Source of the DNA: Ruania zhangjianzhongii
GTDB taxonomy: Bacteria > Actinomycetota > Actinomycetes > Actinomycetales > Beutenbergiaceae
NCBI RefSeq assembly: GCF_008000995.1
Contig: NZ_CP042828.1
Location: 496,001-560,000, forward strand
Reading direction: 5' to 3'
Length of the DNA: 64,000 nt
Made by a program: the position numbers and the translations under genes. The notes beneath the pieces are model-generated. The model was not told the DNA's origin, ran no database searches, and saw nothing but the letters and a program-made list of their open reading frames with translations. Numbering within the stretch: position 1 is the first letter of the stretch; each line of letters starts with the position of its first letter. Below are positions 1-64,000 of this stretch, in pieces.

Positions 1-468
1 CGCACCGGCGTCGCTGACCGCGCCGGCGTCCTGTGCCGGCACCACCTCCGCCTGTCCGGCGGGCTCGGCCGCCGGAGCGCCGATTCGCCGGCGCAGCCGC
101 GCCAACGGCTGGAAAGACTGTGGGGAGGAGTGTTGCAGTGCGTGCAGTGCGTGCTCGGCGGCGACGTAGTCCCCGGCCGTTGCCGCGGTCCGGGCGGCAG
201 AGAGCGCCGCTCGCGCCGTCTCCGGGGTGACCGGGTGCGGCTGCGGCCGCCGCGGCGGCCCCGACCACACCGTGCCCTCGCTCAGCCAGATCAACTCGTC
301 GTCGGCTCCGCCGTACACCATCGCGCCGAGGCGGCCGTTTCCCACCGGCATCGCCTCCACCCACTCGGCCGCCGGAGTGCTCAGCTCGAGGCAGTGTGCA
401 GAGTCGGCGGACTCGGGGACCGCCGCTGAGCCGCTCGGCTGAACTGTGGACGAGAACGTTGACGACAC
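1..468 (-). CDS. GH95-family alpha-L-fucosidase-like protein, N-terminal part only (runs off window start)
   Basis: The reverse strand reads without a stop from a GTG at 468 to the window edge. It contains the GH95 N-terminal signature around residues 40-65 ([20 protein letters not shown], then YGG and LSEGTVWSG), closely matching the complete GH95 protein at 45566-47998. GH95 enzymes release alpha-L-fucose or alpha-L-galactose from glycans. I chose the GTG at 468 because GAGG lies 5 nt upstream; an in-frame GTG at 474 has no such site. No signal peptide is visible in the roughly 35 residues before the domain, so this copy looks cytoplasmic, unlike the Tat-exported second copy. It is divergent from the transporter at 734. 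The family call rests on the N-terminus only, because the catalytic barrel lies outside the window. Confidence 0.85.
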
Positions 469-733
469 CGTCACCTCGGAGAATCGATTTTACTGAGTGG
501 AGACACCATAGACCGTAGCCAGGTAATCCTGGCAACCCCTTCATACAAGCCTATTCAACGAATCTGTAGTTGGGGGTTGCGAATCGCTAGTAAGACATAT
601 TACCATCTGGACAAACGATTCACCAGACGAAGCGGTCACAGGTGCGCGACCCGGCTCCCGAGTCGCACGCGCCACGGCCGGGCGCTCATCGAGAGGAGCA
701 CGTAGCGGTGCAGACACAGGCCGGGCGTCGGCG
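469..733. promoter_or_regulatory. Divergent promoter region between GH95 (-) and sugar transporter (+)
   Basis: No gene is seen here. A perfect inverted repeat GCCAGGTAATCCTGGC (518-533) is a candidate operator for the GH95 side. For the plus strand, TTGCGA (577-582) and TACCAT (601-606) are 18 bp apart, the same -10 hexamer and spacing as the promoter at 4469-4498. A GAGGAG at 693-698 precedes a 9-codon GTG reading frame (708-737) whose stop overlaps the ATG of the permease at 734 (ATGA). This could couple translation of the permease, which has no clear ribosome site of its own. Confidence 0.45.
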
Positions 734-1711
734 ATGACACAAGCGCCTCCACTGCCCACCCTCGCGGCGAACAAGTTGCCGGCTGACCCGACGCCGCACC
801 GGCGACCCGGACGGCTGCGCAAGGCGCTGCGCCGGCGCTGGCAGCTCTACCTGCTGGTGATACCGCCGCTGGCCTACTTCGTGATGTTCCAGTACGTGCC
901 GATGGCGAACGGGATCATTGCGTTCAAGCACTACAACGTGATCGAGGGCATCTGGGGCAGCGACTGGGCCGGCCTGGAGTACTTCGAGCGGTTCTTCACG
1001 AACCCGATGTTCACCACAGTGGTCAGCAATACCTTCCTGCTGAGCCTGTACGCGCTGATCGCGAGCTTCCCGATCCCGATCATCCTCGCGCTCGCGCTGA
1101 ATGAGATCCGCGGCCGCTTCTTCAAGCGGACCGTGCAGATGGTCACCTACGCGCCGTACTTCATCTCCACGGTGATCGTGGTGTCGATGGCGATCCTTAT
1201 TCTCTCCCCGAGGATCGGGCTGATCAGTGAAGTGACCGGCTTCTTCGGGCTGCCGGCCACCGACTACCTGGCCCAACCGGACTTCTTCCGACATGTCTAT
1301 GTCTGGACCGAGGTGTGGCAGACGGCCGGCTACTCCGCGGTGATCTACCTGGCCGCGCTCGCCGGTGTCGACCCCGCCTTGTACGAGGCGGCGAAGGTCG
1401 ACGGCGCGAACCGGCTGCAGAAGATCTGGCACGTGGATCTGCCCAGCATCACTCCCACGATCGTGGTGGTGCTGATCCTTTCGGTCGGCAGCATCATGGC
1501 GGTCGGCTTCGAGAAGGCCTTCCTGCTGCAGAACCCGCTGAACCTGTCCCAGTCGGAGATCATCGCCACCTACACCTACAAGCTGGGCATCCAGAATGCC
1601 GACTTCAGCCTGGCGACGGCCGTGGGGCTGTTCAACTCGGTGATCAACCTGGTGCTGCTCCTCGTGGTGAACAAAGTGTCCAAGCGAGTGACGGGGAGCG
1701 GACTGTGGTGA
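734..1711 (+). CDS. LplB-type sugar ABC transporter permease
   Basis: Integral membrane subunit of a carbohydrate ABC importer. The 325 residues have a basic N-terminus, a first membrane helix at about 37-58 followed by the LplB-typical PMANGIIAFKHYN segment, further helices, and the EAA loop (EAAKVDGANRLQKIWHVDLPS) near residues 217-237 that contacts the ATPase. The family includes LplB/YteP transporters for aldouronates and rhamnogalacturonan oligosaccharides. It overlaps the next permease by a few bases and shares the operon with it and the binding protein. No ATPase is encoded nearby, so it probably uses a shared MsmX-type ATPase from elsewhere. ATG 734 is the only start in this frame near the preceding stop-overlapping mini-frame. 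Confidence 0.9.
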   Translation: MTQAPPLPTLAANKLPADPTPHRRPGRLRKALRRRWQLYLLVIPPLAYFVMFQYVPMANGIIAFKHYNVIEGIWGSDWAGLEYFERFFTNPMFTTVVSNTFLLSLYALIASFPIPIILALALNEIRGRFFKRTVQMVTYAPYFISTVIVVSMAILILSPRIGLISEVTGFFGLPATDYLAQPDFFRHVYVWTEVWQTAGYSAVIYLAALAGVDPALYEAAKVDGANRLQKIWHVDLPSITPTIVVVLILSVGSIMAVGFEKAFLLQNPLNLSQSEIIATYTYKLGIQNADFSLATAVGLFNSVINLVLLLVVNKVSKRVTGSGLW

Positions 1712-2631
1712 ACCTGCTGACTGCCCGACGGCGTTCTCGCTCCCGGCGGCCTACCCGGCCACGGGAGTCGCCCGTCGACCGAGTCTTTATGATCGGCGTC
1801 TACATCCTGTTGGTCACCTTCCTGCTCGTGGTGCTGCTGCCGCTGTGGTACATCGTGGTCAGCTCGGTGAGCAGCCCGGGGGCGGTCTCCGCCGGCCGTG
1901 TGTTCCTCTGGCCGGTGGAGTTCACCCTTCGTGGCTACGAGGTCGCGCTGACCAATCCGAAGATCCTCAGCGGCTTCGCCAACTCGCTGTTCTACACCGC
2001 GGTCGGAACTCTCCTCAGCGTCGCGCTGACGGTGATGCTCGCCTATCCGCTCTCCCGGGCGGACTTCGTCGGTCGCAAAGTGCTCACCGGGGCGGTCGTG
2101 TTCACCATGCTGTTCGCCGGCGGGATGATCCCGACCTACCTGGTGGTGCAGGCCACCGGGATGCTCGATACCCGCTGGGCGATGATCATTCCGAAAGCGG
2201 TGGCGGTCTGGCCGGCGATCCTGGCGATCACCTACTTCCGGTCAGCGATCCCGGACGACGTCCGCGAGGCCGGGGAGATCGACGGTGCCAGTGACCTGCG
2301 CATCCTGTGGAAGCTGATCCTTCCGCTTGCCACGCCGATGATCGCGGTGATCGCGCTGATGTACGCGATCGGACAGTGGAACTCCTACTTCGATGCGCTG
2401 ATCTATCTGCGCGACGACAGCCTCTACCCCTTGCAGCTGGTGCTGCGCAACATCCTCATCCTCAATACCGACTCCGGCGCCGATGCCGCCTCGGCCCTGG
2501 AGCGACAACAGTTGGCGAACTTGCTGAAGTACTCCCTCATCGTGATCTCGACGGTCCCGATGATGCTCATCTATCCGTTCGTCGCCCGTTACTTCACCAA
2601 GGGTCTGCTCCTCGGCGCGGTCAAGGGCTGA
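1705..2631 (+). CDS. LplC-type sugar ABC transporter permease
   Basis: Second membrane subunit of the same importer, 308 residues. It shows several hydrophobic helices, an EAA loop (EAGEIDGASDLRILWKLILP, about residues 190-210) and the family's characteristic C-terminal tail, YFTKGLLLGAVKG. The start is a GTG at 1705 with GGAG 6 nt upstream, overlapping the end of the first permease; GTG 1708 is an alternative. The same reading frame continues open far upstream inside the previous gene, but that stretch is out-of-frame shadow. The C-terminal tail matters because a near copy of it reappears as an isolated 17-codon frame at 4543-4596. Confidence 0.9.
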   Translation: MVNLLTARRRSRSRRPTRPRESPVDRVFMIGVYILLVTFLLVVLLPLWYIVVSSVSSPGAVSAGRVFLWPVEFTLRGYEVALTNPKILSGFANSLFYTAVGTLLSVALTVMLAYPLSRADFVGRKVLTGAVVFTMLFAGGMIPTYLVVQATGMLDTRWAMIIPKAVAVWPAILAITYFRSAIPDDVREAGEIDGASDLRILWKLILPLATPMIAVIALMYAIGQWNSYFDALIYLRDDSLYPLQLVLRNILILNTDSGADAASALERQQLANLLKYSLIVISTVPMMLIYPFVARYFTKGLLLGAVKG

Positions 2632-2696
2632 CCCCCGTGTACATCCCCTGCCGTCGACCCTCGCCGGCACCCCCTCACAACGAAGAGAGGCACCAT

Positions 2697-4358
2697 ATGA
2701 CACGCCGACACCGGATTGCGGCGGCGACGATCGCTACCGGCCTGGCCCTGACCATCGCTGCCTGTGCACCAGGCGGAGGAGGAGGTGGCGGCGATGGTGG
2801 TGGCGAAGATGACGGTGTCATCACCATCTACAGTCAGCAGGGCCCGGAATCGGATCTGAACACCAACGAGCTCACCCTGCTGCTCGAGGAGGAGTTCGAC
2901 GTCGACCTGCAGTTCGAGACCACCACCTGGGACGCGGGTGCAGCCTCGGAGTCCCGCCAGATCACCCTCGCCAGCGGCGACTACCCGGATGCGTTCCTGC
3001 TGATCCCGTGGGTGGATCAGTTCACCCCTGCTGAGCTGCTCAAGCTCGGTGACCAGGGAGTGATCCGGCCGCTGAACGATCTGCTCACCGAGAATGCCCC
3101 GAACCTCCAGGCGGCCTGGGAGCAGACACCGGAGTGGGAACAGCTCTCCACCGCGCCGGACGGGACGGTCTGGGGCCTGCCGCAGTGGAACGACTGCTTC
3201 CACTGCACCTACCCGTCCAAGCTGTGGATGAACTCCGCCTGGCTGGACGCCGTCGGGATGGAGCAGCCGACCACGCCGGAAGAGTTGCGGGCGGTGCTCA
3301 CCGCCTTCAAGGAGGACGACCCGAACGGGAACGGCCAGGCGGACGAGATCCCGATGACTGGCTTCTCCAGCTCGGTACTGCCGTACTTGATGAACCCGTT
3401 CGTCTACATGGCCTCGCCCACCGATGACGGCGTCATCCCGGCCTCGCTGGCCCTCGACGGCGACACGGTCACGCTGCAGCCGACCCTCGACGCCTGGCGT
3501 GAGGGGCTGACCTACGTCCACGCCCTGTACGAGGACGGCCTGCTGGACGAGTCCACCTTCACGCAGAACCAGGATGCCCTGCTCGCTACCGGCGACGTCG
3601 CGGGAGACCCGATCCTGGGCTCGACGGTGGTCGGCCACCCGGGCGTGTTCGTCACCATCGGCCAGGAGGACGGCCGGGACCGGAACTACGATCCGGTGCC
3701 GCCGTTGACCGGACCGAACGGGTCGCCGGCCTCGGAGATGCTCTCCTCGGTGGTGGGAGCGTCCTTCGCGATCACGTCGAATGCCAGTGATGAGGAAGCC
3801 GCGACGCTGGTGCAGATCGTCGACTGGATGATCGATTACGACAACCACCTCCGTGCCGAGTTCGGCGAGGAGGGCGTCGCCTGGGACTACCCCGAGGAAG
3901 GGGACGTCGCACTGGACGAGTCGCTGGACCCGCTGTTCGTGCGACACCGGCTCAGCGGTGCAGAGGCCACCGAGAACAGCAATGTGGCCTGGGGTCCGAT
4001 CGCGCAGTACTACGGCGACGAGGTGTTCCGCGGCTCCCAGGTGGTCGGCGAGGACATCTATGAACTCGCCAGCTATGAGCGGCGGCTGTTCGAGGCCACT
4101 GAGCCGTACGCGGAGAACAGCCCGGACGCGGCCTTCCCGTACTGGAATCTGTGGATCCCGGCGGAAAGTTCGGCCGAGTTGTCCACGGCACAGACCAATG
4201 TGGAGAACCTGGTGCTGCAGGCTGACGCCGAGTTCATCACCGGTGTGCGGGATATCGACAGTGATGCCGACTGGCAGGAGTTCCAGGATGCCCTGGTGGC
4301 CAACGGCAGTGAGCAGTACCTGCAGATCTACCAAGAGGCGTACGACGCCGCTGGCTGA
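2697..4358 (+). CDS. LplA-type extracellular sugar-binding lipoprotein
   Basis: Solute-binding protein for the upstream permeases, 553 residues. The N-terminus MTRRHRIAAATIA leads into a hydrophobic stretch and a lipobox ending in IAAC (Cys about 22), followed by a Gly/Asp-rich flexible linker, so the mature protein should be a membrane-anchored lipoprotein. The length and the motif DPNGNGQADEIPMTGF (calcium-loop-like DxNxNGxxDEIP) are typical of the LplA/LipO family binding pectin- or xylan-derived oligosaccharides. It lies 65 bp after the second permease and is preceded by AGAGAGGCACCAT. The ligand cannot be told from sequence; the flanking enzymes suggest a branched galactose/rhamnose-containing glycan. 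Confidence 0.9.
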   Translation: MTRRHRIAAATIATGLALTIAACAPGGGGGGGDGGGEDDGVITIYSQQGPESDLNTNELTLLLEEEFDVDLQFETTTWDAGAASESRQITLASGDYPDAFLLIPWVDQFTPAELLKLGDQGVIRPLNDLLTENAPNLQAAWEQTPEWEQLSTAPDGTVWGLPQWNDCFHCTYPSKLWMNSAWLDAVGMEQPTTPEELRAVLTAFKEDDPNGNGQADEIPMTGFSSSVLPYLMNPFVYMASPTDDGVIPASLALDGDTVTLQPTLDAWREGLTYVHALYEDGLLDESTFTQNQDALLATGDVAGDPILGSTVVGHPGVFVTIGQEDGRDRNYDPVPPLTGPNGSPASEMLSSVVGASFAITSNASDEEAATLVQIVDWMIDYDNHLRAEFGEEGVAWDYPEEGDVALDESLDPLFVRHRLSGAEATENSNVAWGPIAQYYGDEVFRGSQVVGEDIYELASYERRLFEATEPYAENSPDAAFPYWNLWIPAESSAELSTAQTNVENLVLQADAEFITGVRDIDSDADWQEFQDALVANGSEQYLQIYQEAYDAAG

Positions 4359-4468
4359 TCAGCGCGCCCACGGGGACGGTCCGGTGCGCCAGGTACCGGG
4401 CCGTCCTCGTGGGGCGAGCCTCGGGGCCCGCGACCTGTGCAGGCATATATATTCACATGTGCACGGAG

Positions 4469-4515
4469 TTGACAGTGAGATGTGGGCGCTCCTACCATCC
4501 GTTGAATCGCTTCAA
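4469..4515 (+). promoter_or_regulatory. Promoter with overlapping LacI-type operator
   Basis: TTGACA (4469-4474) and TACCAT (4493-4498) are separated by 18 bp. TTGAATCGCTTCAA (4502-4515), an inverted repeat with a central CG, sits where transcription should begin. The arrangement is that of a LacI/GalR-family repressor site blocking initiation. The promoter would drive the remnant, the aldo/keto reductase, GH2 and GH78. No LacI-family gene is in the window. Just upstream, at 4443, lies GCATATATATTCACATG, a near copy of which occurs at 30084. Confidence 0.6.
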
Positions 4516-4542
4516 AACAGGAAGCAGTTTCGAGGAGAAAAC

Positions 4543-4596
4543 ATGGTCAGCCAGAAGATCATGAAGGGACTGACTTCCGGTGCCGTCAAGGGCTGA
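4543..4596 (+). pseudogene. 17-codon remnant of an LplC-type permease gene
   Basis: The frame MVSQKIMKGLTSGAVKG has a strong ribosome site (CGAGGAG, 6 nt before ATG) and its own promoter/operator. Its last ten residues, KGLTSGAVKG, match the conserved C-terminal tail of LplC-type permeases, including KGLLLGAVKG at the end of the gene at 1705-2631. This looks like the start and end of a permease gene joined after an internal deletion of nearly the whole coding sequence. The promoter and ribosome site survive and now feed the reductase that begins inside it at 4580. A genuine short leader peptide is the alternative. Confidence 0.6.
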
Positions 4597-5482
4597 CGCG
4601 ACACTCACCCCCTCGGCCATCACGCTGGGAACCTCCGGCCTCGGTGACCGGGCCGATGCAGTGGCGACCGCCCGGGCCCTCCTCCGGACCGAGCACGCCA
4701 TGATCGACACCTCGAACGCCTACGACGGTGGGCGCAGCGAGCAGGTCATCGGCCGGGCGATCGCCGACCTCGGCGGGCTGCCCGCACACGTCCAGGTGAT
4801 CTCCAAGGCCGATCGGGATCTCGGAACGGGCACCTTCGACCGGGACCGGGTGCTGCGCTCGTTCGAGGAGTCGACCTCCCGTCTCGGCCTGGACAGCCTG
4901 CCGCTGTACCAGCTGCACGATCCGTACACGATCACCGTGGCCGAGGCGATGGCACCGGGCGGCGCGGTGCAAGGACTGGTGGAGCTGCGGGAGCAGGGGG
5001 CGGTCGGCGCGATCGGGGTGGCGGCCGGCCCGTCGGCCCTGCTCACCGCGTACCTGGAGACCGGGGCGTTCGACGCTGTGCTCAGCCACAACCGGTTCAC
5101 CTTGGTGGACCGCTCCGCGGCGGACCTGTTCGATCGCGCCCGGCGGCGCGGCATCGTGGTCTTCAACGCCGCCCCGTTCGGCGGGGGCATGCTTGCCGAC
5201 GGCGCTCGTTCCGGTGCTCGGTATGCCTACCGGGATGCGCCGGCCGAGCTGCTCGCCTGGGTACAGCGCGCCGACGAGGTCTGCGCGAGGCATCGGGTGC
5301 CGCTGGCCGCTGCGGCGCTCGCCTTCTCCACCCGCCAGGTGATGATCTCCTCCACGGTGGTGGGGCTGGGCTCGCAGGCTCGGCTGACCGAACTGGCTGC
5401 CCTGCTGGCCACGCCGATCCCTGAGGACCTCTGGCCCGCCCTGGACGCGCTCGGCCCACCGCCGTCGCCACTGACCGACTGA
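4580..5482 (+). CDS. Aldo/keto reductase (aldose 1-dehydrogenase-like)
   Basis: NAD(P)-dependent oxidoreductase of the aldo/keto reductase superfamily, 300 residues. The catalytic tetrad is present: Asp43 and Tyr48 in MIDTSNAY, Lys76 in VISKAD and His113 in YQLHDPY. The general form resembles D-threo-aldose (L-fucose) 1-dehydrogenases, which oxidise sugars to lactones. That would suit fucose, galactose, arabinose or apiose released by neighbouring enzymes, but specificity is not readable from sequence. The GTG start at 4580 lies inside the 17-codon permease remnant (17-bp overlap), so it probably took over that gene's expression signals. A stop 41 bp before GH2 and the repeats there suggest one transcript. 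Confidence 0.8.
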   Translation: MPSRADATLTPSAITLGTSGLGDRADAVATARALLRTEHAMIDTSNAYDGGRSEQVIGRAIADLGGLPAHVQVISKADRDLGTGTFDRDRVLRSFEESTSRLGLDSLPLYQLHDPYTITVAEAMAPGGAVQGLVELREQGAVGAIGVAAGPSALLTAYLETGAFDAVLSHNRFTLVDRSAADLFDRARRRGIVVFNAAPFGGGMLADGARSGARYAYRDAPAELLAWVQRADEVCARHRVPLAAAALAFSTRQVMISSTVVGLGSQARLTELAALLATPIPEDLWPALDALGPPPSPLTD

Positions 5483-5516
5483 CTGCACCCAACTGACTGC
5501 ACCGACTGACTGCACC
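5478..5516. repeat. Three copies of ACTGACTGCACC between reductase and GH2
   Basis: ACTGACTGCACC occurs at 5478-5489, 5492-5503 and 5505-5516, with periods of 14 and 13 bp. The first copy covers the stop codon of the reductase and the last ends just before the GAGGA preceding the GH2 start. It is probably replication slippage and may change the spacing between the two genes. Confidence 0.9.
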
Positions 5517-5522
5517 CGAGGA

Positions 5523-8500
5523 TTGGACCTGAGCTCCGTGCCGTACTACGACGACCCGGCCCCTGGTTCCGGGCGCCGCCACCCCCGCGCCGACTTCACC
5601 TCCGACGCCGCCCGGCTGAACCTGAACGGACAGTGGGCCTTTGCGCTCAGCCCCACGGCAGCCGGCACGGGGGAGAGCTTCTCCGACCCGGACCTGGACC
5701 TGACCGGCTGGGGCGAGATCGACGTCCCCTCGCACTGGGTGCTGCGTGGCCACGATGTGCCGCTCTACACCAACACCGCATTCCCGTTCCCGATCGATCC
5801 CCCCTACGCGCCGACGGCGAACCCCACCGGGGACTATCGGCGCACCTTCGACCTTCCGGCCGGGTGGCGCGCCGAGGGCAGCGTGCTCCGGTTCCAAGGA
5901 GTGGACTCCTGCGGGCGGGTCTGGCTGAACGGGGTGGAGCTGGGGCACTCGAAAGGCAGCCGGCTGCCGTTCGAGTTCGACACCGGCGCCGCCCTGCGGG
6001 AGTCCGGCAACGTGCTCTGCGTCCGGGTGCACCGGTGGTCCTCCGGCAGCTACCTGGAGGATCAGGACATGTGGTGGCTGCCCGGGATCTTCCGGGACGT
6101 CGAGCTGCTCGAGCGGCCGGCCGGCTGCCTGGACGACCTGTTCGTGTATGCCGATTACGACCACCACACTGGCGCCGGCCGGCTCCGGGTGGAGACCACC
6201 GGGCGTGGCGGCGCTGCGGTCACCGGAGAGCTGAGCATCCCCGAGGTCGGCCTGGTCGGTGTACCCACCAACGCTGACCACCGGATCGCCCACGTTGAGC
6301 CCTGGAGTGCCGAGGTGCCGCGGCTGTACCAGGCCACGGTGCAGGTCGGCGCCGAGCAGGTGGACGTGCCGGTGGGCTTTCGCACGATCAGCGTGGCTGA
6401 CGGTGTGCTGCGGGTGAACGGCCGCCAGGTGCACCTGCGTGGCGTCAACCGGCACGAGCACGACCCGGACCACGGCCGGGCACTGAGTGTGGCCACGATG
6501 CGCCAGGACATCCTGATGATGAAGCAGCACAACCTGAACGCGGTGCGCACCGCCCACTACCCACCGCACCCGGAGTTCCTCCGCCTGTGCGACAAGCTCG
6601 GGCTGTGGGTGGTGGACGAGAGCGACCTGGAGACGCACGGCTTCATCTACGCCGACTGGGACGGTAACCCGGTCGACGACCCCACCTGGGAGCCGGCGCT
6701 GCTGGACCGCACCGCCCGGATGGTGGAGCGGGACAAGAACCATCCGTCGGTGATCATTTGGTCGCTCGGCAACGAGAGCGAAGGCGGCAGTGGCTTCGCC
6801 GCGATCGAACGCTGGCTGCGCGAGCGGGATCCGAGCCGGCCGCTGCACTACGAGCGTGACAGGACCTACGCCCAGTCCGACTTCTACTCCCTGATGTACC
6901 CCTCCCTGGACGATCTGCGTGCGATCGCACAGCGCACCGAGCCTCCCCCGGAGGCGCTGGCCGATGACCCGGCGCTGGAGGAACGCCGTCGAGCCCTCCC
7001 GTTCCTGCTCTGCGAGTACGCCCATGCCATGGGCAACGGCCCCGGCTCGCTGGCCGACTATCAGGAGATCCTGGAATCCTCGGACCGGATGGCCGGGGCG
7101 TTCGTGTGGGAGTGGATCGACCACGGCATCCGCCGCACCGAGCCCGATGGCTCGCACGACTTCTGGCACGGTGGCCGATTCGACTATGAACCGAACGGGG
7201 GCAGCTTCTGCCTCGACGGGCTGGTCCGTCCCGATCGCACGCCCTCGCCCGGTCTGATCGAGCTGGCCAAAGTGCTCGAACCGGTGCGGCTGAGCGTGAC
7301 CGAGCAGGCCGTGCTGGTGCGGAACGCCCACGACGTGCTCAGCAGCGCCCACCTCGACTTCGTCTGGGAGATCACCCGGGACGGTGAGGTGTGCGGCAGC
7401 GGGGAGCTTCCGGTGCCAGTGCTCGAGCCTGGCGCGCAGGCCAGCGTGCCGTTGCCCACGCTGCCGGAGCCGGTCGAGGGGCCGGGAGAGGTCTGGCTCA
7501 CCGTGTCCGCGCGGCTGCGCGCCCCGACGCCGTGGGCCGAGGCTGAGCACGAGGTGGCGTGGGGGCAGGGCCGGCTCACCCCGGAGCTACGCACTCCGCC
7601 GCAGAGCCCGGCCGCCGCCGGCCGCATGACCGGGAACGCACCTGCTGGCGCGGCCGCCGGGAACCCACCTGTTGGCGCCGCCCCCGGGAATGCACCTGCT
7701 GGCGCCAGACCCGCCGTGCTGCAGGTCGGCCCGGCGCGTCTGGATGCTCGGACCGGGGAGGTGCTCGCTCTCGGTGACTGGGAAGTCAGTGGCTTCGGAC
7801 TGCACGTGTGGCGCGCCCCGACGGAGAACGACCGGGGCCAGGGAGAGCTGAACAACCTGGTGAAGGTGTGGCGCGCCGTCGGCCTGGACCGGATGGCCCA
7901 CCGCACTACCAGCGTGACACCGCTCGAGCAGGGTCTGCAGGTCAGCGCACGGGTGGCGCCCGCCACCCAGGCGTTCGGGCTGGACGTCACCTACACCTGG
8001 ACTCCGGCCGAGGACCACTCCGTGCGCCTGCAGGTGGGGGTCGCGCCCTATGGGCCGTGGCAGGACACCCCGATCGGTCACCATCAGGTGACGCTGCCGC
8101 GGCTGGGTCTGCGCCTGGAACTTCCCGCTGGACTGGACCAGGTGAGCTGGTTCGGGCTGGGCCCGGGGGAGAGTTACCGGGATAGCCACACTGCCGCCAA
8201 GGTGGGCAGCTACCGCGCCCGGATCGACGATCTGGACTTCGGCTACGTGGTGCCGCAGGAGAGTGGGAACCGGCACCGCACCCGCCGGCTCGAGCTCATC
8301 GGCCCGGGCTTCGCCCCGCTGCGGGTCAGCGGCGTGCCGACTTTCGACTTCAGCGCGCGCCGATGGTCGGACGAAGCACTCGACACCGCGGTCGCCGCGT
8401 ACCAGCTCCGCGCCGAGGACCGGGTGTACCTGCATCTCGACCACGCCCAGCACGGCCTCGGCAGTTCCTCCTGCGGGCCCGCCACCCCGGCGCGCTACCG

Positions 8501-8555
8501 GGTCGAGCCCGCGGCCACCACGTTCACGGTGGTCTTCGCCACCGACGCACCCTGA
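5523..8555 (+). CDS. GH2 beta-galactosidase (LacZ type)
   Basis: Large glycosidase of about 1010 residues with LacZ architecture: N-terminal sugar-binding jelly roll (about 20-190), Ig-like domain, TIM barrel (about 290-580), a second Ig-like domain and the C-terminal Bgal_small_N beta-sandwich (about 740-1005). The acid/base Glu is in LGNESEGG (about residue 417) and the nucleophile in CEYAHAMGN (about 497). There is no signal peptide, so it is likely cytoplasmic, acting on imported galactosides. Three 9-residue repeats (GNAPAGAAA-like, DNA period 27 bp at 7632-7712) form an unusual linker before the last domain. The start is uncertain: TTG 5523 directly follows GAGGA, and GTG 5538 is in frame 15 nt further on. 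Confidence 0.92.
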   Translation: MDLSSVPYYDDPAPGSGRRHPRADFTSDAARLNLNGQWAFALSPTAAGTGESFSDPDLDLTGWGEIDVPSHWVLRGHDVPLYTNTAFPFPIDPPYAPTANPTGDYRRTFDLPAGWRAEGSVLRFQGVDSCGRVWLNGVELGHSKGSRLPFEFDTGAALRESGNVLCVRVHRWSSGSYLEDQDMWWLPGIFRDVELLERPAGCLDDLFVYADYDHHTGAGRLRVETTGRGGAAVTGELSIPEVGLVGVPTNADHRIAHVEPWSAEVPRLYQATVQVGAEQVDVPVGFRTISVADGVLRVNGRQVHLRGVNRHEHDPDHGRALSVATMRQDILMMKQHNLNAVRTAHYPPHPEFLRLCDKLGLWVVDESDLETHGFIYADWDGNPVDDPTWEPALLDRTARMVERDKNHPSVIIWSLGNESEGGSGFAAIERWLRERDPSRPLHYERDRTYAQSDFYSLMYPSLDDLRAIAQRTEPPPEALADDPALEERRRALPFLLCEYAHAMGNGPGSLADYQEILESSDRMAGAFVWEWIDHGIRRTEPDGSHDFWHGGRFDYEPNGGSFCLDGLVRPDRTPSPGLIELAKVLEPVRLSVTEQAVLVRNAHDVLSSAHLDFVWEITRDGEVCGSGELPVPVLEPGAQASVPLPTLPEPVEGPGEVWLTVSARLRAPTPWAEAEHEVAWGQGRLTPELRTPPQSPAAAGRMTGNAPAGAAAGNPPVGAAPGNAPAGARPAVLQVGPARLDARTGEVLALGDWEVSGFGLHVWRAPTENDRGQGELNNLVKVWRAVGLDRMAHRTTSVTPLEQGLQVSARVAPATQAFGLDVTYTWTPAEDHSVRLQVGVAPYGPWQDTPIGHHQVTLPRLGLRLELPAGLDQVSWFGLGPGESYRDSHTAAKVGSYRARIDDLDFGYVVPQESGNRHRTRRLELIGPGFAPLRVSGVPTFDFSARRWSDEALDTAVAAYQLRAEDRVYLHLDHAQHGLGSSSCGPATPARYRVEPAATTFTVVFATDAP

Positions 8556-8590
8556 CGCCGATCACGAGCAACGAGAGAGTGACCCGATAG

Positions 8591-11281
8591 ATGACCAGCC
8601 TTGAACCGTACGCCCTCCGCGTCGAGCACCTGAGGAGCCCACTCGGCCTGGACGAGCCGCGGCCGCGCTTTGCCTGGCGACTGCGCAGCACACGAGGCGG
8701 CGCCCGGCAGAGCGCGTACCGCCTGGTGGTCTCGGCCGGGCAGCAGACCTGGGACAGCGGAAAAGTGGCCTCTGCCGAGCAGCTCGAGATCGCCTATGCC
8801 GGGACCGACCTGCAGCCGTACACGCGCTACACCTGGACGCTGCAGGTCTGGGACGAGAACGATCAGCCCAGCGAGCCGAGCGACTCCTGGTTCGAGACCG
8901 GGCGGCTCGGGCGCCCCTGGGTGGCCCGCTGGATCGGCCGCGACTCCCGGGACCGGTCAGCCTTCCTCGCCCCGGTCGACGACGACCTGACCTGGAACAG
9001 TCGCCCGCTCGCCCCGCCGGCACTGCTGCGGACCACGTTCACGCCACGCCGCGACGTAGTCTCGGCACGGCTGCACATCACCGCGCGCGGACTGTACGAG
9101 GCCCGCGTGAATGGCAGGACGGTCGGGGACAGCACCCTCAACCCCGGGTGGACCGACTACCGCCGCCGGATCCACTACCAGACCTACGACGTCACCGAGG
9201 CGGTGCGAGCCGAGGAGAACGTCCTGGCCGTGGCACTCGCCGATGGGTGGTGGAGCGGATTCGTCGGCTACGACCCGCGCAACGCTGGCCGGCTCTATGG
9301 TGACGCCCCGGCCCTGCTCGCCGAGCTGCACCTGGTGGCCGCCGACGGCGCCACCGAAGTGATCCGCACCGACGACTCCTGGCGCGAGTCGGCCGGGGAG
9401 TGGCTCTACGCGGACCTGCTGATGGGTGAGGGGGTGGACGCCCGCCGGCGTCCGGCCGGGTGGGACTCGCCGGGTTTCGACGACGCCAGTTGGCGGCGTG
9501 CCCGAGTGCTCGGCGACGACACCGCCACAGTGACCGGGTCGGTGACGCCACCGGTGCGCCCGGTCGCTGAGCTCACGCCGGTGAGCATCGAGCCGGAACC
9601 TGGCTCCGACGCCTGGCTGGTGGACTTCGGGCAGAACCTGGTGGGCCATGTGCGCCTGCGGCTGCACCGGCCGGTCGCCGGGCAGCTGATCGAGCTCACC
9701 CACGGCGAGACCGTGGACGCCGACGGCCGGCTGTACACCGACAACCTGCGCCGGGCCGAGGCCAGGGATCTGTACTACCCGCGCGGGGAGGAGACCGAGA
9801 CCTTCGAACCGCGGTTCACCTTCCACGGGTTCCGCTACCTGCGGATCGCCGGCCTGGCTGGGCCGCCCGCGGCCGCGGACGTCACCGCGATCGTGGTCAG
9901 CAGCGACCTGGAGGAGACCGGTAGCTTCGACTGCGATAACCCCGATGTGCTCCAGATCGTCGCGAACACTCGGTGGAGCCAGCGGGGCAACTTCCTCTCC
10001 GTGCCCACCGACTGCCCGCAGCGGGACGAGCGCCTCGGCTGGCTGGCTGACGCCCAGGTGTTCCTGCCTACTTCGGCGCGGCTGTGTGACGTGTCCGCGT
10101 TCTTCGCGAACTGGATGACCGATGTGATCGGTGGCCAGAGCTCCGACGGCGCGTTCGGGGACATCGCACCGGCCGGCCCGTGGATGGGCGAGGGAGCACC
10201 GGCGTGGGGCGATGCCGGGGTGATCATCCCGATGGCGCTGTTCGACCTCTACGGCGACCGCCGCCAGCTGCAGCGCAGCTTCGGCGCGATGGCGGGCTGG
10301 GTGGAGCACATCCGCCGGGCGAACCCTGACCTGATCTGGCGCAAGCGGGTGGGCTCGAACTACGGCGACTGGCTGCATGTGGGCCCGGAGACCGACCGGG
10401 CCGTGCTGGCCACCGCCTACTTCGCGAACTCCGCCTCGCTGGTGGCCAGGGCCGCTGCGGTCCTCGGCCGGGACGCTGAGGTGCAGGAGTACACCGAGCT
10501 GGCGCAGCAGATCCGGGTGGCGTTCAACGCCGAGTTCGTCGACGGCACCGTGATCACCTCGGATACCCAGACCTGCTACCTGCTCGCCCTGGACTACGAT
10601 CTGCTTCCCGCTGAGGCGGTGCCGGCCGCGGTGGACCGGTTGGTGGAGCTGGTCCGCGAGGCGGGGAACCGACTCACCATCGGGTTCGTCGGCGTCTCCA
10701 AGATCTGCCGGGTGCTTAGCGAGCACGGGCACGACGACCTCGCGCACGCGCTGCTGGTGCAGGAGGCCTATCCGAGCTGGCTGTTCCCGATCAGGCACGG
10801 CGCCACCACGGTCTGGGAGCGCTGGGACGGCTGGACCCCTGAGGGCGGCTTCCAGTCGGTGACGATGAACTCCTTCAACCACTACAGCCTGGGTGCGGTG
10901 GTGGACTGGATCTACTCCTGCCTCGGCGGGATCGATCAGGCCCCCGGATCGACGGCTTACCGCGAGCTGCTCATCCGGCCGCGGCCAGGCGCCGGGGTGA
11001 GTCGGGCGTCCGCGGCGCTGGAGACCCCGCTCGGCCGGGTCGCGACCCGGTGGGAAATCTCCGGCGAGAGGTTCGAGCTGGACGTGGAGGTCCCGCCCGG
11101 TGCCCGCGCCCTGCTGTCCTTGCCGGCGGCGGACCTTGACTCAGTCACCGGGGTGTCCGGTGCGCCGGAGCTGGCCGCCGACGGCAGTGTGCAGGTGCGG
11201 GTGGGCAGTGGCCGGCACCGGGTGAGTGCCGCCTACCGGCCCGCCGCAGCTCTGGTCGGGTCACTCGACCGGCGAAAGTGA
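8591..11281 (+). CDS. GH78 alpha-L-rhamnosidase
   Basis: Exo-enzyme cleaving terminal alpha-L-rhamnose, 896 residues, no signal peptide. Domains in order: N-terminal Fn3-like sandwich (MTSLEPYALRVEHLRSPLGL), Bac_rhamnosid_N-type sandwich (about 135-300), concanavalin-like domain, the six-hairpin catalytic barrel (about 450-800) and a C-terminal beta domain. The catalytic region shows DCPQRDERLGWLADAQ near residue 478, the GH78 signature carrying acidic active-site residues, and TTVWERWDGW near 740. It starts 35 bp after GH2 and ends the plus-strand operon. The convergent gene begins 59 bp downstream. Rhamnosidase beside beta-galactosidase fits rhamnogalacturonan-type oligosaccharides. Confidence 0.93.
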   Translation: MTSLEPYALRVEHLRSPLGLDEPRPRFAWRLRSTRGGARQSAYRLVVSAGQQTWDSGKVASAEQLEIAYAGTDLQPYTRYTWTLQVWDENDQPSEPSDSWFETGRLGRPWVARWIGRDSRDRSAFLAPVDDDLTWNSRPLAPPALLRTTFTPRRDVVSARLHITARGLYEARVNGRTVGDSTLNPGWTDYRRRIHYQTYDVTEAVRAEENVLAVALADGWWSGFVGYDPRNAGRLYGDAPALLAELHLVAADGATEVIRTDDSWRESAGEWLYADLLMGEGVDARRRPAGWDSPGFDDASWRRARVLGDDTATVTGSVTPPVRPVAELTPVSIEPEPGSDAWLVDFGQNLVGHVRLRLHRPVAGQLIELTHGETVDADGRLYTDNLRRAEARDLYYPRGEETETFEPRFTFHGFRYLRIAGLAGPPAAADVTAIVVSSDLEETGSFDCDNPDVLQIVANTRWSQRGNFLSVPTDCPQRDERLGWLADAQVFLPTSARLCDVSAFFANWMTDVIGGQSSDGAFGDIAPAGPWMGEGAPAWGDAGVIIPMALFDLYGDRRQLQRSFGAMAGWVEHIRRANPDLIWRKRVGSNYGDWLHVGPETDRAVLATAYFANSASLVARAAAVLGRDAEVQEYTELAQQIRVAFNAEFVDGTVITSDTQTCYLLALDYDLLPAEAVPAAVDRLVELVREAGNRLTIGFVGVSKICRVLSEHGHDDLAHALLVQEAYPSWLFPIRHGATTVWERWDGWTPEGGFQSVTMNSFNHYSLGAVVDWIYSCLGGIDQAPGSTAYRELLIRPRPGAGVSRASAALETPLGRVATRWEISGERFELDVEVPPGARALLSLPAADLDSVTGVSGAPELAADGSVQVRVGSGRHRVSAAYRPAAALVGSLDRRK

Positions 11282-11340
11282 CGGAGATATGACACGCGGT
11301 GGGCCATACGGCCATGCGTGACGTATATCCGTCACTTGCA
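11282..11340. terminator. Short convergent-gene spacer with inverted repeat
   Basis: GTGACG (11318-11323) and CGTCAC (11330-11335) form a 6-bp stem around TATATC, between the ends of the GH78 gene (+) and the racemase-like gene (-). There is no U-tract, so this is a weak terminator candidate; it could also be a protein-binding palindrome. Confidence 0.3.
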
Positions 11341-11985
11341 CTACTGCGAGCCGAGTAGCGCCGCCGCGCGGCGCACGCCCAGCTCGGGGCTGGTCAGCAC
11401 CGGGGTGTCGACCGCCGCTGCCGCGCTGGCCATCGAGGCCTGGGCGAGCACCACCACATCAGCCTGCGAGGCCCGCTTGGTGATCGCCTCGGCGACCAGC
11501 CGGTCGTGACCGGTCTGGTCCCCGGTGCTGACCGCCTCGAACGCGCCCTGGACCAGCACTTCCGCCACCTCGATCTCCTTCCCGGCCAGTTCCGCCCGCT
11601 CGTGCAGCAGGGCGACGGTCGGCGCCAGCGTGGTGGGCAGGGTGGCGAGCACGGCGATCCGTGTGCCGAGACCGGCCGCTTCGTCGGCCATCGCCTCGTC
11701 GATGCGCAGCACCGGGAGGTCCAGCTCGGCCTGCAGACCGGCCGCGAAGCCGGAGATCGAGGAGCAGGAGAACATCACCGCATCGGCACCGCCGCGCTTG
11801 GCGGCGTGCACCAGGTCGCGGAGCCGGTCCCGCACGCCGCTGCCCTCTGGGTCGCGGCCGAGGTCGGCGACGATCTTGTCGTCGAGCAGGTGGTGGGTCT
11901 CTACGCCGGGCAGGTGGTCGGCGGCCAGGGCGCTGATGGTGGGGATCACCACGGCCCCGGTGTGGATGAACGAGAGGCGGGTCAT
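11341..11985 (-). CDS. Asp/Glu/hydantoin racemase-superfamily protein
   Basis: The 214 residues show the racemase fold pattern: MTRLSFIHTGAVVIP start, first catalytic Cys in MFSCSSISGF (about residue 78), and IAVLATLPTTLAPT. The second half-site that normally carries the other Cys reads VVVLAQASMAS, so one of the two usual cysteines is missing. It may act as a one-base epimerase/decarboxylase relative or not as a racemase at all. It is the last gene of the RLP-kinase-GH127 operon. In the sequence as given it is fused in frame to GH127, but its own ATG at 11985 has GGAGGAG 5 nt upstream and overlaps the expected GH127 stop (ATGA). A separate protein is therefore much more likely. Confidence 0.7.
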   Translation of the reverse strand: MTRLSFIHTGAVVIPTISALAADHLPGVETHHLLDDKIVADLGRDPEGSGVRDRLRDLVHAAKRGGADAVMFSCSSISGFAAGLQAELDLPVLRIDEAMADEAAGLGTRIAVLATLPTTLAPTVALLHERAELAGKEIEVAEVLVQGAFEAVSTGDQTGHDRLVAEAITKRASQADVVVLAQASMASAAAAVDTPVLTSPELGVRRAAALLGSQ

Positions 11986-13992
11986 GAGTCTCCTCCGGAG
12001 AGTCGGACAGAGCGGAGCAACGGCAGCCAGACGGTCATCTCGCCCGGGGCCGCGGTTCGCCCAGTGGGCGTAGGGGACGAGCACCAGGTCCAGCTCGGTG
12101 CCCGGCTGCTCGACCAGCTCGCCGTACAGCGTGCCGTGCGGGACGGTGGCGGGCAGCGTCACGGCTCGGGTGCGCAGCAGCACCTGGTCGGTGAACAGCC
12201 CGGTACCGGCTTGTTCCTGCCACTCGGCCGGGAACGGTAGGTGCACGGACTCGATCCCGAGACTGTCGGGCAGGTCGGCACTCTCCACGCAGTACACCAC
12301 CGGTCCGCGCACGACGGCGGCCTGGTTGGTGCTCTCCTCGAGGAAGTGGTGGGCCACCGTCACCCGGGGCCGCAGCGGGATCTCCACGGAGATCTCCTCA
12401 TCGCTCCAGGTGCGATCGATCACCAGGTAACCGTTCTCGACGGCGGTGACCGGCTCTGACTGGACCCGCACCTCGGTCCCCGGGGCCCACCCGGGCCGCC
12501 GGATCCGGATGCTCGCTCGTACCGGGGACTGTGCCTTCACCCGGATCCGGATGCTGCCCTCGCTCGGGTACCGGGTGGTCTGGGTGATCTCCAGTGGTAC
12601 CCCGGCCACCTCCAGCTGCGCCGTTCCGGGCACGAACTGGTGCACCCACACCGACTCGGCGTCCTGGGAGTAGAGGTAGTACGGCAGCTCGGCGATCACC
12701 CGGGCAATGTTCGGCGGGCAGCAGAAGCAGTTCGTCATGTACTCCTGGCGGGAGCGGTCGTCCGACGCGGGGGGAGTGGTGCGTTCCGGGTCCCCCGCCC
12801 GGCGCATCGGGAACGGCAGGTCGCGCACCTGGCGCAGCGGGTTGGTGTAGAAGTAGGCGAGGCCCTCGGCGTCGAGCATCGCCGGGAGGGAGTTGAACAG
12901 CACTCGTTCGATCTCGTCGGCGAACCGGGCCTCACCGGTGAGTAGCAGCATTCGCCAGGACCACAGCACGAAGCCGAGCGTCGCGCAGGACTCGTTGTAC
13001 GCCGTCGTGTGCGGCAGCTGGTAGGGCCGGCCGTACGCCTGGTGCGTTTTCGAGATCGTGCTGTAGTCCTGGGCGGCATCCGGGGAAGCGCCGTCGTACA
13101 CGGCGCCGCAGCCACCGGTGAGATAGAGCTTGCTGGCGACCACGTCCTCCCATAGCCGGGTGACGGCGGCCCGGAACTCCTCGTCCCCGCTCTCCAGGGC
13201 GTAGTCGGTCATCCCGGCGAACAGGTAATTGGCGCGCACGGCGTGCCCGGTGGCCACCGGTTGGTCCTGCACCGGGTAGACGTCCTGGTTGTCGTCCCCG
13301 CCGGCGCCGCCTTTCCCGCCGTGCAGGTCCAGCAGCGTGCGCGCGAGAGTGAGATAGCGCTCGTCCCGGGTGCTGCGGTACAGCTCGATCACGGCCATGT
13401 AGTGCGAGGGGCAGATGTTGCAGTCCGCGATCGCCTCCGGCTGCTCGCGCACCGCCTGGAGCAGGTAGTCGGCGGCCCGGACCGCCATCGCGAAGTAGGT
13501 CTCGTCGCCGGTCAGGCGCCGGTGCAGGCAGCCCAGGGTGATCAGATGGCCGAGGTTGTAGGTCTCGAAGTTCAGCCGGTCGGTCAGCGGGGCGATCGCG
13601 CGGTCGGTGCGGGCAGCGATCGTGGTCTTGGTGTGCACGTACCCGTCCGGCTGCTGCGCCGCTGCGATCACATCGAGCGCTTCGGCCACCCGGCCGGCGA
13701 GCTGTGGTGCGTCCGGTGCGGCGACGACCGCGGACTCGAGCCACTTGTACAGGTCGCCGTCCATGAACGGTGCGGCCCGATGCTCCCCCTCGGCGCGGCC
13801 GGCGGCGATCCGGAAGTTCTCCACGGCGTGGGCGATGTCCGGATCGAACATCAGCTCGCCCATCGAGGGAATCGTGACGTCGAGGGCTCGCTGGCGCAGC
13901 CGGCCGAGCGGGCCGGTCGCGGTCATCGTCACCGACCCCGCCGGTAGCGAGGTCATCACGGCGAAGCGGCTCGTGGCGGTGTCGGTCAGCAT
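11982..13992 (-). CDS. GH127 beta-L-arabinofuranosidase-like enzyme, frameshifted near its 3' end
   Basis: The family normally removes terminal beta-L-arabinofuranose; related enzymes act on pectin side chains. The (alpha/alpha)6 barrel spans most of about 669 residues, with ETYNLGHLI, the metal-site cysteine cluster TNCFCCPPNI (about 410-420) and a C-terminal beta-sandwich. There is no signal peptide. ATG 13992 has AAGGAG 7 nt upstream and overlaps the kinase end by 7 bp. As given, the frame runs past ANRGPG into unrelated residues and on into the racemase. Removing one base from the C4G3 run at 12043-12049 restores GEMTVWLPLL, the usual GH127 ending, and a stop at 11982-11984 overlapping the racemase start. 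It is either a sequencing or assembly error or a real recent frameshift affecting only the last 20 or so residues. Confidence 0.88.
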
Positions 13993-15347
13993 CGGCTGGT
14001 CTCCTTCTCTGGCGGGTCCATCGGTTCAGGTGGCCGGCTCGATGATGTGGCTGGTTCGGTGGTGTGGCCGCGGCGGACGTCCTCGAGCAGGTCCACGTGG
14101 CCCATCTGGCCACCTTTGAGCACCACCTCGACACTGTCGTAGCCGCGGCCGGGTGCCTGCGCGGCGCAGAGCGCCACATTGCCCCACGGGCAGCTCTCGA
14201 TCGTCAGCGCGGCCACTCCGAGCCGGCGCAGCACCGTGCCGCTGGTGTCGCCACCGCAGAGCAGCAGCCGGGTGCGCGGTGCGGCCTGCAGGCGGGGTAG
14301 CGCCACCTCGAGCAGCGCCTCGGTCACCTCGGCGGCCTGGAGCTGCCCGCCGCCGGGGGTGCTGGAGTGGAACACCGTGTCCGCACCGGCGGCGTGTGCG
14401 GCGATCGCGCGGGCTGCGGCGCCGGGCCCCCGCAGGTCGATGCAGGTCCAGCCGGCGTGGGTGGCGGCCTCGATCTGCGCCCAGGTGCGCGCCGAGCGGC
14501 TGCCGCTGAGTGCCAGGCACGGACCGTCGGCAGCACTGGCCCGCTCGGGCAGCGGCGCAGCCGTGCCGCCGATCGCTCGGCCGAGACCCAGACTCAGTCC
14601 GCCGGCACCGAGGACGAAGCGGGTGCCAAGCTGGTCTGTCCCGGCTCCATCGCTGCTGGCGGTGCTGCCGAGCTGACCGGAGCGGTGGCTGATCGCGCGA
14701 CCGAGGAGGTCCAGGTGGGCGTCGGTGAACCCGTCGCAGACCACAGCAGCAGCGCCGGACTCGGCCAGCGTCTGCGCTACGTGGCGGGCCGGGTCCGGGC
14801 CGGTCTCGTACTGCGGCCAGGCGAGGGCGCCGATCGGCAGCTCGGTCTGTGCCCCGAGATGGCGGGCCAGGTCCGACTCCGTGCTCGGGGTGCTCGGATG
14901 ATCGCGCATGGTCGGCTGCCGGTCCAGGCGGAATACCCGGTCGTCGTCTCGGGCGAAGTGGTGGCCGAAGAAGGTGTACCGACCGAAGTCCGGCTGGGCG
15001 AACACCGCCGGGACCGCAGCGGCGCCGAACACCTCTCGGCCGAGCTCGATCACTTTGCCCAGGCTGCCGACCTCGGGCGAGGAGTCAGCGGTGGAGCAGG
15101 CCTTGTACTGCACGATCGGGGCGCCGCGGCCGGCGAACCAGCGCAGCGCCGGCAGCACCTCGGCGGGCAGGTCGGCAGTACGCAGCGAACGGGCCACCCC
15201 GGCGATGCCGACAGCCTCGGAGTCGCTGCGCAGCGACTCGGCGTGTGCCACCGAGGTCGCGAGCACCCCGGTGAGCCCGGCGCGGCGCAGCTGGAGCAGA
15301 GCGTCGATCGAGCCGGTGAAGTCGTCACCGTAGAAGCCGACCTTCAC
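13986..15347 (-). CDS. DUF1537 four-carbon/branched acid-sugar kinase family protein
   Basis: ATP-dependent kinase of the DUF1537 family, 453 residues, GTG start overlapping the RLP stop (GTGA). The N-terminal signature GFYGDDFTGSIDAL and the C-terminal nucleotide-binding signature LLLCGGDTSGTVLRRLG (about 370-386) are intact. Characterised members phosphorylate threonate, erythronate or 3-oxo-isoapionate (OiaK). The tight pairing with a RuBisCO-like protein is most like the 3-oxo-isoapionate branch of D-apionate breakdown, in which the kinase product feeds the RLP. That assignment comes from context and is inference. The last 25 or so residues are Pro/Ser/Glu-rich and look non-conserved. Confidence 0.8.
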   Translation of the reverse strand: MKVGFYGDDFTGSIDALLQLRRAGLTGVLATSVAHAESLRSDSEAVGIAGVARSLRTADLPAEVLPALRWFAGRGAPIVQYKACSTADSSPEVGSLGKVIELGREVFGAAAVPAVFAQPDFGRYTFFGHHFARDDDRVFRLDRQPTMRDHPSTPSTESDLARHLGAQTELPIGALAWPQYETGPDPARHVAQTLAESGAAAVVCDGFTDAHLDLLGRAISHRSGQLGSTASSDGAGTDQLGTRFVLGAGGLSLGLGRAIGGTAAPLPERASAADGPCLALSGSRSARTWAQIEAATHAGWTCIDLRGPGAAARAIAAHAAGADTVFHSSTPGGGQLQAAEVTEALLEVALPRLQAAPRTRLLLCGGDTSGTVLRRLGVAALTIESCPWGNVALCAAQAPGRGYDSVEVVLKGGQMGHVDLLEDVRRGHTTEPATSSSRPPEPMDPPEKETSRC

Positions 15348-16591
15348 CGTGGCGGTCCGAACGTGTCCAGCGCCTCGGCCAGCTCTGGCACCTGCTCGGC
15401 CCGTTCGGCCAGCTCGACCCCCTCCAGCGCCGCCTCCCAGGCCGCCCGCATCGCCCGCACCCCCGATGCGGAACCGCTCGGGTGACCGTGGATACCGCCG
15501 CCGGCGAGCACCAACAGTCGCTGCGAGGCGACCTGCTGGTAGGTACGGGTGGCGAGTGCCGCCGTCTGCCCGGAGGAGAGCACCGGGACTGCGCCGTAAC
15601 CGCCGAGGAACGGCGTCTGCACGGCGGCGATCGAGGCGAGCACCTGCTCGTCGGTCTCGTAGAACTTATTGCTCAGGCCGTTGGTGTGTACATGGTCGGA
15701 GCCGAGCAGCCGGGAGAGCTTCTGGAACACCTGGAAGTCGATGCCCAGCTGGGGTGAGCGGGAGTAGGCGCCGAACATGGTGCGGTGGCCGTGGATCGGC
15801 AGCTCGGAGCGGGCGCGCAGATACTGCAGCCCGGCCAGACCCACGGTGTTCACGCAGACCATCACACACCTGCCGCCGGCAGCCGCGACCAGATCGTGGT
15901 TCGGGCCGAGCCGGTCGATATCGTCGGTGATGTTGAAGGCGTACATCGGCATCCGGCCGTTGCGGTCGGCAGCCGCCTGCAGCGCACCGGTCACCACTCG
16001 CACCCGTTCGGCCAGCGGCAGGTGTGGAGCGTTGCCCTGCAACTCGTCGTCCTTGATGAAGTCGATCCCGGCGTCGGCGAGCTCGGTGACCAGATCGGCA
16101 AGCTGATCGGCGTCCAGACCGATGCTCGGCTTGACGATCGTGCCGAGCAGCGGGCCGGAGGTCCGGCCGGTCAGCCGCGCCGTCCCGTCCCAGCCGAACT
16201 GTGGTCCCGGGTAGGCGGCAGCGAACTCCTCGGGCAGGTCGAGGTCGACCAACCGTAGGGCGCCCACCTCACGGATCTCGAACAGGTTGCCGGCGACGGC
16301 GGCGAGCAGGTTCGGTACCGACGGGCCAAAGTTGTCCAGTGGGAACTCGATGCTCACCCGGGCCCGGCGTACGTCGGTCCAGTCGCCGGAGGCCCCGGGC
16401 AGCGGTGGACGACCGCTCGCCGGCAGCTCGGTGATGTTGGTGACCCGGGCAGCGAAGCGCCGCTTGAGCTCGTCAGTCTCCCGAGCGACGGAGACGAATG
16501 TGCCGCTGGACTGCTCCGAGGCCATCACGGCGGCGGCCCGCTCCGGCGGCAGCGCGGTCTCGATCTCGTAGTCCGCGGTGACGACGCTCAT
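15344..16591 (-). CDS. RuBisCO-like protein (form IV-type), possible sugar-acid phosphate transcarboxylase/decarboxylase
   Basis: RuBisCO large-subunit homologue of 415 residues with the metal-site motif DFIKDDE (about 178-184; the Lys that can be carbamylated plus Asp and Glu) and the active-site Lys in GTIVKPSIG (about 153). The loop GGGIHGHP also remains. RLPs of this kind act on phosphorylated keto-sugar acids rather than fixing CO2; OiaX/OiaC-type RLPs process 3-oxo-isoapionate 4-phosphate next to a DUF1537 kinase. I chose ATG 16591 (GAGG 6 nt upstream, protein begins MSVVTADYEIETALPPE) over the longer open frame to 16672. It is the first gene of a four-gene overlapping operon. Confidence 0.85.
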   Translation of the reverse strand: MSVVTADYEIETALPPERAAAVMASEQSSGTFVSVARETDELKRRFAARVTNITELPASGRPPLPGASGDWTDVRRARVSIEFPLDNFGPSVPNLLAAVAGNLFEIREVGALRLVDLDLPEEFAAAYPGPQFGWDGTARLTGRTSGPLLGTIVKPSIGLDADQLADLVTELADAGIDFIKDDELQGNAPHLPLAERVRVVTGALQAAADRNGRMPMYAFNITDDIDRLGPNHDLVAAAGGRCVMVCVNTVGLAGLQYLRARSELPIHGHRTMFGAYSRSPQLGIDFQVFQKLSRLLGSDHVHTNGLSNKFYETDEQVLASIAAVQTPFLGGYGAVPVLSSGQTAALATRTYQQVASQRLLVLAGGGIHGHPSGSASGVRAMRAAWEAALEGVELAERAEQVPELAEALDTFGPPR

Positions 16592-16728
16592 CGGTACCTC
16601 GTGCTCTCTGAGCGTTGCATCAATGCTCCTTCGCATGGCTACCCGAGGACTGGGTGGCCACTCCACCCTCAAGCCTATGCATCAATGAATGGACGTGCAA
16701 CCACGTCCGCGGGCCGGACGCCGTAGCC
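16592..16728 (-). promoter_or_regulatory. RLP operon upstream region with TGCATCAATG direct repeats
   Basis: TGCATCAATG occurs at 16616-16625 and again at 16678-16687, 62 bp apart. Read on the operon's strand this is CATTGATGCA. Both copies lie upstream of the RLP start and are candidate binding sites for an unidentified regulator. The rest of the spacer (to the pectinesterase stop at 16729) holds no gene. Confidence 0.4.
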
Positions 16729-18087
16729 TCAGCGAGGGTCCCAGCCGCCCAGCAGGGAGGCAGGGTTCCGGAAACGTGCGGCCTCCTCGGCAGTCAGGGG
16801 GCTCGCCACGCTCGAGCGTTCGCTGAGATCGAGCGGACGGCCGTCCAGGTCGGTGCTGCCGTGCTCCTGCAGGCGCAGCCTTGAGGTGTCCCACTGGTCG
16901 CCGGCATCGGTGGTGACCCAGCCTGTGGCGGCGATGTGCGCGTCCATCGCGGTATCGATGAACACCACCTGGCTCCAGCCGAACCGGGAGAGCTCCACTC
17001 TGCTCAGGTAGCTCGCCCCGTCCGGCACGCCTGGACCCCTGGTCAGCTGAACGTCGGCGAAGACCGCCCCCGGACCGCCGTCGACGTTCCGGATCTGGGT
17101 GTAGTAACCCGGGCCGAGCGCCTTCAGCTCGGTTCGTTCGACGAACAGCCCCCCGGTTCCCCAGACGAAGTCCACATCGCCCTCGATATAGCTGTCCGCC
17201 ACGTAGCAGCGGCCCTGCAGGCGCAGGGTGTCCTGATGGCTGTGCAACGAGATGCGGCGCGCGATGATCCGTTCGCCGTTGCCTCGTAGCGCCTCGGCCT
17301 GGCCTCCGCCTGCCGGGGTGCTGTTCCGGATGGTCAGGTTCTCCACTCGTACGTCGTCGGCATCGATGCCGAACACGGCGCGCCAGCAGTTGAACCGGTC
17401 CGAGCGCTCGATCACCCGTTTCGGGCAGCAGGCGATCTCGATCGGCTCCTCGCGCATCGCCGCGTCCCCGTTGAGCACGTCGTTGTTCGCGTAGCTGATC
17501 ACGGTCCGACGGCGGTCCTCGCCGCGGAAGGTCAGCTGCGGTTTGGTCTGCGGTACATAGATGATCTCGGTGTAGGTCCCGGCCGCGATCGCGATCAGCA
17601 CCTCCTGCTCGTTCTGCTCCGGGACGAAGTCGACCGCGCCCTGCACCGTGCAGAAGTCCCCCCCGCCGGCCGCGTCCACCACGATCCGGGTGGCGCCGGC
17701 CGGGGGTAGGCTTCGGGTGCTGAAGTGCCAGCCGTCCTCCTGCGTGATGCCGCTGTGGCCGCGGACGAAATCGGCGTCCATCGTGACGTCATAGTCCTGG
17801 TCCGGATCGAGGCTGCGGTGCAGGACGATGGTCACGTTCTGGTCCTCGACGAGCACCGGGTGGTAATTCCACAGGTGGAGCTCGCCATAGTCGGAGCGGG
17901 CACCGCCGATCGGTCGCTTGCCCACCTCCGGATCGGCGAGGTCGATGGTCTCGACCACGGCGCCGTCGCCGCGATGCACCTGCAGCCGGCCGCGCGGGCC
18001 GATCTCGACCGGATGGTCGAAGGACAGCTGTAGGCCAGCGTCCACACAGATGCCTGCGCCGGTCGGTGACAGCCGAGCGCCGTCCAT
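16729..18087 (-). CDS. CE8 pectinesterase with N-terminal Ig-like domain
   Basis: Removes methyl esters from homogalacturonan, 452 residues. An N-terminal Ig-like/SbsA-type domain (about 1-125) precedes the right-handed beta-helix. Catalytic elements: QAEALRG (oxyanion Gln), HQDTLRLQGRCYVADSYIEG (acid/base Asp about 282), GDVDFVWGTGG (nucleophile Asp about 301) and an Arg near SRVELSRFGWSQ, where many family members have LGRPW. There is no signal peptide (MDGARLSPTGAG), so it would act on short imported oligogalacturonides in the cytoplasm, unlike most secreted pectinesterases. It is divergent from the GH28 gene with a 136-bp shared promoter region. Confidence 0.9.
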   Translation of the reverse strand: MDGARLSPTGAGICVDAGLQLSFDHPVEIGPRGRLQVHRGDGAVVETIDLADPEVGKRPIGGARSDYGELHLWNYHPVLVEDQNVTIVLHRSLDPDQDYDVTMDADFVRGHSGITQEDGWHFSTRSLPPAGATRIVVDAAGGGDFCTVQGAVDFVPEQNEQEVLIAIAAGTYTEIIYVPQTKPQLTFRGEDRRRTVISYANNDVLNGDAAMREEPIEIACCPKRVIERSDRFNCWRAVFGIDADDVRVENLTIRNSTPAGGGQAEALRGNGERIIARRISLHSHQDTLRLQGRCYVADSYIEGDVDFVWGTGGLFVERTELKALGPGYYTQIRNVDGGPGAVFADVQLTRGPGVPDGASYLSRVELSRFGWSQVVFIDTAMDAHIAATGWVTTDAGDQWDTSRLRLQEHGSTDLDGRPLDLSERSSVASPLTAEEAARFRNPASLLGGWDPR

Positions 18088-18223
18088 GCCGATTCACCCC
18101 ACTGATGCCAAAGGCCGTCACGATGTGGCGGGCGACCGTCCATCCGCGACCGATCCTCCGCCGTCTGCGCAGTATACGCATTTGCCGCTAGGCTTACTGC
18201 GCAGATTGCGCGAAGGGAGCACG
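18088..18223. promoter_or_regulatory. Divergent CE8/GH28 promoter with paired TGCGCA sites
   Basis: TCTGCGCAGT (18164-18173) and ACTGCGCAGA (18196-18205) are exact reverse complements, 32 bp (three helical turns) apart centre to centre. TGCGCA with 32-bp spacing also occurs in the DeoR/aldo-keto reductase intergenic region (40955 and 40987). A regulator bound as a dimer pair on one face of the helix would explain this. Confidence 0.5.
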
Positions 18224-19558
18224 ATGAGTGACGTCAGTCCGGCTCGACCGATCAGCGCCGAGGCGCGGGCCACGCAGATCCTGGCCCGGGTGTCCCCACC
18301 GGTGTTCCCCGACCGGGTCCTGGACGTCACCACCTTCGGCGCCATCGGGGACGGAGCGACCGACTGCACAGCGGCGATCGCGGCTGCGATCGCGGCCTGC
18401 TCTGCGGCCGGCGGAGGGCGGGTGCACGTGCCGGCCGGGACGTTCCGCACCGGCGCTGTTCATCTGCTCGACGACGTGGAGCTGCACCTGGCCGCCGGAG
18501 CGGTGCTGGCCTTCAGCCAGGAACCCGAGGACTACCTGCCTGTGGTCCGCACCCGTTACGAGGGGGTCGACTGCTACAACTACTCGCCGTTCCTCTATGC
18601 CGTCGGGCGGCGCAACATTGCCCTGACCGGCGAGGGGGTGGTGGACGGCGGCGCCGATGAGCAGCACTGGTGGAACTGGGTGAAAGCACCGGCGCCGCAC
18701 GAGGGGCCGGCCAAGCAACGGCTCCTGGCAACCGCCGCTGCGGGAATGCCCGCCGGTGAGCGGGTGTTCGGCGAAGGGAGCCACCTGCGCCCGAACCTGC
18801 TGCAGTTCCTCGAGTGCGAGAACGTGCTGATCTCCGGGGTGACGTTCCGGCGTTCACCGATGTGGACCATCCACCCCCTCCGCTGCCGCAACGTGACCAT
18901 CCGCGGGGTGCTGGTGGACAGCCACGGGCCGAACAACGACGGCTGCAACCCGGAGTCCTCCCGCGATGTGCTGATCGAGGACTGCACCTTCGATACCGGT
19001 GACGACTGCATCGCGATCAAGTCCGGGAAAGGTCCGGACGGCTGGCAGCCCGGTCAGGCCACCACCGGTGTGGTGGTGCGGGACTGCCGGATGCGGGCGG
19101 GCCACGGCGGGGTCACCATCGGCAGCGAGGCAAGCGGGGGAGTCTCGGACGTGGTGGCCTACCGCTGCCAGATGTCCAGCCCCGAGCTGAAACGGGCGCT
19201 GCGGATCAAGACCAATGCCGAACGCGGGGGCTACATCCGGGACATCCTGTTCGCCGATATCGAGGTCGGCGTGGTGCGCCAGGCGGCGTTGGAGATCGCC
19301 CTGGACTACGGCCGGGTGAGTGAAGGCTCGCACCCGCCGGAGGTCGCCGATATCGAGGTGCAGCGCCTCAGCGCCGAGTCCGCCGGCTGTGGTCTGCGGC
19401 TGATCGGCCTGCCGGACGCGCCGATCCAGCGGCTACAGCTGCGGGACTGCTCCTTCGGCGCGGTCAGCGGGCCGGACGTCGTCCAGCACGTGATCAACTC
19501 CGTCGGCGTCGGCGTCGGCGTCGGCCGCGGCGAAGCGGAGCAGCTGCCACAGCGGTAG
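18224..19558 (+). CDS. GH28 polygalacturonase-family hydrolase
   Basis: Hydrolyses galacturonosyl (or rhamnogalacturonan) linkages, 444 residues. It is a beta-helix protein with all GH28 catalytic motifs: NNDGCNPESS (about 237), DTGDDCIAIKSG (about 257), GHGGVTIGSE (about 291) and RIKTN (about 326). There is no signal peptide, so it is probably a cytoplasmic exo-enzyme on oligogalacturonides working with the divergent CE8. ATG 18224 has AAGGGAG at a good distance. The C-terminus after PDVVQHVINS is a VGVGVGVG stretch encoded by four GTCGGC repeats, and it overlaps the convergent gene by 126 bp. The natural end of the protein was probably altered there. Confidence 0.92.
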   Translation: MSDVSPARPISAEARATQILARVSPPVFPDRVLDVTTFGAIGDGATDCTAAIAAAIAACSAAGGGRVHVPAGTFRTGAVHLLDDVELHLAAGAVLAFSQEPEDYLPVVRTRYEGVDCYNYSPFLYAVGRRNIALTGEGVVDGGADEQHWWNWVKAPAPHEGPAKQRLLATAAAGMPAGERVFGEGSHLRPNLLQFLECENVLISGVTFRRSPMWTIHPLRCRNVTIRGVLVDSHGPNNDGCNPESSRDVLIEDCTFDTGDDCIAIKSGKGPDGWQPGQATTGVVVRDCRMRAGHGGVTIGSEASGGVSDVVAYRCQMSSPELKRALRIKTNAERGGYIRDILFADIEVGVVRQAALEIALDYGRVSEGSHPPEVADIEVQRLSAESAGCGLRLIGLPDAPIQRLQLRDCSFGAVSGPDVVQHVINSVGVGVGVGRGEAEQLPQR

Positions 19559-21526
19559 CGCGATCACCCAGGACGGGTTCCAGGTATTGCTGTGGCCGCG
19601 GTCCTGCCAATTCGTGACGAAGAACGCCTCCGCCTGCTCACCGACCACCCCGAAGCCCCACTCGCCAGGTTCGGTGCATACCCCCTGGCCCATCGCCGCC
19701 ACGATCGTGCGCGCCCAGTGCTGCAGGTGAGCCTCGCCGGTGAGCCGGCCCAGCCGCCACAGGTCGAAGGTCGGGAAGAACACGTCCAGATGGTGGTTCT
19801 GCACACTGACCCCGGGCCAGCCGGTCGCGGTGAAGCCGGCCTCGCGCAGTGGTGCTCCCCGGTCGTGCTGCGGGTTCCAGTGGTAGACCCAGCTGAGTAG
19901 CCAGTCCGCCACCACTTGCGCGCGGGGTAGGTACCTCTGGTCGCCGGTGAGGTCGTGCAGTGTCATCAGCAGCTCGAAATAGGCGAGGCCGCCCTCCTTG
20001 TCCTCACAGGCAGCGTCCAGGGTGGAGTGAGCGAACGGCCGGAAGGTCCGCCCGTGCAGCTCGTGGTACGCCTCGGCAAGCTCCACGGCCCGGGCGAGCA
20101 GCTGCGGCTGCGCGCAGACCTGGGCGGCCTTGGCCACGGCGCGCACGGCCGGGATGCCGGCCGACCATGGCGGGTCGGTCACTGGTGTCCCGTCATCACT
20201 CCACCCGAGGGGAACCAGGCCTGATTCCAGCGTGGACGCGGTCATGAACTCGGCGGACTCCTGCAGTGCCGCGGTCCAGGCCGGCGGCACCGGCTCCCGG
20301 TAGTCGCGGAGCAGGGTGATCAGGTCGGCGAGATCGCTCATCGTCTCGCCGTGCGCCCGTGCGGAGATCACCTCGCGGCCCTGGCGGCGCAGCCCTTGCC
20401 AGCGGAGCTCGTCGTGCAGGTAGGAGTTGTATCGCAGACCAGGCACACCGGTACTGGACCCGGTCAGGTAGAAGTCGGTGACGGAACGGGCCCGCTGGAG
20501 GCGGTCGGGTTCGCCACGGTCCAGACCCACCCACGCCTCACACCAGGCCAGCCGCAGGCACTGCCCGGTCCAGCCGTAGAGGAAGTCGACCTCCGGACGG
20601 CCGGCGCGTTTGCGTGGCTCGCCCCAGGCGGGGAACTTCAGATAGCCGGCCACGTCGCCGTCGACGAATGCCCGGGCATCCAGGGCGGCCAGGCGCAGGT
20701 CGAGATGACGGCGATCGGCCAACGGACCGGGCAGCGCACGCTCACCGCCGCCGAACAGGGTGCGACCGAGCCGTACCAGCTGCCGGAACCCGTGGCCGGG
20801 TGCTACCTGTCCCCGGTGCACCAGGAATCGTTGGTGCAGCGACTGGCCCGGGAGCAGCTCCCGGTAGCCCGCCTCGGTCGGCGCCGTGCGCGCCTTGTGC
20901 ACGTAGGTGATGTCCGGCTCGCCGTCGAACAGGGTGACTCCGCTCAGCCCGAGGGCATAGGTGCCCTCGCCGGCCACCGCGCCGAGCGAGCCGTAGCGCA
21001 CCCGGCCTGCAGCGTCCTCGTCGGCGTCCGGCCAGGACACCAGGGTCAGCGTGTCGCCGCTGGCGTCCTGCAGACAGACCGCAGGGATCGGCAGCCGGTG
21101 CAGCTCGGTGACGAAACCGCCCCGGCTGACATGCGGCACCACCCGGGCGGGATCGGCGGACGGATTATCGTGCTGGATCACCTGCGGGATCGTCACCTGG
21201 GCATCGGCCGGGCCGGGCAGCCGCAGCCCGACCACCAGATCCTCGATGCCGGACGCGGCGTCGTTCTGCCACTCCAGGTCCAGCTCGAGGATCGCCTCGG
21301 TCAGCTGCGCGCGGACCTGTACCTGCACCGGACCGACCCGGCCGGTGACCTGCAGGGCCTCGCCGGCAGGAGTGGTCTGGGCATGGGTCAGTCCCGGTGT
21401 CTGCTCCCGCCATGGGCGCCCGGTGGAGAGCACGAGCATCCGGCCGAGCAGCGCTGGCCAGTCCGGCAGGTCTGCGGTGGCCGGGTGCCCGGTGAGGAAG
21501 GCGGTCAGGGAGTCCGGGTTCAGCAC
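19433..21526 (-). CDS. Unrecognised large protein, predicted (alpha/alpha)-barrel carbohydrate-active enzyme
   Basis: I do not recognise the family. The 697 residues (GTG 21526, overlapping the previous stop) have a beta-rich N-terminal half (about 1-260: GEALQVTGRVGPVQVQVRAQ, then LEWQNDAASGIEDLVVGLRL). The helical C-terminal half has pairs of helices and aromatic/acidic loops (HGRTFRPFAHSTLDAACEDK, WLLSWVYHWNPQHD, QNHHLDVFFPTFDLWRL). This layout resembles six-hairpin glycosidases or polysaccharide lyases. It is the last gene of the OppBCDF operon after two apiosidase-like genes, so a role on the same imported oligosaccharide is likely. The C-terminus reads FAAADADADADG through a hexanucleotide repeat into the 3' end of GH28, and its native stop may have been lost. 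The upstream part of the open frame (21527-21916) is shadow. Confidence 0.6.
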   Translation of the reverse strand: MLNPDSLTAFLTGHPATADLPDWPALLGRMLVLSTGRPWREQTPGLTHAQTTPAGEALQVTGRVGPVQVQVRAQLTEAILELDLEWQNDAASGIEDLVVGLRLPGPADAQVTIPQVIQHDNPSADPARVVPHVSRGGFVTELHRLPIPAVCLQDASGDTLTLVSWPDADEDAAGRVRYGSLGAVAGEGTYALGLSGVTLFDGEPDITYVHKARTAPTEAGYRELLPGQSLHQRFLVHRGQVAPGHGFRQLVRLGRTLFGGGERALPGPLADRRHLDLRLAALDARAFVDGDVAGYLKFPAWGEPRKRAGRPEVDFLYGWTGQCLRLAWCEAWVGLDRGEPDRLQRARSVTDFYLTGSSTGVPGLRYNSYLHDELRWQGLRRQGREVISARAHGETMSDLADLITLLRDYREPVPPAWTAALQESAEFMTASTLESGLVPLGWSDDGTPVTDPPWSAGIPAVRAVAKAAQVCAQPQLLARAVELAEAYHELHGRTFRPFAHSTLDAACEDKEGGLAYFELLMTLHDLTGDQRYLPRAQVVADWLLSWVYHWNPQHDRGAPLREAGFTATGWPGVSVQNHHLDVFFPTFDLWRLGRLTGEAHLQHWARTIVAAMGQGVCTEPGEWGFGVVGEQAEAFFVTNWQDRGHSNTWNPSWVIALPLWQLLRFAAADADADADGVDHVLDDVRPADRAEGAVPQL
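19502..19525. repeat. GTCGGC hexanucleotide repeat, four copies
   Basis: Four perfect tandem GTCGGC units lie inside the tail-to-tail overlap of the GH28 gene and the convergent barrel gene. They encode VGVGVGVG on the plus strand and ADADADAD on the minus strand. Unit changes keep both frames open but alter both C-termini. Confidence 0.9.
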
Positions 21527-22833
21527 CGGGTGATCCGCACTGCCAGGTAGGGCTGGCGCGGCAGGTCGAGCACGAACTCGCCGCTGAACGTCCCCGGCAA
21601 CCGTTCGACGCTCAGGTTCCAGGTATCCAGCAGCTCGACGATGAACTCGGCATCGTCGGGCACGGAGTAGGCATGGGTGGAGTAGCGGTGCAGCCCGTGG
21701 TACTGCAGGTAGTACTGCCCGGGCTGGGACAGAGTGAAGGTCTTCGACTCCTCGGGGTCGCGCGCCAGATCGGCCGGAGCGCCGGCGAGTACCTCGCGCA
21801 GGAACGCCAGCTGCGGGACACACTCCCCGTGCAGCTGGCCGCCGTGCCGGCTCCAGGAATGCCGCGCGAACTCCTCGGCGTGCCAGAAGTAGCCGCCGCG
21901 CACCAGCGCCCACCACGCGAGCGAGACCAGCTCCTGCGCGGTCCGGCCGCCGGTCGGGGTCGGGAGATCACCTTCGGTGCCCACATCCAGCAACGCCGGT
22001 TTGCCGAACGCGCGCACCGGGTCGATCGCGTCCAGCTGGAGGTCGTCGCGCACGCTGGTATGGCTGATCAGGCGGCGGCCGAAGTCGAACCTCGGTCCGG
22101 CATGGATGGTCAGCGGCCGCCGGCCGTGGTCCGCCTCGGCGACCAGGCGTAGCGCCTCGTCCCAGGTCCAGGAGTCGACGTCGGACCGGTCCGCATCCAG
22201 CGCGAGGCACCACCACACGTTCCGGTACGCCGCGAACCGGTGCACGATCTCGCGCAGGTACTCGGCCCAGCCCGGTCGCCCCGGAGCCTGCGCGCCGGCG
22301 GCGAAGAGCACCAGCTCGGCTTGGAACCCGGTGTCCCGCAGCGCCACCACAGCCCGTTCCAGCTCGTCCAGCTCGCCGGGCGTGGGCCAGCCGGTCGCAC
22401 CGGGAGCGAGCACGGACATCCGCACCCCGGTGAATGGTGAGCGCGCCAGGGCGGCCAGTGTGCCCGCCCGGGTCTGCGCATCCTGGCGGTGCCAGCACAG
22501 AGCGGTAGTGCCGAGCGGATGGTGCGCGGCGCCGTCGGCCGTGCAGAACCGGGTGCCGGCAACGCGCACCGGGCCGGGGTCCTCACCCTGCGCGGCGATG
22601 CACTCCAGCGACCCGGTGGAGAGCGGGCGGCCGTCAGCATCGGCCACCGTGTACTCCCAGGCGCCGATCGCCTCCGGTGCGAACCGGACCAGGCGCCGGC
22701 CGCCGACGGTCACCGGTTCGACCACGGCCTCCCGGTCGGCGTGGGTGAAGGTGGCGGCTGCTGCTGCGTCGGTGACGTCGAGCTCGATCAGGTCCCACTG
22801 CCGGGCGGTGGGTGCGGAGGCGGTGGTGCTCAT
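21520..22833 (-). CDS. DUF5060/DUF4038/DUF5605 apiosidase-like paralogue with degenerate active site
   Basis: The 437 residues are collinear with the product of the next upstream gene (22830-24248): N-terminal DUF5060 sandwich (about 10-90), barrel (about 95-335) and C-terminal DUF5605-like sandwich (YSTHAYSVPDDAEFIVELLDTWN). Where the paralogue has WWSIANEF (putative acid/base) this one has WWCLALDA, and where the paralogue has VIDEIGYEG (putative nucleophile) it has LLDVGTEG. Both presumed catalytic carboxylates are therefore gone. It may bind substrate or scaffold the active copy, or be decaying. ATG 22833 overlaps the preceding stop (ATGA). The longer open frame to 23241 is shadow. Confidence 0.75.
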   Translation of the reverse strand: MSTTASAPTARQWDLIELDVTDAAAAATFTHADREAVVEPVTVGGRRLVRFAPEAIGAWEYTVADADGRPLSTGSLECIAAQGEDPGPVRVAGTRFCTADGAAHHPLGTTALCWHRQDAQTRAGTLAALARSPFTGVRMSVLAPGATGWPTPGELDELERAVVALRDTGFQAELVLFAAGAQAPGRPGWAEYLREIVHRFAAYRNVWWCLALDADRSDVDSWTWDEALRLVAEADHGRRPLTIHAGPRFDFGRRLISHTSVRDDLQLDAIDPVRAFGKPALLDVGTEGDLPTPTGGRTAQELVSLAWWALVRGGYFWHAEEFARHSWSRHGGQLHGECVPQLAFLREVLAGAPADLARDPEESKTFTLSQPGQYYLQYHGLHRYSTHAYSVPDDAEFIVELLDTWNLSVERLPGTFSGEFVLDLPRQPYLAVRITRC

Positions 22834-24248
22834 CGGACCCTCCGAACCCGGATAGCAAGATCGGTGCGGTCCGGCAGCGGGATCCGGCACCGGCCGCGGT
22901 AGCTGCCGGGCAGCGGGGTCACGGTCATCTCCCAGGTGTCGATCAGGTCCACAGTGTGCTCTGCCTCGTCCAGTTCCAGGTCGTGGTAGGCGTACCGGCG
23001 CTCGCCCAGGTAGTCCAACCGGTAGCCGTCGGCGCGGGCCGCGATCCAGTCCGGCGGGCCCTCGGCAATCACTTCGCGCAGGAACGCGATCCGTGCGGGA
23101 CTGGTGCCGATCAGGCGCCCGCCGGCGGAGATCCAGGCGGGCTTGGAGTCCACGTAGCACTCGCCATGGCCGGCGTAGCCGCCATCTGCCACGATCTGCC
23201 AGCACCGGCGGGTCATGTCGCGTCCGCTCAGGTTGCCCCACCGGCGGTCGATGTCACCCTCGTAGCCGATCTCGTCGATCACTACCGGGCCGGCGTTCTG
23301 GCGGCGCCAGTCGGCGGTGAACCGAGCCTCCCAGTGCTGGATGCTCTGGTGTGTCGTCCACGGCTTGCTGAAGTCGTAGACGGAGGCGTGGATGTACATC
23401 GCGGTGCCGTTGTGGATCGAGGCCAACCGGCGGTAGGGGTCGATCCGTTGCAGGTACTGCAGCAGCTCGTCCCAGTCGGTCATCGTCTTCGCGTCGTTGA
23501 AGTCGAACTCGTTCGCGATCGACCACCACACGTTGCGCATCGCTGCCATCCGGGCGACGACGTAACGCACGAACCGCCGGTCCTCCTCGGCGGTCATGTT
23601 GTCCACTCCCCACTCACCCTTGTCATAGGGGTGGAACAGGATCAGGTCCGCCTCGATGCCGAGCCGCTGCAGGTCCAGCACCCGCTCTTCGAAGTGGCGG
23701 AAGAACTCCGGGTCGAAGCGGGTCTTGTCCAGCCGGCCGGGCTCGTCACCGAGGAATGCCAGCCGTGGCGGGCGCATCCCCCCGGTGGGGAGGAGGCACA
23801 TGCGCACCTTGTTGAAGGGGGAGCCGGCGAGCGAGGCAAGGGTCTCCTCCTCGTGCGCCCGGTCGCCGGTGTGCGTCCAGTGGTAGCAGGTGGTGCCGAA
23901 CGATTCGTGCCGGGTGCCGTCGGCATAGCGGAAGGTCGATCGTCCAGCGACGTGCACCGGGCCATGGTTGCCCGCTGCGGGTGGGGTGACCTGGAGCTCT
24001 CCGGTCACACTATCCAGCTCCGCTGCGGAGCTGCGGGTACGGAACGTCCACCGCCCCTCCTGATCGGGGCTGAACCGGATCCGGTAGGTGCCGTCGCCGT
24101 CGTAGAAACCGTCGACGTTCACCTCTCGGTTGCGATAGGTGAACGTGGCCGTCAGCTCCACGTCGAGGAACGGGTTGCCAGCCGAGGGGCCGCTCAGCTC
24201 GATCTCGTGCAGGCCCCACCGTTCGACGGCGGAGGTCTGGATGGTCAT
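22830..24248 (-). CDS. Apiosidase-like (DUF5060/DUF4038/DUF5605) glycoside hydrolase
   Basis: Putative glycosidase of 472 residues. Domains: DUF5060 sandwich (about 10-95), DUF4038 TIM barrel (about 100-370) and DUF5605 C-terminal sandwich (about 385-470). Clan GH-A-like acid/base Asn-Glu in VWWSIANEF (about residue 240) and a strand-7 Glu in VIDEIGYEG (about 326) are present. DUF4038 covers GH140, whose known member is an apiosidase acting on rhamnogalacturonan-II, but the domain is broad and other substrates are possible. There is no signal peptide, so it is cytoplasmic. Start ATG 24248 overlaps the BNR gene stop (ATGA). It sits in the middle of the Opp transporter operon. Confidence 0.8.
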   Translation of the reverse strand: MTIQTSAVERWGLHEIELSGPSAGNPFLDVELTATFTYRNREVNVDGFYDGDGTYRIRFSPDQEGRWTFRTRSSAAELDSVTGELQVTPPAAGNHGPVHVAGRSTFRYADGTRHESFGTTCYHWTHTGDRAHEEETLASLAGSPFNKVRMCLLPTGGMRPPRLAFLGDEPGRLDKTRFDPEFFRHFEERVLDLQRLGIEADLILFHPYDKGEWGVDNMTAEEDRRFVRYVVARMAAMRNVWWSIANEFDFNDAKTMTDWDELLQYLQRIDPYRRLASIHNGTAMYIHASVYDFSKPWTTHQSIQHWEARFTADWRRQNAGPVVIDEIGYEGDIDRRWGNLSGRDMTRRCWQIVADGGYAGHGECYVDSKPAWISAGGRLIGTSPARIAFLREVIAEGPPDWIAARADGYRLDYLGERRYAYHDLELDEAEHTVDLIDTWEMTVTPLPGSYRGRCRIPLPDRTDLAIRVRRVR

Positions 24249-25354
24249 GTCGCGTCCTCGGTCGTATCCAGCGCCGGACCCTCATCTTCCTGCGCCGCGA
24301 TCCAGTCCGGCTCCAGCCGGACGTGCTTGATCGTCTTGCGCAGATAGGAGTACGCGACGTGCAGCGCACCGTCCGAGGCCTGGATGATCGTCGGGTAGGA
24401 GTAGCCGGTGGGGCGATCCTTGTACTCGATATCGGCCACCTGAAGGTTGCGCTGGTGGGGCCAGGACCGGCCGCCGTCCTCGGACAACGCGATGGTGAGC
24501 GGGGTGCGGACGGCCTTCTTCCTCCAGCCATCCCCCGAGGGGACGAACCGGAACTGGTCGCGTTCCATCGTCGCGTTGTTGAAGACCACGGCGAGCCGGC
24601 CGTCGGCCAGGGCGATCTGGTGCACGGCGGAGTTGTTGTTCGGCAGCGCGGTGCGCACCGGCGGCGTCCAGGTGCGGCCCAGATCGGTCGACTCCGAGGC
24701 GTAGACCCAGTCGGCTGCGCGGGAGCGGAACAGACCGAGCAGGCTGCCATCGGTGCGCACGGCGATGCTCATCTGCACGCGGTGCCGACTGCCCGGCACC
24801 TCGCGGACCTCCCAGCTGCGGCCCTGGTCGCTGCTGTGCGCCACCACGCTGTACTCGCCGTCGGCATCGACCTGGTAGGCCGGCAGCAGCCAGGTGCCGT
24901 CCGGGAGGAAGAGCGGCGGGTTGCGCAGGAAGAAGCCCGGACCGGCGAACAAGGTCTGTGCTGGCGACCAGCTGGACCCATCGTCGTCGGAGATGCGGGC
25001 GAGCACCTGGGCATCGGTGCGCTGATGCGGGGTGTTGGCGGTGTGCAGCAACCAGATCCGGTCGTCCGGGTCGCGGAACAGGACCGGGTTCTGCTCGGAC
25101 CGGTCCGGGTCGGCGGACATCGGCCGGGGCTGCTCCCACTGATCGGAGCCGGCGGGCAGCCGGGACAGCACCACATTGGTCTGCCGGTCCCCCTCCTGCG
25201 GGCCGTTGAACCAGGCGCAGAGCAGATCGCCGCTGTGGGTCTCGACCAACGCCGCCGCGTGGCTGTCCACGGGGTGCAGCACTGGCAGGAGCGCTTCGCT
25301 CAGCTGCGGATCCGTGCCGGAGGGCGCAAGCTTTCCGGTCAGTCGCGAGTCCAT
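24245..25354 (-). CDS. BNR-repeat sialidase-like exo-glycosidase
   Basis: Six-bladed beta-propeller of the sialidase (BNR_2) type, 369 residues. Four Asp-box motifs are visible: SDDDGSSW, SSDQGRSW, STDLGRTW and SEDGGRSW. The N-terminal part has HAAALVETHSGDLLCAWFNG, typical of intracellular BNR proteins found in pectin-degradation clusters rather than of classical neuraminidases. The substrate is unknown. GH33-like members hydrolyse sialic, Kdo or Dha residues, but the arginine triad cannot be confirmed by eye. ATG 25354 has AAAGG 5 nt upstream. An in-frame ATG at 25399 overlaps the previous stop (ATGA) and would add 15 residues. Confidence 0.75.
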   Translation of the reverse strand: MDSRLTGKLAPSGTDPQLSEALLPVLHPVDSHAAALVETHSGDLLCAWFNGPQEGDRQTNVVLSRLPAGSDQWEQPRPMSADPDRSEQNPVLFRDPDDRIWLLHTANTPHQRTDAQVLARISDDDGSSWSPAQTLFAGPGFFLRNPPLFLPDGTWLLPAYQVDADGEYSVVAHSSDQGRSWEVREVPGSRHRVQMSIAVRTDGSLLGLFRSRAADWVYASESTDLGRTWTPPVRTALPNNNSAVHQIALADGRLAVVFNNATMERDQFRFVPSGDGWRKKAVRTPLTIALSEDGGRSWPHQRNLQVADIEYKDRPTGYSYPTIIQASDGALHVAYSYLRKTIKHVRLEPDWIAAQEDEGPALDTTEDAT

Positions 25355-25395
25355 CTCAGCCTTTCTGGTGCTCAGGTCAGGATCGGCGGCAGCCC

Positions 25396-26469
25396 TCATG
25401 CCGCGCCCAGGTCCTCGATACCGCGCAGGCCGAGCTGCTCGCTGAAGTGGCAGGCCACGCGGCGCCCTGGTGCGACCTCGCGGAGCTCCGGCACCTCCGT
25501 GCTGCACTTCTCCTGCGCGTAGGCGCACCGGGTGCGGAACGGGCAGCCGGACGGGACGTTGCTCGGGTCCGCGACCTCCCCCTGGAGCACGATCCGGTCC
25601 CGGCCGCGGGCCGAGGACGGGTCGGGGTTCGGTACCGCCGAGAGCAAGGCCTCGGTGTAGGGGTGCTGCGGGCGGCGATACAGCTCGGCGGTCGGACCGG
25701 TCTCGACTACATGGCCGACGTACATCACCACGACCTCATCGGCCATGTACTCCACCATGCTCAGGTCGTGGGAGATGAACAGGTAGGTCAAGTCCTCATC
25801 GTCCTGCAGGTCCTTCATCAGGTTGAGGATCTGGGCGCGGACCGAGACGTCGAGGGCGCTGACCGCCTCGTCGGCGACGACCAGGCGAGGGTCCAGGGCG
25901 AGCGCTCGGGCCAGCCCGACGCGCTGCCGTTCGCCACCGCTGAAGGCGTTCGGATAGCGGCGCAGGTACTCCGGGCGCAGCCCGACCCGGCGGAGCAGCC
26001 CGGCCACCCGGTCCTCGACCTCCGACTCCTTCACCACGTTGTTCACCCGCAGGGGCTCGCCGACGATGTCGGCGAGCGTCATCCGCGGATTCAGGGAGGA
26101 GAACGGATCCTGGAAGATCATCCGGATATCCGGCCGGTACGGCTTGAGCTGGCGCTCGCTCAGCGGAGCCAGGTCCACCACAGTGCCGTCGGCTTTGCGG
26201 TAGAGGATCTCTCCGGAGGTGGGTTCGTAGGCGCGCAGGATGCATCGGCCCAGCGTGCTCTTCCCGCAACCGGACTCACCGACCAGGCCCACGGTCTGGC
26301 CCTGCTTGACCTGCAGGTCGACCCCGTCGACGGCCTTGACGTGACCGACGGTGCGTCCCCACATGCCCTTCTTGATTGGGAAGTACTTGCTCAGCTTGCG
26401 GGTCTCCAGCAGCAGGTCGGAGGTGTCCGCCTCGGCATCCTCGCGCACTTCCTGGGTGTCCTGGCTCAT
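25396..26469 (-). CDS. OppF/DppF-type ABC transporter ATPase
   Basis: Cytoplasmic ATPase of the oligosaccharide/peptide-type importer, 357 residues. Walker [10 protein letters not shown] (about residue 70), Q-loop [10 protein letters not shown], signature FSGGERQR, Walker [13 protein letters not shown] and the switch His in ISHDLS are all intact, followed by the Opp C-terminal region with [20 protein letters not shown] (Cys-rich iron-sulfur-like motif). ATG 26469 overlaps the OppD stop (ATGA). The open frame to 26589 is shadow of OppD. Confidence 0.92.
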
Positions 26470-27620
26470 TTCGTCTCCTCGTAGAGCACGCAGCGAACTT
26501 CGTGGCCCTGCTCGTCGCGGATCAGCGGTGGTGGTGCGGTATCGCACCGACCGGGCTGGAAGAAGTCGCACCGGTCGTGGAACGGACACCCGCTCGGCCG
26601 GGCGAACGGGTGCGGAACCATCCCGCGCACCGGTGCCAGCCGGGTCTGGTTCCCCTGGCCCAGCTTCGGGATCGAGCGCAGCAGTGCCTGGGTGTAGGGA
26701 TGGCGAGGGTTGCGGAAGAGCTCCGCGAGGTCCCCGCGCTCGACCACGTTGCCCAGGTACATCACCGCCACCGAGTCGGCGAGCTGTGCGGCCACACCGA
26801 GGTCGTGGGTGATCAGCATGATCGCCATCCCGCGTTCATCGCGAAGCGAGGCGAGCAGCTCCAGGATCTGTGCCTGGGTGGTGACGTCGAGGGCTGTGGT
26901 CGGTTCGTCGGCGATGAGCAGCTCGGGGTCGCAGGAGAGGGCCATCGCGATCATCACCCGCTGCCGCATCCCACCGCTGAGCTCGAACGGATAGGAGTCG
27001 ACCCGCGTCTCCGGCGCGGCGATGCCGACCCGGTCGAGGAGGTCGATCGCCCGCTCTCGGGCGACCTCGTCGCTCACCGGGTCATGCAGCTGGATCGCCT
27101 CGATGATCTGGTCGCCCACCTTGTGCACGGTGGACAGGGACGTCATCGGTTCCTGGAACACCATCGCGATGCGCTTCCCCCGCACCGCGCGGATCACGGC
27201 CGGGTCGGCGCCGATCATGCCGACCATTCCCTCGGGGGCATCGCTGGCGTCCACCTCGGGCTTGATCGTCCGCCGGCGCTTCCTGCGGAAGAAGGCGGAC
27301 CTGCGCGCGGTCTCCTCCACCTCGGCGGCCGGGGGGCGCGGCACCCACACCTGGCCGCCGACGATCTTCCCGGGCCGGTCCACCAGCTGCAGGATCGAGC
27401 GGGCCATCACACTCTTCCCGCAGCCGGACTCGCCGACTACGGCGAGGGTCTCGCCACGATGGATGGTGAGGTTGACGCCGTCGACGGCTTGGACCACGCC
27501 GTCCTCGAGCTGGAACTCGGTCCGCAAGCCGCTGAGCTCAAGCACCGGTGGTGCGTCAGGATCCAGCCGCCGCTCGGCTACCGGGTCACTTGTAGGGGTC
27601 TGCTGCATCACGCAATCCAT
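26466..27620 (-). CDS. OppD/DppD-type ABC transporter ATPase
   Basis: Partner ATPase, 384 residues, with Walker [10 protein letters not shown] (about 68), Q-loop FQEPMTSLS, signature LSGGMRQR, Walker [14 protein letters not shown], switch THDLGV and the C-terminal [17 protein letters not shown] motif. An insertion of about 45 residues between Walker A and the Q-loop (about 85-130, [20 protein letters not shown]) is longer than in peptide transporters and is seen in sugar-type Opp systems. The start may be ATG 27620 or ATG 27608; both overlap OppC and neither has an ideal ribosome site. Confidence 0.9.
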
Positions 27621-28851
27621 CTCCGACGAAGTTCATGGCCAGGACAGTGATAAAGAGCGCCAGGCCGGGGAGCATCAGCCAGGGTGCGGTCTCGATGGTT
27701 CGGATGTTCTGTGCGTCCTGGAGGAGCACACCCCAGCTCACCGCGGGTGACTGGAGGCCGAGTCCGAGGAAGCTCAGTGCCGTCTCGCCCAGGATCATTC
27801 CGGGCACCGACATGGTGAGTGATGCGATCAGGTGGCTGGAGAAGGACGGCACCATGTGCCGGAAGATGATCCGGGGTCTGCTGCAGCCATCCAGCAGCGC
27901 GGCAGTGATGAAGTCCTCCTCTCGTAAGGAGAGGAATTTCCCTCGCACTTCTCTGGCCATGCCGGTCCAGCCGATCACCGACAAGATGGCGGTGATCGCG
28001 AAGTATCTCCCCAGGGGCCCCCAGGTGGCTGGAATAGCTGCCGAGAGCGCCAGCCAGAGCGGCATCGTCGGGATCGACATCAGGAACTCGATGATCCGCT
28101 GGATCAGCGTGTCCGGCTTTCCGCCGTAGTAGCCGGAGATGCCGCCCAGGGCCACGCCCAGGATCAGGCTCACCCCGACACCGACCAGACCGATCGACAG
28201 CGAGATCCGGGAGCCGTAGATGATTCGGCTCAGCGAATCTCGCCCGGCCCGGTCGGCTCCCCAGAGGAACATCGGCTGGTCCGGGTCTTCGGGACCGATG
28301 AGGTGCAGGTCCATCGGGAACAGGCCCCACAGCTCGTACGGTGTACCACTGACGAACAGCCCGACGGGGATGTAGCTGTCCTCGTCGATCTCAAACTCGT
28401 TCGCGAAGGTCTCCGAGTTCCGCGTGACGGTGAAGTCGTTCACGTAGAGACCGAAGCCCTCGGTCTCGTGGTAGATGTGCAGCTGCTGGGGCGGAGCGTA
28501 GGTGTACTCCGGGCGCTGTGCCGTGGCCGTGGTCGGCGCCAGGATCTCAGCGAACGCCACCACGAAGTAGATGGCTATCACCACCCAGACGGAGACGAAA
28601 GCGACCTTGTGCCGGCGGAAGCGTCGGTAGATCAGGCGCCACTGCGACTGTGTCCCACCCTGCACGGCCGCAGTGCGGCTCGGTGCGGGGGACTTCGAGG
28701 TGACCGCTGCGTCGTCCCCGGGGGCGGGGGTGGGGATCTCCATCCCGTCCTGCGCCATCGTGGTGCCCTCAGCAGCCGAACTGCTCACCTCGAGATCGTC
28801 GGTGGTGGTGCTCCCGACCCGGTCGAGGCTACGGTCTGTCTCTTCCGTCAT
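27586..28851 (-). CDS. OppC/DppC-type ABC transporter permease
   Basis: Inner-membrane permease of 421 residues, longer than peptide OppC (about 300). A long hydrophilic N-terminus (about 1-70) precedes the first helix (FVSVWVVIAIYFVVAFAEIL). A periplasmic insertion of about 85 residues (YAPPQQLHIYHETEGFGLYVN onward) is typical of oligosaccharide Opp systems. The conserved WGADRAGRDSLSRIIYGSRISL and the EAA-type loop (REEDFITAALLDGCSRPRIIFRHMVP) are clear. It follows OppB by 3 bp. Confidence 0.9.
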   Translation of the reverse strand: MTEETDRSLDRVGSTTTDDLEVSSSAAEGTTMAQDGMEIPTPAPGDDAAVTSKSPAPSRTAAVQGGTQSQWRLIYRRFRRHKVAFVSVWVVIAIYFVVAFAEILAPTTATAQRPEYTYAPPQQLHIYHETEGFGLYVNDFTVTRNSETFANEFEIDEDSYIPVGLFVSGTPYELWGLFPMDLHLIGPEDPDQPMFLWGADRAGRDSLSRIIYGSRISLSIGLVGVGVSLILGVALGGISGYYGGKPDTLIQRIIEFLMSIPTMPLWLALSAAIPATWGPLGRYFAITAILSVIGWTGMAREVRGKFLSLREEDFITAALLDGCSRPRIIFRHMVPSFSSHLIASLTMSVPGMILGETALSFLGLGLQSPAVSWGVLLQDAQNIRTIETAPWLMLPGLALFITVLAMNFVGDGLRDAADPYK

Positions 28852-28854
28852 GGT

Positions 28855-29853
28855 TCAGCTCTCTTGGTAGCGGCGTCGGATTCGGGGGTCCCACCAGGCG
28901 AGTGCCAAGTCGCTGATCAGCGTCCCGATCACAGTGAGCGCACTGAGGATCAGGATGAAGCTGCCGACCAGGTACATGTCTTGACTGAGCGTCCCTCCGA
29001 ACAGCAGGGGTCCGGTGGTGGGCAGGCTGAGCACGATCGAGATGATCGTCTCGCCGCTGATCAGGCCGGGCAGCAGCCACCCGATCGTGCTGAAGAACGG
29101 GCTCAGTGACATCCGCACCGGGTACTTCAGCAGCAGCTTCCACTCCGGCAGGCCCTTGGCTCGTGCCGTGATCACGTACGGCTTGTAGAGCTCGTCCAGC
29201 AGATTGGCTCGGGTAATGCGGATCAGCCCGGCGGTTCCGGAGATACCGATGATCAGGATCGGTAGCCACAGGTGCGCGAGCAGGTCGAGCACCTTGCCGA
29301 GGTTCCAGGCCGCATCGACGTACTCCGGTGAGAAGAGTCCACCGGCACTCTGATCGAAATATCTGACTCCCAACCAGAGGAAGAACAGCGCCATCAGGAA
29401 GCTCGGGATTGCCATGCCCACGAAGCCGAAGAAGGTGGCGACGTAGTCACCGATGGAGTACTGCTTCACCGCGGAGTAGATGCCGACCGGGAAGGCGACC
29501 GCCCAGACGAACAGCAGGGTGCTGATCGAGAGGAAGAAGGAGAGTGCGACCCGATCCCAGATCAGCGTCGAGACCGGCCGGTTCCAGGCGAAGGACTGGC
29601 CGAAGTCGCCGTGGAAGATGATGTTGGAGATCCAGTTCCAGTACTGCACCAGGAACGGATCGTCCAAGCCGTACCGGGCTCGTAGCGCTGCCATCTGCTC
29701 GGGCGAGATGACCTCACCGCGAGACTCCGCCTGCGCCACGATGGTGGATACGTAGTCGCCTGGTGGCAGCTGGATGATCCAGAAGGTGACGAACGAGATG
29801 GCGGCCAGCGTGATCAGCATCAGACCCACGCGCCGGATCATGTACTTGCCCAT
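28855..29853 (-). CDS. OppB/DppB-type ABC transporter permease
   Basis: First permease of the Opp operon, 332 residues. The N-terminal helix (LMLITLAAISFVTFWIIQLPPGDY), the motif RARYGLDDPFLVQYWNWI, about six helices and the EAA loop (ITARAKGLPEWKLLLKYPVRM) are typical. GGGAAGGGA lies a few bases upstream of ATG 29853. It heads an eight-gene overlapping operon down to 19433 that has no binding protein; the Opp-type lipoprotein at 35766 is the likely partner. Confidence 0.92.
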   Translation of the reverse strand: MGKYMIRRVGLMLITLAAISFVTFWIIQLPPGDYVSTIVAQAESRGEVISPEQMAALRARYGLDDPFLVQYWNWISNIIFHGDFGQSFAWNRPVSTLIWDRVALSFFLSISTLLFVWAVAFPVGIYSAVKQYSIGDYVATFFGFVGMAIPSFLMALFFLWLGVRYFDQSAGGLFSPEYVDAAWNLGKVLDLLAHLWLPILIIGISGTAGLIRITRANLLDELYKPYVITARAKGLPEWKLLLKYPVRMSLSPFFSTIGWLLPGLISGETIISIVLSLPTTGPLLFGGTLSQDMYLVGSFILILSALTVIGTLISDLALAWWDPRIRRRYQES

Positions 29854-30296
29854 TGGACCGTCCCTTCCCAGCGTTAGTGCGCAGCGGCCTGAGGCGCGGT
29901 GACTGTGGTGTGCTGTGCGCGGCTGATGGCCGCCGCCGGTCGGGTCGTGGTCGACCGCCGGGGCCCCTCACCGTGCCGACGCGCGGCGTTGACCGACCGC
30001 TTCAGCGTCTGGCTGATCGGTGTGAGCGGCCAGATCCGGCGCGGATCGGTCGTCGCGTGAGTGTGCAGCACACTGGCTCCTTTGCATATATACCCACATG
30101 GTCGTGAACATGCGGTTTGGCGATGCTAACCGGTGATCGTGGTGCTGTGCAACACACGATGTCACCAAAACAGCCCTGACGGGCACTAAACGGCATCTGG
30201 CTGGCATTCCGCAAGAACAGCCAAATAGCCTGAGGGTTGACGGTCGCTACGTCACAGCCATACGTTCGATGGCATGCCACCGGTATTGGAGGAGCA
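29854..30296. promoter_or_regulatory. Divergent Opp operon / pectate lyase control region
   Basis: Plus strand: TTGACG (30237-30242) and TACGTT (about 30261-30266), 18 bp apart, form a good promoter for the lyase. TGGCATGCCA (30270-30279), a perfect palindrome, lies at the expected start of transcription and is extended by GCCACCGGTAT to 30286. It matches sites near the GntR gene. Other palindromes are GTGTGCAGCACAC (30061-30073), at the start of the small frame, and GCATATATACCCACATG (30084-30100), related to 4443-4459. Confidence 0.5.
29874..30071 (-). CDS. Possible 65-residue small protein or leader upstream of OppB
   Basis: A GTG at 30071 with AAAGGAG exactly 5 nt upstream opens a 65-codon frame ending 20 bp before OppB. 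A TATATA at about 30083-30089 could serve as its -10. The product is basic with no membrane segment, no recognised domain and many Arg, Thr and Ala residues. It may be a leader peptide coupling translation to the transporter, a small protein, or a chance frame in GC-rich DNA. Confidence 0.35.
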   Translation of the reverse strand: MLHTHATTDPRRIWPLTPISQTLKRSVNAARRHGEGPRRSTTTRPAAAISRAQHTTVTAPQAAAH

Positions 30297-32615
30297 ATGA
30301 TGACCACCCCAGAAACATCCGGACTGAGTCGGCGAGGACTGATCGCCGGCGCTGCCGTGGCCGGAACCGCACTGGTCGCGATCGACCAGCTGAGCAGCTC
30401 CGGCGCATCCGCCGCCCCTGACGCCCCGTCGGCGGATCCGATCAGTTACGCCGATCCGCCACCGCAGCCCGCTGCGGTGGTCGGCAACACTGTGCCGGCC
30501 TTTCCCGGGGCGGAGGGAGCGGGCAAGCTCACCACCGGCGGGCGGGGAGGTGAGGTCTACGAGGTCACCACCCTGGCCGACTCGGGAGAGGGATCGCTTC
30601 GGGAAGCGTTATCCGGCGACGATCGGATCGTCGTCTTCCGGGTGGGCGGCACGATCGAGCTCGAGTCCGGGCTCGATGTCACCGGGTCGAACATCACCGT
30701 CGCCGGGCAGACCGCCCCAGGTGACGGGATCTCGGTGATCAACAACGAGTTCTCGATCAAGGGCGACAACATCATCATCCGCTACCTGCGGGTGCGAGCC
30801 GGTGACAGCATGCAGGCGCCGGTCGACGCCTTCAAGGCGGAAGACCGACGGAACCTCGTGATCGACCACTGCTCGGTCTCCTGGGGGGTGGACGAGTGCT
30901 TCTCCCTGTACGGCAACTACGACGTCACCGTGCAGTACTGCATCTTGGCCGAGGGGCTCACGATGTCCGCGCACGAGAAGGGCCGACACGGCTACGGCGG
31001 CCTCTGGGGCGGCCAGAACGTGACCTATCACCACAACCTGCTCATCCACCAGGGGGGACGTAACCCGCGGTACAGCTTCGTGGAGGACATGAAGCAGCTG
31101 GTCGACCAGCGCTATAACGTCATCTACAACCACGGCTTTACCACGGCCTACGGCGGCGAGTGGGCCGAGGGCATCAACATGGTCGGGAACTATTACAAGC
31201 CCGGTCCGGCCACCTTGTCCGAGGTCGCCTCGAAGATCCTCACAGCGGACCGTGGCGGCAGCTGGTATGTGGCCGAGAATCTGATCGAGGGCGACGAGGA
31301 GGTGACCGCCGACAACGAGAAGGGGATCGGCTTCCCGGCGGGTGGGATCAGCCTGCTCAGCGAACCGGTGGAGTTCGTCAACGCCGTTCCGGACCAGACT
31401 GCCGAGGAGGCCTACGAGGACGTCCTCGCCGACGTCGGCTGCAACATTCCTCGGTACGACTCGGTGGACGCACGGCTGCTCGCCGATGTCCGCCATGGCA
31501 CCGGTCGGCTGATCAACTCCCAGACCGAGGTGGGCGGGTATCCGGTGATCGATGGCGGTGAGCCGCTGGTCGACTCCGACCATGACGGCATCCCGGACGA
31601 CTGGGAGGCGGAGAACGGACTGGACCCGCAGGACCCGGCCGATGCCGCGGCGCTGGCCGACGACGGTTCCGGGTACACGAATCTGGAGCTGTACCTGAAC
31701 TCGATCACCGGGACCGGCGCCAGCCCTACGGTGGCGATCGCCTCGCCGGCGCCCCATCAGGTGTTCTCCTCGACCGCCGACATCCAGCAGGTGACTATCA
31801 CTGCTGAGGCCGAGGGTCAGGACGGAGCGGCGATCGAGAACGTGGACTTCTTCGTCAACGACGAGCTTGTCGGCAGCGCCACCAGTGCGCCGTTCGAGTT
31901 CACCTGGCCGGCCGCGACGGATGGCACCTACTACCTCATCGCCCGAGCCCGGGACGAGCATGGGGCAAAGGTGGACTCGACGGGTACACCGATCCACGTC
32001 AACCAGACCTCCGATCTCGGCGCCTGGACCTCGACGGACATCGGAGACGTGGCGATCCCCGGCTCGGCTTTCATCGACGACGTGCGCGGCGACATCGTGC
32101 TCAAGGGGGCCGGCAAGATCCGCGGCCGGCAGGACGACTTCCAGTTCCTGCACCAACGGGTGCGCGCCAGGGAGAACGACGTCGTGGAGATCATTGCTCG
32201 GATCGACGGGATCGACCGGACCTACGAGGGTGCGTACGCCGGACTGATGATCCGGGAGTCGCTGGAGGCCGACTCGCCGTACTTCACCGGCGGGCTGTGC
32301 TGGGAAGCGAGCGGCTACAAAGGCCGGGTGTCCAGAATCAGCTACGACGGCGACCAGGCGAGCGTGGGGGGCTACCCCTATGACGACTCCGAGCTCGATG
32401 TGAAGGAGTACTGGATCCGGATCATCAAGCGCGGGACCGAGTTCGAGTGCCACCTCGGCACCGACTCGTTGCAGTGGACCCGGATCGGCTATGAACGGAT
32501 CCCGATGCGCAGCGACCGTATGTACATCGGACTGGCCGTCGATGCGAACAAGGAGGCGAACGCGGTCGAGAACTACACGGTGGGCCGCTTCGCCTCGGTG
32601 CGGATCAACAGCTGA
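30297..32615 (+). CDS. Tat-exported PL1-type pectate lyase with C-terminal beta domains
   Basis: Secreted lyase cleaving polygalacturonate by beta-elimination, 772 residues. The N-terminus has a twin-arginine signal (LSRRGLIAGAAVAGTALVAID) with an Ala-rich cleavage zone near residue 40. The beta-helix starts at PAFPGAEGAGKLTTGGRGGEVYEVTTLAD, the standard start of actinobacterial and fungal PL1-like pectate lyases, and contains DHCSVSWGVDECFS and QGGRNPRYSF (catalytic Arg region). It is followed by DSDHDGIPDDWE (calcium-binding dockerin-like loop), an Ig-like domain (about 480-560) and a C-terminal LamG/DUF1349-like sandwich (about 590-770). Start ATG 30297 has GGAGG 5-6 nt upstream. A GntR-type operator overlaps its promoter. 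Confidence 0.9.
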   Translation: MMTTPETSGLSRRGLIAGAAVAGTALVAIDQLSSSGASAAPDAPSADPISYADPPPQPAAVVGNTVPAFPGAEGAGKLTTGGRGGEVYEVTTLADSGEGSLREALSGDDRIVVFRVGGTIELESGLDVTGSNITVAGQTAPGDGISVINNEFSIKGDNIIIRYLRVRAGDSMQAPVDAFKAEDRRNLVIDHCSVSWGVDECFSLYGNYDVTVQYCILAEGLTMSAHEKGRHGYGGLWGGQNVTYHHNLLIHQGGRNPRYSFVEDMKQLVDQRYNVIYNHGFTTAYGGEWAEGINMVGNYYKPGPATLSEVASKILTADRGGSWYVAENLIEGDEEVTADNEKGIGFPAGGISLLSEPVEFVNAVPDQTAEEAYEDVLADVGCNIPRYDSVDARLLADVRHGTGRLINSQTEVGGYPVIDGGEPLVDSDHDGIPDDWEAENGLDPQDPADAAALADDGSGYTNLELYLNSITGTGASPTVAIASPAPHQVFSSTADIQQVTITAEAEGQDGAAIENVDFFVNDELVGSATSAPFEFTWPAATDGTYYLIARARDEHGAKVDSTGTPIHVNQTSDLGAWTSTDIGDVAIPGSAFIDDVRGDIVLKGAGKIRGRQDDFQFLHQRVRARENDVVEIIARIDGIDRTYEGAYAGLMIRESLEADSPYFTGGLCWEASGYKGRVSRISYDGDQASVGGYPYDDSELDVKEYWIRIIKRGTEFECHLGTDSLQWTRIGYERIPMRSDRMYIGLAVDANKEANAVENYTVGRFASVRINS

Positions 32616-32631
32616 CCTAGCGCCCGCCCGC

Positions 32632-32660
32632 GGTGCCCCAGTTCGCCGAGCTGGGGCACC
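32632..32660. terminator. Strong hairpin between convergent lyase and esterase genes
   Basis: GGTGCCCCAG (32632-32641) and CTGGGGCACC (32651-32660) pair perfectly over 10 bp around a 9-nt loop. A second hairpin, GCCGCC/GGCGGC, follows at 32673-32689. There is no T-run, which is common for actinobacterial terminators, so it probably works in both directions. Confidence 0.7.
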
Positions 32661-32726
32661 ACGGGGCCCTGCGCCGCCTCGTTGGCGGCTGCCGTGCTCT
32701 CTCCGCCCAGCGCAGGACCGACCCGC

Positions 32727-33830
32727 TCAGCGCTGCCGAGCAGAAGCGAGCGAGTGCTGGTCCAACTCGTACGCGAACTGCGCGACGGCGTGGGGCGAGA
32801 CCTGGTGCACACCGTGCGTGGCGTCGTCGACCACCTCCCAGTCCCCGCCCAGGAGCGTGGCCCGGTCCCGGACCGGCTGGGCATAGCTGCGATACCCGAC
32901 CCCGGGAAAGCAGGACGGGTCGAACCGGTTGAGGATCTGCAGTTGGCGCCGTCCGTTGCCGGTCGCCCCCAACACGTAGAGGTCGAGGTAGCCGGCGATG
33001 TCGTACAACGCCGGCAGGCTCTCCCGGCGTTGCTCCCAATCGCCGAAGTTCGGGTGGTCGGCAGGGTGGGAGCGCAGGTAGAACGGCCAGGTACCGGCCA
33101 CCTGGACGCTCAACGTGACCCGTGGGTCGATAGCGGCGTGCAGCACAGTGGTCCACGCGCCGCCGGAGAAGCCAAAGGTCACCACCTCGGTCAGCTCGTG
33201 GAGCTCTGCCGCGTAGTTGATCAGCGTCAGGACCGGATCGAGATAGTAGGTAGCTGCGCAGAAGTCCGCGCGTTGGTACCGGGCAAACCGCTCGTGGCTC
33301 GCCGGATCCGGTGTCGGCGGGCCATCGTCGGCAGGCGGGTCCATCTGCGTGGAGTTCCAGCCCTGGAGCGGCATGTCCACGGCCGCGACCCGGTAGCCGC
33401 GCTCGAGGAAGGTGCGCATCACCGCGAGCTGGGGCAGGTGGTATACCGGCTTGCGGGCATTGCCGTGCCCGGCGAGAAAGACGCCGAACCGCCCGGGTAT
33501 CGGATCGTGAGGGTGGACGAGGTAGCTGGTCGACGTCAGTCCGTTCGGCATCGACAGTGTGGCCCGGTCCACTGCGGCGCTCGGCAGTGGCTCCAGCTCG
33601 GGAACGGCGACGTTCTCCTCGATGCGAGGGGTGGACGTCGGGATGCCCGCCCCTTTCCACAGCTCCTCGATCAACCGCTGCCGACGGTCTGCGGCATCCG
33701 CCGCGGTACGGATCGTGATCAGCTGGTCGACATCGACGCCGACCGCCGCCTCGGGCAGGGTCCGCCACTGCGGTCCAAAACTCGCCTCGATCTCAGGGTT
33801 GACCACCGGGCGGGGACGCGCCCCGGTCAC
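32727..33830 (-). CDS. Alpha/beta-hydrolase, probable carbohydrate esterase-like
   Basis: The 367 residues carry the nucleophile elbow GFSGGAW (Ser about 220), an upstream GHGNARKPVYHL oxyanion region, the MPLQGWNS segment seen in alpha/beta hydrolases of plant-biomass clusters, and a C-terminal DDATHGVHQVS with the catalytic His. There is no signal peptide. It may remove acetyl or other ester groups from imported oligosaccharides, but specificity is unknown. The GTG start at 33830 overlaps the GntR stop (GTGA), so the two are co-transcribed. Confidence 0.7.
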   Translation of the reverse strand: MTGARPRPVVNPEIEASFGPQWRTLPEAAVGVDVDQLITIRTAADAADRRQRLIEELWKGAGIPTSTPRIEENVAVPELEPLPSAAVDRATLSMPNGLTSTSYLVHPHDPIPGRFGVFLAGHGNARKPVYHLPQLAVMRTFLERGYRVAAVDMPLQGWNSTQMDPPADDGPPTPDPASHERFARYQRADFCAATYYLDPVLTLINYAAELHELTEVVTFGFSGGAWTTVLHAAIDPRVTLSVQVAGTWPFYLRSHPADHPNFGDWEQRRESLPALYDIAGYLDLYVLGATGNGRRQLQILNRFDPSCFPGVGYRSYAQPVRDRATLLGGDWEVVDDATHGVHQVSPHAVAQFAYELDQHSLASARQR

Positions 33831-34558
33831 CGGGTGAAGCCGCCGACGGTGGGTCGCGGACGGGACATGAACACGATCGTCTGGTCCCGGACCCGCAGGA
33901 TGTGCGATTCGAGCGCCGCACGGGCAGCGGGGCCATCGCCGGCGTTGAGTGCGTCGACGATCTCCCGGTGTTCGGCGACCGCGGCATCCAGCCGTTCCCG
34001 ATTCATCGGAGCTTCCAGGCCGGCCCGGGTGACGTGGATGCTCAGGTGCAGGTCGTCATGCAGCGCCACCAGTCGAGGCAGACCGGACATCTCCACCAGC
34101 GCGCGGTGGAACCTGCTGTCGTTCTCGCGGAAGGCGATGTACTGCGCAGGATCCTGCAGGGCCGCTCCGGCGAGCTCGGTCGCCTCGGTGACCAGGTCGT
34201 CCAGGAGCGGTGGTGCGGTGGGGCCCTCCTGCTCGGTGTACCGGCGCACGCTGTGCGACTCGATCATCACGCGCAATTCGAACAGCTCATACAGAGAGCT
34301 GAGCGAGGGGACGGCCACCGTGAAGCCGGCGATGGAGTCATAGGAGAGGAGGCCGCGCTCGTGCAACCGGCCGACGGCGCTGCGTACCGGCGTGCGGCTC
34401 ATCCCCAGCTTTCGGGAGAACTCCCGGATCGGCACCGTCTGACCCGGTTGCGGGTGCTCCTCGGTCAGCCAGGTCACCAACGCATCATGCGCACGGTTCT
34501 CCAGCGTCGTCTGACTCACCGGTTCCTGTAGCCGCGTACCAGCCGTCGACATTGCCAC
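33827..34558 (-). CDS. GntR-family (FCD subgroup) transcriptional regulator
   Basis: The 243 residues have an N-terminal winged helix (about 20-85: IREFSRKLGMSRTPVRSAVGRLHERGLLSY) and an all-helical FCD effector domain (about 95-230) with metal-ligand-like residues (ENDSRFHRALVEMSG, EHREIVDAL). FCD regulators commonly respond to sugar acids such as uronates or 2-keto-3-deoxy acids. It is divergent from the DapA-family gene. TGGYATRCCA-like sites upstream of that gene, the binding protein and the pectate lyase are its probable targets. GTG 34558 has GGAGG 6-7 nt upstream; ATG 34552 is the alternative. Confidence 0.85.
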   Translation of the reverse strand: MAMSTAGTRLQEPVSQTTLENRAHDALVTWLTEEHPQPGQTVPIREFSRKLGMSRTPVRSAVGRLHERGLLSYDSIAGFTVAVPSLSSLYELFELRVMIESHSVRRYTEQEGPTAPPLLDDLVTEATELAGAALQDPAQYIAFRENDSRFHRALVEMSGLPRLVALHDDLHLSIHVTRAGLEAPMNRERLDAAVAEHREIVDALNAGDGPAARAALESHILRVRDQTIVFMSRPRPTVGGFTR

Positions 34559-34728
34559 CTAGGTCCTCCCATCTGCACCGGAAGCCGGTGCGCTCGCGTC
34601 TGCTCCCCACCATGGATCCATGGTATGCCATTCAACTTCCAGTGGTAGTCCCGTTCCGGGCGCAGGCGGCGTCGTTATCAACCTGTATCCGTCGGTGTGC
34701 TTGACAACCAGGCGGTCGAGGTCAAAGG
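34559..34728. promoter_or_regulatory. GntR/aldolase divergent control region
   Basis: It holds a perfect 7-3-7 inverted repeat (GCACCGG AAG CCGGTGC, 34575-34591), a 14-bp palindrome CCATGGATCCATGG (34610-34623), and the operator-like TGGTATGCCA (34621-34630). TTGACA at 34701-34706 is a possible -35 for the aldolase. ATGCCAGTGGCAT (34738-34750) is a further palindrome over the aldolase start codon. Confidence 0.5.
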
Positions 34729-35715
34729 ATGGCCTACATGCCAGTGGCATTCACCCCCTCCAAAACGACCGCTTCCGCCGACCTGTCCGGTGTGCTGCCC
34801 CCGGTCGTGCTGCCGATGACCCCGGAGGGCGAGGTGGACTCGCCCTCGCTGCAGTCGCACGTCAGCCACCTGGTGTCCTCCGGTGTGCACGGACTCTGGG
34901 CAAACGGCACCACCGGCGAGTTCTATGCCCTGGACGGTGATGGCCGGGCCGAGGTGGTACGCCAGTGCGTCAAGGCCGCAGCCGGCCGTGTGCCGGTGGT
35001 GGCCCACGTTGGCGACACCACGACGAGCCTCACCGTGCGCCATGCGCGGGAAGCGCTTGCCGCTGGTGCTACCTTCGTCTCGGTGCTGCCGCCGTACTTC
35101 GTCAGCTTCGGACAGGAGGAACTCAAACGTCACTTCCGCGAGCTCGCGCACGCGATCGGCGTTCCCGTCCTCGCCTACCACCTGCCCCAGTTCATCCCGG
35201 CCACGCTGAGCATCGACTCGATCGTGGAGCTGACCGTCGAAGGCGTGCTCTGCGGAGCCAAGGACAGCAGCTCGAACATGGTCTGGTTCCGCCAGCTGCA
35301 GCGCCGTCTGCGCGCAGAGGGAGTGTCGCTGCCGTGCCTGACCGGCGGCTCGAGCGTCGCCGATCTCGGCTATCTGCTCGGGGCGGTCGGCTCGGTCTCG
35401 TCGACCGGGAACCTCACCCCTGCGCACCTGGTACGCCAGTACGAGGCCGCACAACAGGGCGACTGGACACGCGTCCTGGCGCTGCAGGAGCAGAGCGAGG
35501 AGCTGATCGAGCTGTTGACGCCCCCGGGCGCCACGCCCGGTCCCGGCCTGAGTGCCACGGTCTACAAGTACCTGCTGGCCAAGCAGGGGCGAATCGACTG
35601 CGAGTTCAGCGCCGCACCCCTGACCCAGCTCTCGCCGGAACAGTGCCGGTACTTGGACGAGCAGGTCCTGCCCGTCATCGCCCGCGTGGAGAGCCCGGCC
35701 GCCGAGCTCGTCTGA
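34729..35715 (+). CDS. DapA/NanA-family aldolase or lyase
   Basis: Class I Schiff-base enzyme, 328 residues, with the pyruvate-binding motif NGTTGEF (about 58-64), Tyr in VLAYHLPQF (about 147) and Schiff-base Lys in GVLCGAKDSSS (about 175). Members cleave or form 2-keto-3-deoxy sugar acids, sialic acid or dihydrodipicolinate. Next to pectin genes and a GntR regulator, a 2-keto-3-deoxy-acid aldolase is most plausible, but this is inference. The listed ATG 34729 has its AAGG too close; ATG 34738 has AAAGGA 8 nt upstream and may be the true start, which would place an operator palindrome exactly on the start codon. Confidence 0.8.
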   Translation: MAYMPVAFTPSKTTASADLSGVLPPVVLPMTPEGEVDSPSLQSHVSHLVSSGVHGLWANGTTGEFYALDGDGRAEVVRQCVKAAAGRVPVVAHVGDTTTSLTVRHAREALAAGATFVSVLPPYFVSFGQEELKRHFRELAHAIGVPVLAYHLPQFIPATLSIDSIVELTVEGVLCGAKDSSSNMVWFRQLQRRLRAEGVSLPCLTGGSSVADLGYLLGAVGSVSSTGNLTPAHLVRQYEAAQQGDWTRVLALQEQSEELIELLTPPGATPGPGLSATVYKYLLAKQGRIDCEFSAAPLTQLSPEQCRYLDEQVLPVIARVESPAAELV

Positions 35716-35765
35716 ACCCAGCCATCTGCCACTGGCATACCGCCCCCACAATGAAGAGGAGAACG
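35716..35765 (+). promoter_or_regulatory. GntR-type operator upstream of Opp-like binding protein
   Basis: TGCCACTGGCATACC at 35727-35741 includes the palindrome TGCCACTGGCA and, from 35733, TGGCATACCG. The latter resembles the TGGCATGCCA and TGGTATGCCA sites at 30270 and 34621. It lies in the 50-bp gap before the binding-protein gene, whose ribosome site is GAGGAG at 35755-35760. Confidence 0.5.
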
Positions 35766-37781
35766 ATGATGTTTCCACCCACTCCAGAAGCGGGTGCTCC
35801 AGGCCGGATCTGGTCGAGCGCCGTGAGCCGCCGGTCGCTGCTGCTGACCGGAGGAGGGCTGGTAGCCACCGCCTCGTTGGCCGGCTGCTCGTTCTTCGAT
35901 ACCGACCCCGCACAAGGCCAGAACAACGGCGGCGCCGCCGGGCCCAAGGGTGCAGAAGCGCCGTCCCTGGCAGCCCAGGTAGAAGCCGGTGACCTGCCAC
36001 CGGTCGAGGAGCGACTGCCGAGCACACCACTGGTGGTGGAGCCGCTGAACGAGATCGGCCAGTACGGCGGCACCTGGCGGTCGGCGATGGTCACCGAAGA
36101 GGACCGGACCTGGCTCGAGCAGGCCATCGGCTACGAGCCGCTGATCCGGTGGATCCCGGGCTGGACCGATCAGCCAGGCACCGAGGAGATCATCCCGAAC
36201 CTCTGCGAGAGCTACGAGGAGCTCGAAGAGGGCCGGGTGTTCCAGTTCACCCTGCGCGAGGGGATGAAGTGGTCGGACGGTGAGCCGGTCACCGATGAGG
36301 ACTTCCGGTTCGCCTTCGAGGACGTGAATGTCTATCCCGACCTGCACCCGGGCGGCATCTACACCCTCTGGACGAACGTGAACGACCCGGAGAAGCCGGC
36401 CACGTTCGAAAGTGACGGCACCGTCATCCGCTACGTCTTCGACGATCCGAAGCCGGGCTTCCTCGAGGAGATCGCGTCCGGGACCACGATGGTGCTGCCC
36501 AAGCACTACTTCGAGCAGTTCCACGACAAGTACAACGACAATGTCGCCGAGCTGGTGTCCGAGGCCAACCTGGACGACTGGGTGCAGCTGTGGGAGTCCA
36601 AGAACGAGGCGTTCACCGATGTGGATCGGCCCACGCTGTACGCCTGGACGCTCACTGCCGCACTGGGCGATGGCAGCTACGTCGAGGCAGAGCGCAACCC
36701 GTACTTCTGGAAGGTGGATCCGGACGGCAGCCAGCTGCCGTACTTCGACTCGGTCCGCTGTGAGATCTTGCAGGACGTCGAGGTCGAGCTGTTGAAGATC
36801 ACCAACGGTGAGCTGGACATGCAGATGCGCAACTTCGACACCATCCGGAACCTCCCGGTGGTCTCGGAGAACCAGGAGAGTGGCGACTACCGGCTGTTCA
36901 GTACGTCCCCGCAGGGTCCGAACGCGATGGTGATCGGATTCAACCAGAACTTGGAGAATGACCGGAAGCGGGAGATCTACGCCAACAAGGACTTCCGCGT
37001 CGGACTGTCCTATGCGATCAACCGGCAGCGCATCATCGACACCATCTATGCCGGCCAGACCATTCCCTGGCAGTGTGCCCCGGTGGAAGGTCACCCCGCC
37101 TACAACGAGGAGTTCGGCACGCAGTACACCGAGTACTCGGTGGAGAAGGCGAACGAGGCGCTGGACCGGGCCGGTTACACCGAGACGGACGAGAGCGGTT
37201 TCCGGCTCAGCGAGGGTGAACGGATCAACATGACCGTGCTCGTCCCGGCCACGATGCCCGACCACCTCGATGCCTTCGAGATGATCAAGGCAGACTGGGC
37301 CGAGGTCGGCGTGGAGGTCAATGTCACGCCGTTGGCCGAGACCTTGTACTGGGAGCGGGTGGAGGCGAACCAGGCCGAGCTCTCCACCTGGACCGGGGGC
37401 GGCTTCGAGATCCGCGCCACGCAGGGTTCGAACCACTACTTCGTGCCCTCCAACCCGCGGGGTTCGTCCCGTTACGGCCACGACTGGGCCAAGTGGTATC
37501 GGGGGGAGAGCAGCGAGGAGCCACCGGAGATCATCCAGGAGCAGCTCGCGCTGTTCGATGAGATGCGGACCACCTACGATGCCGACGACGCGATCGAGCT
37601 GGCCCGCCAGGTCCTGGAGATCGCCAAGGACGAGTTCTTCTACATCGGCATCTGCACGGAGCCCGATGGTTATGGCGTGGTGAAGAACAACGTCGGAAAC
37701 GTGCCGGAGGAGATGCCCGGTGACGTCGGCTACCAGCCGCCGGGGCCGACCAACCCGGAGACGTACTACTTCTCCAGCTGA
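35766..37781 (+). CDS. Opp-type (SBP family 5) oligosaccharide-binding Tat lipoprotein
   Basis: Extracellular solute-binding lipoprotein, 671 residues. The N-terminus has twin arginine SRRSLLLTGGG and a lipobox LAGC (Cys about 41). The mature part starts with IGQYGGTWRSAM, the motif of plant-oligosaccharide binders within the peptide-type SBP family, followed by ATRP-like KWSDGEPVTDEDFRFAFED. It probably serves the OppBCDF transporter at 25396-29853, which lacks its own binding protein. ATG 35766 follows GAGGAGAACG. The open frame upstream (from 34965) is shadow of the aldolase. Confidence 0.88.
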   Translation: MMFPPTPEAGAPGRIWSSAVSRRSLLLTGGGLVATASLAGCSFFDTDPAQGQNNGGAAGPKGAEAPSLAAQVEAGDLPPVEERLPSTPLVVEPLNEIGQYGGTWRSAMVTEEDRTWLEQAIGYEPLIRWIPGWTDQPGTEEIIPNLCESYEELEEGRVFQFTLREGMKWSDGEPVTDEDFRFAFEDVNVYPDLHPGGIYTLWTNVNDPEKPATFESDGTVIRYVFDDPKPGFLEEIASGTTMVLPKHYFEQFHDKYNDNVAELVSEANLDDWVQLWESKNEAFTDVDRPTLYAWTLTAALGDGSYVEAERNPYFWKVDPDGSQLPYFDSVRCEILQDVEVELLKITNGELDMQMRNFDTIRNLPVVSENQESGDYRLFSTSPQGPNAMVIGFNQNLENDRKREIYANKDFRVGLSYAINRQRIIDTIYAGQTIPWQCAPVEGHPAYNEEFGTQYTEYSVEKANEALDRAGYTETDESGFRLSEGERINMTVLVPATMPDHLDAFEMIKADWAEVGVEVNVTPLAETLYWERVEANQAELSTWTGGGFEIRATQGSNHYFVPSNPRGSSRYGHDWAKWYRGESSEEPPEIIQEQLALFDEMRTTYDADDAIELARQVLEIAKDEFFYIGICTEPDGYGVVKNNVGNVPEEMPGDVGYQPPGPTNPETYYFSS

Positions 37782-37802
37782 GCTCCCCGGTCACCGCACG
37801 AT

Positions 37803-37840
37803 CGACGGCGCCGCGCAGGCTGTCCTGCGCGGCGCCGTCG
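37803..37840. terminator. 16-bp-stem bidirectional terminator
   Basis: CGACGGCGCCGCGCAG (37803-37818) and its exact reverse complement (37825-37840) flank a 6-nt loop GCTGTC, between the binding-protein stop (+) and the PdxA2-like stop (-). It is the strongest hairpin in the window. Confidence 0.85.
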
Positions 37841-37895
37841 GTACGTCTGCGCAGCCCGGGCCCGTCCCACTGCAGCCGGTCCAGGCTCGTCCCCT

Positions 37896-38921
37896 TCAGA
37901 CGGTGGCGTGCGGCGCTCGCCCGGCGAGCGCTGCGGCTTGCCGCAGTGCTTCGGCCATGCTGGCCGTGGTGACCGTGCCGGTGCCGGCGATGTCAAAGGC
38001 GGTGCCGTGGTCCACGGAGGTGCGGATGACGGGCAGACCGACCGTGATGTTCACGCCGTCATCGATGCCGAGCACCTTCACCGGCCCGTGGCCCTGGTCG
38101 TGGTACATCGCCACGATCAGGTCGAAGTCTCCTCGAGTGGCCAGGAAGAAGGCGGTGTCCGCGGGTAGCGGCCCGTGCACGTCATGGCCGAGGGCCAGCA
38201 GCTCGTCGATGGCCGGCTGGATCTTCTCCGCTTCCTCGCCGTAGCCGAACAGCCCGTTTTCGCCCGCGTGCGGGTTGATCCCACACACCCCCACCCGCGG
38301 ACGGGTGATGCCGGCGCGTTCCAGGGCGTCGATGCCGCGGCTGATCGTGCGCTGCACCAGTGGGGGGTCGATCCGGTGGACCGCGTCCAGCAGGCCGATG
38401 TGCGTGGTGACATGGATGACCTTCAGCGTGGGCGTGCTGAGCATCATCGACACCTCCGACACCCCGGTCAGGTGTGCCAGCAGCTCGGTGTGCCCCGGGA
38501 ACAGGTGACCGCCGGCGTGCAGGGCGGCCTTGTTCAGCGGGGCGGTGGCGATCGCTGCCACGTCCCCCTCGTTCGCGTAGGCGGCGGCCCGCTCGATGTA
38601 GGTGTAGGCGGCATGGCCGGCGATCGGGCTGACCGCACCGAACGGGAGGTCCGCGGGAAGCTCACCCACACCGATCGTTTCGATCGTTGCCGGGCTCCCG
38701 AGGGACTCGCTCGGGTGCTGGATCTCACGTATCGGTGCGCGCACGTTCATCAGAGACGCCGCGTGCCGCATTCGTGGCAGGTCCCCGATCAGCACCGGGC
38801 GGCAGACGGCGAGAACCGTCGGGTCGAGGAGCGCGCTGGCGCAGATCTCGGGTCCGACGCCGGCCGGGTCGCCCATGGTCACCGCGATCACCGGAAGGGA
38901 TGTGGGGTCAGGTGTGGCCAC
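37896..38921 (-). CDS. PdxA-family dehydrogenase, likely 4-phospho-threonate/erythronate 3-dehydrogenase (PdxA2 type)
   Basis: NAD-dependent oxidative decarboxylase of 341 residues. The PdxA signature TMGDPAGVGPEI opens the protein. Metal-binding histidines are in HVTTHIGLLDAV (about 172) and AMYHDQGH (about 273), with GLPVIRTSVDHGTAFDIAG near the end. Paired with a DUF1537 kinase it matches the PdxA2 branch that converts 4-phospho-D-threonate (or erythronate) to dihydroxyacetone phosphate, rather than vitamin B6 synthesis. GTG 38921 overlaps the kinase by 14 bp; operon order is DeoR, kinase, dehydrogenase. Confidence 0.85.
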   Translation of the reverse strand: MATPDPTSLPVIAVTMGDPAGVGPEICASALLDPTVLAVCRPVLIGDLPRMRHAASLMNVRAPIREIQHPSESLGSPATIETIGVGELPADLPFGAVSPIAGHAAYTYIERAAAYANEGDVAAIATAPLNKAALHAGGHLFPGHTELLAHLTGVSEVSMMLSTPTLKVIHVTTHIGLLDAVHRIDPPLVQRTISRGIDALERAGITRPRVGVCGINPHAGENGLFGYGEEAEKIQPAIDELLALGHDVHGPLPADTAFFLATRGDFDLIVAMYHDQGHGPVKVLGIDDGVNITVGLPVIRTSVDHGTAFDIAGTGTVTTASMAEALRQAAALAGRAPHATV

Positions 38922-40107
38922 CGGGGGGCTCCTTATCAGGGGTCGGGGTGTGGTCCGCAGGTGCGGGGGTGGTCAGGTCGAGCAGCGTGTGTCGATCGCC
39001 GTAGCTGCCCGGTTTGGTCAGGACCGTGCGCCCGTCCACGGCGATCAGGCGAGCAACGGCGCCATGGCCGTGGGGCGCGGTGCGCAGCGTGGTGAGTCCG
39101 AGCTGCTCCAGCACCCGGCGCGCCGTATGTCCGCCGCTGAGGTAGAGGGCGACGGCGTTTCCCACACCGGCGATCGCGGCGCGGCAGGTGGTGGCGAGGG
39201 CCGTCATGGCCAGGCTGCTGCGGTACGCCGCGCGGCGTGGCTCCGGAGCCGGGGTCAGCACGGTGTGCGCTCCCCGGGCCAGTGCCTCGCGCACCTGCCG
39301 GGCAGCGGCGGCAATCGCGTGCGGATCCGGAGCGGGCGGTGCCTGCACGACCGCCGTCTGCGGGTCCCGCTGCCGGAGCGCGGCCACCTGAACCTGCCCG
39401 GCCGGCTCGGTGCTGCCGATCACCGCGAGCAGCTGTCGCACCGGAGCCGGTGTCCGCTCCGGTTCGGCGGCCGCAGAAACCGACCGGCCGTGCCCACCGG
39501 TATACCCCTGCGCCAACGCGCCGAGGAACGGAGCCGATCCAGCGGCGTGTGCCGGTGGACTGATCCGGCAGTGCCGGGCCAGCCGGTCCAGCTCTGCGGC
39601 ACTGGAGACGTCGGCAGTAACCAGGACCGGCGACGACGCGCTGAGCAGCTCGGGCAGTTGCCCGTACTCAGAAGCGGCCAGGTGGCGCTGGGGGAGCCCG
39701 GCGAACAGTGTGCGCAGCGCCGTGGCCGTGCCAGCGCCCGGTACGTGGTGGCGACCCTCGGCGGTGATCCTGCCGAGTGCCGGATTGGCGGCCGAGAGCA
39801 CCACGGACCGGCCGGTGGCGAGCAGTGCCGCGGCATAGGCGCGTACGGGGCCGCGCAGCTGAGAGTCCAGCTTGAAGAACACGCAACTGTCCTGGTCGAG
39901 GCGGGCGAGAGCAGGGGTGAGCCGGGATCGCGCCCGGACCTCGCCCTCGTGCCGCAGGTCCAGGTCCCAGACCGCCCCCGCTGCCGTGGGGAGACGGTCG
40001 CCGGTGCCGAGGTGGATCCGGATACTCTCCCCGGACGCCTGCTGCCAGGTGTCGGCTGCCTCGGCCGCGCCGCTGAGATCGTCCGCCCAGACGAGCGAGA
40101 AGGTCAT
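38908..40107 (-). CDS. DUF1537 four-carbon acid-sugar kinase (threonate/erythronate kinase-like)
   Basis: The 399 residues carry the N-terminal WADDLSGAAEAAD, FKLDSQLRG (about 78-86, the KxDSxLRG motif of threonate/erythronate kinases) and the C-terminal nucleotide region LYLSGGHTARRVLEQLG. Most relatives have an acidic residue where this one has His in SGGHTA, an oddity near the ATP site. It should phosphorylate a C4 acid sugar for the adjacent PdxA2-like enzyme. ATG 40107 overlaps the DeoR stop (ATGA). It is clearly divergent from the other DUF1537 kinase at 13986-15347, so the two probably have different substrates. Confidence 0.8.
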   Translation of the reverse strand: MTFSLVWADDLSGAAEAADTWQQASGESIRIHLGTGDRLPTAAGAVWDLDLRHEGEVRARSRLTPALARLDQDSCVFFKLDSQLRGPVRAYAAALLATGRSVVLSAANPALGRITAEGRHHVPGAGTATALRTLFAGLPQRHLAASEYGQLPELLSASSPVLVTADVSSAAELDRLARHCRISPPAHAAGSAPFLGALAQGYTGGHGRSVSAAAEPERTPAPVRQLLAVIGSTEPAGQVQVAALRQRDPQTAVVQAPPAPDPHAIAAAARQVREALARGAHTVLTPAPEPRRAAYRSSLAMTALATTCRAAIAGVGNAVALYLSGGHTARRVLEQLGLTTLRTAPHGHGAVARLIAVDGRTVLTKPGSYGDRHTLLDLTTPAPADHTPTPDKEPPGGHT

Positions 40108-40892
40108 CGGCGGGCGGGTTCGGCAGCAGAGGTGACGATGACCTCGCGCTCGGCACTGCGGAACTCGGCCAGGAAGTCCGGATCGGCGCCGTCATCGGTG
40201 ACCAAGGTCCAGGGCTGGGAGATCCTCGCCCAGCTGTGGAACGGTGACCGGCCCAGCTTGGTCGAGTGGGCGAGCACGTAGACCTGGCGGGAGCGCCGTG
40301 CCATCAGCTCCTTCAACCTGGTCTGGTCGAGCTCTGCCTCGCAGATCGCCCCGTCCGCGCTGACACCGTCAGTGCCGAGGAACAACCGGTCGAAGCTCAG
40401 CCGCTCCAGGTTCTGCTCGGTCAGCGGACCGACGAAGGCATCGGACAGCTCGCGCAGCCGCCCGCCGAGCGCAACCAGGTTCACCTCCGGTCGAGATCGG
40501 AGCAGGCTGATCACCGGGATGCTGGCGGTAGTGACGGTCAGAGCGTCCAGCGGCGGTAGCCGCCGGGCGAGCAGAGCAACGGTGGAGCCGGCATCGAGCA
40601 GGATGGACTCCCCGGCCCGGACCTGCTCGGCGGCCCAGCTCGCGATCGCGGACTTCGCGTTGAAGCCCTCGTGCTCTCGCTGCGGGAGGGAGGTCTCGGT
40701 GCGATCGCCCGCGGCGATCGCCCCGCCGTAGGTGCGGGCCAGCTGGCCCGACCGGCTCAACAGGGCGAGGTCGCGGCGGATCGTCGAAGCAGTGACACCG
40801 AAACGGACGGCAAGATCGTCCACGCTGGCCAAGCCCATCTCGGCCGCCAGAGCGACGATCTCTGCGCGACGCTGTTCCGTCTTGCTGGCCAT
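40104..40892 (-). CDS. DeoR-family transcriptional repressor
   Basis: The 262 residues have an N-terminal helix-turn-helix (about 20-55: VDDLAVRFGVTASTIRRDLALLSRSGQL) and a DeoR-type phosphosugar sensor domain with ILLDAGSTVALLA (about 95), FLGTDGVSADGAICE (about 175) and TKLGRSPFH. It likely represses its own kinase/PdxA2 operon and the divergent reductase in the absence of a phosphorylated intermediate. ATG 40892 follows AAGGGGACAGGTG. The open frame continuing to 42080 is shadow. Confidence 0.88.
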   Translation of the reverse strand: MASKTEQRRAEIVALAAEMGLASVDDLAVRFGVTASTIRRDLALLSRSGQLARTYGGAIAAGDRTETSLPQREHEGFNAKSAIASWAAEQVRAGESILLDAGSTVALLARRLPPLDALTVTTASIPVISLLRSRPEVNLVALGGRLRELSDAFVGPLTEQNLERLSFDRLFLGTDGVSADGAICEAELDQTRLKELMARRSRQVYVLAHSTKLGRSPFHSWARISQPWTLVTDDGADPDFLAEFRSAEREVIVTSAAEPARR

Positions 40893-40950
40893 CACCTGTC
40901 CCCTTCCGTCCGGACGAGCAGAGCTGCTTCTGCGGCTCGATCTTCTCACG

Positions 40951-40993
40951 AAGTGCGCATTCTGTGCTAGTTTTGTTGCGCAAAGTGCGCAAT
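40951..40993. promoter_or_regulatory. DeoR operator candidates
   Basis: TTGCGCAAAGTGCGCAA (40977-40993) is a perfect 7-3-7 inverted repeat. AAGTGCGCA occurs at 40952 and again at 40984, 32 bp apart. The cluster lies between the divergent DeoR and aldo/keto reductase genes, where an autoregulatory repressor would bind. Confidence 0.65.
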
Positions 40994-41009
40994 ATTCCAG
41001 GGAGGATTC

Positions 41010-41987
41010 ATGGCCGACGTGGCAGCAGACGCAGGGACGCGAGCGGAGCCTGTCCGCCTTGTGCTCGGCACCATGTCCTTCGGGGACACTGTGCCGGAAG
41101 CGACCGCTCGAGCCATCGTCGAGACCGCCGTCGCCGCCGGGATCAACGAGGTCGACACGGCGAATACCTATGCGGGCGGCGCCGGCGAGCCGATGATCGG
41201 CCGCATTCTGGCCGAGAAGCTCGGTAGCGTGGCGGTCTCCTCCAAGGTGGGGATGCAGCCGGCCGCCGGCGCGGGCCGTGGTCCGTTGAGCCGAGCGGCG
41301 ATCATTGCCTCTGCCGAAGCCAGCGTGGACCACGTGGGCGGCGCCCTGGACACCCTCTACCTGCACCAACCCGATCGCAGCACAGCGCTGGAGGAGACAC
41401 TCACCGGCGTCGCCGAGGTCCTGGACCGAGGGCTCGCGGCCCGGTTCGGCCTCTCGAACTACTCCGCCTGGGAGATGGTGGAGATCCAGGAGCTGAGCGA
41501 GCGCCTGGACCTGCCGGCACCACGGCGAGCCCAGCAGCTCTACAACCTGCTCGCCCGGCGACTCGAGCTCGAGTTCCTGCCCTACGCCGTCAGCCGGGGG
41601 ATCGAGACGGTTGTGTACAACCCGCTGGCCGGTGGCTTGCTCACCGGCCGGTACAGCCGCGATGACCAGCCCGATGAAGGGCGGTTCGGCGATTCGGCGC
41701 TGGCCTCGATGTACCGGAACCGCTACTGGAAGCCCGCTCCGTTCACTGCGCTGGCGCAGCTGCAGTCGATCGCCGCGCAGGTCGGCGTGCCGATGATCGA
41801 GCTGGCGCTGCGGTGGCTGATCGATGCCCCGGGGGTGAGCGCGATCCTGCTCGGCGCCTCCACACCGGAACAGCTGACGGCGAACATCGAGGCGGTCGGG
41901 CGCGGCCCGCTGGACACCGAGGTGCGCTCGGCGCTCGATGCGGCCACCGGGCAGCTGCTCTCGGACTCCCCGCACTATGCGCGGTGA
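41010..41987 (+). CDS. Aldo/keto reductase
   Basis: Aldo/keto reductase of 325 residues with the tetrad Asp49 and Tyr54 (EVDTANTY), Lys79 (SSKVG) and His119 (LYLHQPD), and the AKR cofactor region YNPLAGGLLTGRY. The type resembles YghZ/YajO-like or L-fucose-dehydrogenase-like reductases. Its control by the DeoR operator suggests it handles a substrate of the sugar-acid pathway. It is followed after 34 bp by the glycosidase at 42022 and probably shares its transcript. GGGAGG precedes ATG 41010. Confidence 0.82.
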   Translation: MADVAADAGTRAEPVRLVLGTMSFGDTVPEATARAIVETAVAAGINEVDTANTYAGGAGEPMIGRILAEKLGSVAVSSKVGMQPAAGAGRGPLSRAAIIASAEASVDHVGGALDTLYLHQPDRSTALEETLTGVAEVLDRGLAARFGLSNYSAWEMVEIQELSERLDLPAPRRAQQLYNLLARRLELEFLPYAVSRGIETVVYNPLAGGLLTGRYSRDDQPDEGRFGDSALASMYRNRYWKPAPFTALAQLQSIAAQVGVPMIELALRWLIDAPGVSAILLGASTPEQLTANIEAVGRGPLDTEVRSALDAATGQLLSDSPHYAR

Positions 41988-42021
41988 CCTGCCGTGCGCT
42001 GGGTGCTGAGGGGGTGAGGAC

Positions 42022-44139
42022 GTGGATATCGATCGGTCACTGACCGGTCCGCATCGCGGTCTGCGCTCGCGGCCTGGCACGCTGCTGCTCGGCCCGTCCG
42101 GCCGCCGGCTGTGGGCCGACTATCTCGAGGACCGGCCGGGGTTCGCCGGCCGGATCGACTACATCCACAAGCTGAACATGCCGCTGCTGTTCACCGTGCA
42201 TCCCGGCTACGCCTCCGATCCCCAGCGCAGCATCGGGCAGTGGTTGCCCTCGCAGCTGCGCACCGAGCAATCCTTCGGTGCCGTGCGGCTGGCCGAGACT
42301 CGGTTCATCACCTGGGACGACCGGGCCGTGTCGATCCAGCACTGGCGCAACGAGGGCAGCTCGCCGATCACGCTGCGCGCCGAGTACGACCCCGAGCTGA
42401 TCACGGACACCGGGCCCGGCGGGCTCCGCGGCCGGCGCTACATCGACCAGCACGACTTCACCCTGCTGGTCCAGCTCACCGCCTCTCGCGAGGACCTCTG
42501 GGACGGGATCCGGCTCGAACCCGGCGCTGCGTGCGAGCTGACCCTGATGGCGACCGTGGGGCACCTCCCCGGCGAGGCCGCCGCGGCCCCGGAGGGGGAG
42601 GCCGGCCGTTCACCGGCGCCCGCACTACCCACCGGTGCCGCACTGCTGGCCGCGCACCAGCGTGAGTACCAGGACTGGTTCTCCTCGGTGCCGACCCTGA
42701 CCAGCAGCAACGAACTGCTGGACCGACTCTGGGCCTACCGCTGGTACATCCTGCGCAACTCACTCAGCGAACCAGGCCTGGGCCATCTGCCCGGGCGGGT
42801 GATGTACGAGGGCCGCTCGCACAAGATGGCCAAGGAGCCCTGGCGACCCAAGGGCTGGGAGTTCAGCAAGCTCATCCCGCTGTCCACGTCGCTGCACGTG
42901 CAGGACCTGCGCTGGCGCGCCGATGCGGCGGACACGATCGAGGTGCTGGCCTCGGCCGCGCGGCTGCAGGGCGCGGACGGCCAGCTCTACTCGCACACCG
43001 TCACTCAGCGGATGAAGCCGTACGCCAACTACTTCGGGCACGCGATGGCGTTGTTCGCCCAGCTGCACGGCGCCGACGCGGTGCCCGACGCGGTACTGGC
43101 CGCGGCGAAGGAGCAGGTCCGTGGCGACCGGCGCCAGCTCGCCACCTCCAGCGATGAGCTGCCGGTCCAGTACGACCACAAGCGGACCGGTAAGGAGTAC
43201 CAGCCCAGCTACTGGTACTTCCACGACTATCCCGCTAACGCCAAGGACAAGGCCACCTACACCCCGCTGAAGCGCGTCGACCGCGCGGTCTACCAGTACC
43301 TGAACGCGACCGGAGTCGCCTCCCTCTGCGTCAGCCGGAACGACCCGGACGAGCAGGAGTTCGCCGACCTGGCTGACCGCCTCGCCGCCGCCATTCTGGC
43401 CAAGCAGTGGGATCCGGACACCGAGTTCTTCTACGACCTGCACCACCGCTCCGGCGAGATCGCCCAGGTGCGTAACGTCGTCGGCTTCTATCCCTGGTGG
43501 GCCGGTCTGACCGATGATCAGCACACGGCGGGGCTACGCCGCGCGCTCGGTCCGGACTACTTCGGCGGGGCCGAGGCCTACCCGTCCGTGGCCCAGGACT
43601 GCCCGGCGTTCCGGCCGGGCGGCGGCTGGCTGGGGAACTTCTTCAAGGGCCGCAACGGGTGCATGTGGAACGGCCCCAGCTGGCCGTACACCACGGCGAT
43701 CACCCTGGATGCGATCGGGCGGAATGTGGGCTCGGCGCCGGATCTGGCCGAAGAGTTCGCGGCCGGATTCTGGGCGCTCGCGCGCCAGCACTTCCGTGAC
43801 GGCGATGTGGCGGTGCCCTATCTGGTGGAGCACTATGACGGGCTCACCGGGGAGCCGATCAGCGATGAGCCGGACTACAACCACTCCTACCTGATCGACC
43901 TGATCGTGCAGTACGTGGCCGGGCTGCGGGTCGAGCCGGACGGACTGTTCCTGGAACCGGTGGAGATCGACCTGGGGGAGTTGCACCTGGCGGGCCTGCC
44001 AGTCGGGACGCACCGGTTCACGATCGAGCTGACCGGGCAGGGCGAGGGTCGTGTCGCCCGGGTGGGCTGCGGCGACCAGGTCCTGTTCGACGGGCCCGTC
44101 CGCGGCCGGGTGCAGATCCCGAAGTGCGCGCACGCCTGA
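42022..44139 (+). CDS. MGH1/GH63-like (alpha/alpha)6-barrel glycoside hydrolase
   Basis: The 705 residues have an N-terminal beta-sandwich (about 15-190) followed by a helical barrel (about 215-640). The segment NGPSWPYTTAITLDAI (about 552-567) and the preceding FKGRNGCMWNG are typical of trehalase/GH63/mannosylglycerate-hydrolase-like barrels; RSHKMAKEPWRPKGWEFSKLIPLS and YPWWAGLTDDQ also fit. There is no signal peptide. The substrate cannot be read; related proteins in pectin clusters act on rhamnose- or arabinose-containing glycans. The GTG start at 42022 follows GGGGTGAGGAC. The gene closes the pectin-type region. Confidence 0.7.
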   Translation: MDIDRSLTGPHRGLRSRPGTLLLGPSGRRLWADYLEDRPGFAGRIDYIHKLNMPLLFTVHPGYASDPQRSIGQWLPSQLRTEQSFGAVRLAETRFITWDDRAVSIQHWRNEGSSPITLRAEYDPELITDTGPGGLRGRRYIDQHDFTLLVQLTASREDLWDGIRLEPGAACELTLMATVGHLPGEAAAAPEGEAGRSPAPALPTGAALLAAHQREYQDWFSSVPTLTSSNELLDRLWAYRWYILRNSLSEPGLGHLPGRVMYEGRSHKMAKEPWRPKGWEFSKLIPLSTSLHVQDLRWRADAADTIEVLASAARLQGADGQLYSHTVTQRMKPYANYFGHAMALFAQLHGADAVPDAVLAAAKEQVRGDRRQLATSSDELPVQYDHKRTGKEYQPSYWYFHDYPANAKDKATYTPLKRVDRAVYQYLNATGVASLCVSRNDPDEQEFADLADRLAAAILAKQWDPDTEFFYDLHHRSGEIAQVRNVVGFYPWWAGLTDDQHTAGLRRALGPDYFGGAEAYPSVAQDCPAFRPGGGWLGNFFKGRNGCMWNGPSWPYTTAITLDAIGRNVGSAPDLAEEFAAGFWALARQHFRDGDVAVPYLVEHYDGLTGEPISDEPDYNHSYLIDLIVQYVAGLRVEPDGLFLEPVEIDLGELHLAGLPVGTHRFTIELTGQGEGRVARVGCGDQVLFDGPVRGRVQIPKCAHA

Positions 44140-44239
44140 GCGGGGAGGGTCGGCGAGGCGCTGCCTGCCGGTGCCGGGTGCGGGACTCCTCAGCGCTCGA
44201 TTCAGTTCTAGTTCCGCCGCCTGCCACTGGTGCTGACGC

Positions 44240-44575
44240 TCACAGGTCGAGGACGAAACGTAGCGCCTGGTCAATGACACGCATCTGGTCGGGGGCGACC
44301 ATCCCGCGGCGGGACGACAGCCTTGCTGTCGAGATCACCCGCAGTTGGTCGCAGCGCGCGTAGGAGGTGTGGCCTAGCCCGCTGCTTCCTTGCTCGACCT
44401 CGACATGGCTGCGCAACCCGTAAGCAGCCGACGTGATCGGCACGACCATGACCAGCTGGCCGGGGCTGTTGTTCAGGATGTCAACCGAGACCACCACGGC
44501 AGGCCGCCGGAAGGCCGGCTCGTGACCGACTGGCTGACCCAGATCGACGTCATAGACCTCCCCTCGCCAGATCAC
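44240..44575 (-). CDS. PemK/MazF-family endoribonuclease toxin
   Basis: Toxin of 111 residues. Family motifs are IWRGEVYDVDLG at the start, RRPAVVVSVDILNN, MVVPITS and SYARCDQLRVIS. MazF proteins cut mRNA at short specific sequences. I chose GTG 44575, which overlaps the antitoxin stop (GTGA) and gives the usual MazF N-terminus, rather than the GTG at 44590. Translational coupling after the antitoxin is the classic order. Confidence 0.88.
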   Translation of the reverse strand: MIWRGEVYDVDLGQPVGHEPAFRRPAVVVSVDILNNSPGQLVMVVPITSAAYGLRSHVEVEQGSSGLGHTSYARCDQLRVISTARLSSRRGMVAPDQMRVIDQALRFVLDL

Positions 44576-44808
44576 GCGAGGTCGTCCCACTCCTGCCGCT
44601 CGGCCAGATACCGCTCCCAGCGCTCGGGGTCATCGCGCAGTCGCTGGTAGTCCTGACCCAGACCGCGAAGGAACTCTTGCCGCTCCAGGGCATCGATAGC
44701 CGCGTGCAGCACATCGATGACTGCGGTCTGCCGGGACTTGGCAAGGGACTGCAGGCGTTCGGAGTCTGGTCGGCGAACACGAACGGTGGTGGTGTCTGCG
44801 GCTGCCAT
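44572..44808 (-). CDS. MazE-like ribbon-helix-helix antitoxin
   Basis: The 78-residue acidic protein has an N-terminal beta-strand/helix pattern (TTTVRVRRPDSERLQSLAKSR) suggesting a ribbon-helix-helix DNA-binding fold, and an acidic C-terminal tail (DYQRLRDDPERWERYLAERQ, then EWDDLA) suited to wrapping the toxin. Two direct repeats of TGTAGACG (44817-44824 and 44828-44835) immediately upstream are likely autoregulatory operators. ATG 44808; the longer frame to 45093 is not supported. Confidence 0.8.
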   Translation of the reverse strand: MAAADTTTVRVRRPDSERLQSLAKSRQTAVIDVLHAAIDALERQEFLRGLGQDYQRLRDDPERWERYLAERQEWDDLA

Positions 44809-44858
44809 GGCTCCAGTGTAGACGAAATGTAGACGGACCGTCCCGTAGGCCGATCCCG

Positions 44859-45404
44859 CTATGGATAGGCCTCGTCGATGCGCCCCAGTTGTGCTTGAAC
44901 AGCCCGGACAAGAGAATGAAGGTCGATAGGTTCGCGGGTATCCACGCGCATCACGGGTCCCAGGGCAAGCGGCTCGGCCTGTTCGGCCCAGGTTTCCCAG
45001 TCCAATGTCAGGCGCCGGTCGTCCTCGTGCACTGCGTGGCGGGTGCGCCGTGCATATCGTGTGCGCGCCAGCTCGACAGGTACGTCGCACCACACCTCGA
45101 CCACCGAGCGCGCCCCCGCGGTGCGTATGCCCTCCTCGGCAAATCGCAGGTCTCGGGGCCGGAACCAGAAGGACTCGATCACAACGGTGCCTGATGCGGC
45201 GCCTGCTAGTGCCCAGGTGGTATCCATCGCGATGGCTCCCAATTGCGGCACCGCCCAGGTGGTCGCTACAAGCATGTCGGCCAAGGCTTCCTTGACGCCA
45301 TCCTTGGAGAGCAGTTGGGCGCCCAGGTCAACGGCCAGAGGCCCAGCGAGCGTCGTCTTACCTGATCCCGGCATTCCGTTGATCAGAACTAGTGAATCGG
45401 CCAC
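44859..45404 (-). CDS. Small P-loop ATPase/kinase-like protein
   Basis: The 181 residues have Walker A GMPGSGKTT close to the N-terminus (about 9-17), followed by LLSKDGVKEALAD and VVIESFWFRPRDL. Together with the Arg-rich RTRYARRTRH lid this resembles AAA_33/zeta-toxin-like or chloramphenicol phosphotransferase-like kinases. The substrate is unknown. GTG 45404 has AGGG 8 nt upstream. The gene stands alone next to the toxin-antitoxin pair. Confidence 0.65.
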   Translation of the reverse strand: MADSLVLINGMPGSGKTTLAGPLAVDLGAQLLSKDGVKEALADMLVATTWAVPQLGAIAMDTTWALAGAASGTVVIESFWFRPRDLRFAEEGIRTAGARSVVEVWCDVPVELARTRYARRTRHAVHEDDRRLTLDWETWAEQAEPLALGPVMRVDTREPIDLHSLVRAVQAQLGRIDEAYP

Positions 45405-45452
45405 ACCAGGCACCCTGCCAGATTGGCGTGGTCCGGAACGCGCTGCGCGCAC

Positions 45453-45565
45453 CTGACGGCAAGCACCCGGAGGTGGACGTGTCCTGAGCGGCAGGCCGGG
45501 GAGGCCCGGGTCACCACGACGACGGCGGAGCCTCCGGTGCCCAGGTGCGACCCGCCGTCGTACCC
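45453..45565. other. Spacer downstream of GH95 with long-loop inverted repeat
   Basis: ACGACGGCGG (45518-45527) pairs with CCGCCGTCGT (45552-45561) across a 24-nt loop just after the GH95 stop. This is a possible terminator; nothing else is seen. Confidence 0.35.
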
Positions 45566-47998
45566 CTACCGTGCGGGGTGGATCCGGAACTGGTCACCGG
45601 TGGTGGATGCGAACGCCACCACCCCCGGCTCCGGCCGGTCCAGCTCGGGGTCTGCGCCGCGGAGTGCCTCCACCTGGACGTCCCCTGCGGTGCGCAGGCG
45701 CACCGGCGCACCCCGCAGCGAGGTGATGACCGCCTCGGTCAGTGTTCCCTGCGACCACTGCAGATCGACCTCGAAACCGCCGCGGGCGCGCAGGCCGCGC
45801 ACCTTGCCCTCGGCAAACGCTTCCGGCACGGCCGGGAGCAGGAACAGCTCACCGGAGTGGCTCTGCAGGATCATCTCGTTGATCCCGGACACCCCGCCGA
45901 AGTTGCCGTCGATCTGGAACGGCGGATGCAGGTCGAAGAGGTTCGGCGCAGTCCGCTCCGGTTCGATCAGCTGGGTCAGGTGTAGCCAGACATTCTCCGG
46001 CTCCAGCAGCCGGGCGCGCAGGTTCAGCTTCCAGGCCAGCGACCAGCCGGTGGTCACCTCCGGGCCGCGCAGCTCCAGCGATCTGCGCACCGCGTCAGCC
46101 AGCTCGGGCGTGCGCTGCGGGGTGATCTGGTCGCTCGGGAAGGCGCCCCACAGGTGGGAAACGTGCCGGTTCTGCTCCAGTGCCCCCTCCTCCCAGTCGA
46201 TCAGCCACTCCTGCAGCTGGCCGAGGTGACCGATCTGGTTCGGGGGCAGTTTTTCTCGGGCTGCCTGGGCCTCAGCGACCATCGGATCCTCGATGCCGAG
46301 GGCATCGGCCGAGTCGGCGAACGCCTGGAACAGGTCGCGCAGGATCTGGCAGTCCATCGTCGGGCCGGCGCAGATGCTGACCCCGTCGCCGTCGAAGTCG
46401 TGGTGCTGCACCTCCGGCGAGTGGGACGGGTTGGTGACCAGGTACCCGGTGGTCTCGTCGGTCTGCAGCGTGGCGAGGAAGAACTCCACGGCACCGCGCA
46501 GCACCGGGAAGTTCTGCCGGAGGCGCTCGCGGTCGCCGGTGTAGCTGTAGTGCTCCCAGAACAACAGGGACAACCAGGCGCCGCCCATCGGCCACACACC
46601 GTAGAAGGCGAAGTCCACCGGTGCGCTGCCACGCCAGCCGTCGGTGTTGTGGTGTGCCACCCAGCCCGGTGCGTTGTACATCGCGCGGGCGGTGCGCGCA
46701 CCGGACTCGGCGAGTTCGGCGATCATCGCGAACATCGGGTCCCAGCACTCGGCGAGGTTGGCCGGACCGGCCGGCCAGTAGTTCATCTCGGCGTTGATGT
46801 TCAGAGTGAACTTCGACTGCCACTCCGGCAGCATCTTGTAGCTCCAGATGCCCTGCAGGTTCGCGGGCTGCCCGGGGCTGCGGGAGCTGGAGATGAGCAG
46901 GTAGCGGCCGAACTGGTAGTACAGCGCCGCGAGCTGAGGGTCGGTGCCACCGGCGAAGTGCTTGATCCGCTCATCGGTCTCCTGCTGCACGGCCGGCGAG
47001 GTGCCCAGGTCGACGCTGGTCCGCTCGAACAGGCGCCGATAGTCGGCCACGTGCCGCCGGCGCAGCTGCTGATAGCTCAGTCGCGACGTGCGCCGCAGGG
47101 GCCGTTCGGCCCGGGCGACCGGATCGGCGGAGACGTCCTGCCAGTCCCGATAACTGGTGCCCATGCTCACCCGCAGGGTCACCTCGTCCGCCCCGCGCAC
47201 GCTCAGGCGCTCGTTGTCGACCTGCACGGTCCCACCCTCGGCTGCAGCGCGCAGCAGTGCCGTGAACCGCACCTGGCCCTCGAGGCCTTCGGCCTCACCG
47301 CTGATGCCGTTCAGTGCCAGGGTCTGTTCGTCGAACTGTCGCAGGGTGGTCTCCTGCGGCGAGGTGAAGCTCGCATCGACGTCGATCGCGCCGGGCTGGT
47401 CGGCGCTCAGGTGCACCAGCAGCACCTGGTCCGGGTGACTGCACAGCACCTCCCGGCGATAACGCACCCCGCCGATCGTGTACTCCACGCTGCTGGTCGC
47501 ACTGTCCAGGTCCAACGTGCGCAGGTAGTCCTGCGCCGGGCCGGTGATGGTCGGAAAGCTGAGGTCGAGGTCGCCGACCGGCTGGTACTGCATCTGCTCC
47601 GTGGGCTCACCCATGAATCGCTCATCGGCGAGGTTCTGCGCTTCCAGCCACTTCTCCTCGTTGATCAGTGAACGGATCTCCTCGACCACTGTGTGCGAGT
47701 CCGGATCCGCGTAGTCGTGCGGGCCGCCGGCCCAGACCGAGTCCTCATTCAGCTGCAGGCGTTCGGTCTCGACTCCGCCGAAGACCATCGCGCCCATCCG
47801 ACCGTTGCCGACAGCGAGTGCCTCCAGCCACTCCTGGGCAGGTCGCCGGTACCAGAGCACCATCGGGTTCGGCTCGGTCTGGGCCTCCTCCGGGGTGACT
47901 GCGGCCGATGCCGCGGTGGCTGAGGTGCCGACCAGCGCGCCGCCGGCAGCGGTCCCGCCGGCCATCTTCAGCACCGAGCGTCTGGAGAATCCGATCAT
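45566..47998 (-). CDS. GH95 alpha-L-fucosidase/galactosidase, Tat-exported
   Basis: Complete GH95 enzyme, 810 residues. A twin-arginine signal ([21 protein letters not shown]) with an Ala-rich cleavage zone near 30-33 is followed by the N-terminal beta-supersandwich with [20 protein letters not shown] (about 57-76) and [13 protein letters not shown]. The (alpha/alpha)6 barrel has [18 protein letters not shown] (about 402) and [12 protein letters not shown] (about 690), both typical of the GH95 active-site region. It should release alpha-linked fucose or galactose outside the cell. A good promoter for this strand lies at 48164-48192. It is divergent from the ABC binding-protein gene. Confidence 0.93.
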
Positions 47999-48391
47999 GA
48001 GTTCCTCACTCGTCGTTGGGTGACTTCGGCTGGGGCTCGTGGGTGCGGGTCGGCACCGTCTGGTGCCCGGTGGTCCGGGTCCGCACGCCGACGGCGTACC
48101 CCGTGAGATTGCCTGGTCCCGGAATCAGAGGTAGTCCTGATTGACTATTCGCCCCTGCTTATAAATGTATTGACGGTGCTCGGAAGTGTCAAGGCGCCGC
48201 GAACCATTGCCTGCATCAGGACCCCTGCCCACTATTTGAGACGCGAGATCCGCCCATTGAACGCTTGGGTCAACGCGCGGACTCTTATCTGCACACCGGC
48301 ACCTGACCGGTGGCGCCGACCGGCGCTCTCCCGTCCGCCTCGCCCGGCTACAGCCGGCGGGCCGGGCGGATCCGATCTGAAGGAACCTCGC
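47999..48391. promoter_or_regulatory. GH95/binding-protein divergent region
   Basis: On the minus strand TTGACA (complement of 48187-48192) and TACATT (complement of 48164-48169), 17 bp apart, form a good promoter for GH95, leaving a leader of about 155 nt. That leader contains a GGCACC/GGTGCC hairpin (48052-48067). I see no clear promoter for the binding-protein gene, no riboswitch I recognise and no gene. Confidence 0.45.
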
Positions 48392-50050
48392 ATGAGCCCC
48401 AGACGTCATCGCACCGCTGCTCGAGGCGCCGCGCTCGCCACCGCCGCTGCTCTGATGCTGGCCGCCTGTGGTGGCTCCGGAGACGCTGCGGACACCGGAG
48501 GGTCCGGGGAGCCGGTCGCCGGCGGCACTCTGGTCTACCTGGACAAGGGCACCTTCGACACTCTCTACCCGCCGGAGGCCGGCTTCTACCCGAACGGCGG
48601 GCTGGTCAACAACATCACCGACCGGCTGGTCCACCAGAACCCGCAGACGCTGGAGTTCGAGCCGTGGCTGGCCACCGACTGGGAGATCAACGAGGACGCC
48701 ACCGAGTACACCTTCACCCTCCGGGACGACGTCACTTTCTCCGACGGCACGCCGCTGACCGCTGAGGCGGTGGCCGCCAACTTTGACCTGTACGGCCTGG
48801 GCGATGACGACCGTGCGCTGATCGTGTCCGAGGCGGTGAACAACTACGAATCCAGCGAGGTGATCGACGATACGCACGTCACCTTCCACTTCTCCGTCCC
48901 CGCGCCCGGATTCCTGCAGGCCACCGCGACGATCAACTCCGGCATCCTCGCCCCGAGTACCCTCGCGTTCGCCTATGAGGACTTCGGCCCGGGCAACGCC
49001 ACCGCGGTCATCGGCACGGGTCCGTTCGTGATCAGCGACGAGGAGATCGGCGCCTCGGTCACGCTCACCGCCCGCGAGGACTACGACTGGGCGCCGGAAT
49101 CGGCCGACCACCAGGGCCGGGCCTATCTGGACGAGGTGCAGGTCCAGGTCACCCCGGAGGCCTCGGTGCGCGTCGGCGCGCTGCTCTCCGGCCAGGCCGA
49201 CATCGTGCGCGAGGTGCCCGCGCAGGACGAGGAGCGGGTCGCCGGTGCGGGGTTGGACCTGTTCGCCCCGCAGACCCGTGGGGTGAACAACGTCCTCAGC
49301 CTGCGTATCGGCAACGATATCCTCGCCGATCTGCGGGTGCGTCAGGCGTTGATCGCGGGCATCGACCGGGAGGCGGTGACCGACACGTTGTTCACCGAGA
49401 ACTACCCGCTGGCCACCTCGATCCTGTCCAGCGAGGCGACCGGCTATATCGACACCAGCGAGTACTACGCCTACGACCCCGAGCGGGCCGCGGAGCTGCT
49501 GGACGAGGCCGGCTGGGAGGTCGGACCGGACGGTATCCGGGTCAAGGATGGCGAACCGCTGACCATCACGGTGAACGAGGCGCTGCCGCAGCCGCGGTCC
49601 TTCGATGTGGTCACCCAGATCAGCCAGCAGCTGCGGGAGATCGGCGTCGACCTGCAGATCCTGCGTGCCGATGCCGGGACCTACGCCCAGGCGATCCAGG
49701 ATCCCGACCAGGTGCAGATCTACCACTCGATGGTCGGCCGCGCGGATATGGACGTGATCAAGAGCCAGCTCTACTCCGCGAACCGCAACTCCCTGCTCAA
49801 CCGGGACCCGGAGACCGACGAGATCACCGATCCCGAGCTGGAGACCTTGCTGGAGGCCGTGGCTGCCGAGCCGAACCACGAGGACCGGATCGCCGCGTCC
49901 CAGGCGGTGCAGGTCTATGTCGCCGAGAACGCCTACGTGATCCCGCTGTTCGAGGAGCCGCAGGTGTTCGGTGCGCAGCCGGACACCCACGGCTTCGGCA
50001 CGGAGTCGGTCGGTCGGCCCAGCTTCTACGGGGTGTGGCTTGACCGCTGA
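48392..50050 (+). CDS. SBP family 5 ABC substrate-binding lipoprotein (KPN_01854-like cassette)
   Basis: Solute-binding lipoprotein, 552 residues, signal peptide with lipobox LAAC (Cys about 28), GGTLVYLDKGTFDTLYPPEAGFYPNGG at the mature start, and DVTFSDGTPLTAEAVAANFD. With a following DppB permease and the distant DppC-ATPase-LLM-CMD-peroxidase set, it matches a known conserved gene cassette of unknown substrate (TIGRFAM KPN_01854/KPN_01858 and Avi_7169/Avi_7170 families, from memory). AAGGA lies 7 nt before ATG 48392. Confidence 0.8.
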   Translation: MSPRRHRTAARGAALATAAALMLAACGGSGDAADTGGSGEPVAGGTLVYLDKGTFDTLYPPEAGFYPNGGLVNNITDRLVHQNPQTLEFEPWLATDWEINEDATEYTFTLRDDVTFSDGTPLTAEAVAANFDLYGLGDDDRALIVSEAVNNYESSEVIDDTHVTFHFSVPAPGFLQATATINSGILAPSTLAFAYEDFGPGNATAVIGTGPFVISDEEIGASVTLTAREDYDWAPESADHQGRAYLDEVQVQVTPEASVRVGALLSGQADIVREVPAQDEERVAGAGLDLFAPQTRGVNNVLSLRIGNDILADLRVRQALIAGIDREAVTDTLFTENYPLATSILSSEATGYIDTSEYYAYDPERAAELLDEAGWEVGPDGIRVKDGEPLTITVNEALPQPRSFDVVTQISQQLREIGVDLQILRADAGTYAQAIQDPDQVQIYHSMVGRADMDVIKSQLYSANRNSLLNRDPETDEITDPELETLLEAVAAEPNHEDRIAASQAVQVYVAENAYVIPLFEEPQVFGAQPDTHGFGTESVGRPSFYGVWLDR

Positions 50051-50131
50051 GGCCGGCGCGCTGGGAGTGGGCGGCACCGCACCCCGGCTCCCCAGCCGCC
50101 CGCTCCGGCCGGCGACGGCGCCCGGTCGCCG

Positions 50132-51076
50132 GTGCGGCGCGCGCTCACCGGCCGTATCGCCCGGCGTCTCTACCAGGCGGTCGGCGTGCTGCTGCTGGCG
50201 TTCACCGCCGCGTTCCTGCTGCTGCAGACGATGCCCGGGGACGCGCTGCTGATCCGGTTCGAGAATCCCGAGCTGGGGCTCTCCCCGGAGCAGATCGCCG
50301 AGCTGCGCACGGCCTATGGCGCCGACCGGCCGGTGGTGGTGCAGTTCTTCCACACCCTCGGCGCCTTCCTCACTGGCGACTTCGGTTACTCGGTGCAGTC
50401 CGGCACATCGGTGCGCACGTTGGTCGCCGAGGCACTACCGCAGACGGCGGTGCTCGCCCTGGTCAGCTTCGTCACTGCGGTGGTGGTCGCTTTCGGGATC
50501 GCCTTTGCCTCCTCCTACCGGCGCTTCGCCTGGATCGCCGACGTGCTCCGCGCCGTGCCCTCGCTGTTCGTGGCGGTGCCGGTGTTCTGGCTGGGCATCA
50601 TGTTGATCCAGGTGTTCTCCTTCCAGCTCGGCTGGGTGGGGGTGATCAACCCGGAGCCGGTGGAGGGGTTGATCCTGCCGGTGCTGACCATCGCGGTGCC
50701 GATCTCGGCGCCGCTGGCGCAGATCTTGGTGCGCAGCATCGACCAGGTGAGCACGTCACCGTTCGTCGCGGTGGTGCGTGCCAAAGGAGCGTCCTGGTCC
50801 TGGGTGCTCTGGCGCAACGTGCTGCGGAATGCGATGCTGCCGGCGCTGACGATGGCGGGCATCCTGTTCGGGGAGCTGATCGGCGGGGCGGTGGTGACCG
50901 AGACGGTGTTCGGCCGCGCCGGCATCGGGCGGATCACCGAGCAGGCGGTGTCGAACCAGGACACCCCGGTGCTGCAGGCGGTGGTGCTGCTGGCGGCGCT
51001 GATCTTCGTGGTCATCAACCTGATCGTCGATCTGGTCTACCCGCTGCTGGACCCGCGGTTGCGCACCCGCCGCTAG
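50132..51076 (+). CDS. DppB-type ABC permease
   Basis: Membrane permease of 314 residues with a first helix (AVGVLLLAFTAAFLLLQTMPGDALL), the motif LRTAYGADRPVVVQFFHTL, a central transmembrane region and an EAA loop (VVRAKGASWSWVLWRNVLRNAM). It starts at a GTG 81 bp after the binding-protein stop with no obvious ribosome site. It ends sharing CTAG with the convergent FMN reductase gene. Its expected neighbour, the DppC permease, is 7.1 kb away at 58223. Confidence 0.85.
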   Translation: MRRALTGRIARRLYQAVGVLLLAFTAAFLLLQTMPGDALLIRFENPELGLSPEQIAELRTAYGADRPVVVQFFHTLGAFLTGDFGYSVQSGTSVRTLVAEALPQTAVLALVSFVTAVVVAFGIAFASSYRRFAWIADVLRAVPSLFVAVPVFWLGIMLIQVFSFQLGWVGVINPEPVEGLILPVLTIAVPISAPLAQILVRSIDQVSTSPFVAVVRAKGASWSWVLWRNVLRNAMLPALTMAGILFGELIGGAVVTETVFGRAGIGRITEQAVSNQDTPVLQAVVLLAALIFVVINLIVDLVYPLLDPRLRTRR

Positions 51077-51690
51077 CTGCGGGTAGCGCGGGCCCTGAGG
51101 AGGTCGGCGACATCCGCCAGGCCGGTCTCGATGCGCCCGTAGACGCGCGGGTTGAGCAGCGTGACGCCGTCGAAGTCCCCGGCATTCGCGAAGATCGCCA
51201 CCGGCACGGTCATCGCCTGGAAGAAGGCGAAGAGTGGCCGCAACTCATGGTCCAGGACGAGCGCGTGGTGGTCTCCGCCGCCGGTCGCCACTAGCAGCAC
51301 CGGCTTGTTCGCCAGCGCGTACTGGTCGATGAGATCGAAGAAGTGCTTGAACATGCCGGGATAGGAGCCTCGGAACACCGGTATCGCCGCGACCAGCAGG
51401 TCTGCGTCTTCGGCGAGCCGGAGCGTGGCCTCGACCTCGGGCGTGACGTCGTCGCGCTCGAGGGCTCCGGTGAAACCGGGACCCAGGCGGTAGACGTCGA
51501 TCTGGGACGACTGCACCGGCAGCATCATGCCCAGCGTGTCCAGGACCACGCCGGCCAGCCCGACGGTCTTGGACTGACGACTGGGGCTGCCGTTGACGAC
51601 CACGACCCGGAGCGCTGGGGCGGCCATAGGCACGGTGCCGTCCGTGTGCACCTCCGCTGCGCCGTCGACGGCGGTGAGCCCCGTGGTCAT
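51073..51690 (-). CDS. NADPH-dependent FMN reductase (LLM partner)
   Basis: Flavodoxin-like reductase of 205 residues with VVVVNGSPSRQSKTVGLAG (FMN phosphate loop, about 28-46) and IPVFRGSYPGMFKHFFDLI. It would supply reduced FMN to the luciferase-like monooxygenase encoded immediately upstream (4-bp ATGA overlap). The pair resembles the CE1758/CE1759 LLM-reductase couple, from memory. Its stop overlaps the DppB stop by 4 bp. Confidence 0.85.
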   Translation of the reverse strand: MTTGLTAVDGAAEVHTDGTVPMAAPALRVVVVNGSPSRQSKTVGLAGVVLDTLGMMLPVQSSQIDVYRLGPGFTGALERDDVTPEVEATLRLAEDADLLVAAIPVFRGSYPGMFKHFFDLIDQYALANKPVLLVATGGGDHHALVLDHELRPLFAFFQAMTVPVAIFANAGDFDGVTLLNPRVYGRIETGLADVADLLRARATRS

Positions 51691-52748
51691 GCTGCCAGCC
51701 CCTGACGTGCCGCCACCTCGCGGCGCACGACGGGCGCCACCTCGGTCCCAAGCCGTTCGATCGCCTTGAGGTGCTCGGCCTGCGGGAGCCCGCCGAAGCC
51801 CATCTGGATGATCGCGCGGTTCAGGCCGTAGAGCTCGTGATAGGCGAGCAGCTTGTCGATGACTTCCTGCGGGCTGCCGACCAGCAGGCCGGCCGCGGGT
51901 GCGGCCTGCGCCTCGAACGCGGCCCGCGGAATCATGAGTCCCTCGCCCCGTTGGTGATTGTTCTCCATCATCCCCTTCGCGAAGTAGGGGTACATCACCT
52001 CCCGCGCCTGCTGGCTGGTGCGCCCCACGAACCCGTGCGTGTTGATGCTGATCGGCAGGGCGTGAGCATCGTGCCCGGCCTGCTCAGCCGCGGAGCGGTA
52101 CAGCTCCACGGTCCGCTCGTGGGCGTTCAACGGTCCGAGGAGGAGGGCCAGTGCCATCGGCAAACCGAGGCGCCCGGTGCTGATCGCGGACGCCGGCGAC
52201 CCGCCGACCCCCACCCAGATCGGCAGGGTGTCGCCGTCGGCGCGTGGGGCGATATCGGCATCGACGAGTTCGGCGCGGAAGCGCCCGGACCAGGTGAGTG
52301 GATTCTGCTCGCGAATGGCCAGCAGCAGATCGAGCTTCTCCCGGAACAGGTCGGCATAGTCCTGCAGGTCGTAACCGAACAGTGGGAACGATTCGGTGTA
52401 CGAGCCGCGGCCGGCGATGATCTCCGCCCGACCGGCGGAGAGCAGGTCGATGGTGGCGAACTGCTGCCAGACTCGCACGGGATCCTCCGAGCTCAGCACG
52501 GTGACGGCGCTGGTCAGGTGGATCCGCTCGGTCGCCTGGGCGGCGGCCGCCAGCAGGATCGATGGCGCCGACCCGACGAAGTCAGAACGGTGGTGCTCGC
52601 CGACTCCGAACACGTCCAGACCCACCTGGTCAGCGACCTGCGCCTGCTCGATGGTCTCTCGCGCGCGTTCGCGCGGTGACGGCGTGCGCCCGGTGGTGGG
52701 ATCTTCCGTCACCTCGCCGAAGGTCATGATGCCGATCTCGAATGTCAT
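51687..52748 (-). CDS. Luciferase-like FMN-dependent monooxygenase
   Basis: Bacterial-luciferase-superfamily TIM barrel of 353 residues: FGVGEHHRSDFVGSAPSILL (about 47-66), ITSAVTVLSSEDPVRVWQQFATID-like segment, GRGSYTESFPLFGYDL and LPIWVGVGGSPAS. It uses reduced flavin from the downstream partner to oxygenate an unknown substrate. It is unrelated in detail to the second LLM at 60810, which belongs to the split cassette. Confidence 0.85.
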   Translation of the reverse strand: MTFEIGIMTFGEVTEDPTTGRTPSPRERARETIEQAQVADQVGLDVFGVGEHHRSDFVGSAPSILLAAAAQATERIHLTSAVTVLSSEDPVRVWQQFATIDLLSAGRAEIIAGRGSYTESFPLFGYDLQDYADLFREKLDLLLAIREQNPLTWSGRFRAELVDADIAPRADGDTLPIWVGVGGSPASAISTGRLGLPMALALLLGPLNAHERTVELYRSAAEQAGHDAHALPISINTHGFVGRTSQQAREVMYPYFAKGMMENNHQRGEGLMIPRAAFEAQAAPAAGLLVGSPQEVIDKLLAYHELYGLNRAIIQMGFGGLPQAEHLKAIERLGTEVAPVVRREVAARQGLAA

Positions 52749-52790
52749 CCCTCTCGTCCTTTCTGCTCAGACTCAGACCAATACCCGTCT

Positions 52791-53438
52791 TCACACCAGT
52801 GCCGTCGCCGGCGACCAGATCGCATCGCACGCGGCTTCGGCCCGGCGGCGGCTCTCCTGCGCCATCGGCACCAGGTCGGACATTGCCGGTACGACCGCGG
52901 CGAGGGTCAGCTCCACGCTGACGAACCGCGGTACCAGTCCGGTCTGGGCCAGGCCGTGCGGTAGCCACGCGGTCGCGTGGTCCCATCCCTGCTTCGGGGC
53001 GCCCTCGCTGTACCCGCCGCCGCGGGAGACGACCGCGACGAAGTCACGACCGCTGAGCAGGCCCTCGCCGGTCTCGGGGTCGAACGACAGGCCGGGAGCG
53101 TGCAGGTGATCCACCCAAGCCTTCACCGTGCTCGGCGCGCCGTAGTTGTACAGCGGGAAGCCGAGCAGGACCGCGTCGGAGTCGGCGATCTCGCCGACCA
53201 GCTCCTCGGTCAGTGCCCAGGACGCCTGCTGTGCCGGCGAGCGCTGCTCCGGCGGTACGAGCCGGCCGAGACCACCTGCGCTGTCCAGGTGGGGGATCGG
53301 ATCGGCCCCGAGGTCGCGATAGACCACGGTGCCGCCGGGGTGCGCCTCGCGCCAGGCGTCGGCGGCGCGGGAGGTGAGCCGCCGGCTCACCGACCCCTCG
53401 CCCTGGATGCTGGCGTCGATGTGGAGCAGCTGCGTCAT
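52791..53438 (-). CDS. FMN-dependent NADH azoreductase/quinone reductase (AzoR type)
   Basis: Flavodoxin-fold reductase of 215 residues: LLHIDASIQGEGSVSRRLT at the FMN site, GFPLYNYGAPSTVKAWVDHL (about 97-116) and VVSRGGGYSEGAPKQGWDHA. It reduces quinones, nitro or azo compounds with two electrons. ATG 53438 follows GAGAGGACG. It is divergent from a MarR regulator with a shared operator palindrome, a common electrophile-response arrangement. Confidence 0.88.
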   Translation of the reverse strand: MTQLLHIDASIQGEGSVSRRLTSRAADAWREAHPGGTVVYRDLGADPIPHLDSAGGLGRLVPPEQRSPAQQASWALTEELVGEIADSDAVLLGFPLYNYGAPSTVKAWVDHLHAPGLSFDPETGEGLLSGRDFVAVVSRGGGYSEGAPKQGWDHATAWLPHGLAQTGLVPRFVSVELTLAAVVPAMSDLVPMAQESRRRAEAACDAIWSPATALV

Positions 53439-53456
53439 TCTTTCGTCCTCTCCCGA

Positions 53457-53482
53457 TATAGTTGCTTGCGCAGACAACTATA
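53457..53482. promoter_or_regulatory. MarR-type operator
   Basis: TATAGTTG (53457-53464) and CAACTATA (53475-53482) form a perfect 8-10-8 inverted repeat between the azoreductase (-) and MarR (+) genes. The size and position suit a MarR dimer site controlling both. Confidence 0.75.
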
Positions 53483-53545
53483 AGAGAGGGGTTCGACGAT
53501 GGCAAGGGGGGTTCTGACCAAAGGCGAGTGGGTTACTGTGCCGCC

Positions 53546-53992
53546 ATGGCGACCGAGCGGCTGGGAGATCTCGAGGACGAGGCATGGAAGGGTTTCCTGC
53601 TGACCCACGACCGCATCTGGCGCACGCTGGAGGCGCGGCTCGCGCCGCTGAACGTGAGCATGGCCGAGTACAGCGTGCTGGCCCTGCTCGGCGAGGCCGG
53701 GCGGCAGGGGATGAGGATGTCCGAGCTCGCCGAGCGCAGTCTGATGTCCAGCGGTGGATTCACCCGCCTGGCCGACCGGCTGGAACGGCGGGGGATCATT
53801 GAACGCCGACGTTCAGCTGCCGACGGTCGAGGGTTCGAGGCCGTGTTGACGAACGAGGGACGTCGTCAGCTGCGCACGGCCTGGCGCCAGCAGCACAGCG
53901 ACCTGCGGGAGCTCTTCTTCGATCGCTTGGACGACGATGATCTGCGCCATCTCGCCGCTATCTGGGCGCGGCTCGATCCCGGGCAGGACTAG
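53546..53992 (+). CDS. MarR-family transcriptional regulator
   Basis: Winged-helix regulator of 148 residues: MSELAERSLMSSGGFTRLADRL is the recognition region (about 56-77) and GIIERRRSAADGRGFEAVLTNEG the wing (about 82-104). It should repress the divergent azoreductase until a reactive compound binds. ATG 53546 was chosen as the first methionine matching the family N-terminus; the frame is open upstream without support. Its stop is about 120 bp before the IS110 transposase. Confidence 0.88.
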   Translation: MATERLGDLEDEAWKGFLLTHDRIWRTLEARLAPLNVSMAEYSVLALLGEAGRQGMRMSELAERSLMSSGGFTRLADRLERRGIIERRRSAADGRGFEAVLTNEGRRQLRTAWRQQHSDLRELFFDRLDDDDLRHLAAIWARLDPGQD

Positions 53993-54034
53993 ACGGTATG
54001 TAGTGACCTGTCCGGCGTGGAGGGGTTGCGGGCC

Positions 54035-54113
54035 GGGGCCTCTCTCACACATGTTCGTGGGTTACCGAGCAGGGGCCGCCTGCTCGGCCTATCCGACAGT
54101 TGTGGGAGGCCCC
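54035..54113 (+). ncRNA. Structured RNA upstream of IS110 transposase, candidate bridge RNA
   Basis: GGGGCCTC (54035-54042) pairs with GAGGCCCC (54106-54113), extendable with a G-U pair. It encloses a perfect 9-bp inner hairpin (CCGAGCAGG 54065-54073, loop GGCCG, CCTGCTCGG 54079-54087) and other loops. The structure ends two bases before the transposase start. IS110 elements are known to use a non-coding bridge RNA from the element's end to select target and donor. Whether loops match the flanks has not been tested. Confidence 0.5.
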
Positions 54114-54114
54114 G

Positions 54115-55197
54115 GTGTTTACCGAGCGTACGAGTGTGGGGCTCGACGTGCACGCAAGGTCGGTCGTTGCTGCAGCGATCGATGGCGTCACGGGCGAGTT
54201 CTTCCGAACTAGATTGACGCCTTCGCATGAGGAGATCCGATCCTGGGTGAACGACCTGCCTGGCCCGGCGGCGGTCGCTTATGAGGCTGGCCCGACAGGG
54301 TTCGGGTTGTATCGGCATCTGATGGCGACTGGGATCCGGTGCGAGGTGGTGGCGCCGTCGAAGTTGCAGCGCCCCAGTGGCGATCGTGTGAAGACCGATG
54401 CCAGGGACGCGGTGCATCTGGCGCGGTTGCTCCGGCTGGATGAGTTCACCGCCGTGAGGGTCCCGACCGTGGACGAGGAAAATGCTCGTGATCTGGTCCG
54501 TGCTCGTGAGGACGCCCGTGGTGATCTGATGCGGGCTCGCCACCGGCTCTCCAAGCTGCTGCTGCGCCATGGGCTCGTCTATTCCGATGGGCGGGCCTGG
54601 ACCGGCGTGCATGAGGCGTGGCTACGCCGACAGCGGTTCGAGTCGCACGCACTGCAGTTGACTTATGAGTCTGACTTCGAGGCTGTGTTGACGGTCCAGG
54701 CGCGCCGGGACCGCCTCAATGAAGCGATCGCGGCGATGGCCGCGGACAGTGAATTCACTCCGATCGTGCGACGCCTTGGCTGCCTGCGCGGGATCGGCGA
54801 CCTGACCGGACTGGCCCTGGCGGTCGAGGTTGGCGACTGGCACCGCTTCACCGGAAACAGCATCGGCTCGTTCGTCGGCCTTGTCCCTTCGGAGTACTCC
54901 TCCGGTGCCTCCCGGGTCCAGGGCTCGATCACCAAGACCGGCAACACTCACGTGCGGCGGCTCCTGGTCGAAGCCGCCTGGCACCACCGAGCCCGCTACG
55001 TGATCGGCAAGACCATCCAGGACCGCTGGGAACTGGCCCCACCGGCTGCCCGGGCCCGTGGCGATGCCGGGAACCGGCGCCTGCACCAGCGCTGGAACAC
55101 CTTCCGCGAACGCCGCAAGCGCCACGTGGTCGCCAACGTCGCCATCGCCCGAGAACTGGCCGGCTGGTGCTGGTCCCTGGCAGTACTCGAGGAATAG
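54115..55197 (+). mobile_element. IS110-family transposase
   Basis: DEDD-type recombinase of 360 residues. The N-terminal RuvC-like domain shows Asp in VGLDVHARS (about 10), Glu in YEAGPTGFGLYR (about 58) and the DxxD pair in KTDARDAVHLARLL (about 95-103). The C-terminal Tnp_20 domain has LGCLRGIGDLTGLALAVEVGD and SSGASRVQGSITKTGNTHVRRLLVEAAW with the conserved Ser. All catalytic residues are intact, so it may be active. GTG 54115 has GGGAGG 6 nt upstream. Exact element ends and the target core could not be set by eye. Confidence 0.92.
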
Positions 55198-55511
55198 TCC
55201 CCACAGACCGCTTCGCCGACCAACGCGGTGGGAGCAGCGCGTGGAGCGACCCGCGACACAGCTATGAGCAACCGGGCCCCTGGGCCAGGCCACGCTCGAC
55301 CCTAGACACGCGGACCGCTCCTGCCGAACACCCCGTCCTGCGGTAACCAACCCGCGCATATCAGTCTGACCGCGCGTCGCCAACGACACGCTCACCACCT
55401 ACCCAGGCCGGCGAAGCAGAGGCGCCCGCCCCCAGTAACGGGGGACGGGCGCCTCACCCTGCCACTTGACAAAAACGGCTACATATCAGCTGGACCGATC
55501 CTCGACGGTGA
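55198..55511. other. IS110 downstream flank with strong terminator hairpin
   Basis: No gene is seen. GAGGCGCCCGCCCCC (55419-55433) pairs with GGGGG, a bulged A, and CGGGCGCCTC (55440-55455) around AGTAAC. This is either the end-of-transcript hairpin for the transposase or part of the element's right end. A TTGACA follows at about 55467. Confidence 0.6.
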
Positions 55512-56147
55512 CTAGCGGGGCGATGCGGACCACGACTGCCGGACCGAACCTGGGCTGCGCCGTCGAGAGTGTCGGACCTGCACGATGATGCCGGCGACAG
55601 CCAGCGCGAGCTGGCCGAGGTACCACAAGGGCTGGTCTGCGATCCGAAGCTCGGCCTCGGTCCAGCTACCGAGGTCGACGGCACCGAGGAGGAGCGCGAG
55701 GCCGCTCACGGCGAGGCTGGCCCCGGCGAGTGCGCTGACGACGATGAGCACCAGCTCGGGGAGGTTGGTAGCGATCGCCAGCACACCGAGTGCGACGCCA
55801 CCGATCAAGCCCGCGCCGATGAGCAACCACGGCTGCGAGGCGCCGAGAGCTGCGGCGAGCAGCTGCGCGAGCACGTAGCCCATCGAGGCGAACGCCAGGA
55901 CGACGGCGACCGCGTAGAAGAGGTAGGCAAGGACCCCGAACACCAACGCCAGGGCGATCGCCGCCAGCCAGGCGGCCGCGGTGGCGAGAGGGCCCTGGTC
56001 GGTCAGCGCGGCGACCAGCACCGCGCCGAGGCCGAACCCGAGGAGTCCGCCCCACACGGCGAGCAGCACCCGCATCGCGACAGCGCCGCGAAAGCACAGC
56101 AGTAGGCCGAACAACAGCGCGAGTACACCCAGAAGGACATCGGTCAT
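55512..56147 (-). CDS. Small multi-pass membrane protein (TMEM198/DUF4203-like)
   Basis: The 211 residues have about seven hydrophobic segments with short loops (VLLGVLALLFGLLLCFRGA, VLLAVWGGLLGFGLGAVLVA and further), resembling DUF4203 proteins of unknown role. I chose ATG 56147; the frame upstream to 56363 is shadow of the sigma gene. It has no clear functional partner. Confidence 0.7.
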   Translation of the reverse strand: MTDVLLGVLALLFGLLLCFRGAVAMRVLLAVWGGLLGFGLGAVLVAALTDQGPLATAAAWLAAIALALVFGVLAYLFYAVAVVLAFASMGYVLAQLLAAALGASQPWLLIGAGLIGGVALGVLAIATNLPELVLIVVSALAGASLAVSGLALLLGAVDLGSWTEAELRIADQPLWYLGQLALAVAGIIVQVRHSRRRSPGSVRQSWSASPR

Positions 56148-56190
56148 GATGGTCAAGCCTAAGCCGAGAGGCCATCGCCCGAATTTCGGG

Positions 56191-57564
56191 TCAGCCGTCC
56201 TCGAGCCCCGCCAGCGTCGCCGCCAGGTACGCATCTTCTGCTTCGTTGCCCGGCAGCTCAAGTGCACGCCGGTAGGCCTCGGCCGCCCCGGTCGGATTGT
56301 CGAGCTGCTCCAGAGTAACCGCCCGGGCGGTGTGGAACGGCCGGAACCGCGCCAGTGCTGCATCGTCGGCGAGCTCGTCCAGCCGGCGTAGCCCTACCTC
56401 CGGTCCGCGGGCTCGGCCCAGGGCCACAGCCCGGCCCAACCGCACCACCGGCCCGGGCTCCCGTTCCTCGAGCAGCCGGTACAGCACCGCGATCTGGTCC
56501 CAGTCCGTCTCCGAGTAGCTGGACGCCTCGGCGTGCACGGCGGCGATCGCCGCCTGGATCGCGTACGGGCCCGCTCCCGCCGCCGCGGCGGCCTGCTCGG
56601 CGAGCGCGACCCCCTCAGCGATCAGGTGGCTGTCCCACTGGACTCGGTCCTGCTCGGGCAGTGGCACCGGTCGTCCCCGGGGGTCGGTGCGCGCGGGCCG
56701 ACGAGCCTCGGTGAGCACGAGCAGGGCGAGTAGCCCGGTGACCTCCGCCGTCGCCGGCATCAGCCGGTGCAGGACGCGGGCCAGCCGGAGTGCCTCGGTG
56801 GTGAGGTCTTCGCGCAGGTGCGCCGAGCCGGTGGACCGGGCGAATCCCTCGGCGTAGAGCAGGTACACCACCCGCTGTACGCCGGCGAGGCGTGCGGCGA
56901 GATCCTCCGGACGCGGCGTCTCGAACGGGACGCCCAGGCTCCGGATCCGCTTCTTCGCCCGGACTATCCGCTGCTGCATGGTCGATACCGGCACCAGCAG
57001 CGCATGCGCGACCTCCGGCGTCTGCAGCCCGGCGAGGAATCGGAGGGTCAGGGCGATCCGGTCCTCGGGTGTGAGCACCGGGTGTGCGCAGGCGAAGAAC
57101 AGCCCGAGCCGGTCGTCCGGTACCGGATCCGGGCGGCCTGGTCCGATCTGGTCAGCAGGGTCGGCGAAATCGGTGGCGCCCGGCGCCCGCTCCTCCTCGA
57201 TCCGCAGCCGGGCCAGCTTCTGCGCCAGCACGTTCTCCCGTCGGACCACATCGAGCGCCTTGCGCCGAGCCGTGGTGTGCAGCCACGCCTCCGGCGCATC
57301 GGGAATCCTGGTCTGCGGCCAGCTGTGCAGCGCCTGGGCGAACGCTTCCTGGAGCATGTCCTCGGCCAGGTCCAGATCGCCGAACCGGCGCGCGAGCGTG
57401 GCCAGGATGCGGGCCCGGGCATCTCGATCGATCGCCGCGACGGCGGTGCGTGCGGCTGCCACTGGATCCGCGTCCGCCACCGGATCCGCGCTCGCCACCG
57501 GAGCCACCGGCGTGGAGCCGAGGACCGGTGCGTCCTCGGCTCCACCGGGAGGTGTGGGGTGCAC
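56191..57564 (-). CDS. ECF42-type RNA polymerase sigma factor with C-terminal extension
   Basis: The 457 residues have sigma-70 region 2 (about 45-115: LARRFGDLDLAEDMLQEAFAQALHSW), region 4 (about 165-225: PEVAHALLVPVSTMQQRIVRAKKRIR) and a long C-terminal domain (DUF6596 plus TPR-like helices, with YLLYAEGF and LTEARRPAR) typical of group ECF42. These sigmas pair with DGPF/YCII proteins, as here. GTG 57564 starts 3 bp after the DGPF stop. Three ADP-rich repeats (VASADPVADADPVAA, DNA period 18 bp near 57470-57512) form a variable N-terminal linker. Confidence 0.9.
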   Translation of the reverse strand: MHPTPPGGAEDAPVLGSTPVAPVASADPVADADPVAAARTAVAAIDRDARARILATLARRFGDLDLAEDMLQEAFAQALHSWPQTRIPDAPEAWLHTTARRKALDVVRRENVLAQKLARLRIEEERAPGATDFADPADQIGPGRPDPVPDDRLGLFFACAHPVLTPEDRIALTLRFLAGLQTPEVAHALLVPVSTMQQRIVRAKKRIRSLGVPFETPRPEDLAARLAGVQRVVYLLYAEGFARSTGSAHLREDLTTEALRLARVLHRLMPATAEVTGLLALLVLTEARRPARTDPRGRPVPLPEQDRVQWDSHLIAEGVALAEQAAAAAGAGPYAIQAAIAAVHAEASSYSETDWDQIAVLYRLLEEREPGPVVRLGRAVALGRARGPEVGLRRLDELADDAALARFRPFHTARAVTLEQLDNPTGAAEAYRRALELPGNEAEDAYLAATLAGLEDG

Positions 57565-57567
57565 GGC

Positions 57568-57915
57568 TCAGTACGGGGCGAGCGGGCGGATCTCCACGTG
57601 CCCGCCGGGTGCGGACGCCGGGCTCTTCTGCGCCCAGGCGATCGCCTCGTCGATGTTCGCGACGTCGATGATGTAGCCGCCGCCGACGAACTCCTGTACC
57701 TCGGCGAACGGCCCGGACGAGACGACGCGCTCGCCGTCGGCATCGCTGCGCACCGCTACCCCCAGCTCCGGGTCCTCGAGGGCGAACGAGGAGACCACCA
57801 CACCGGCGGCGGTGATCTCTTGGTCGAAGGTGAAGAACTCCTCGGGGCTGGCGCCGCCGTCTTCACCGCAGGCCGGATCGTTGCTGTGGCCCATCAACAG
57901 TAGTGCGTACTTCAT
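57568..57915 (-). CDS. DGPF/YCII-related protein, ECF42 partner
   Basis: The 115-residue YCII-like ferredoxin-fold protein starts MKYALLLMG, with SSGPFAEVQEFVGGGYIID (about 69-87) corresponding to the DGPF motif (here SGPF) and an ending HVEIRPLAPY. Such proteins are encoded beside and controlled by ECF42 sigmas; their molecular role is not settled. GAGGAG lies 5 nt before ATG 57915. Confidence 0.88.
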   Translation of the reverse strand: MKYALLLMGHSNDPACGEDGGASPEEFFTFDQEITAAGVVVSSFALEDPELGVAVRSDADGERVVSSGPFAEVQEFVGGGYIIDVANIDEAIAWAQKSPASAPGGHVEIRPLAPY

Positions 57916-57935
57916 TGCATCTCCTCTACTCTCCC

Positions 57936-58027
57936 GCACCGGTGCGCTCGCAGCGCCGGTGCGGGTGCGGATGCCGGACCGGGCGGCCCGACACCATCTT
58001 GACGTACGGCTGTCGCCGAGATCGACA
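57936..58027 (-). promoter_or_regulatory. Candidate ECF42-dependent promoter and leader hairpin
   Basis: On the minus strand TGTCGA (complement of 58022-58027) and CGTC (complement of 58001-58004) are 17 bp apart, resembling the promoters these sigma factors use for their DGPF genes. Between the promoter and the gene a hairpin (GCACCG with GCGCT, loop CGC, then AGCGC with CGGTGC) covers 57936-57962. Confidence 0.5.
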
Positions 58028-58069
58028 GGTCTCCCGCAATGAGTTTCGGCGAGTTCCTCGCCCAGCCTC

Positions 58070-58131
58070 GCCGAGTGGCCAGCTGTGGTGGGTGTGCGGG
58101 CATGAACACCCACCACCACTGGCCACTCGGC
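58070..58131. repeat. 62-bp near-perfect inverted repeat
   Basis: Arms 58070-58095 and 58106-58131 are 26 nt each and match at 24 positions around a 10-nt centre. The arms begin GCCGAGTGGCCAG and end GTGGTGGGTGT. It lies between the ECF42 promoter and the DppC gene. It could be a transcript hairpin, a double operator or a small mobile relic. Confidence 0.85.
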
Positions 58132-58222
58132 AGGTGCGCGAGCGGCAGTGTACCCAGCCGGCTCACCATGTGAGACGCGCCGATCCATCACCCCACTCGG
58201 CCCGCCGGGCCGCAACTCTGGT

Positions 58223-59104
58223 GTGGTGACCGGAACCCCCGTGCTCGAGGCCCTGCCCGAGAGGACCACCACGCCAGCCGCGGCGACCACGCCGCGCACG
58301 CACCGCCGTCGCCCGCGCCCGAAAGCCCTCACCGTGCTGCCCTGGCTGGTGATCGTGGCCGCCGTGGCGATGGCCGTGGCCCCCGGCCTGTTCACCTCGG
58401 CCGACCCGCTCGCCGGCAACGCCGCCGCAGCCCTTGCCCCACCGAGCGCCGAGCACTGGTTCGGTACCGACGCCACCGGCCGGGACGTGTTCGCCCGGGT
58501 GGCCTACGGCGCGATCCATTCCCTGTCCGCTGCCCTGATCGCCGTCAGCGTGGGTCTGGTGCTAGGCACCACGATCGGCGTGCTGGCCGGCTCGGTCGGC
58601 GGCGTGGTGGAGGACGCGCTGATGCGGGTGGTGGACGTACTGTTGGCGATCCCGACCCTGCTGCTCAGCCTCAGCGTGATCATCCTGCTCGGTTTCGGCA
58701 CCACCCAGGCGGCGGTCGCAGTGGGCGCGGCAAGCGTGGCCGCCTTCGCCCGGCTGGCCCGCTCGGAGGTGGTTCGCGTGCGCCAGGCCGAGTTCGTGGA
58801 GGCGGCGTTCGGCTCCGGCGGGCGCCCCGCCGCCGTGATCGCCCGGCACGTGCTGCCGAACTCGCTCACGGCGGTCCTCGCCCTCGCGGCCCTGCACTTC
58901 GGAACCGCGATCCTGGCGATCGCCACGCTCGGCTTCCTTGGCTACGGCGCACCGCCGCCCACTCCGGAGTGGGGTCTGATGATCGCCGAGGGCCGCAACT
59001 ACGTGGCCACCGCCTGGTGGCTGACCACGCTGCCCGGCCTGGTGGTGGTGGCCGTGGTGCTCGCCGCCAACCGGATCAGCGTGAACCTCGGGAGAACGTC
59101 ATGA
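58223..59104 (+). CDS. DppC-type ABC permease (second half of split cassette)
   Basis: Membrane permease of 293 residues: hydrophobic first helix (LTVLPWLVIVAAVAMAVAP), HWFGTDATGRDVFARVAYGA (typical of DppC), EAA loop (EVVRVRQAEFVEAAFGSGGR) and FLGYGAPPPTPEWGLMI. The GTG start at 58223 (or 58226) lacks a ribosome site. It is followed by the ATPase with a 4-bp overlap. Its natural partner, DppB, is at 50132-51076. Confidence 0.85.
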   Translation: MVTGTPVLEALPERTTTPAAATTPRTHRRRPRPKALTVLPWLVIVAAVAMAVAPGLFTSADPLAGNAAAALAPPSAEHWFGTDATGRDVFARVAYGAIHSLSAALIAVSVGLVLGTTIGVLAGSVGGVVEDALMRVVDVLLAIPTLLLSLSVIILLGFGTTQAAVAVGAASVAAFARLARSEVVRVRQAEFVEAAFGSGGRPAAVIARHVLPNSLTAVLALAALHFGTAILAIATLGFLGYGAPPPTPEWGLMIAEGRNYVATAWWLTTLPGLVVVAVVLAANRISVNLGRTS

Positions 59105-60813
59105 GCACGACGGCGGAGCCCGCCCTGGGTGGTGTGCCCCGCCGCGGGAGCGGCGCACCTGCTGTGCTGCAGGTGCGCGAGCTGAGCGTGGCCTACGCCA
59201 CCGGGCGCGGCCGGCTCGGCCAGGTCACCCACGAGGTGTCGCTGAGCATCGGTGCCGGGGACGTGGTGGCCCTGGTGGGGGAGTCCGGGTCCGGGAAGAC
59301 CACCACCGCCCAGTCGATCATCGGACTGTTGCCCGGAACGGGTGCGATCGTCGGGGGCCAGGTGCTGCTGGCCGGCACCGACATCACCGGCTGGTCGGAC
59401 CAGCGGATGGCCGATATCCGCGGTTCGCGCATCGGCTGGATCCCGCAGGACCCGAACAACTCGCTGAACCCGGTGAAGCGAATCGGGGACTCCCTCGCCG
59501 AGGTGCTGCAGATCCACAGGTGGGCCGACAAGGCGGCCATCGCCGAGCGGGTGATCGAGCTGCTGAGGCGGGTCGGCATCCCGGAACCGGCGGAGCGAGC
59601 CCGGCAGTACCCGCACGAGCTCTCCGGTGGGATGAAGCAGCGGGTGCTGATCGCGTCGGCCATTGCCCTCAAGCCGGCGCTGATCATCGCCGACGAGGCC
59701 ACCAGCGCCCTGGACGTCACCGTGCAGCGCACCATCCTGGACCTGCTGGACGAGCTCCGTGAGGAGACCGGTGCGGCGATCCTGCTGGTCACCCACGATC
59801 TCGCCGTGGCCGCGGACCGGGCCACTGAGGTGGTGGTGCTCTCCGGCGGTCGGGTGGTCGAGTCCGGACCCAAGCAGCAGGTGCTCTCCCACCCGCGCTC
59901 GGATGTCACCCGGCAGCTGCTCGCCGACGCCCCCGCGTTCGCGCGCCACGCCCGCCGCGGCGTGGCCGAGGTGCGGGAGAAGCTCGCGGCAGCGGCCGAG
60001 CAGCCCCCGGCGATCGAAGCGATCGACCTGGTCCAGGACTTCCGCCTCGGGGCGCGGTCGCTGCGCGCAGTGGACCGGGTCTCCTTCACGGTGGCACCGG
60101 GCACCACCCATGCGCTGGTGGGGGAGTCCGGATCGGGCAAGACCACTACCGCCCGGGCGGTGATGGCGTTCACCCGGCCCACCTCCGGGCAGGTGCGCAT
60201 CGCCGGCACGGACGTGCTCGCCCTCGGCTCGAAGCAGCTGCGACAGTTCCGCGCCCGGGTGCAGATGGTCTACCAGAATCCGTTCTCCTCCCTGGACCCG
60301 CGGCAGAGCGTGGCCGAGATCGTCGGTGAGCCGCTGCGTAACTTCGGACCCCGCGGTCGGGCCGGCCGCCGGGTGCGCGCGGACCGGGTGTCCGAGCTGC
60401 TGGAGTCGGTGGCGCTGCCAGGCGAGCTGGGCCGGCGCCGCCCGGCGGCACTCTCCGGCGGGCAGCGCCAGCGGGTGGCGATCGCCCGAGCGCTGGCGCC
60501 GAATCCGGAGGTACTGGTGCTGGACGAGGCGGTGTCCGCGCTGGACGTCAGCGTGCAGGCACAGATCCTCGACCTGCTTGCCCGGCTGCAGGACGAGCTT
60601 GGAGTGAGCTACCTGTTCATCTCCCACGACCTCGCCGTGGTGCGCGACCTCGCCCACACGGTCAGCGTGCTCAGCGCCGGGCGGGTCGTGGAGTCGGGCA
60701 TCACCGAAGAAGTGTTCGCCCACCCGGCCCAGCCCTACACCCAGGCCCTGCTGGAGGCGATCCCCGGGCGCGCCGGGCTCGCACCGGCCGGCGCCGCTGA
60801 GGAGACACGATGA
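59101..60813 (+). CDS. Double ABC ATPase (DppD-DppF fusion type)
   Basis: The 570 residues carry two complete nucleotide-binding domains. The first has Walker A GESGSGKTT (about 60), signature ELSGGMKQR and Walker B LIIADEATSALDV. The second has Walker A GESGSGKTT (about 341), FQNPF-type Q-loop (YQNPFSSLDP), signature ALSGGQRQR and Walker [13 protein letters not shown]. Both domains have the switch His (THDL, SHDL). It energises the DppB/DppC importer. ATG 59101 overlaps DppC; the stop overlaps the LLM start (ATGA). Confidence 0.92.
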   Translation: MSTTAEPALGGVPRRGSGAPAVLQVRELSVAYATGRGRLGQVTHEVSLSIGAGDVVALVGESGSGKTTTAQSIIGLLPGTGAIVGGQVLLAGTDITGWSDQRMADIRGSRIGWIPQDPNNSLNPVKRIGDSLAEVLQIHRWADKAAIAERVIELLRRVGIPEPAERARQYPHELSGGMKQRVLIASAIALKPALIIADEATSALDVTVQRTILDLLDELREETGAAILLVTHDLAVAADRATEVVVLSGGRVVESGPKQQVLSHPRSDVTRQLLADAPAFARHARRGVAEVREKLAAAAEQPPAIEAIDLVQDFRLGARSLRAVDRVSFTVAPGTTHALVGESGSGKTTTARAVMAFTRPTSGQVRIAGTDVLALGSKQLRQFRARVQMVYQNPFSSLDPRQSVAEIVGEPLRNFGPRGRAGRRVRADRVSELLESVALPGELGRRRPAALSGGQRQRVAIARALAPNPEVLVLDEAVSALDVSVQAQILDLLARLQDELGVSYLFISHDLAVVRDLAHTVSVLSAGRVVESGITEEVFAHPAQPYTQALLEAIPGRAGLAPAGAAEETR

Positions 60814-61838
60814 CCACCGCCCCCGCGAAGCAGCTCGGCTTCTTCACCCGCCTGCTCGATGATGTTCCGCCGGCCGAGCGCTACCGGCTTGCCCTGGAGC
60901 AGATCACCCGGGCGGAAGCCGCAGGGTATGACGCGATCGCCGTCGCCCAGCACCACTTCGATGCTGCCGAGGGCGGGCTACCGTCCCCGCTGCCGTTTCT
61001 CGCCTACGCCGCCGCACACACCTCCCGGGTGCGGCTGACCACCGGAGTGGTGACCCTCGCTCTGGAGAGCCCGGTACGGGTGGCGGAGGACGCCGTCGTG
61101 CTCGATGCGCTCAGCGGTGGCCGGCTGGAGCTGGGCTTCGCCTCCGGCGGGTCCCCGGGCGCGTTCACGGCGCTCGGGCTGGACTTCGCCGACCGCCGGG
61201 AGATCTTCGAGGCGAACCTGGCCACAGTGCAGCGGGGGCTCGCGGGTGAGCCGGTCACCGGCACGGAGGGCGGGCCGTTGCTCTACCCGCCGGGTGGCAC
61301 CCTGGCGCAGCGGATCTGGATCGCCACGTTCTCCCTACCGTGGGCGATCGAGGCGGGCCGGCGCGGGCACGGACTGATGCTCTCCCGCACCCAGCCGCGA
61401 CCCGAGGACACCCCGGACGCACCGCTTGCAGACCTGCAGAACCCACTGATCGATGCCTACCTGGAGCATCTACCCGCGGGCGCGACGCCGCGGATCAGCG
61501 TGGCCCGGTCGGTGTTCGTGGCCGAGGACGGTGAGCATGCCCGGGACCTCGCGCTGGCCGGGCTGCGCCGCGCCCCGTTCGTGGCCAAGACCCTCGGCAC
61601 CGACCCGGCGCAGGCGCCGCTGGAACGCCTGCTCGCCGCCACCGACGCGCACACCGGCGACCCGGCCGATGTCCGCGCGACCTTGGCCGCCGACACCGCG
61701 CTGGCCCGCGCCACCCACCTGTCCTTCCAGGTGCACTCGATCGACCCGCCGCACCAGGACGTCCTGCGGTCCATCGACCTGATCGCTACCGAGGTGGCAC
61801 CCCACCTGGGCTGGAGCCCCTCCGGAGGAACCGCATGA
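60810..61838 (+). CDS. Luciferase-like FMN-dependent monooxygenase (KPN_01858-like)
   Basis: The 342-residue TIM barrel carries LGFFTRLLDDVPPAERYRLAL, DAIAVAQHHFDAAEGG (about 41-56), VRLTTGVVTLALESPVRVAEDA and LELGFASGGSPGAF. In this conserved cassette an LLM, a CMD protein and an AhpD-like protein always follow the transporter, suggesting oxidative breakdown of an imported compound. It overlaps both neighbours by 4 bp. Confidence 0.85.
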   Translation: MTTAPAKQLGFFTRLLDDVPPAERYRLALEQITRAEAAGYDAIAVAQHHFDAAEGGLPSPLPFLAYAAAHTSRVRLTTGVVTLALESPVRVAEDAVVLDALSGGRLELGFASGGSPGAFTALGLDFADRREIFEANLATVQRGLAGEPVTGTEGGPLLYPPGGTLAQRIWIATFSLPWAIEAGRRGHGLMLSRTQPRPEDTPDAPLADLQNPLIDAYLEHLPAGATPRISVARSVFVAEDGEHARDLALAGLRRAPFVAKTLGTDPAQAPLERLLAATDAHTGDPADVRATLAADTALARATHLSFQVHSIDPPHQDVLRSIDLIATEVAPHLGWSPSGGTA

Positions 61839-62731
61839 CCACGGCTACCACCAGCGCCGACCCGGGCCCCGATGTGACCGGGCCCGCCGACCTGATCGAT
61901 GCGCTGCTCGGCATCGCGCCTGGTGACCGTCTGGATGCGATCCGCCGTGCCCGGCCGGCCCAGCGCGAGCACACCCAGCGCGCGTACCAGGCGTTGGTGC
62001 GCCCGGTGGACGCTACCCACGTTTCGGTGACCGAGCGGCTGGTGGTGGCCTGGTACGTGGCGGAGCTGCACCGGCATGTGGGGCTGGCGGCGCACTACCG
62101 TGCGCTGTTGGAGAACCATGGCGCCGACGGCGGAGCCTCCTCGGGTGCCTCGCTCACCGGTGCCGTGCTTGAGCTGGTCCGGGTGAGCGCGGGGTCCGGG
62201 CCGTACGGGCGGTACCGGGAGCCGGGGCTGGCGGGGGAGTCCACCGACGGCCCGCGGCTGCGGATCGGCGCCGCGCTCGGGGATGGGGTTGCGGAACTGT
62301 TCGGACCGCGCCTGACGGCGGCCCTGGAGCACGCGCACCTGCTGACCTTCCGGCCCCGGGAGTCCTCAGCGCAGGCACTGCAGGCCTTGCTCGAGGCGGG
62401 CTGGTCGGCCACCGGGGTGGTGACGCTGTCCCAGCTGGTGGCGTTCGGCAGCTACCAGGTGCGAGTGGTGGATTCAATGGCGGTTCTCGCTGGGTATGAC
62501 GAGCAGCGGGTGGGCGTGCGCGGCGGCAGTGCGGCCGCCAGGGGTGCCGCGGCAGGAATCGGGGATGGGGCTGCCGCGGGCTCTGCTCAGGGCGCTTCAG
62601 CAGAAGCGGGGACCGGTAGCGCTCCCGCGGCAGCCCGAAGCGCTTCCGCTGAAGCGCCGTCGGGTGACCAGGTGGTCACCTACCCCGACCTGGACCGACC
62701 GGAGGCCTTCACCCAGGAGCCGCTCGGCTAG
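61835..62731 (+). CDS. CMD-domain protein (Avi_7170-like)
   Basis: The 298 residues belong to the carboxymuconolactone-decarboxylase/AhpD-like fold: TERLVVAWYVAELHRHVGLAAHYRALL (about 67-93) and FGPRLTAALEHAHLLTFRPRESSAQALQALL. The usual CxxC motif is absent, as in this subfamily. A low-complexity Ala/Gly/Ser linker (about 225-275, RGGSAAARGAAAGIGDGAAA) interrupts the C-terminal part. It directly abuts the next gene (stop at 62731, start at 62732). Confidence 0.78.
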   Translation: MTTATTSADPGPDVTGPADLIDALLGIAPGDRLDAIRRARPAQREHTQRAYQALVRPVDATHVSVTERLVVAWYVAELHRHVGLAAHYRALLENHGADGGASSGASLTGAVLELVRVSAGSGPYGRYREPGLAGESTDGPRLRIGAALGDGVAELFGPRLTAALEHAHLLTFRPRESSAQALQALLEAGWSATGVVTLSQLVAFGSYQVRVVDSMAVLAGYDEQRVGVRGGSAAARGAAAGIGDGAAAGSAQGASAEAGTGSAPAAARSASAEAPSGDQVVTYPDLDRPEAFTQEPLG

Positions 62732-63268
62732 GTGCCCTGGTTGGAGCCGCTGGCCGAGGACGAGCTCACCGAGCGGCACTACGACGGGCTGGTGGAGCGC
62801 GCCCGCGGGAAAAACCCGTACTTCGCCCTGCTCGCCCGCGACCCGGAGGTGCTCGGCGCACGCACCCGCGCCGACCTGGACATCTTCACCAACGCCGACG
62901 GCGGACTCGGCCGGGCCGAGCGCGAACTGGCTGCCGCCGCCACCTCCCGGGTGAACGGCTGTGTCTTCTGCGCGCACGTGCATGCGCGCGTGGCCGCTCG
63001 GGAGTCGGGCCGGGTCGAGGACGTGCAGCGGCTGCTGGATGAGGGCGCGGAGGCGCGCGTCGATGCCACCTGGGATGCGGTGATCGACGCTTCCGCCGCG
63101 CTCGCAGCCACCCCGCCGTCGTTGGGTCCAGCCCAGGTGGACCAGCTCCGGGCGGTGGGCCTGGACGATCAGGCCGTGGCCGATGCGCTCAGCAGCGCGG
63201 CGTTCTTCAACTGGGCGAACCGGTTGATGCTCTCCCTCGGCGAACCGCGCGTCCCGCGCCGCCGCTGA
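62732..63268 (+). CDS. AhpD-like peroxidase-domain protein (Avi_7169-like)
   Basis: The 178 residues contain the AhpD-type redox motif NGCVFCAHVHAR (CxxC followed by His, about 71-82) and FFNWANRLMLSLGEP near the C-terminus, typical of the partner of the CMD protein. It may act with the preceding CMD protein and LLM. GTG 62732 is immediately after the CMD stop. Confidence 0.82.
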   Translation: MPWLEPLAEDELTERHYDGLVERARGKNPYFALLARDPEVLGARTRADLDIFTNADGGLGRAERELAAAATSRVNGCVFCAHVHARVAARESGRVEDVQRLLDEGAEARVDATWDAVIDASAALAATPPSLGPAQVDQLRAVGLDDQAVADALSSAAFFNWANRLMLSLGEPRVPRRR

Positions 63269-63642
63269 GTGACCGGTACGTAGCCGGCCTCGCCGCCTAT
63301 TGCGAGCCCGGACGTCCGCCAGTTCACCGCGGGGGCGCTGCGAGTGGTCAAAATTTGTTGCTGAGATCGCGCCCAGGCAACGGATTCCGTCCAGTCGGTA
63401 CCGTCTGGCCAGGGACTCGGTAGGTCTGGCCACCGTGACTCGGCGACCGGACCGGACGGAGCGTAATCGCCGCCACAAATGCGCGCAACCCATGCAGTTC
63501 AGCCATTTCGACCGTATCCTGAACCGTCGGCTGAGTCGCGTTTGTCCCGAGCGGTAGCTGGCGCGGGCCCGGAACCGTCCCTTGGGTCGCGCCTGTTGTG
63601 CAGCCGACCTGCCCCCACCGTCCATTGCGAACCAGGAGCCTG
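63269..63642. other. Intergenic region before the second ECF sigma gene
   Basis: A 374-bp stretch without a convincing gene. AGGAG lies 5 nt before the ATG at 63643. I found no clear -35/-10 pair, repeat or RNA. Confidence 0.5.
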
Positions 63643-64000
63643 ATGTCGGTCGCGCAGCAGCAGCCTGCTCCGACCTCGGAACCCGGAAGTGACCGGGCCG
63701 TGGTCGAGGCCGTGCGTGCCGGCGAGATCAGCCAGTTCGCGCTGCTCTACGAACGCTACAGCCGTGAGGCGATGGGCATCGCCCGCCGGCAGGTCGGCGC
63801 CGATGAAGCGCAGGACCTGGTGCAGGAGACGTTTGCGAAGGTGCTGCGCGCGATCCAGAACGGTGGCGGGCCCACGGAGGACGTTGCCGGATACATCTTC
63901 CGGACGCTGCGCAACCTGAGGATCGACCGCGGCGGGCAGCGCGAGTTCGCCACCGACGATGTGGAGAGCGCGGGCCCCGCCGGACTCTGGGTGGTGCCGG
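63643..64000 (+). CDS. ECF sigma factor, N-terminal part (runs off window end)
   Basis: The first 119 codons. Region 2 of a sigma-70/ECF factor is clear: EISQFALLYERYSREAMGIARRQ and DEAQDLVQETFAKVLRAI (about 27-75), then VAGYIFRTLRNLRIDR (the region 2.4-like helix). The N-terminus MSVAQQQPAPTSEPG is short and disordered. ATG 63643 has AGGAG at proper distance. The DNA-binding region 4, any anti-sigma partner and the group lie outside the window. Confidence 0.85.
   Translation, partial: MSVAQQQPAPTSEPGSDRAVVEAVRAGEISQFALLYERYSREAMGIARRQVGADEAQDLVQETFAKVLRAIQNGGGPTEDVAGYIFRTLRNLRIDRGGQREFATDDVESAGPAGLWVVP

Follow-up and report, generated by a model that had tools for sequence, protein, structure and literature searches.

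A candidate cytoplasmic rhamnogalacturonan-II locus in Ruania zhangjianzhongii with a putative four-gene module for L-aceric acid

Among plant polysaccharides, rhamnogalacturonan-II (RG-II) is the most complex, and the enzymes for its breakdown are known mainly from Bacteroides. Aceric acid is a known RG-II sugar, and no description of the fate of the released acid was met in our literature search. The 64,000-nucleotide stretch of the R. zhangjianzhongii genome analysed here, hereafter the window, raises the question of whether an actinobacterium dismantles RG-II and consumes this sugar. The region is probably a cytoplasmic RG-II locus acting on at least side chain B, with a four-gene module for L-aceric acid (3-C-carboxy-5-deoxy-L-xylose) as its core. 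Side chain B contains galactose, aceric acid, rhamnose and apiose, according to PMC8218411. An RG-II-like target had been proposed in a sequence-only reading of this DNA and is supported here, but on other evidence, namely a GH127 of the aceric acid type, a sugar absent from that reading.

The gene set of this Ruania region is mostly collinear with that of Occultella, and because of this collinearity its co-occurrence is taken to be beyond chance. The window opens within an intracellular-type GH95 gene, of which the 5' part lies at 1..456 on the minus strand and the main part upstream of the window start. On the plus strand follow an Lpl-type ABC importer (734..4358; permeases 734-1711 and 1789-2631, binding protein 2697-4358), which has orthologues in Occultella and a binding protein with no Pfam match, an aldo/keto reductase (4580..5482), which is a frequent GH2 neighbour in relatives, and, by Pfam, a LacZ-type GH2 (5538..8555) and a GH78 alpha-L-rhamnosidase (8591..11281). 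The four module genes are on the minus strand and encode an Asp/Glu-racemase-fold protein (RAC; 11341..11985; PF01177), a GH127 assigned to the aceric-acid-hydrolase (BT1003) type by Pfam, NCBIfam, PDB relatives and motifs (11985..13992), an OiaK-like DUF1537 sugar-acid kinase (13986..15347; SBD_N/NBD_C, NCBIfam OiaK) and an OiaX-like RuBisCO-like protein (RLP; 15344..16591; Pfam RuBisCO_large, NCBIfam OiaX). Beyond them lie a pectinesterase-like CE8 (16729..18045, minus; Pfam), a GH28 (18224..19558, plus, ATG at 18224; PF00295, 87 bits), which was identified through reading frames and is absent from the gene-finder calls, and a 697-aa protein (19433..21526, minus) that lacks any Pfam match with the threshold relaxed to E 10 and has only short amylase matches in the PDB, at E 0.005 or worse. 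The minus strand continues with a DUF5605 protein (21520..22833), a DUF5060/DUF4038/DUF5605 protein (22830..24248; Pfam), a BNR_2 protein (24245..25354; Pfam) and OppF, OppD, OppC and OppB of an Opp-type ABC importer (25396..29853; Pfam). Then come a Tat-exported protein (30297..32615, plus), a DHDPS-family aldolase/dehydratase recognised by profile matches (34729..35715, plus), an SBP_bac_5 binding protein (35823..37781, plus; Pfam), a tetronate/threonate-type module of PdxA, a second DUF1537 kinase and a DeoR regulator (37896..40892, minus) and an MGH1-like glycosidase (42022..44139, plus; Pfam). Transport within 1-44139 comprises two ABC systems, the Lpl-type and the Opp-type, the latter with the binding protein at 35823-37781.

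The Pfam matches bore out the GH2, GH78, GH127, CE8, GH28, BNR, MGH1-like and RLP assignments of the sequence-only reading, and its two sugar-acid kinase modules were found as the DUF1537 kinase by the RLP and the PdxA/second DUF1537 set. Its other assignments stood in part. The first of two claimed DUF4038 proteins holds (22830-24248), but the second (21520-22833) matches that family weakly (PF13204, 12.8 bits against a cut-off of 26.5), though DUF5605 at 70 bits; the claimed PL1 (30297-32615) has its Tat signal but a weak family match (Pectate_lyase_4, 17.6 bits, cut-off 24); and GH95 genes exist, but one is mainly upstream and the Tat one (45566-47998) lies past 44139, the end of the roughly 44 kb named in that reading. 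The further claim that most glycosidases lack signal peptides, with only PL1 and one GH95 carrying Tat signals, agreed with a crude check on start codons assigned in this analysis, in which 2/17 glycan-active enzymes (12 with genes in the window and five upstream or mostly upstream) had a twin-arginine signal, namely PL1 and the GH95 at 45566-47998. Hydropathy alone fails to split the classes (1.35 for GH127 and 1.36 for the 697-aa protein versus 1.23 for the Tat GH95). The missing signal peptides fit the suggested dismantling in the cytoplasm after ABC import, but the strategy is not the novelty it had been taken for. Oligosaccharide import followed by intracellular processing is an ordinary Gram-positive strategy, so the novelty sits in the RLP-kinase-racemase module beside GH127, of which the sequence-only reading had named no more than an RLP and two sugar-acid kinase modules. 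As in the RG-II loci of Bacteroides, side-chain glycosidases of GH2, GH78, GH95 and GH127 occur together; unlike those loci, the region has ABC importers and enzymes mostly without signal peptides, and no SusC/D was found among the Pfam matches of the scanned window-region proteins.

Two reading frames resemble fusions, GH127-racemase (883 aa) and GH95-CoA-transferase (1210 aa). In both, the end of the glycosidase aligns in a different frame, as for the C-terminal tail of GH127 in this assembly. In the relatives read, GH127 and RAC are separate, overlapping or neighbouring (L005 to L011 and L021), and GH95 and the CoA transferase are unfused (L092, L095, L097, L098 and L101). Occultella aeris has an intact GH127 gene. 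The fusions were rejected, and judging from these alignments both are frameshifts of the window genome or its assembly; hence they give no evidence that the second enzyme acts after the first.

The best solved relative of GH127 is 5mqo (E 1e-133), which we take to be BT1003, with arabinofuranosidases at 3e-85 and 1e-66. BT1003 is an aceric acid hydrolase according to PMC10850190 and PMC5698469. The match to the NCBIfam model ‘aceric acid hydrolase’ (NF049879) was 614 bits, under the curated cut-off of 950, a score reached in 0/297 genomes of the order and 0/394 of the class. Matches to this model at E 1e-100 or better in the 297 order genomes form two groups, 13 that score at least 616 bits and 66 that score no more than 477. 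Four motifs that occur in BT1003 and are missing from arabinofuranosidases were present at 13/13 high-scoring and 0/17 low-scoring loci; among further compared loci, two of them occurred in 28/28 and the other two in 26/28. The CxCCP motif was absent in 2/13 high-scoring and 3/28 compared loci, where Ser or Val takes the first position and Cys-Cys-Pro and an upstream Cys are retained. By these sequence signatures, the window GH127 belongs to the aceric-acid-hydrolase and not to the arabinofuranosidase type. It has the family, the Cys-Cys-Pro zinc-site motif and the shared motifs in common with BT1003 of B. thetaiotaomicron, but differs from it in the lower score, in having no recognisable signal peptide and in its tie to a catabolic module. 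GH127 relatives may act on sugars other than aceric acid, and for those in a carrageenan locus of Zobellia new specificities were suggested by the authors. With these Zobellia relatives and the sub-threshold score in mind, GH127 and the module could target a different furanosidic sugar that is branched or carboxylated, such as one from a microbial or algal glycan. This we consider rather unlikely, given the partition of the BT1003 motifs between high- and low-scoring loci and the pectin enzymes CE8, GH28 and GH78 that surround GH127.

The neighbourhood of GH127 was compared with that of its relatives. At the high-scoring loci of the order the kinase lay within ~1.5 kb of GH127 in 13/13, RAC was present at 12/13, and the RLP was found at 9/13 by tblastn and at three more by its C-terminus at the stretch edge, the contig of the thirteenth stopping inside the kinase. 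None of the three was found at the 17 low-scoring, ordinary GH127 loci examined of the 66. The 394 class genomes added six high-scoring loci (kinase 6/6, RLP 6/6, RAC 4/6), so that in both samples the kinase accompanies aceric-type GH127 at 19/19 and the RLP at 18/19, the remaining contig ending before the RLP. RAC was not in the stretch at L047, L112 and L113 (3/19), but a longer L047 stretch contains it. Among 30 loci compared, the 28 bearing GH127 have the kinase in 28, the RLP in 27, RAC in 26 (missing or outside the examined stretch at L012 and L014) and GH2 in 17, in varying order of the module genes. A Leucobacter locus (L026) has RLP, kinase and RAC and no GH127 within its 19.6 kb stretch. 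The module occurs in Ruaniaceae, Microbacteriaceae, Micrococcaceae, Jiangellaceae, Cellulomonadaceae and others. GH2, GH78, GH28, CE8 and GH42 are widespread among enzymes that attack pectin or galactan, which would suit an unspecialised locus for pectin in general or for RG-I whose four-gene linkage has no pathway meaning; persistence of the linkage across several gene orders and families, and its absence at the 17 ordinary loci examined, make this very improbable. Bacteroides ihuae has the hydrolase family above cut-off, yet no OiaX match at E 1e-80, so aceric acid release is possible without the module.

The nearest named families of the RLP and the module kinase are OiaX (408 bits) and OiaK (215 bits), both below the cut-off of 700. 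Residues K154, K180, D182, E183, H269, R270, H302 and K309 of the RLP are kept in 33/33 aligned sequences, and those from K180 onwards are presumably the RuBisCO carbamate Lys, metal ligands and loop-6 Lys. The position that corresponds to RuBisCO K177 is Ser in 33/33. A 2-carboxy-3-keto sugar phosphate is the predicted substrate. The branch of D-apionate breakdown that runs through OiaK and OiaX (Carter et al, 2018; PMC6302742; NF042436/NF042437), in which RLPs act on 3-oxo-isoapionate 4-phosphate, likewise pairs a DUF1537 kinase with an RLP for such a phosphate, but is entered by an oxidoisomerase instead of a racemase-fold protein; moreover, the window module has GH127 built in and its sequences are under the family cut-offs.

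Could the RLP and kinase be a genuine OiaX and OiaK that serve apiose by way of apionate, with GH127 a neighbour by coincidence? The closest named families, the DUF4038 ‘apiosidase-like’ proteins nearby and the apiose of RG-II (PMC8218411) would suit this, but we regard it as unlikely. The cut-offs are missed widely, and a pair beside a PGDH_C protein (L083) scores higher (549 and 532 bits), still under them. PGDH_C is presumably the ApnO-type enzyme; the window genome has no match to it, whereas 6/7 other genomes of the genus have one, and in a sister Ruania (G007) the module is accompanied, ~40 kb off, by a separate apionate-type cluster, which encodes an ApnL-like protein (188 bits against a cut-off of 750), a PGDH_C protein and one of TIM-barrel type. 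These two observations make apiose less likely. Furthermore, the linkage is with aceric-type GH127, and relatives of one DUF4038 protein occur in just 6/28 stretches. Apiose as the main substrate was thus ranked below aceric acid. The earlier argument from apiose-removing enzymes proved weak for the window. GH140 architecture is PF13204 followed by PF12904, and the DUF4038 proteins were rejected as proof of an apiosidase, with PF13204 at 70 and 12.8 bits and no PF12904; the one searched against the PDB had 4n0r as its sole solved relative, and in Occultella aeris (L007) neither gene lies between those for the 697-aa and BNR proteins. Occultella glacieicola has a GH140-architecture gene at the locus edge.

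For the aceric acid module, an aldose-ketose isomerase would be needed before the kinase, and RAC is our candidate aceric acid isomerase. It matches PF01177 at 64.7 bits (cut-off 31) and PDB racemases at E 5e-6 to 5e-5, but does not have the two-Cys signature of Asp/Glu/hydantoin racemases; in the alignment the first catalytic Cys is invariant and the second-Cys column is Gln in 13/13. We know of no racemase-fold aldose isomerase. In one locus (L034) a RAC relative (43%) stands next to OtnC (302 bits against a cut-off of 250) and OtnK (552 against 350), where the known form of the Otn pathway has its isomerase. That 3-oxo-tetronate pathway (OtnI/OtnK/OtnC) likewise runs from isomerase to DUF1537 kinase to decarboxylase, but there the last step is carried out by a relative of class II aldolases, and in the window module it would fall to an RLP.

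From the gene identities, the BT1003-type signature, the conserved linkage, the RLP active site and the lost second Cys of RAC, we infer the substrates, step order and products as follows. GH2, a candidate for the beta-galactose attached to aceric acid in side chain B, would strip this galactose, and GH127 would then cut aceric acid off the imported oligosaccharides. RAC would isomerise the aldose to the 2-ketose CH2OH-CO-C(OH)(COO-)-CHOH-CH3, which is a one-carbon homologue of the OiaK/OiaX substrate 3-oxo-isoapionate, and the OiaK-like kinase would phosphorylate the ketone-adjacent CH2OH. The OiaX-like RLP may then decarboxylate the 2-carboxy-3-keto phosphate to a 5-deoxy-pentulose 1-phosphate, for cleavage by an aldolase to DHAP and acetaldehyde, or may act by transcarboxylation/hydrolysis, as reported for another RLP, to yield 3-phosphoglycerate and lactate. 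We give even chances to this being the first aceric acid catabolic pathway, with a single-Cys racemase-fold aldose-ketose isomerase and an RLP acting on a 2-carboxy-3-keto phosphate, patchily distributed over several actinobacterial families. If so, a gap in RG-II recycling would be filled, the RuBisCO superfamily would gain a reaction and the Asp/Glu racemase fold a new chemistry, and the module would be a genomic marker of aceric acid use; its four genes make the fate of aceric acid directly testable. No class II aldolase was among the families common to at least four compared loci, and the three of the window genome are all outside the module; the absence of a conserved aldolase counts against the proposed pathway. 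The proposed 2-carboxy-3-keto phosphate closely resembles in structure the six-carbon intermediate of RuBisCO.

The GH127 protein of the window found its best PDB match in 5mqo (E 1e-133), which we take to be BT1003, followed at a wide distance by the arabinofuranosidases 4qjy (3e-85) and 3wkw (1e-66). The available text of PMC10850190 and PMC5698469 describes BT1003 as an aceric acid hydrolase. The NCBIfam model of that name scored 614 bits on GH127, under its cut-off of 950. When the sequences were aligned, the stretches NFETYNLGH, CPSHYM, YDGxSPD and HQxYGRP were common to GH127 and 5mqo and not to the arabinofuranosidases, and the Cys-Cys-Pro motif was common to all of them. Among 297 genomes of the order, the GH127-family matches at E 1e-100 or better separated into a high-scoring group of 13 (at least 616 bits; aceric type) and a low-scoring group of 66 (at most 477 bits; ordinary GH127); all loci of the former and 17 of the latter were examined. 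The four BT1003-shared motifs were present in 13/13 aceric-type versus 0/17 ordinary loci.

The aceric-type GH127 was found linked to three further genes. A DUF1537 kinase lay within ~1.5 kb of it in all 13 aceric-type loci, and a RuBisCO-like protein (RLP) was detected by tblastn in nine and by a C-terminus readable at the stretch edge in three more; in the thirteenth (L053) the contig stops inside the kinase, before the RLP. The Asp/Glu-racemase-fold protein RAC, beside GH127 at 11341..11985 (-) in the window, was present in 12 of the 13. None of the kinase, RLP and RAC was found in any of the 17 ordinary loci examined. Furthermore, nine genomes in a class sample of 394 matched at E ≤ 1e-150, and the six new loci among them all contained kinase and RLP, with RAC within reach in four. 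In a 30-locus comparison, the 28 loci with GH127 (L033 and L034, fetched by RAC alone, were left out of the count) had the kinase in 28, the RLP in 27 (one contig ends first) and RAC in 26, the query that fetched the database loci having contained RAC and neither RLP nor kinase. Their other neighbours were GH2 (17), a SorC regulator (16), GH78 (14) and an aldo/keto reductase, AKR (10). The locus sets are not independent, because some loci share genomes (L009/G020, L005/G004, probably L013/G006) or places (L047/L086, L048/L087). The gene order varied, as RLP-kinase-GH127-RAC, as RAC, importer, GH127-RLP-kinase, or as GH127-RLP-kinase-GH2, a variation that speaks for selection on their linkage.

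The RLP was nearest to OiaX (408 bits, cut-off 700) and the kinase to OiaK (215 bits, cut-off 700) among NCBIfam models. With positions presumed to correspond to RuBisCO numbering, all 33 aligned RLPs conserve the KDDE residues (the lysine and the acidic metal ligands), the HR and H sites and the lysine of loop 6, and carry Ser in place of RuBisCO K177. Such RLPs were rare (6/396 phylum genomes at E 1e-80). In a tree of 37 RLPs those of the module grouped together (support 99/90), with the long-branch L085 falling inside and some forks open. RLP-kinase pairs were also found in stretches without GH127 (L083, L084, L085 and L090); L083 and L090 have a similar third gene, matching PGDH_C in L083, which we take to be of the ApnO type. 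In a Leucobacter stretch (L026:5072-9661), an MFS transporter accompanies RLP, kinase and RAC with no GH127 in the stretch, and this set may scavenge the free sugar acid.

The 2-ketose of aceric acid is CH2OH-CO-C(OH)(COO-)-CHOH-CH3 and 3-oxo-isoapionate is CH2OH-CO-C(OH)(COO-)-CH2OH, and both would be amenable to the same kinase and RLP reactions. Aceric acid is given as 3-C-carboxy-5-deoxy-L-xylose in the available text of PMC8218411. The apionate (OiaK/OiaX) route needs oxidation to a keto acid, whereas aceric acid, an aldose, needs isomerisation only, a step that RAC would supply. RAC is a member of the Asp/Glu racemase family in which one catalytic Cys is retained and the other Cys position is Gln (13/13); it should therefore not be a two-base racemase, and its single base would, judging from the sequence, fit an enediol isomerase. 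The RAC relative in L034 adjoins a 3-oxo-tetronate kinase and decarboxylase, both above their cut-offs, and holds the place where an isomerase is expected in the 3-oxo-tetronate pathway. That the module instead serves apiose via apionate is less likely, as the window genome gave no match to PGDH_C, which six of the seven congeneric genomes carry. In addition, a sister Ruania with the module (G007) carries, ~40 kb from it, PGDH_C alongside two further proteins, one ApnL-like (188 bits against a cut-off of 750), the other of TIM-barrel type with weak epimerase matches, presumably OiaC; thus G007 apparently possesses two systems, the module and an apionate route that uses no RLP. The new content is probably an aceric acid catabolic module, with activities predicted from sequence, and no description of aceric acid catabolism was found among the papers listed by the searches, judged by title and start of abstract, most subscription papers being beyond reach.

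The RLP step could have two outcomes. Decarboxylation would yield a 5-deoxy-pentulose 1-phosphate, and transcarboxylation/hydrolysis would yield 3-phosphoglycerate and lactate with no aldolase needed. The available text of PMC6302742 describes both reactions for RLPs acting on 3-oxo-isoapionate 4-phosphate and proposes that 5-deoxyribulose 1-phosphate is split into DHAP and acetaldehyde. No aldolase was conserved in the module among the families shared by four or more of the compared loci, and three class II aldolases are encoded elsewhere in the window genome. An FAD/Fe-S 2-hydroxyacid dehydrogenase-like protein near the module in 8/28 loci (one member, in L018, was identified) mildly favours transcarboxylation/hydrolysis, but the expected lactate is the L form, which does not obviously suit a protein with D-specific relatives.

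In rhamnogalacturonan-II (RG-II), the galactose of side chain B sits on aceric acid, and the linked LacZ-type GH2 and GH78 would remove galactose and rhamnose before GH127 acts. According to the available text of PMC8218411, side chain B comprises Rha, MeFuc, Arap, Gal, apiose and aceric acid, the last being substituted at position 2 and linked to O-3. The aceric-type GH127 supports the sequence-only reading of an RG-II-like pectin locus. The gene list and scarcity of export signals on which that reading was built hold, and the latter fits its proposed dismantling of imported oligosaccharides in the cytoplasm: the enzymes named (GH95, GH2, GH78, GH127, CE8, GH28 and others) were recovered, weakly for the second DUF4038 and PL1, and a simple, crude twin-arginine and hydropathy check found an export signature in only two of 17 glycan-active enzymes, PL1 and one GH95.

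The window spans bases 496001-560000 of contig C2 in a 5.1-Mb, two-contig genome, and the larger part of the first GH95 gene lies upstream of its start. The genome belongs to Ruania; the closest named relative found for the GH127 query was Candidatus Ruania gallistercoris (86% identity). In the Occultella glacieicola stretch, orthologues were largely in window-genome order: GH42, GH32, the 691-aa protein, LacI, GFO/IDH, amidohydrolase, MaoC, binding-protein-like, CoA transferase, GH95, Lpl importer, extra importer, AKR, GH2, GH78, RAC, GH127, kinase and contig end. The extra importer is absent from the window, whereas the second GH78 of the window genome (L003:5742-7982) has no counterpart in that stretch. 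Beyond the kinase, Occultella aeris (L007) has RLP, CE8, the 697-aa gene, BNR and OppF but lacks both DUF4038 genes. The O. glacieicola stretch has a gene of GH140 architecture at its edge (PF13204, 338 bits; PF12904, 69 bits), and the single PF12904 match of the window genome lies at 4.36 Mb, outside the locus.

Upstream of the window (L003:11235-15924, C2 ~489-494 kb), an intracellular-type GH95 is directly followed by genes for CoA-transferase III, a binding-protein-like protein, MaoC, an amidohydrolase and GFO/IDH; this block occurs again in Ruania and Occultella, in full or as far as the stretches read extend, and is perhaps a CoA-dependent route for the GH95-released sugar. Apparent glycosidase-enzyme fusions were false, each the product of a frameshift close to a gene end, at two sites of one genome (window 11985-12047; L003 ~15924-16238). 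The 697-aa (window 19433-21526) and 691-aa (L003:8062-10137) proteins, with no family match and Occultella relatives 74% and 82% identical, are candidates for new glycosidase families. PdxA, a DUF1537 kinase and DeoR (window 37896-40892) form a threonate/tetronate-type module adjoining the pectin locus, and a GH123-family match of 333 bits was found elsewhere in the genome (C2 860 kb).
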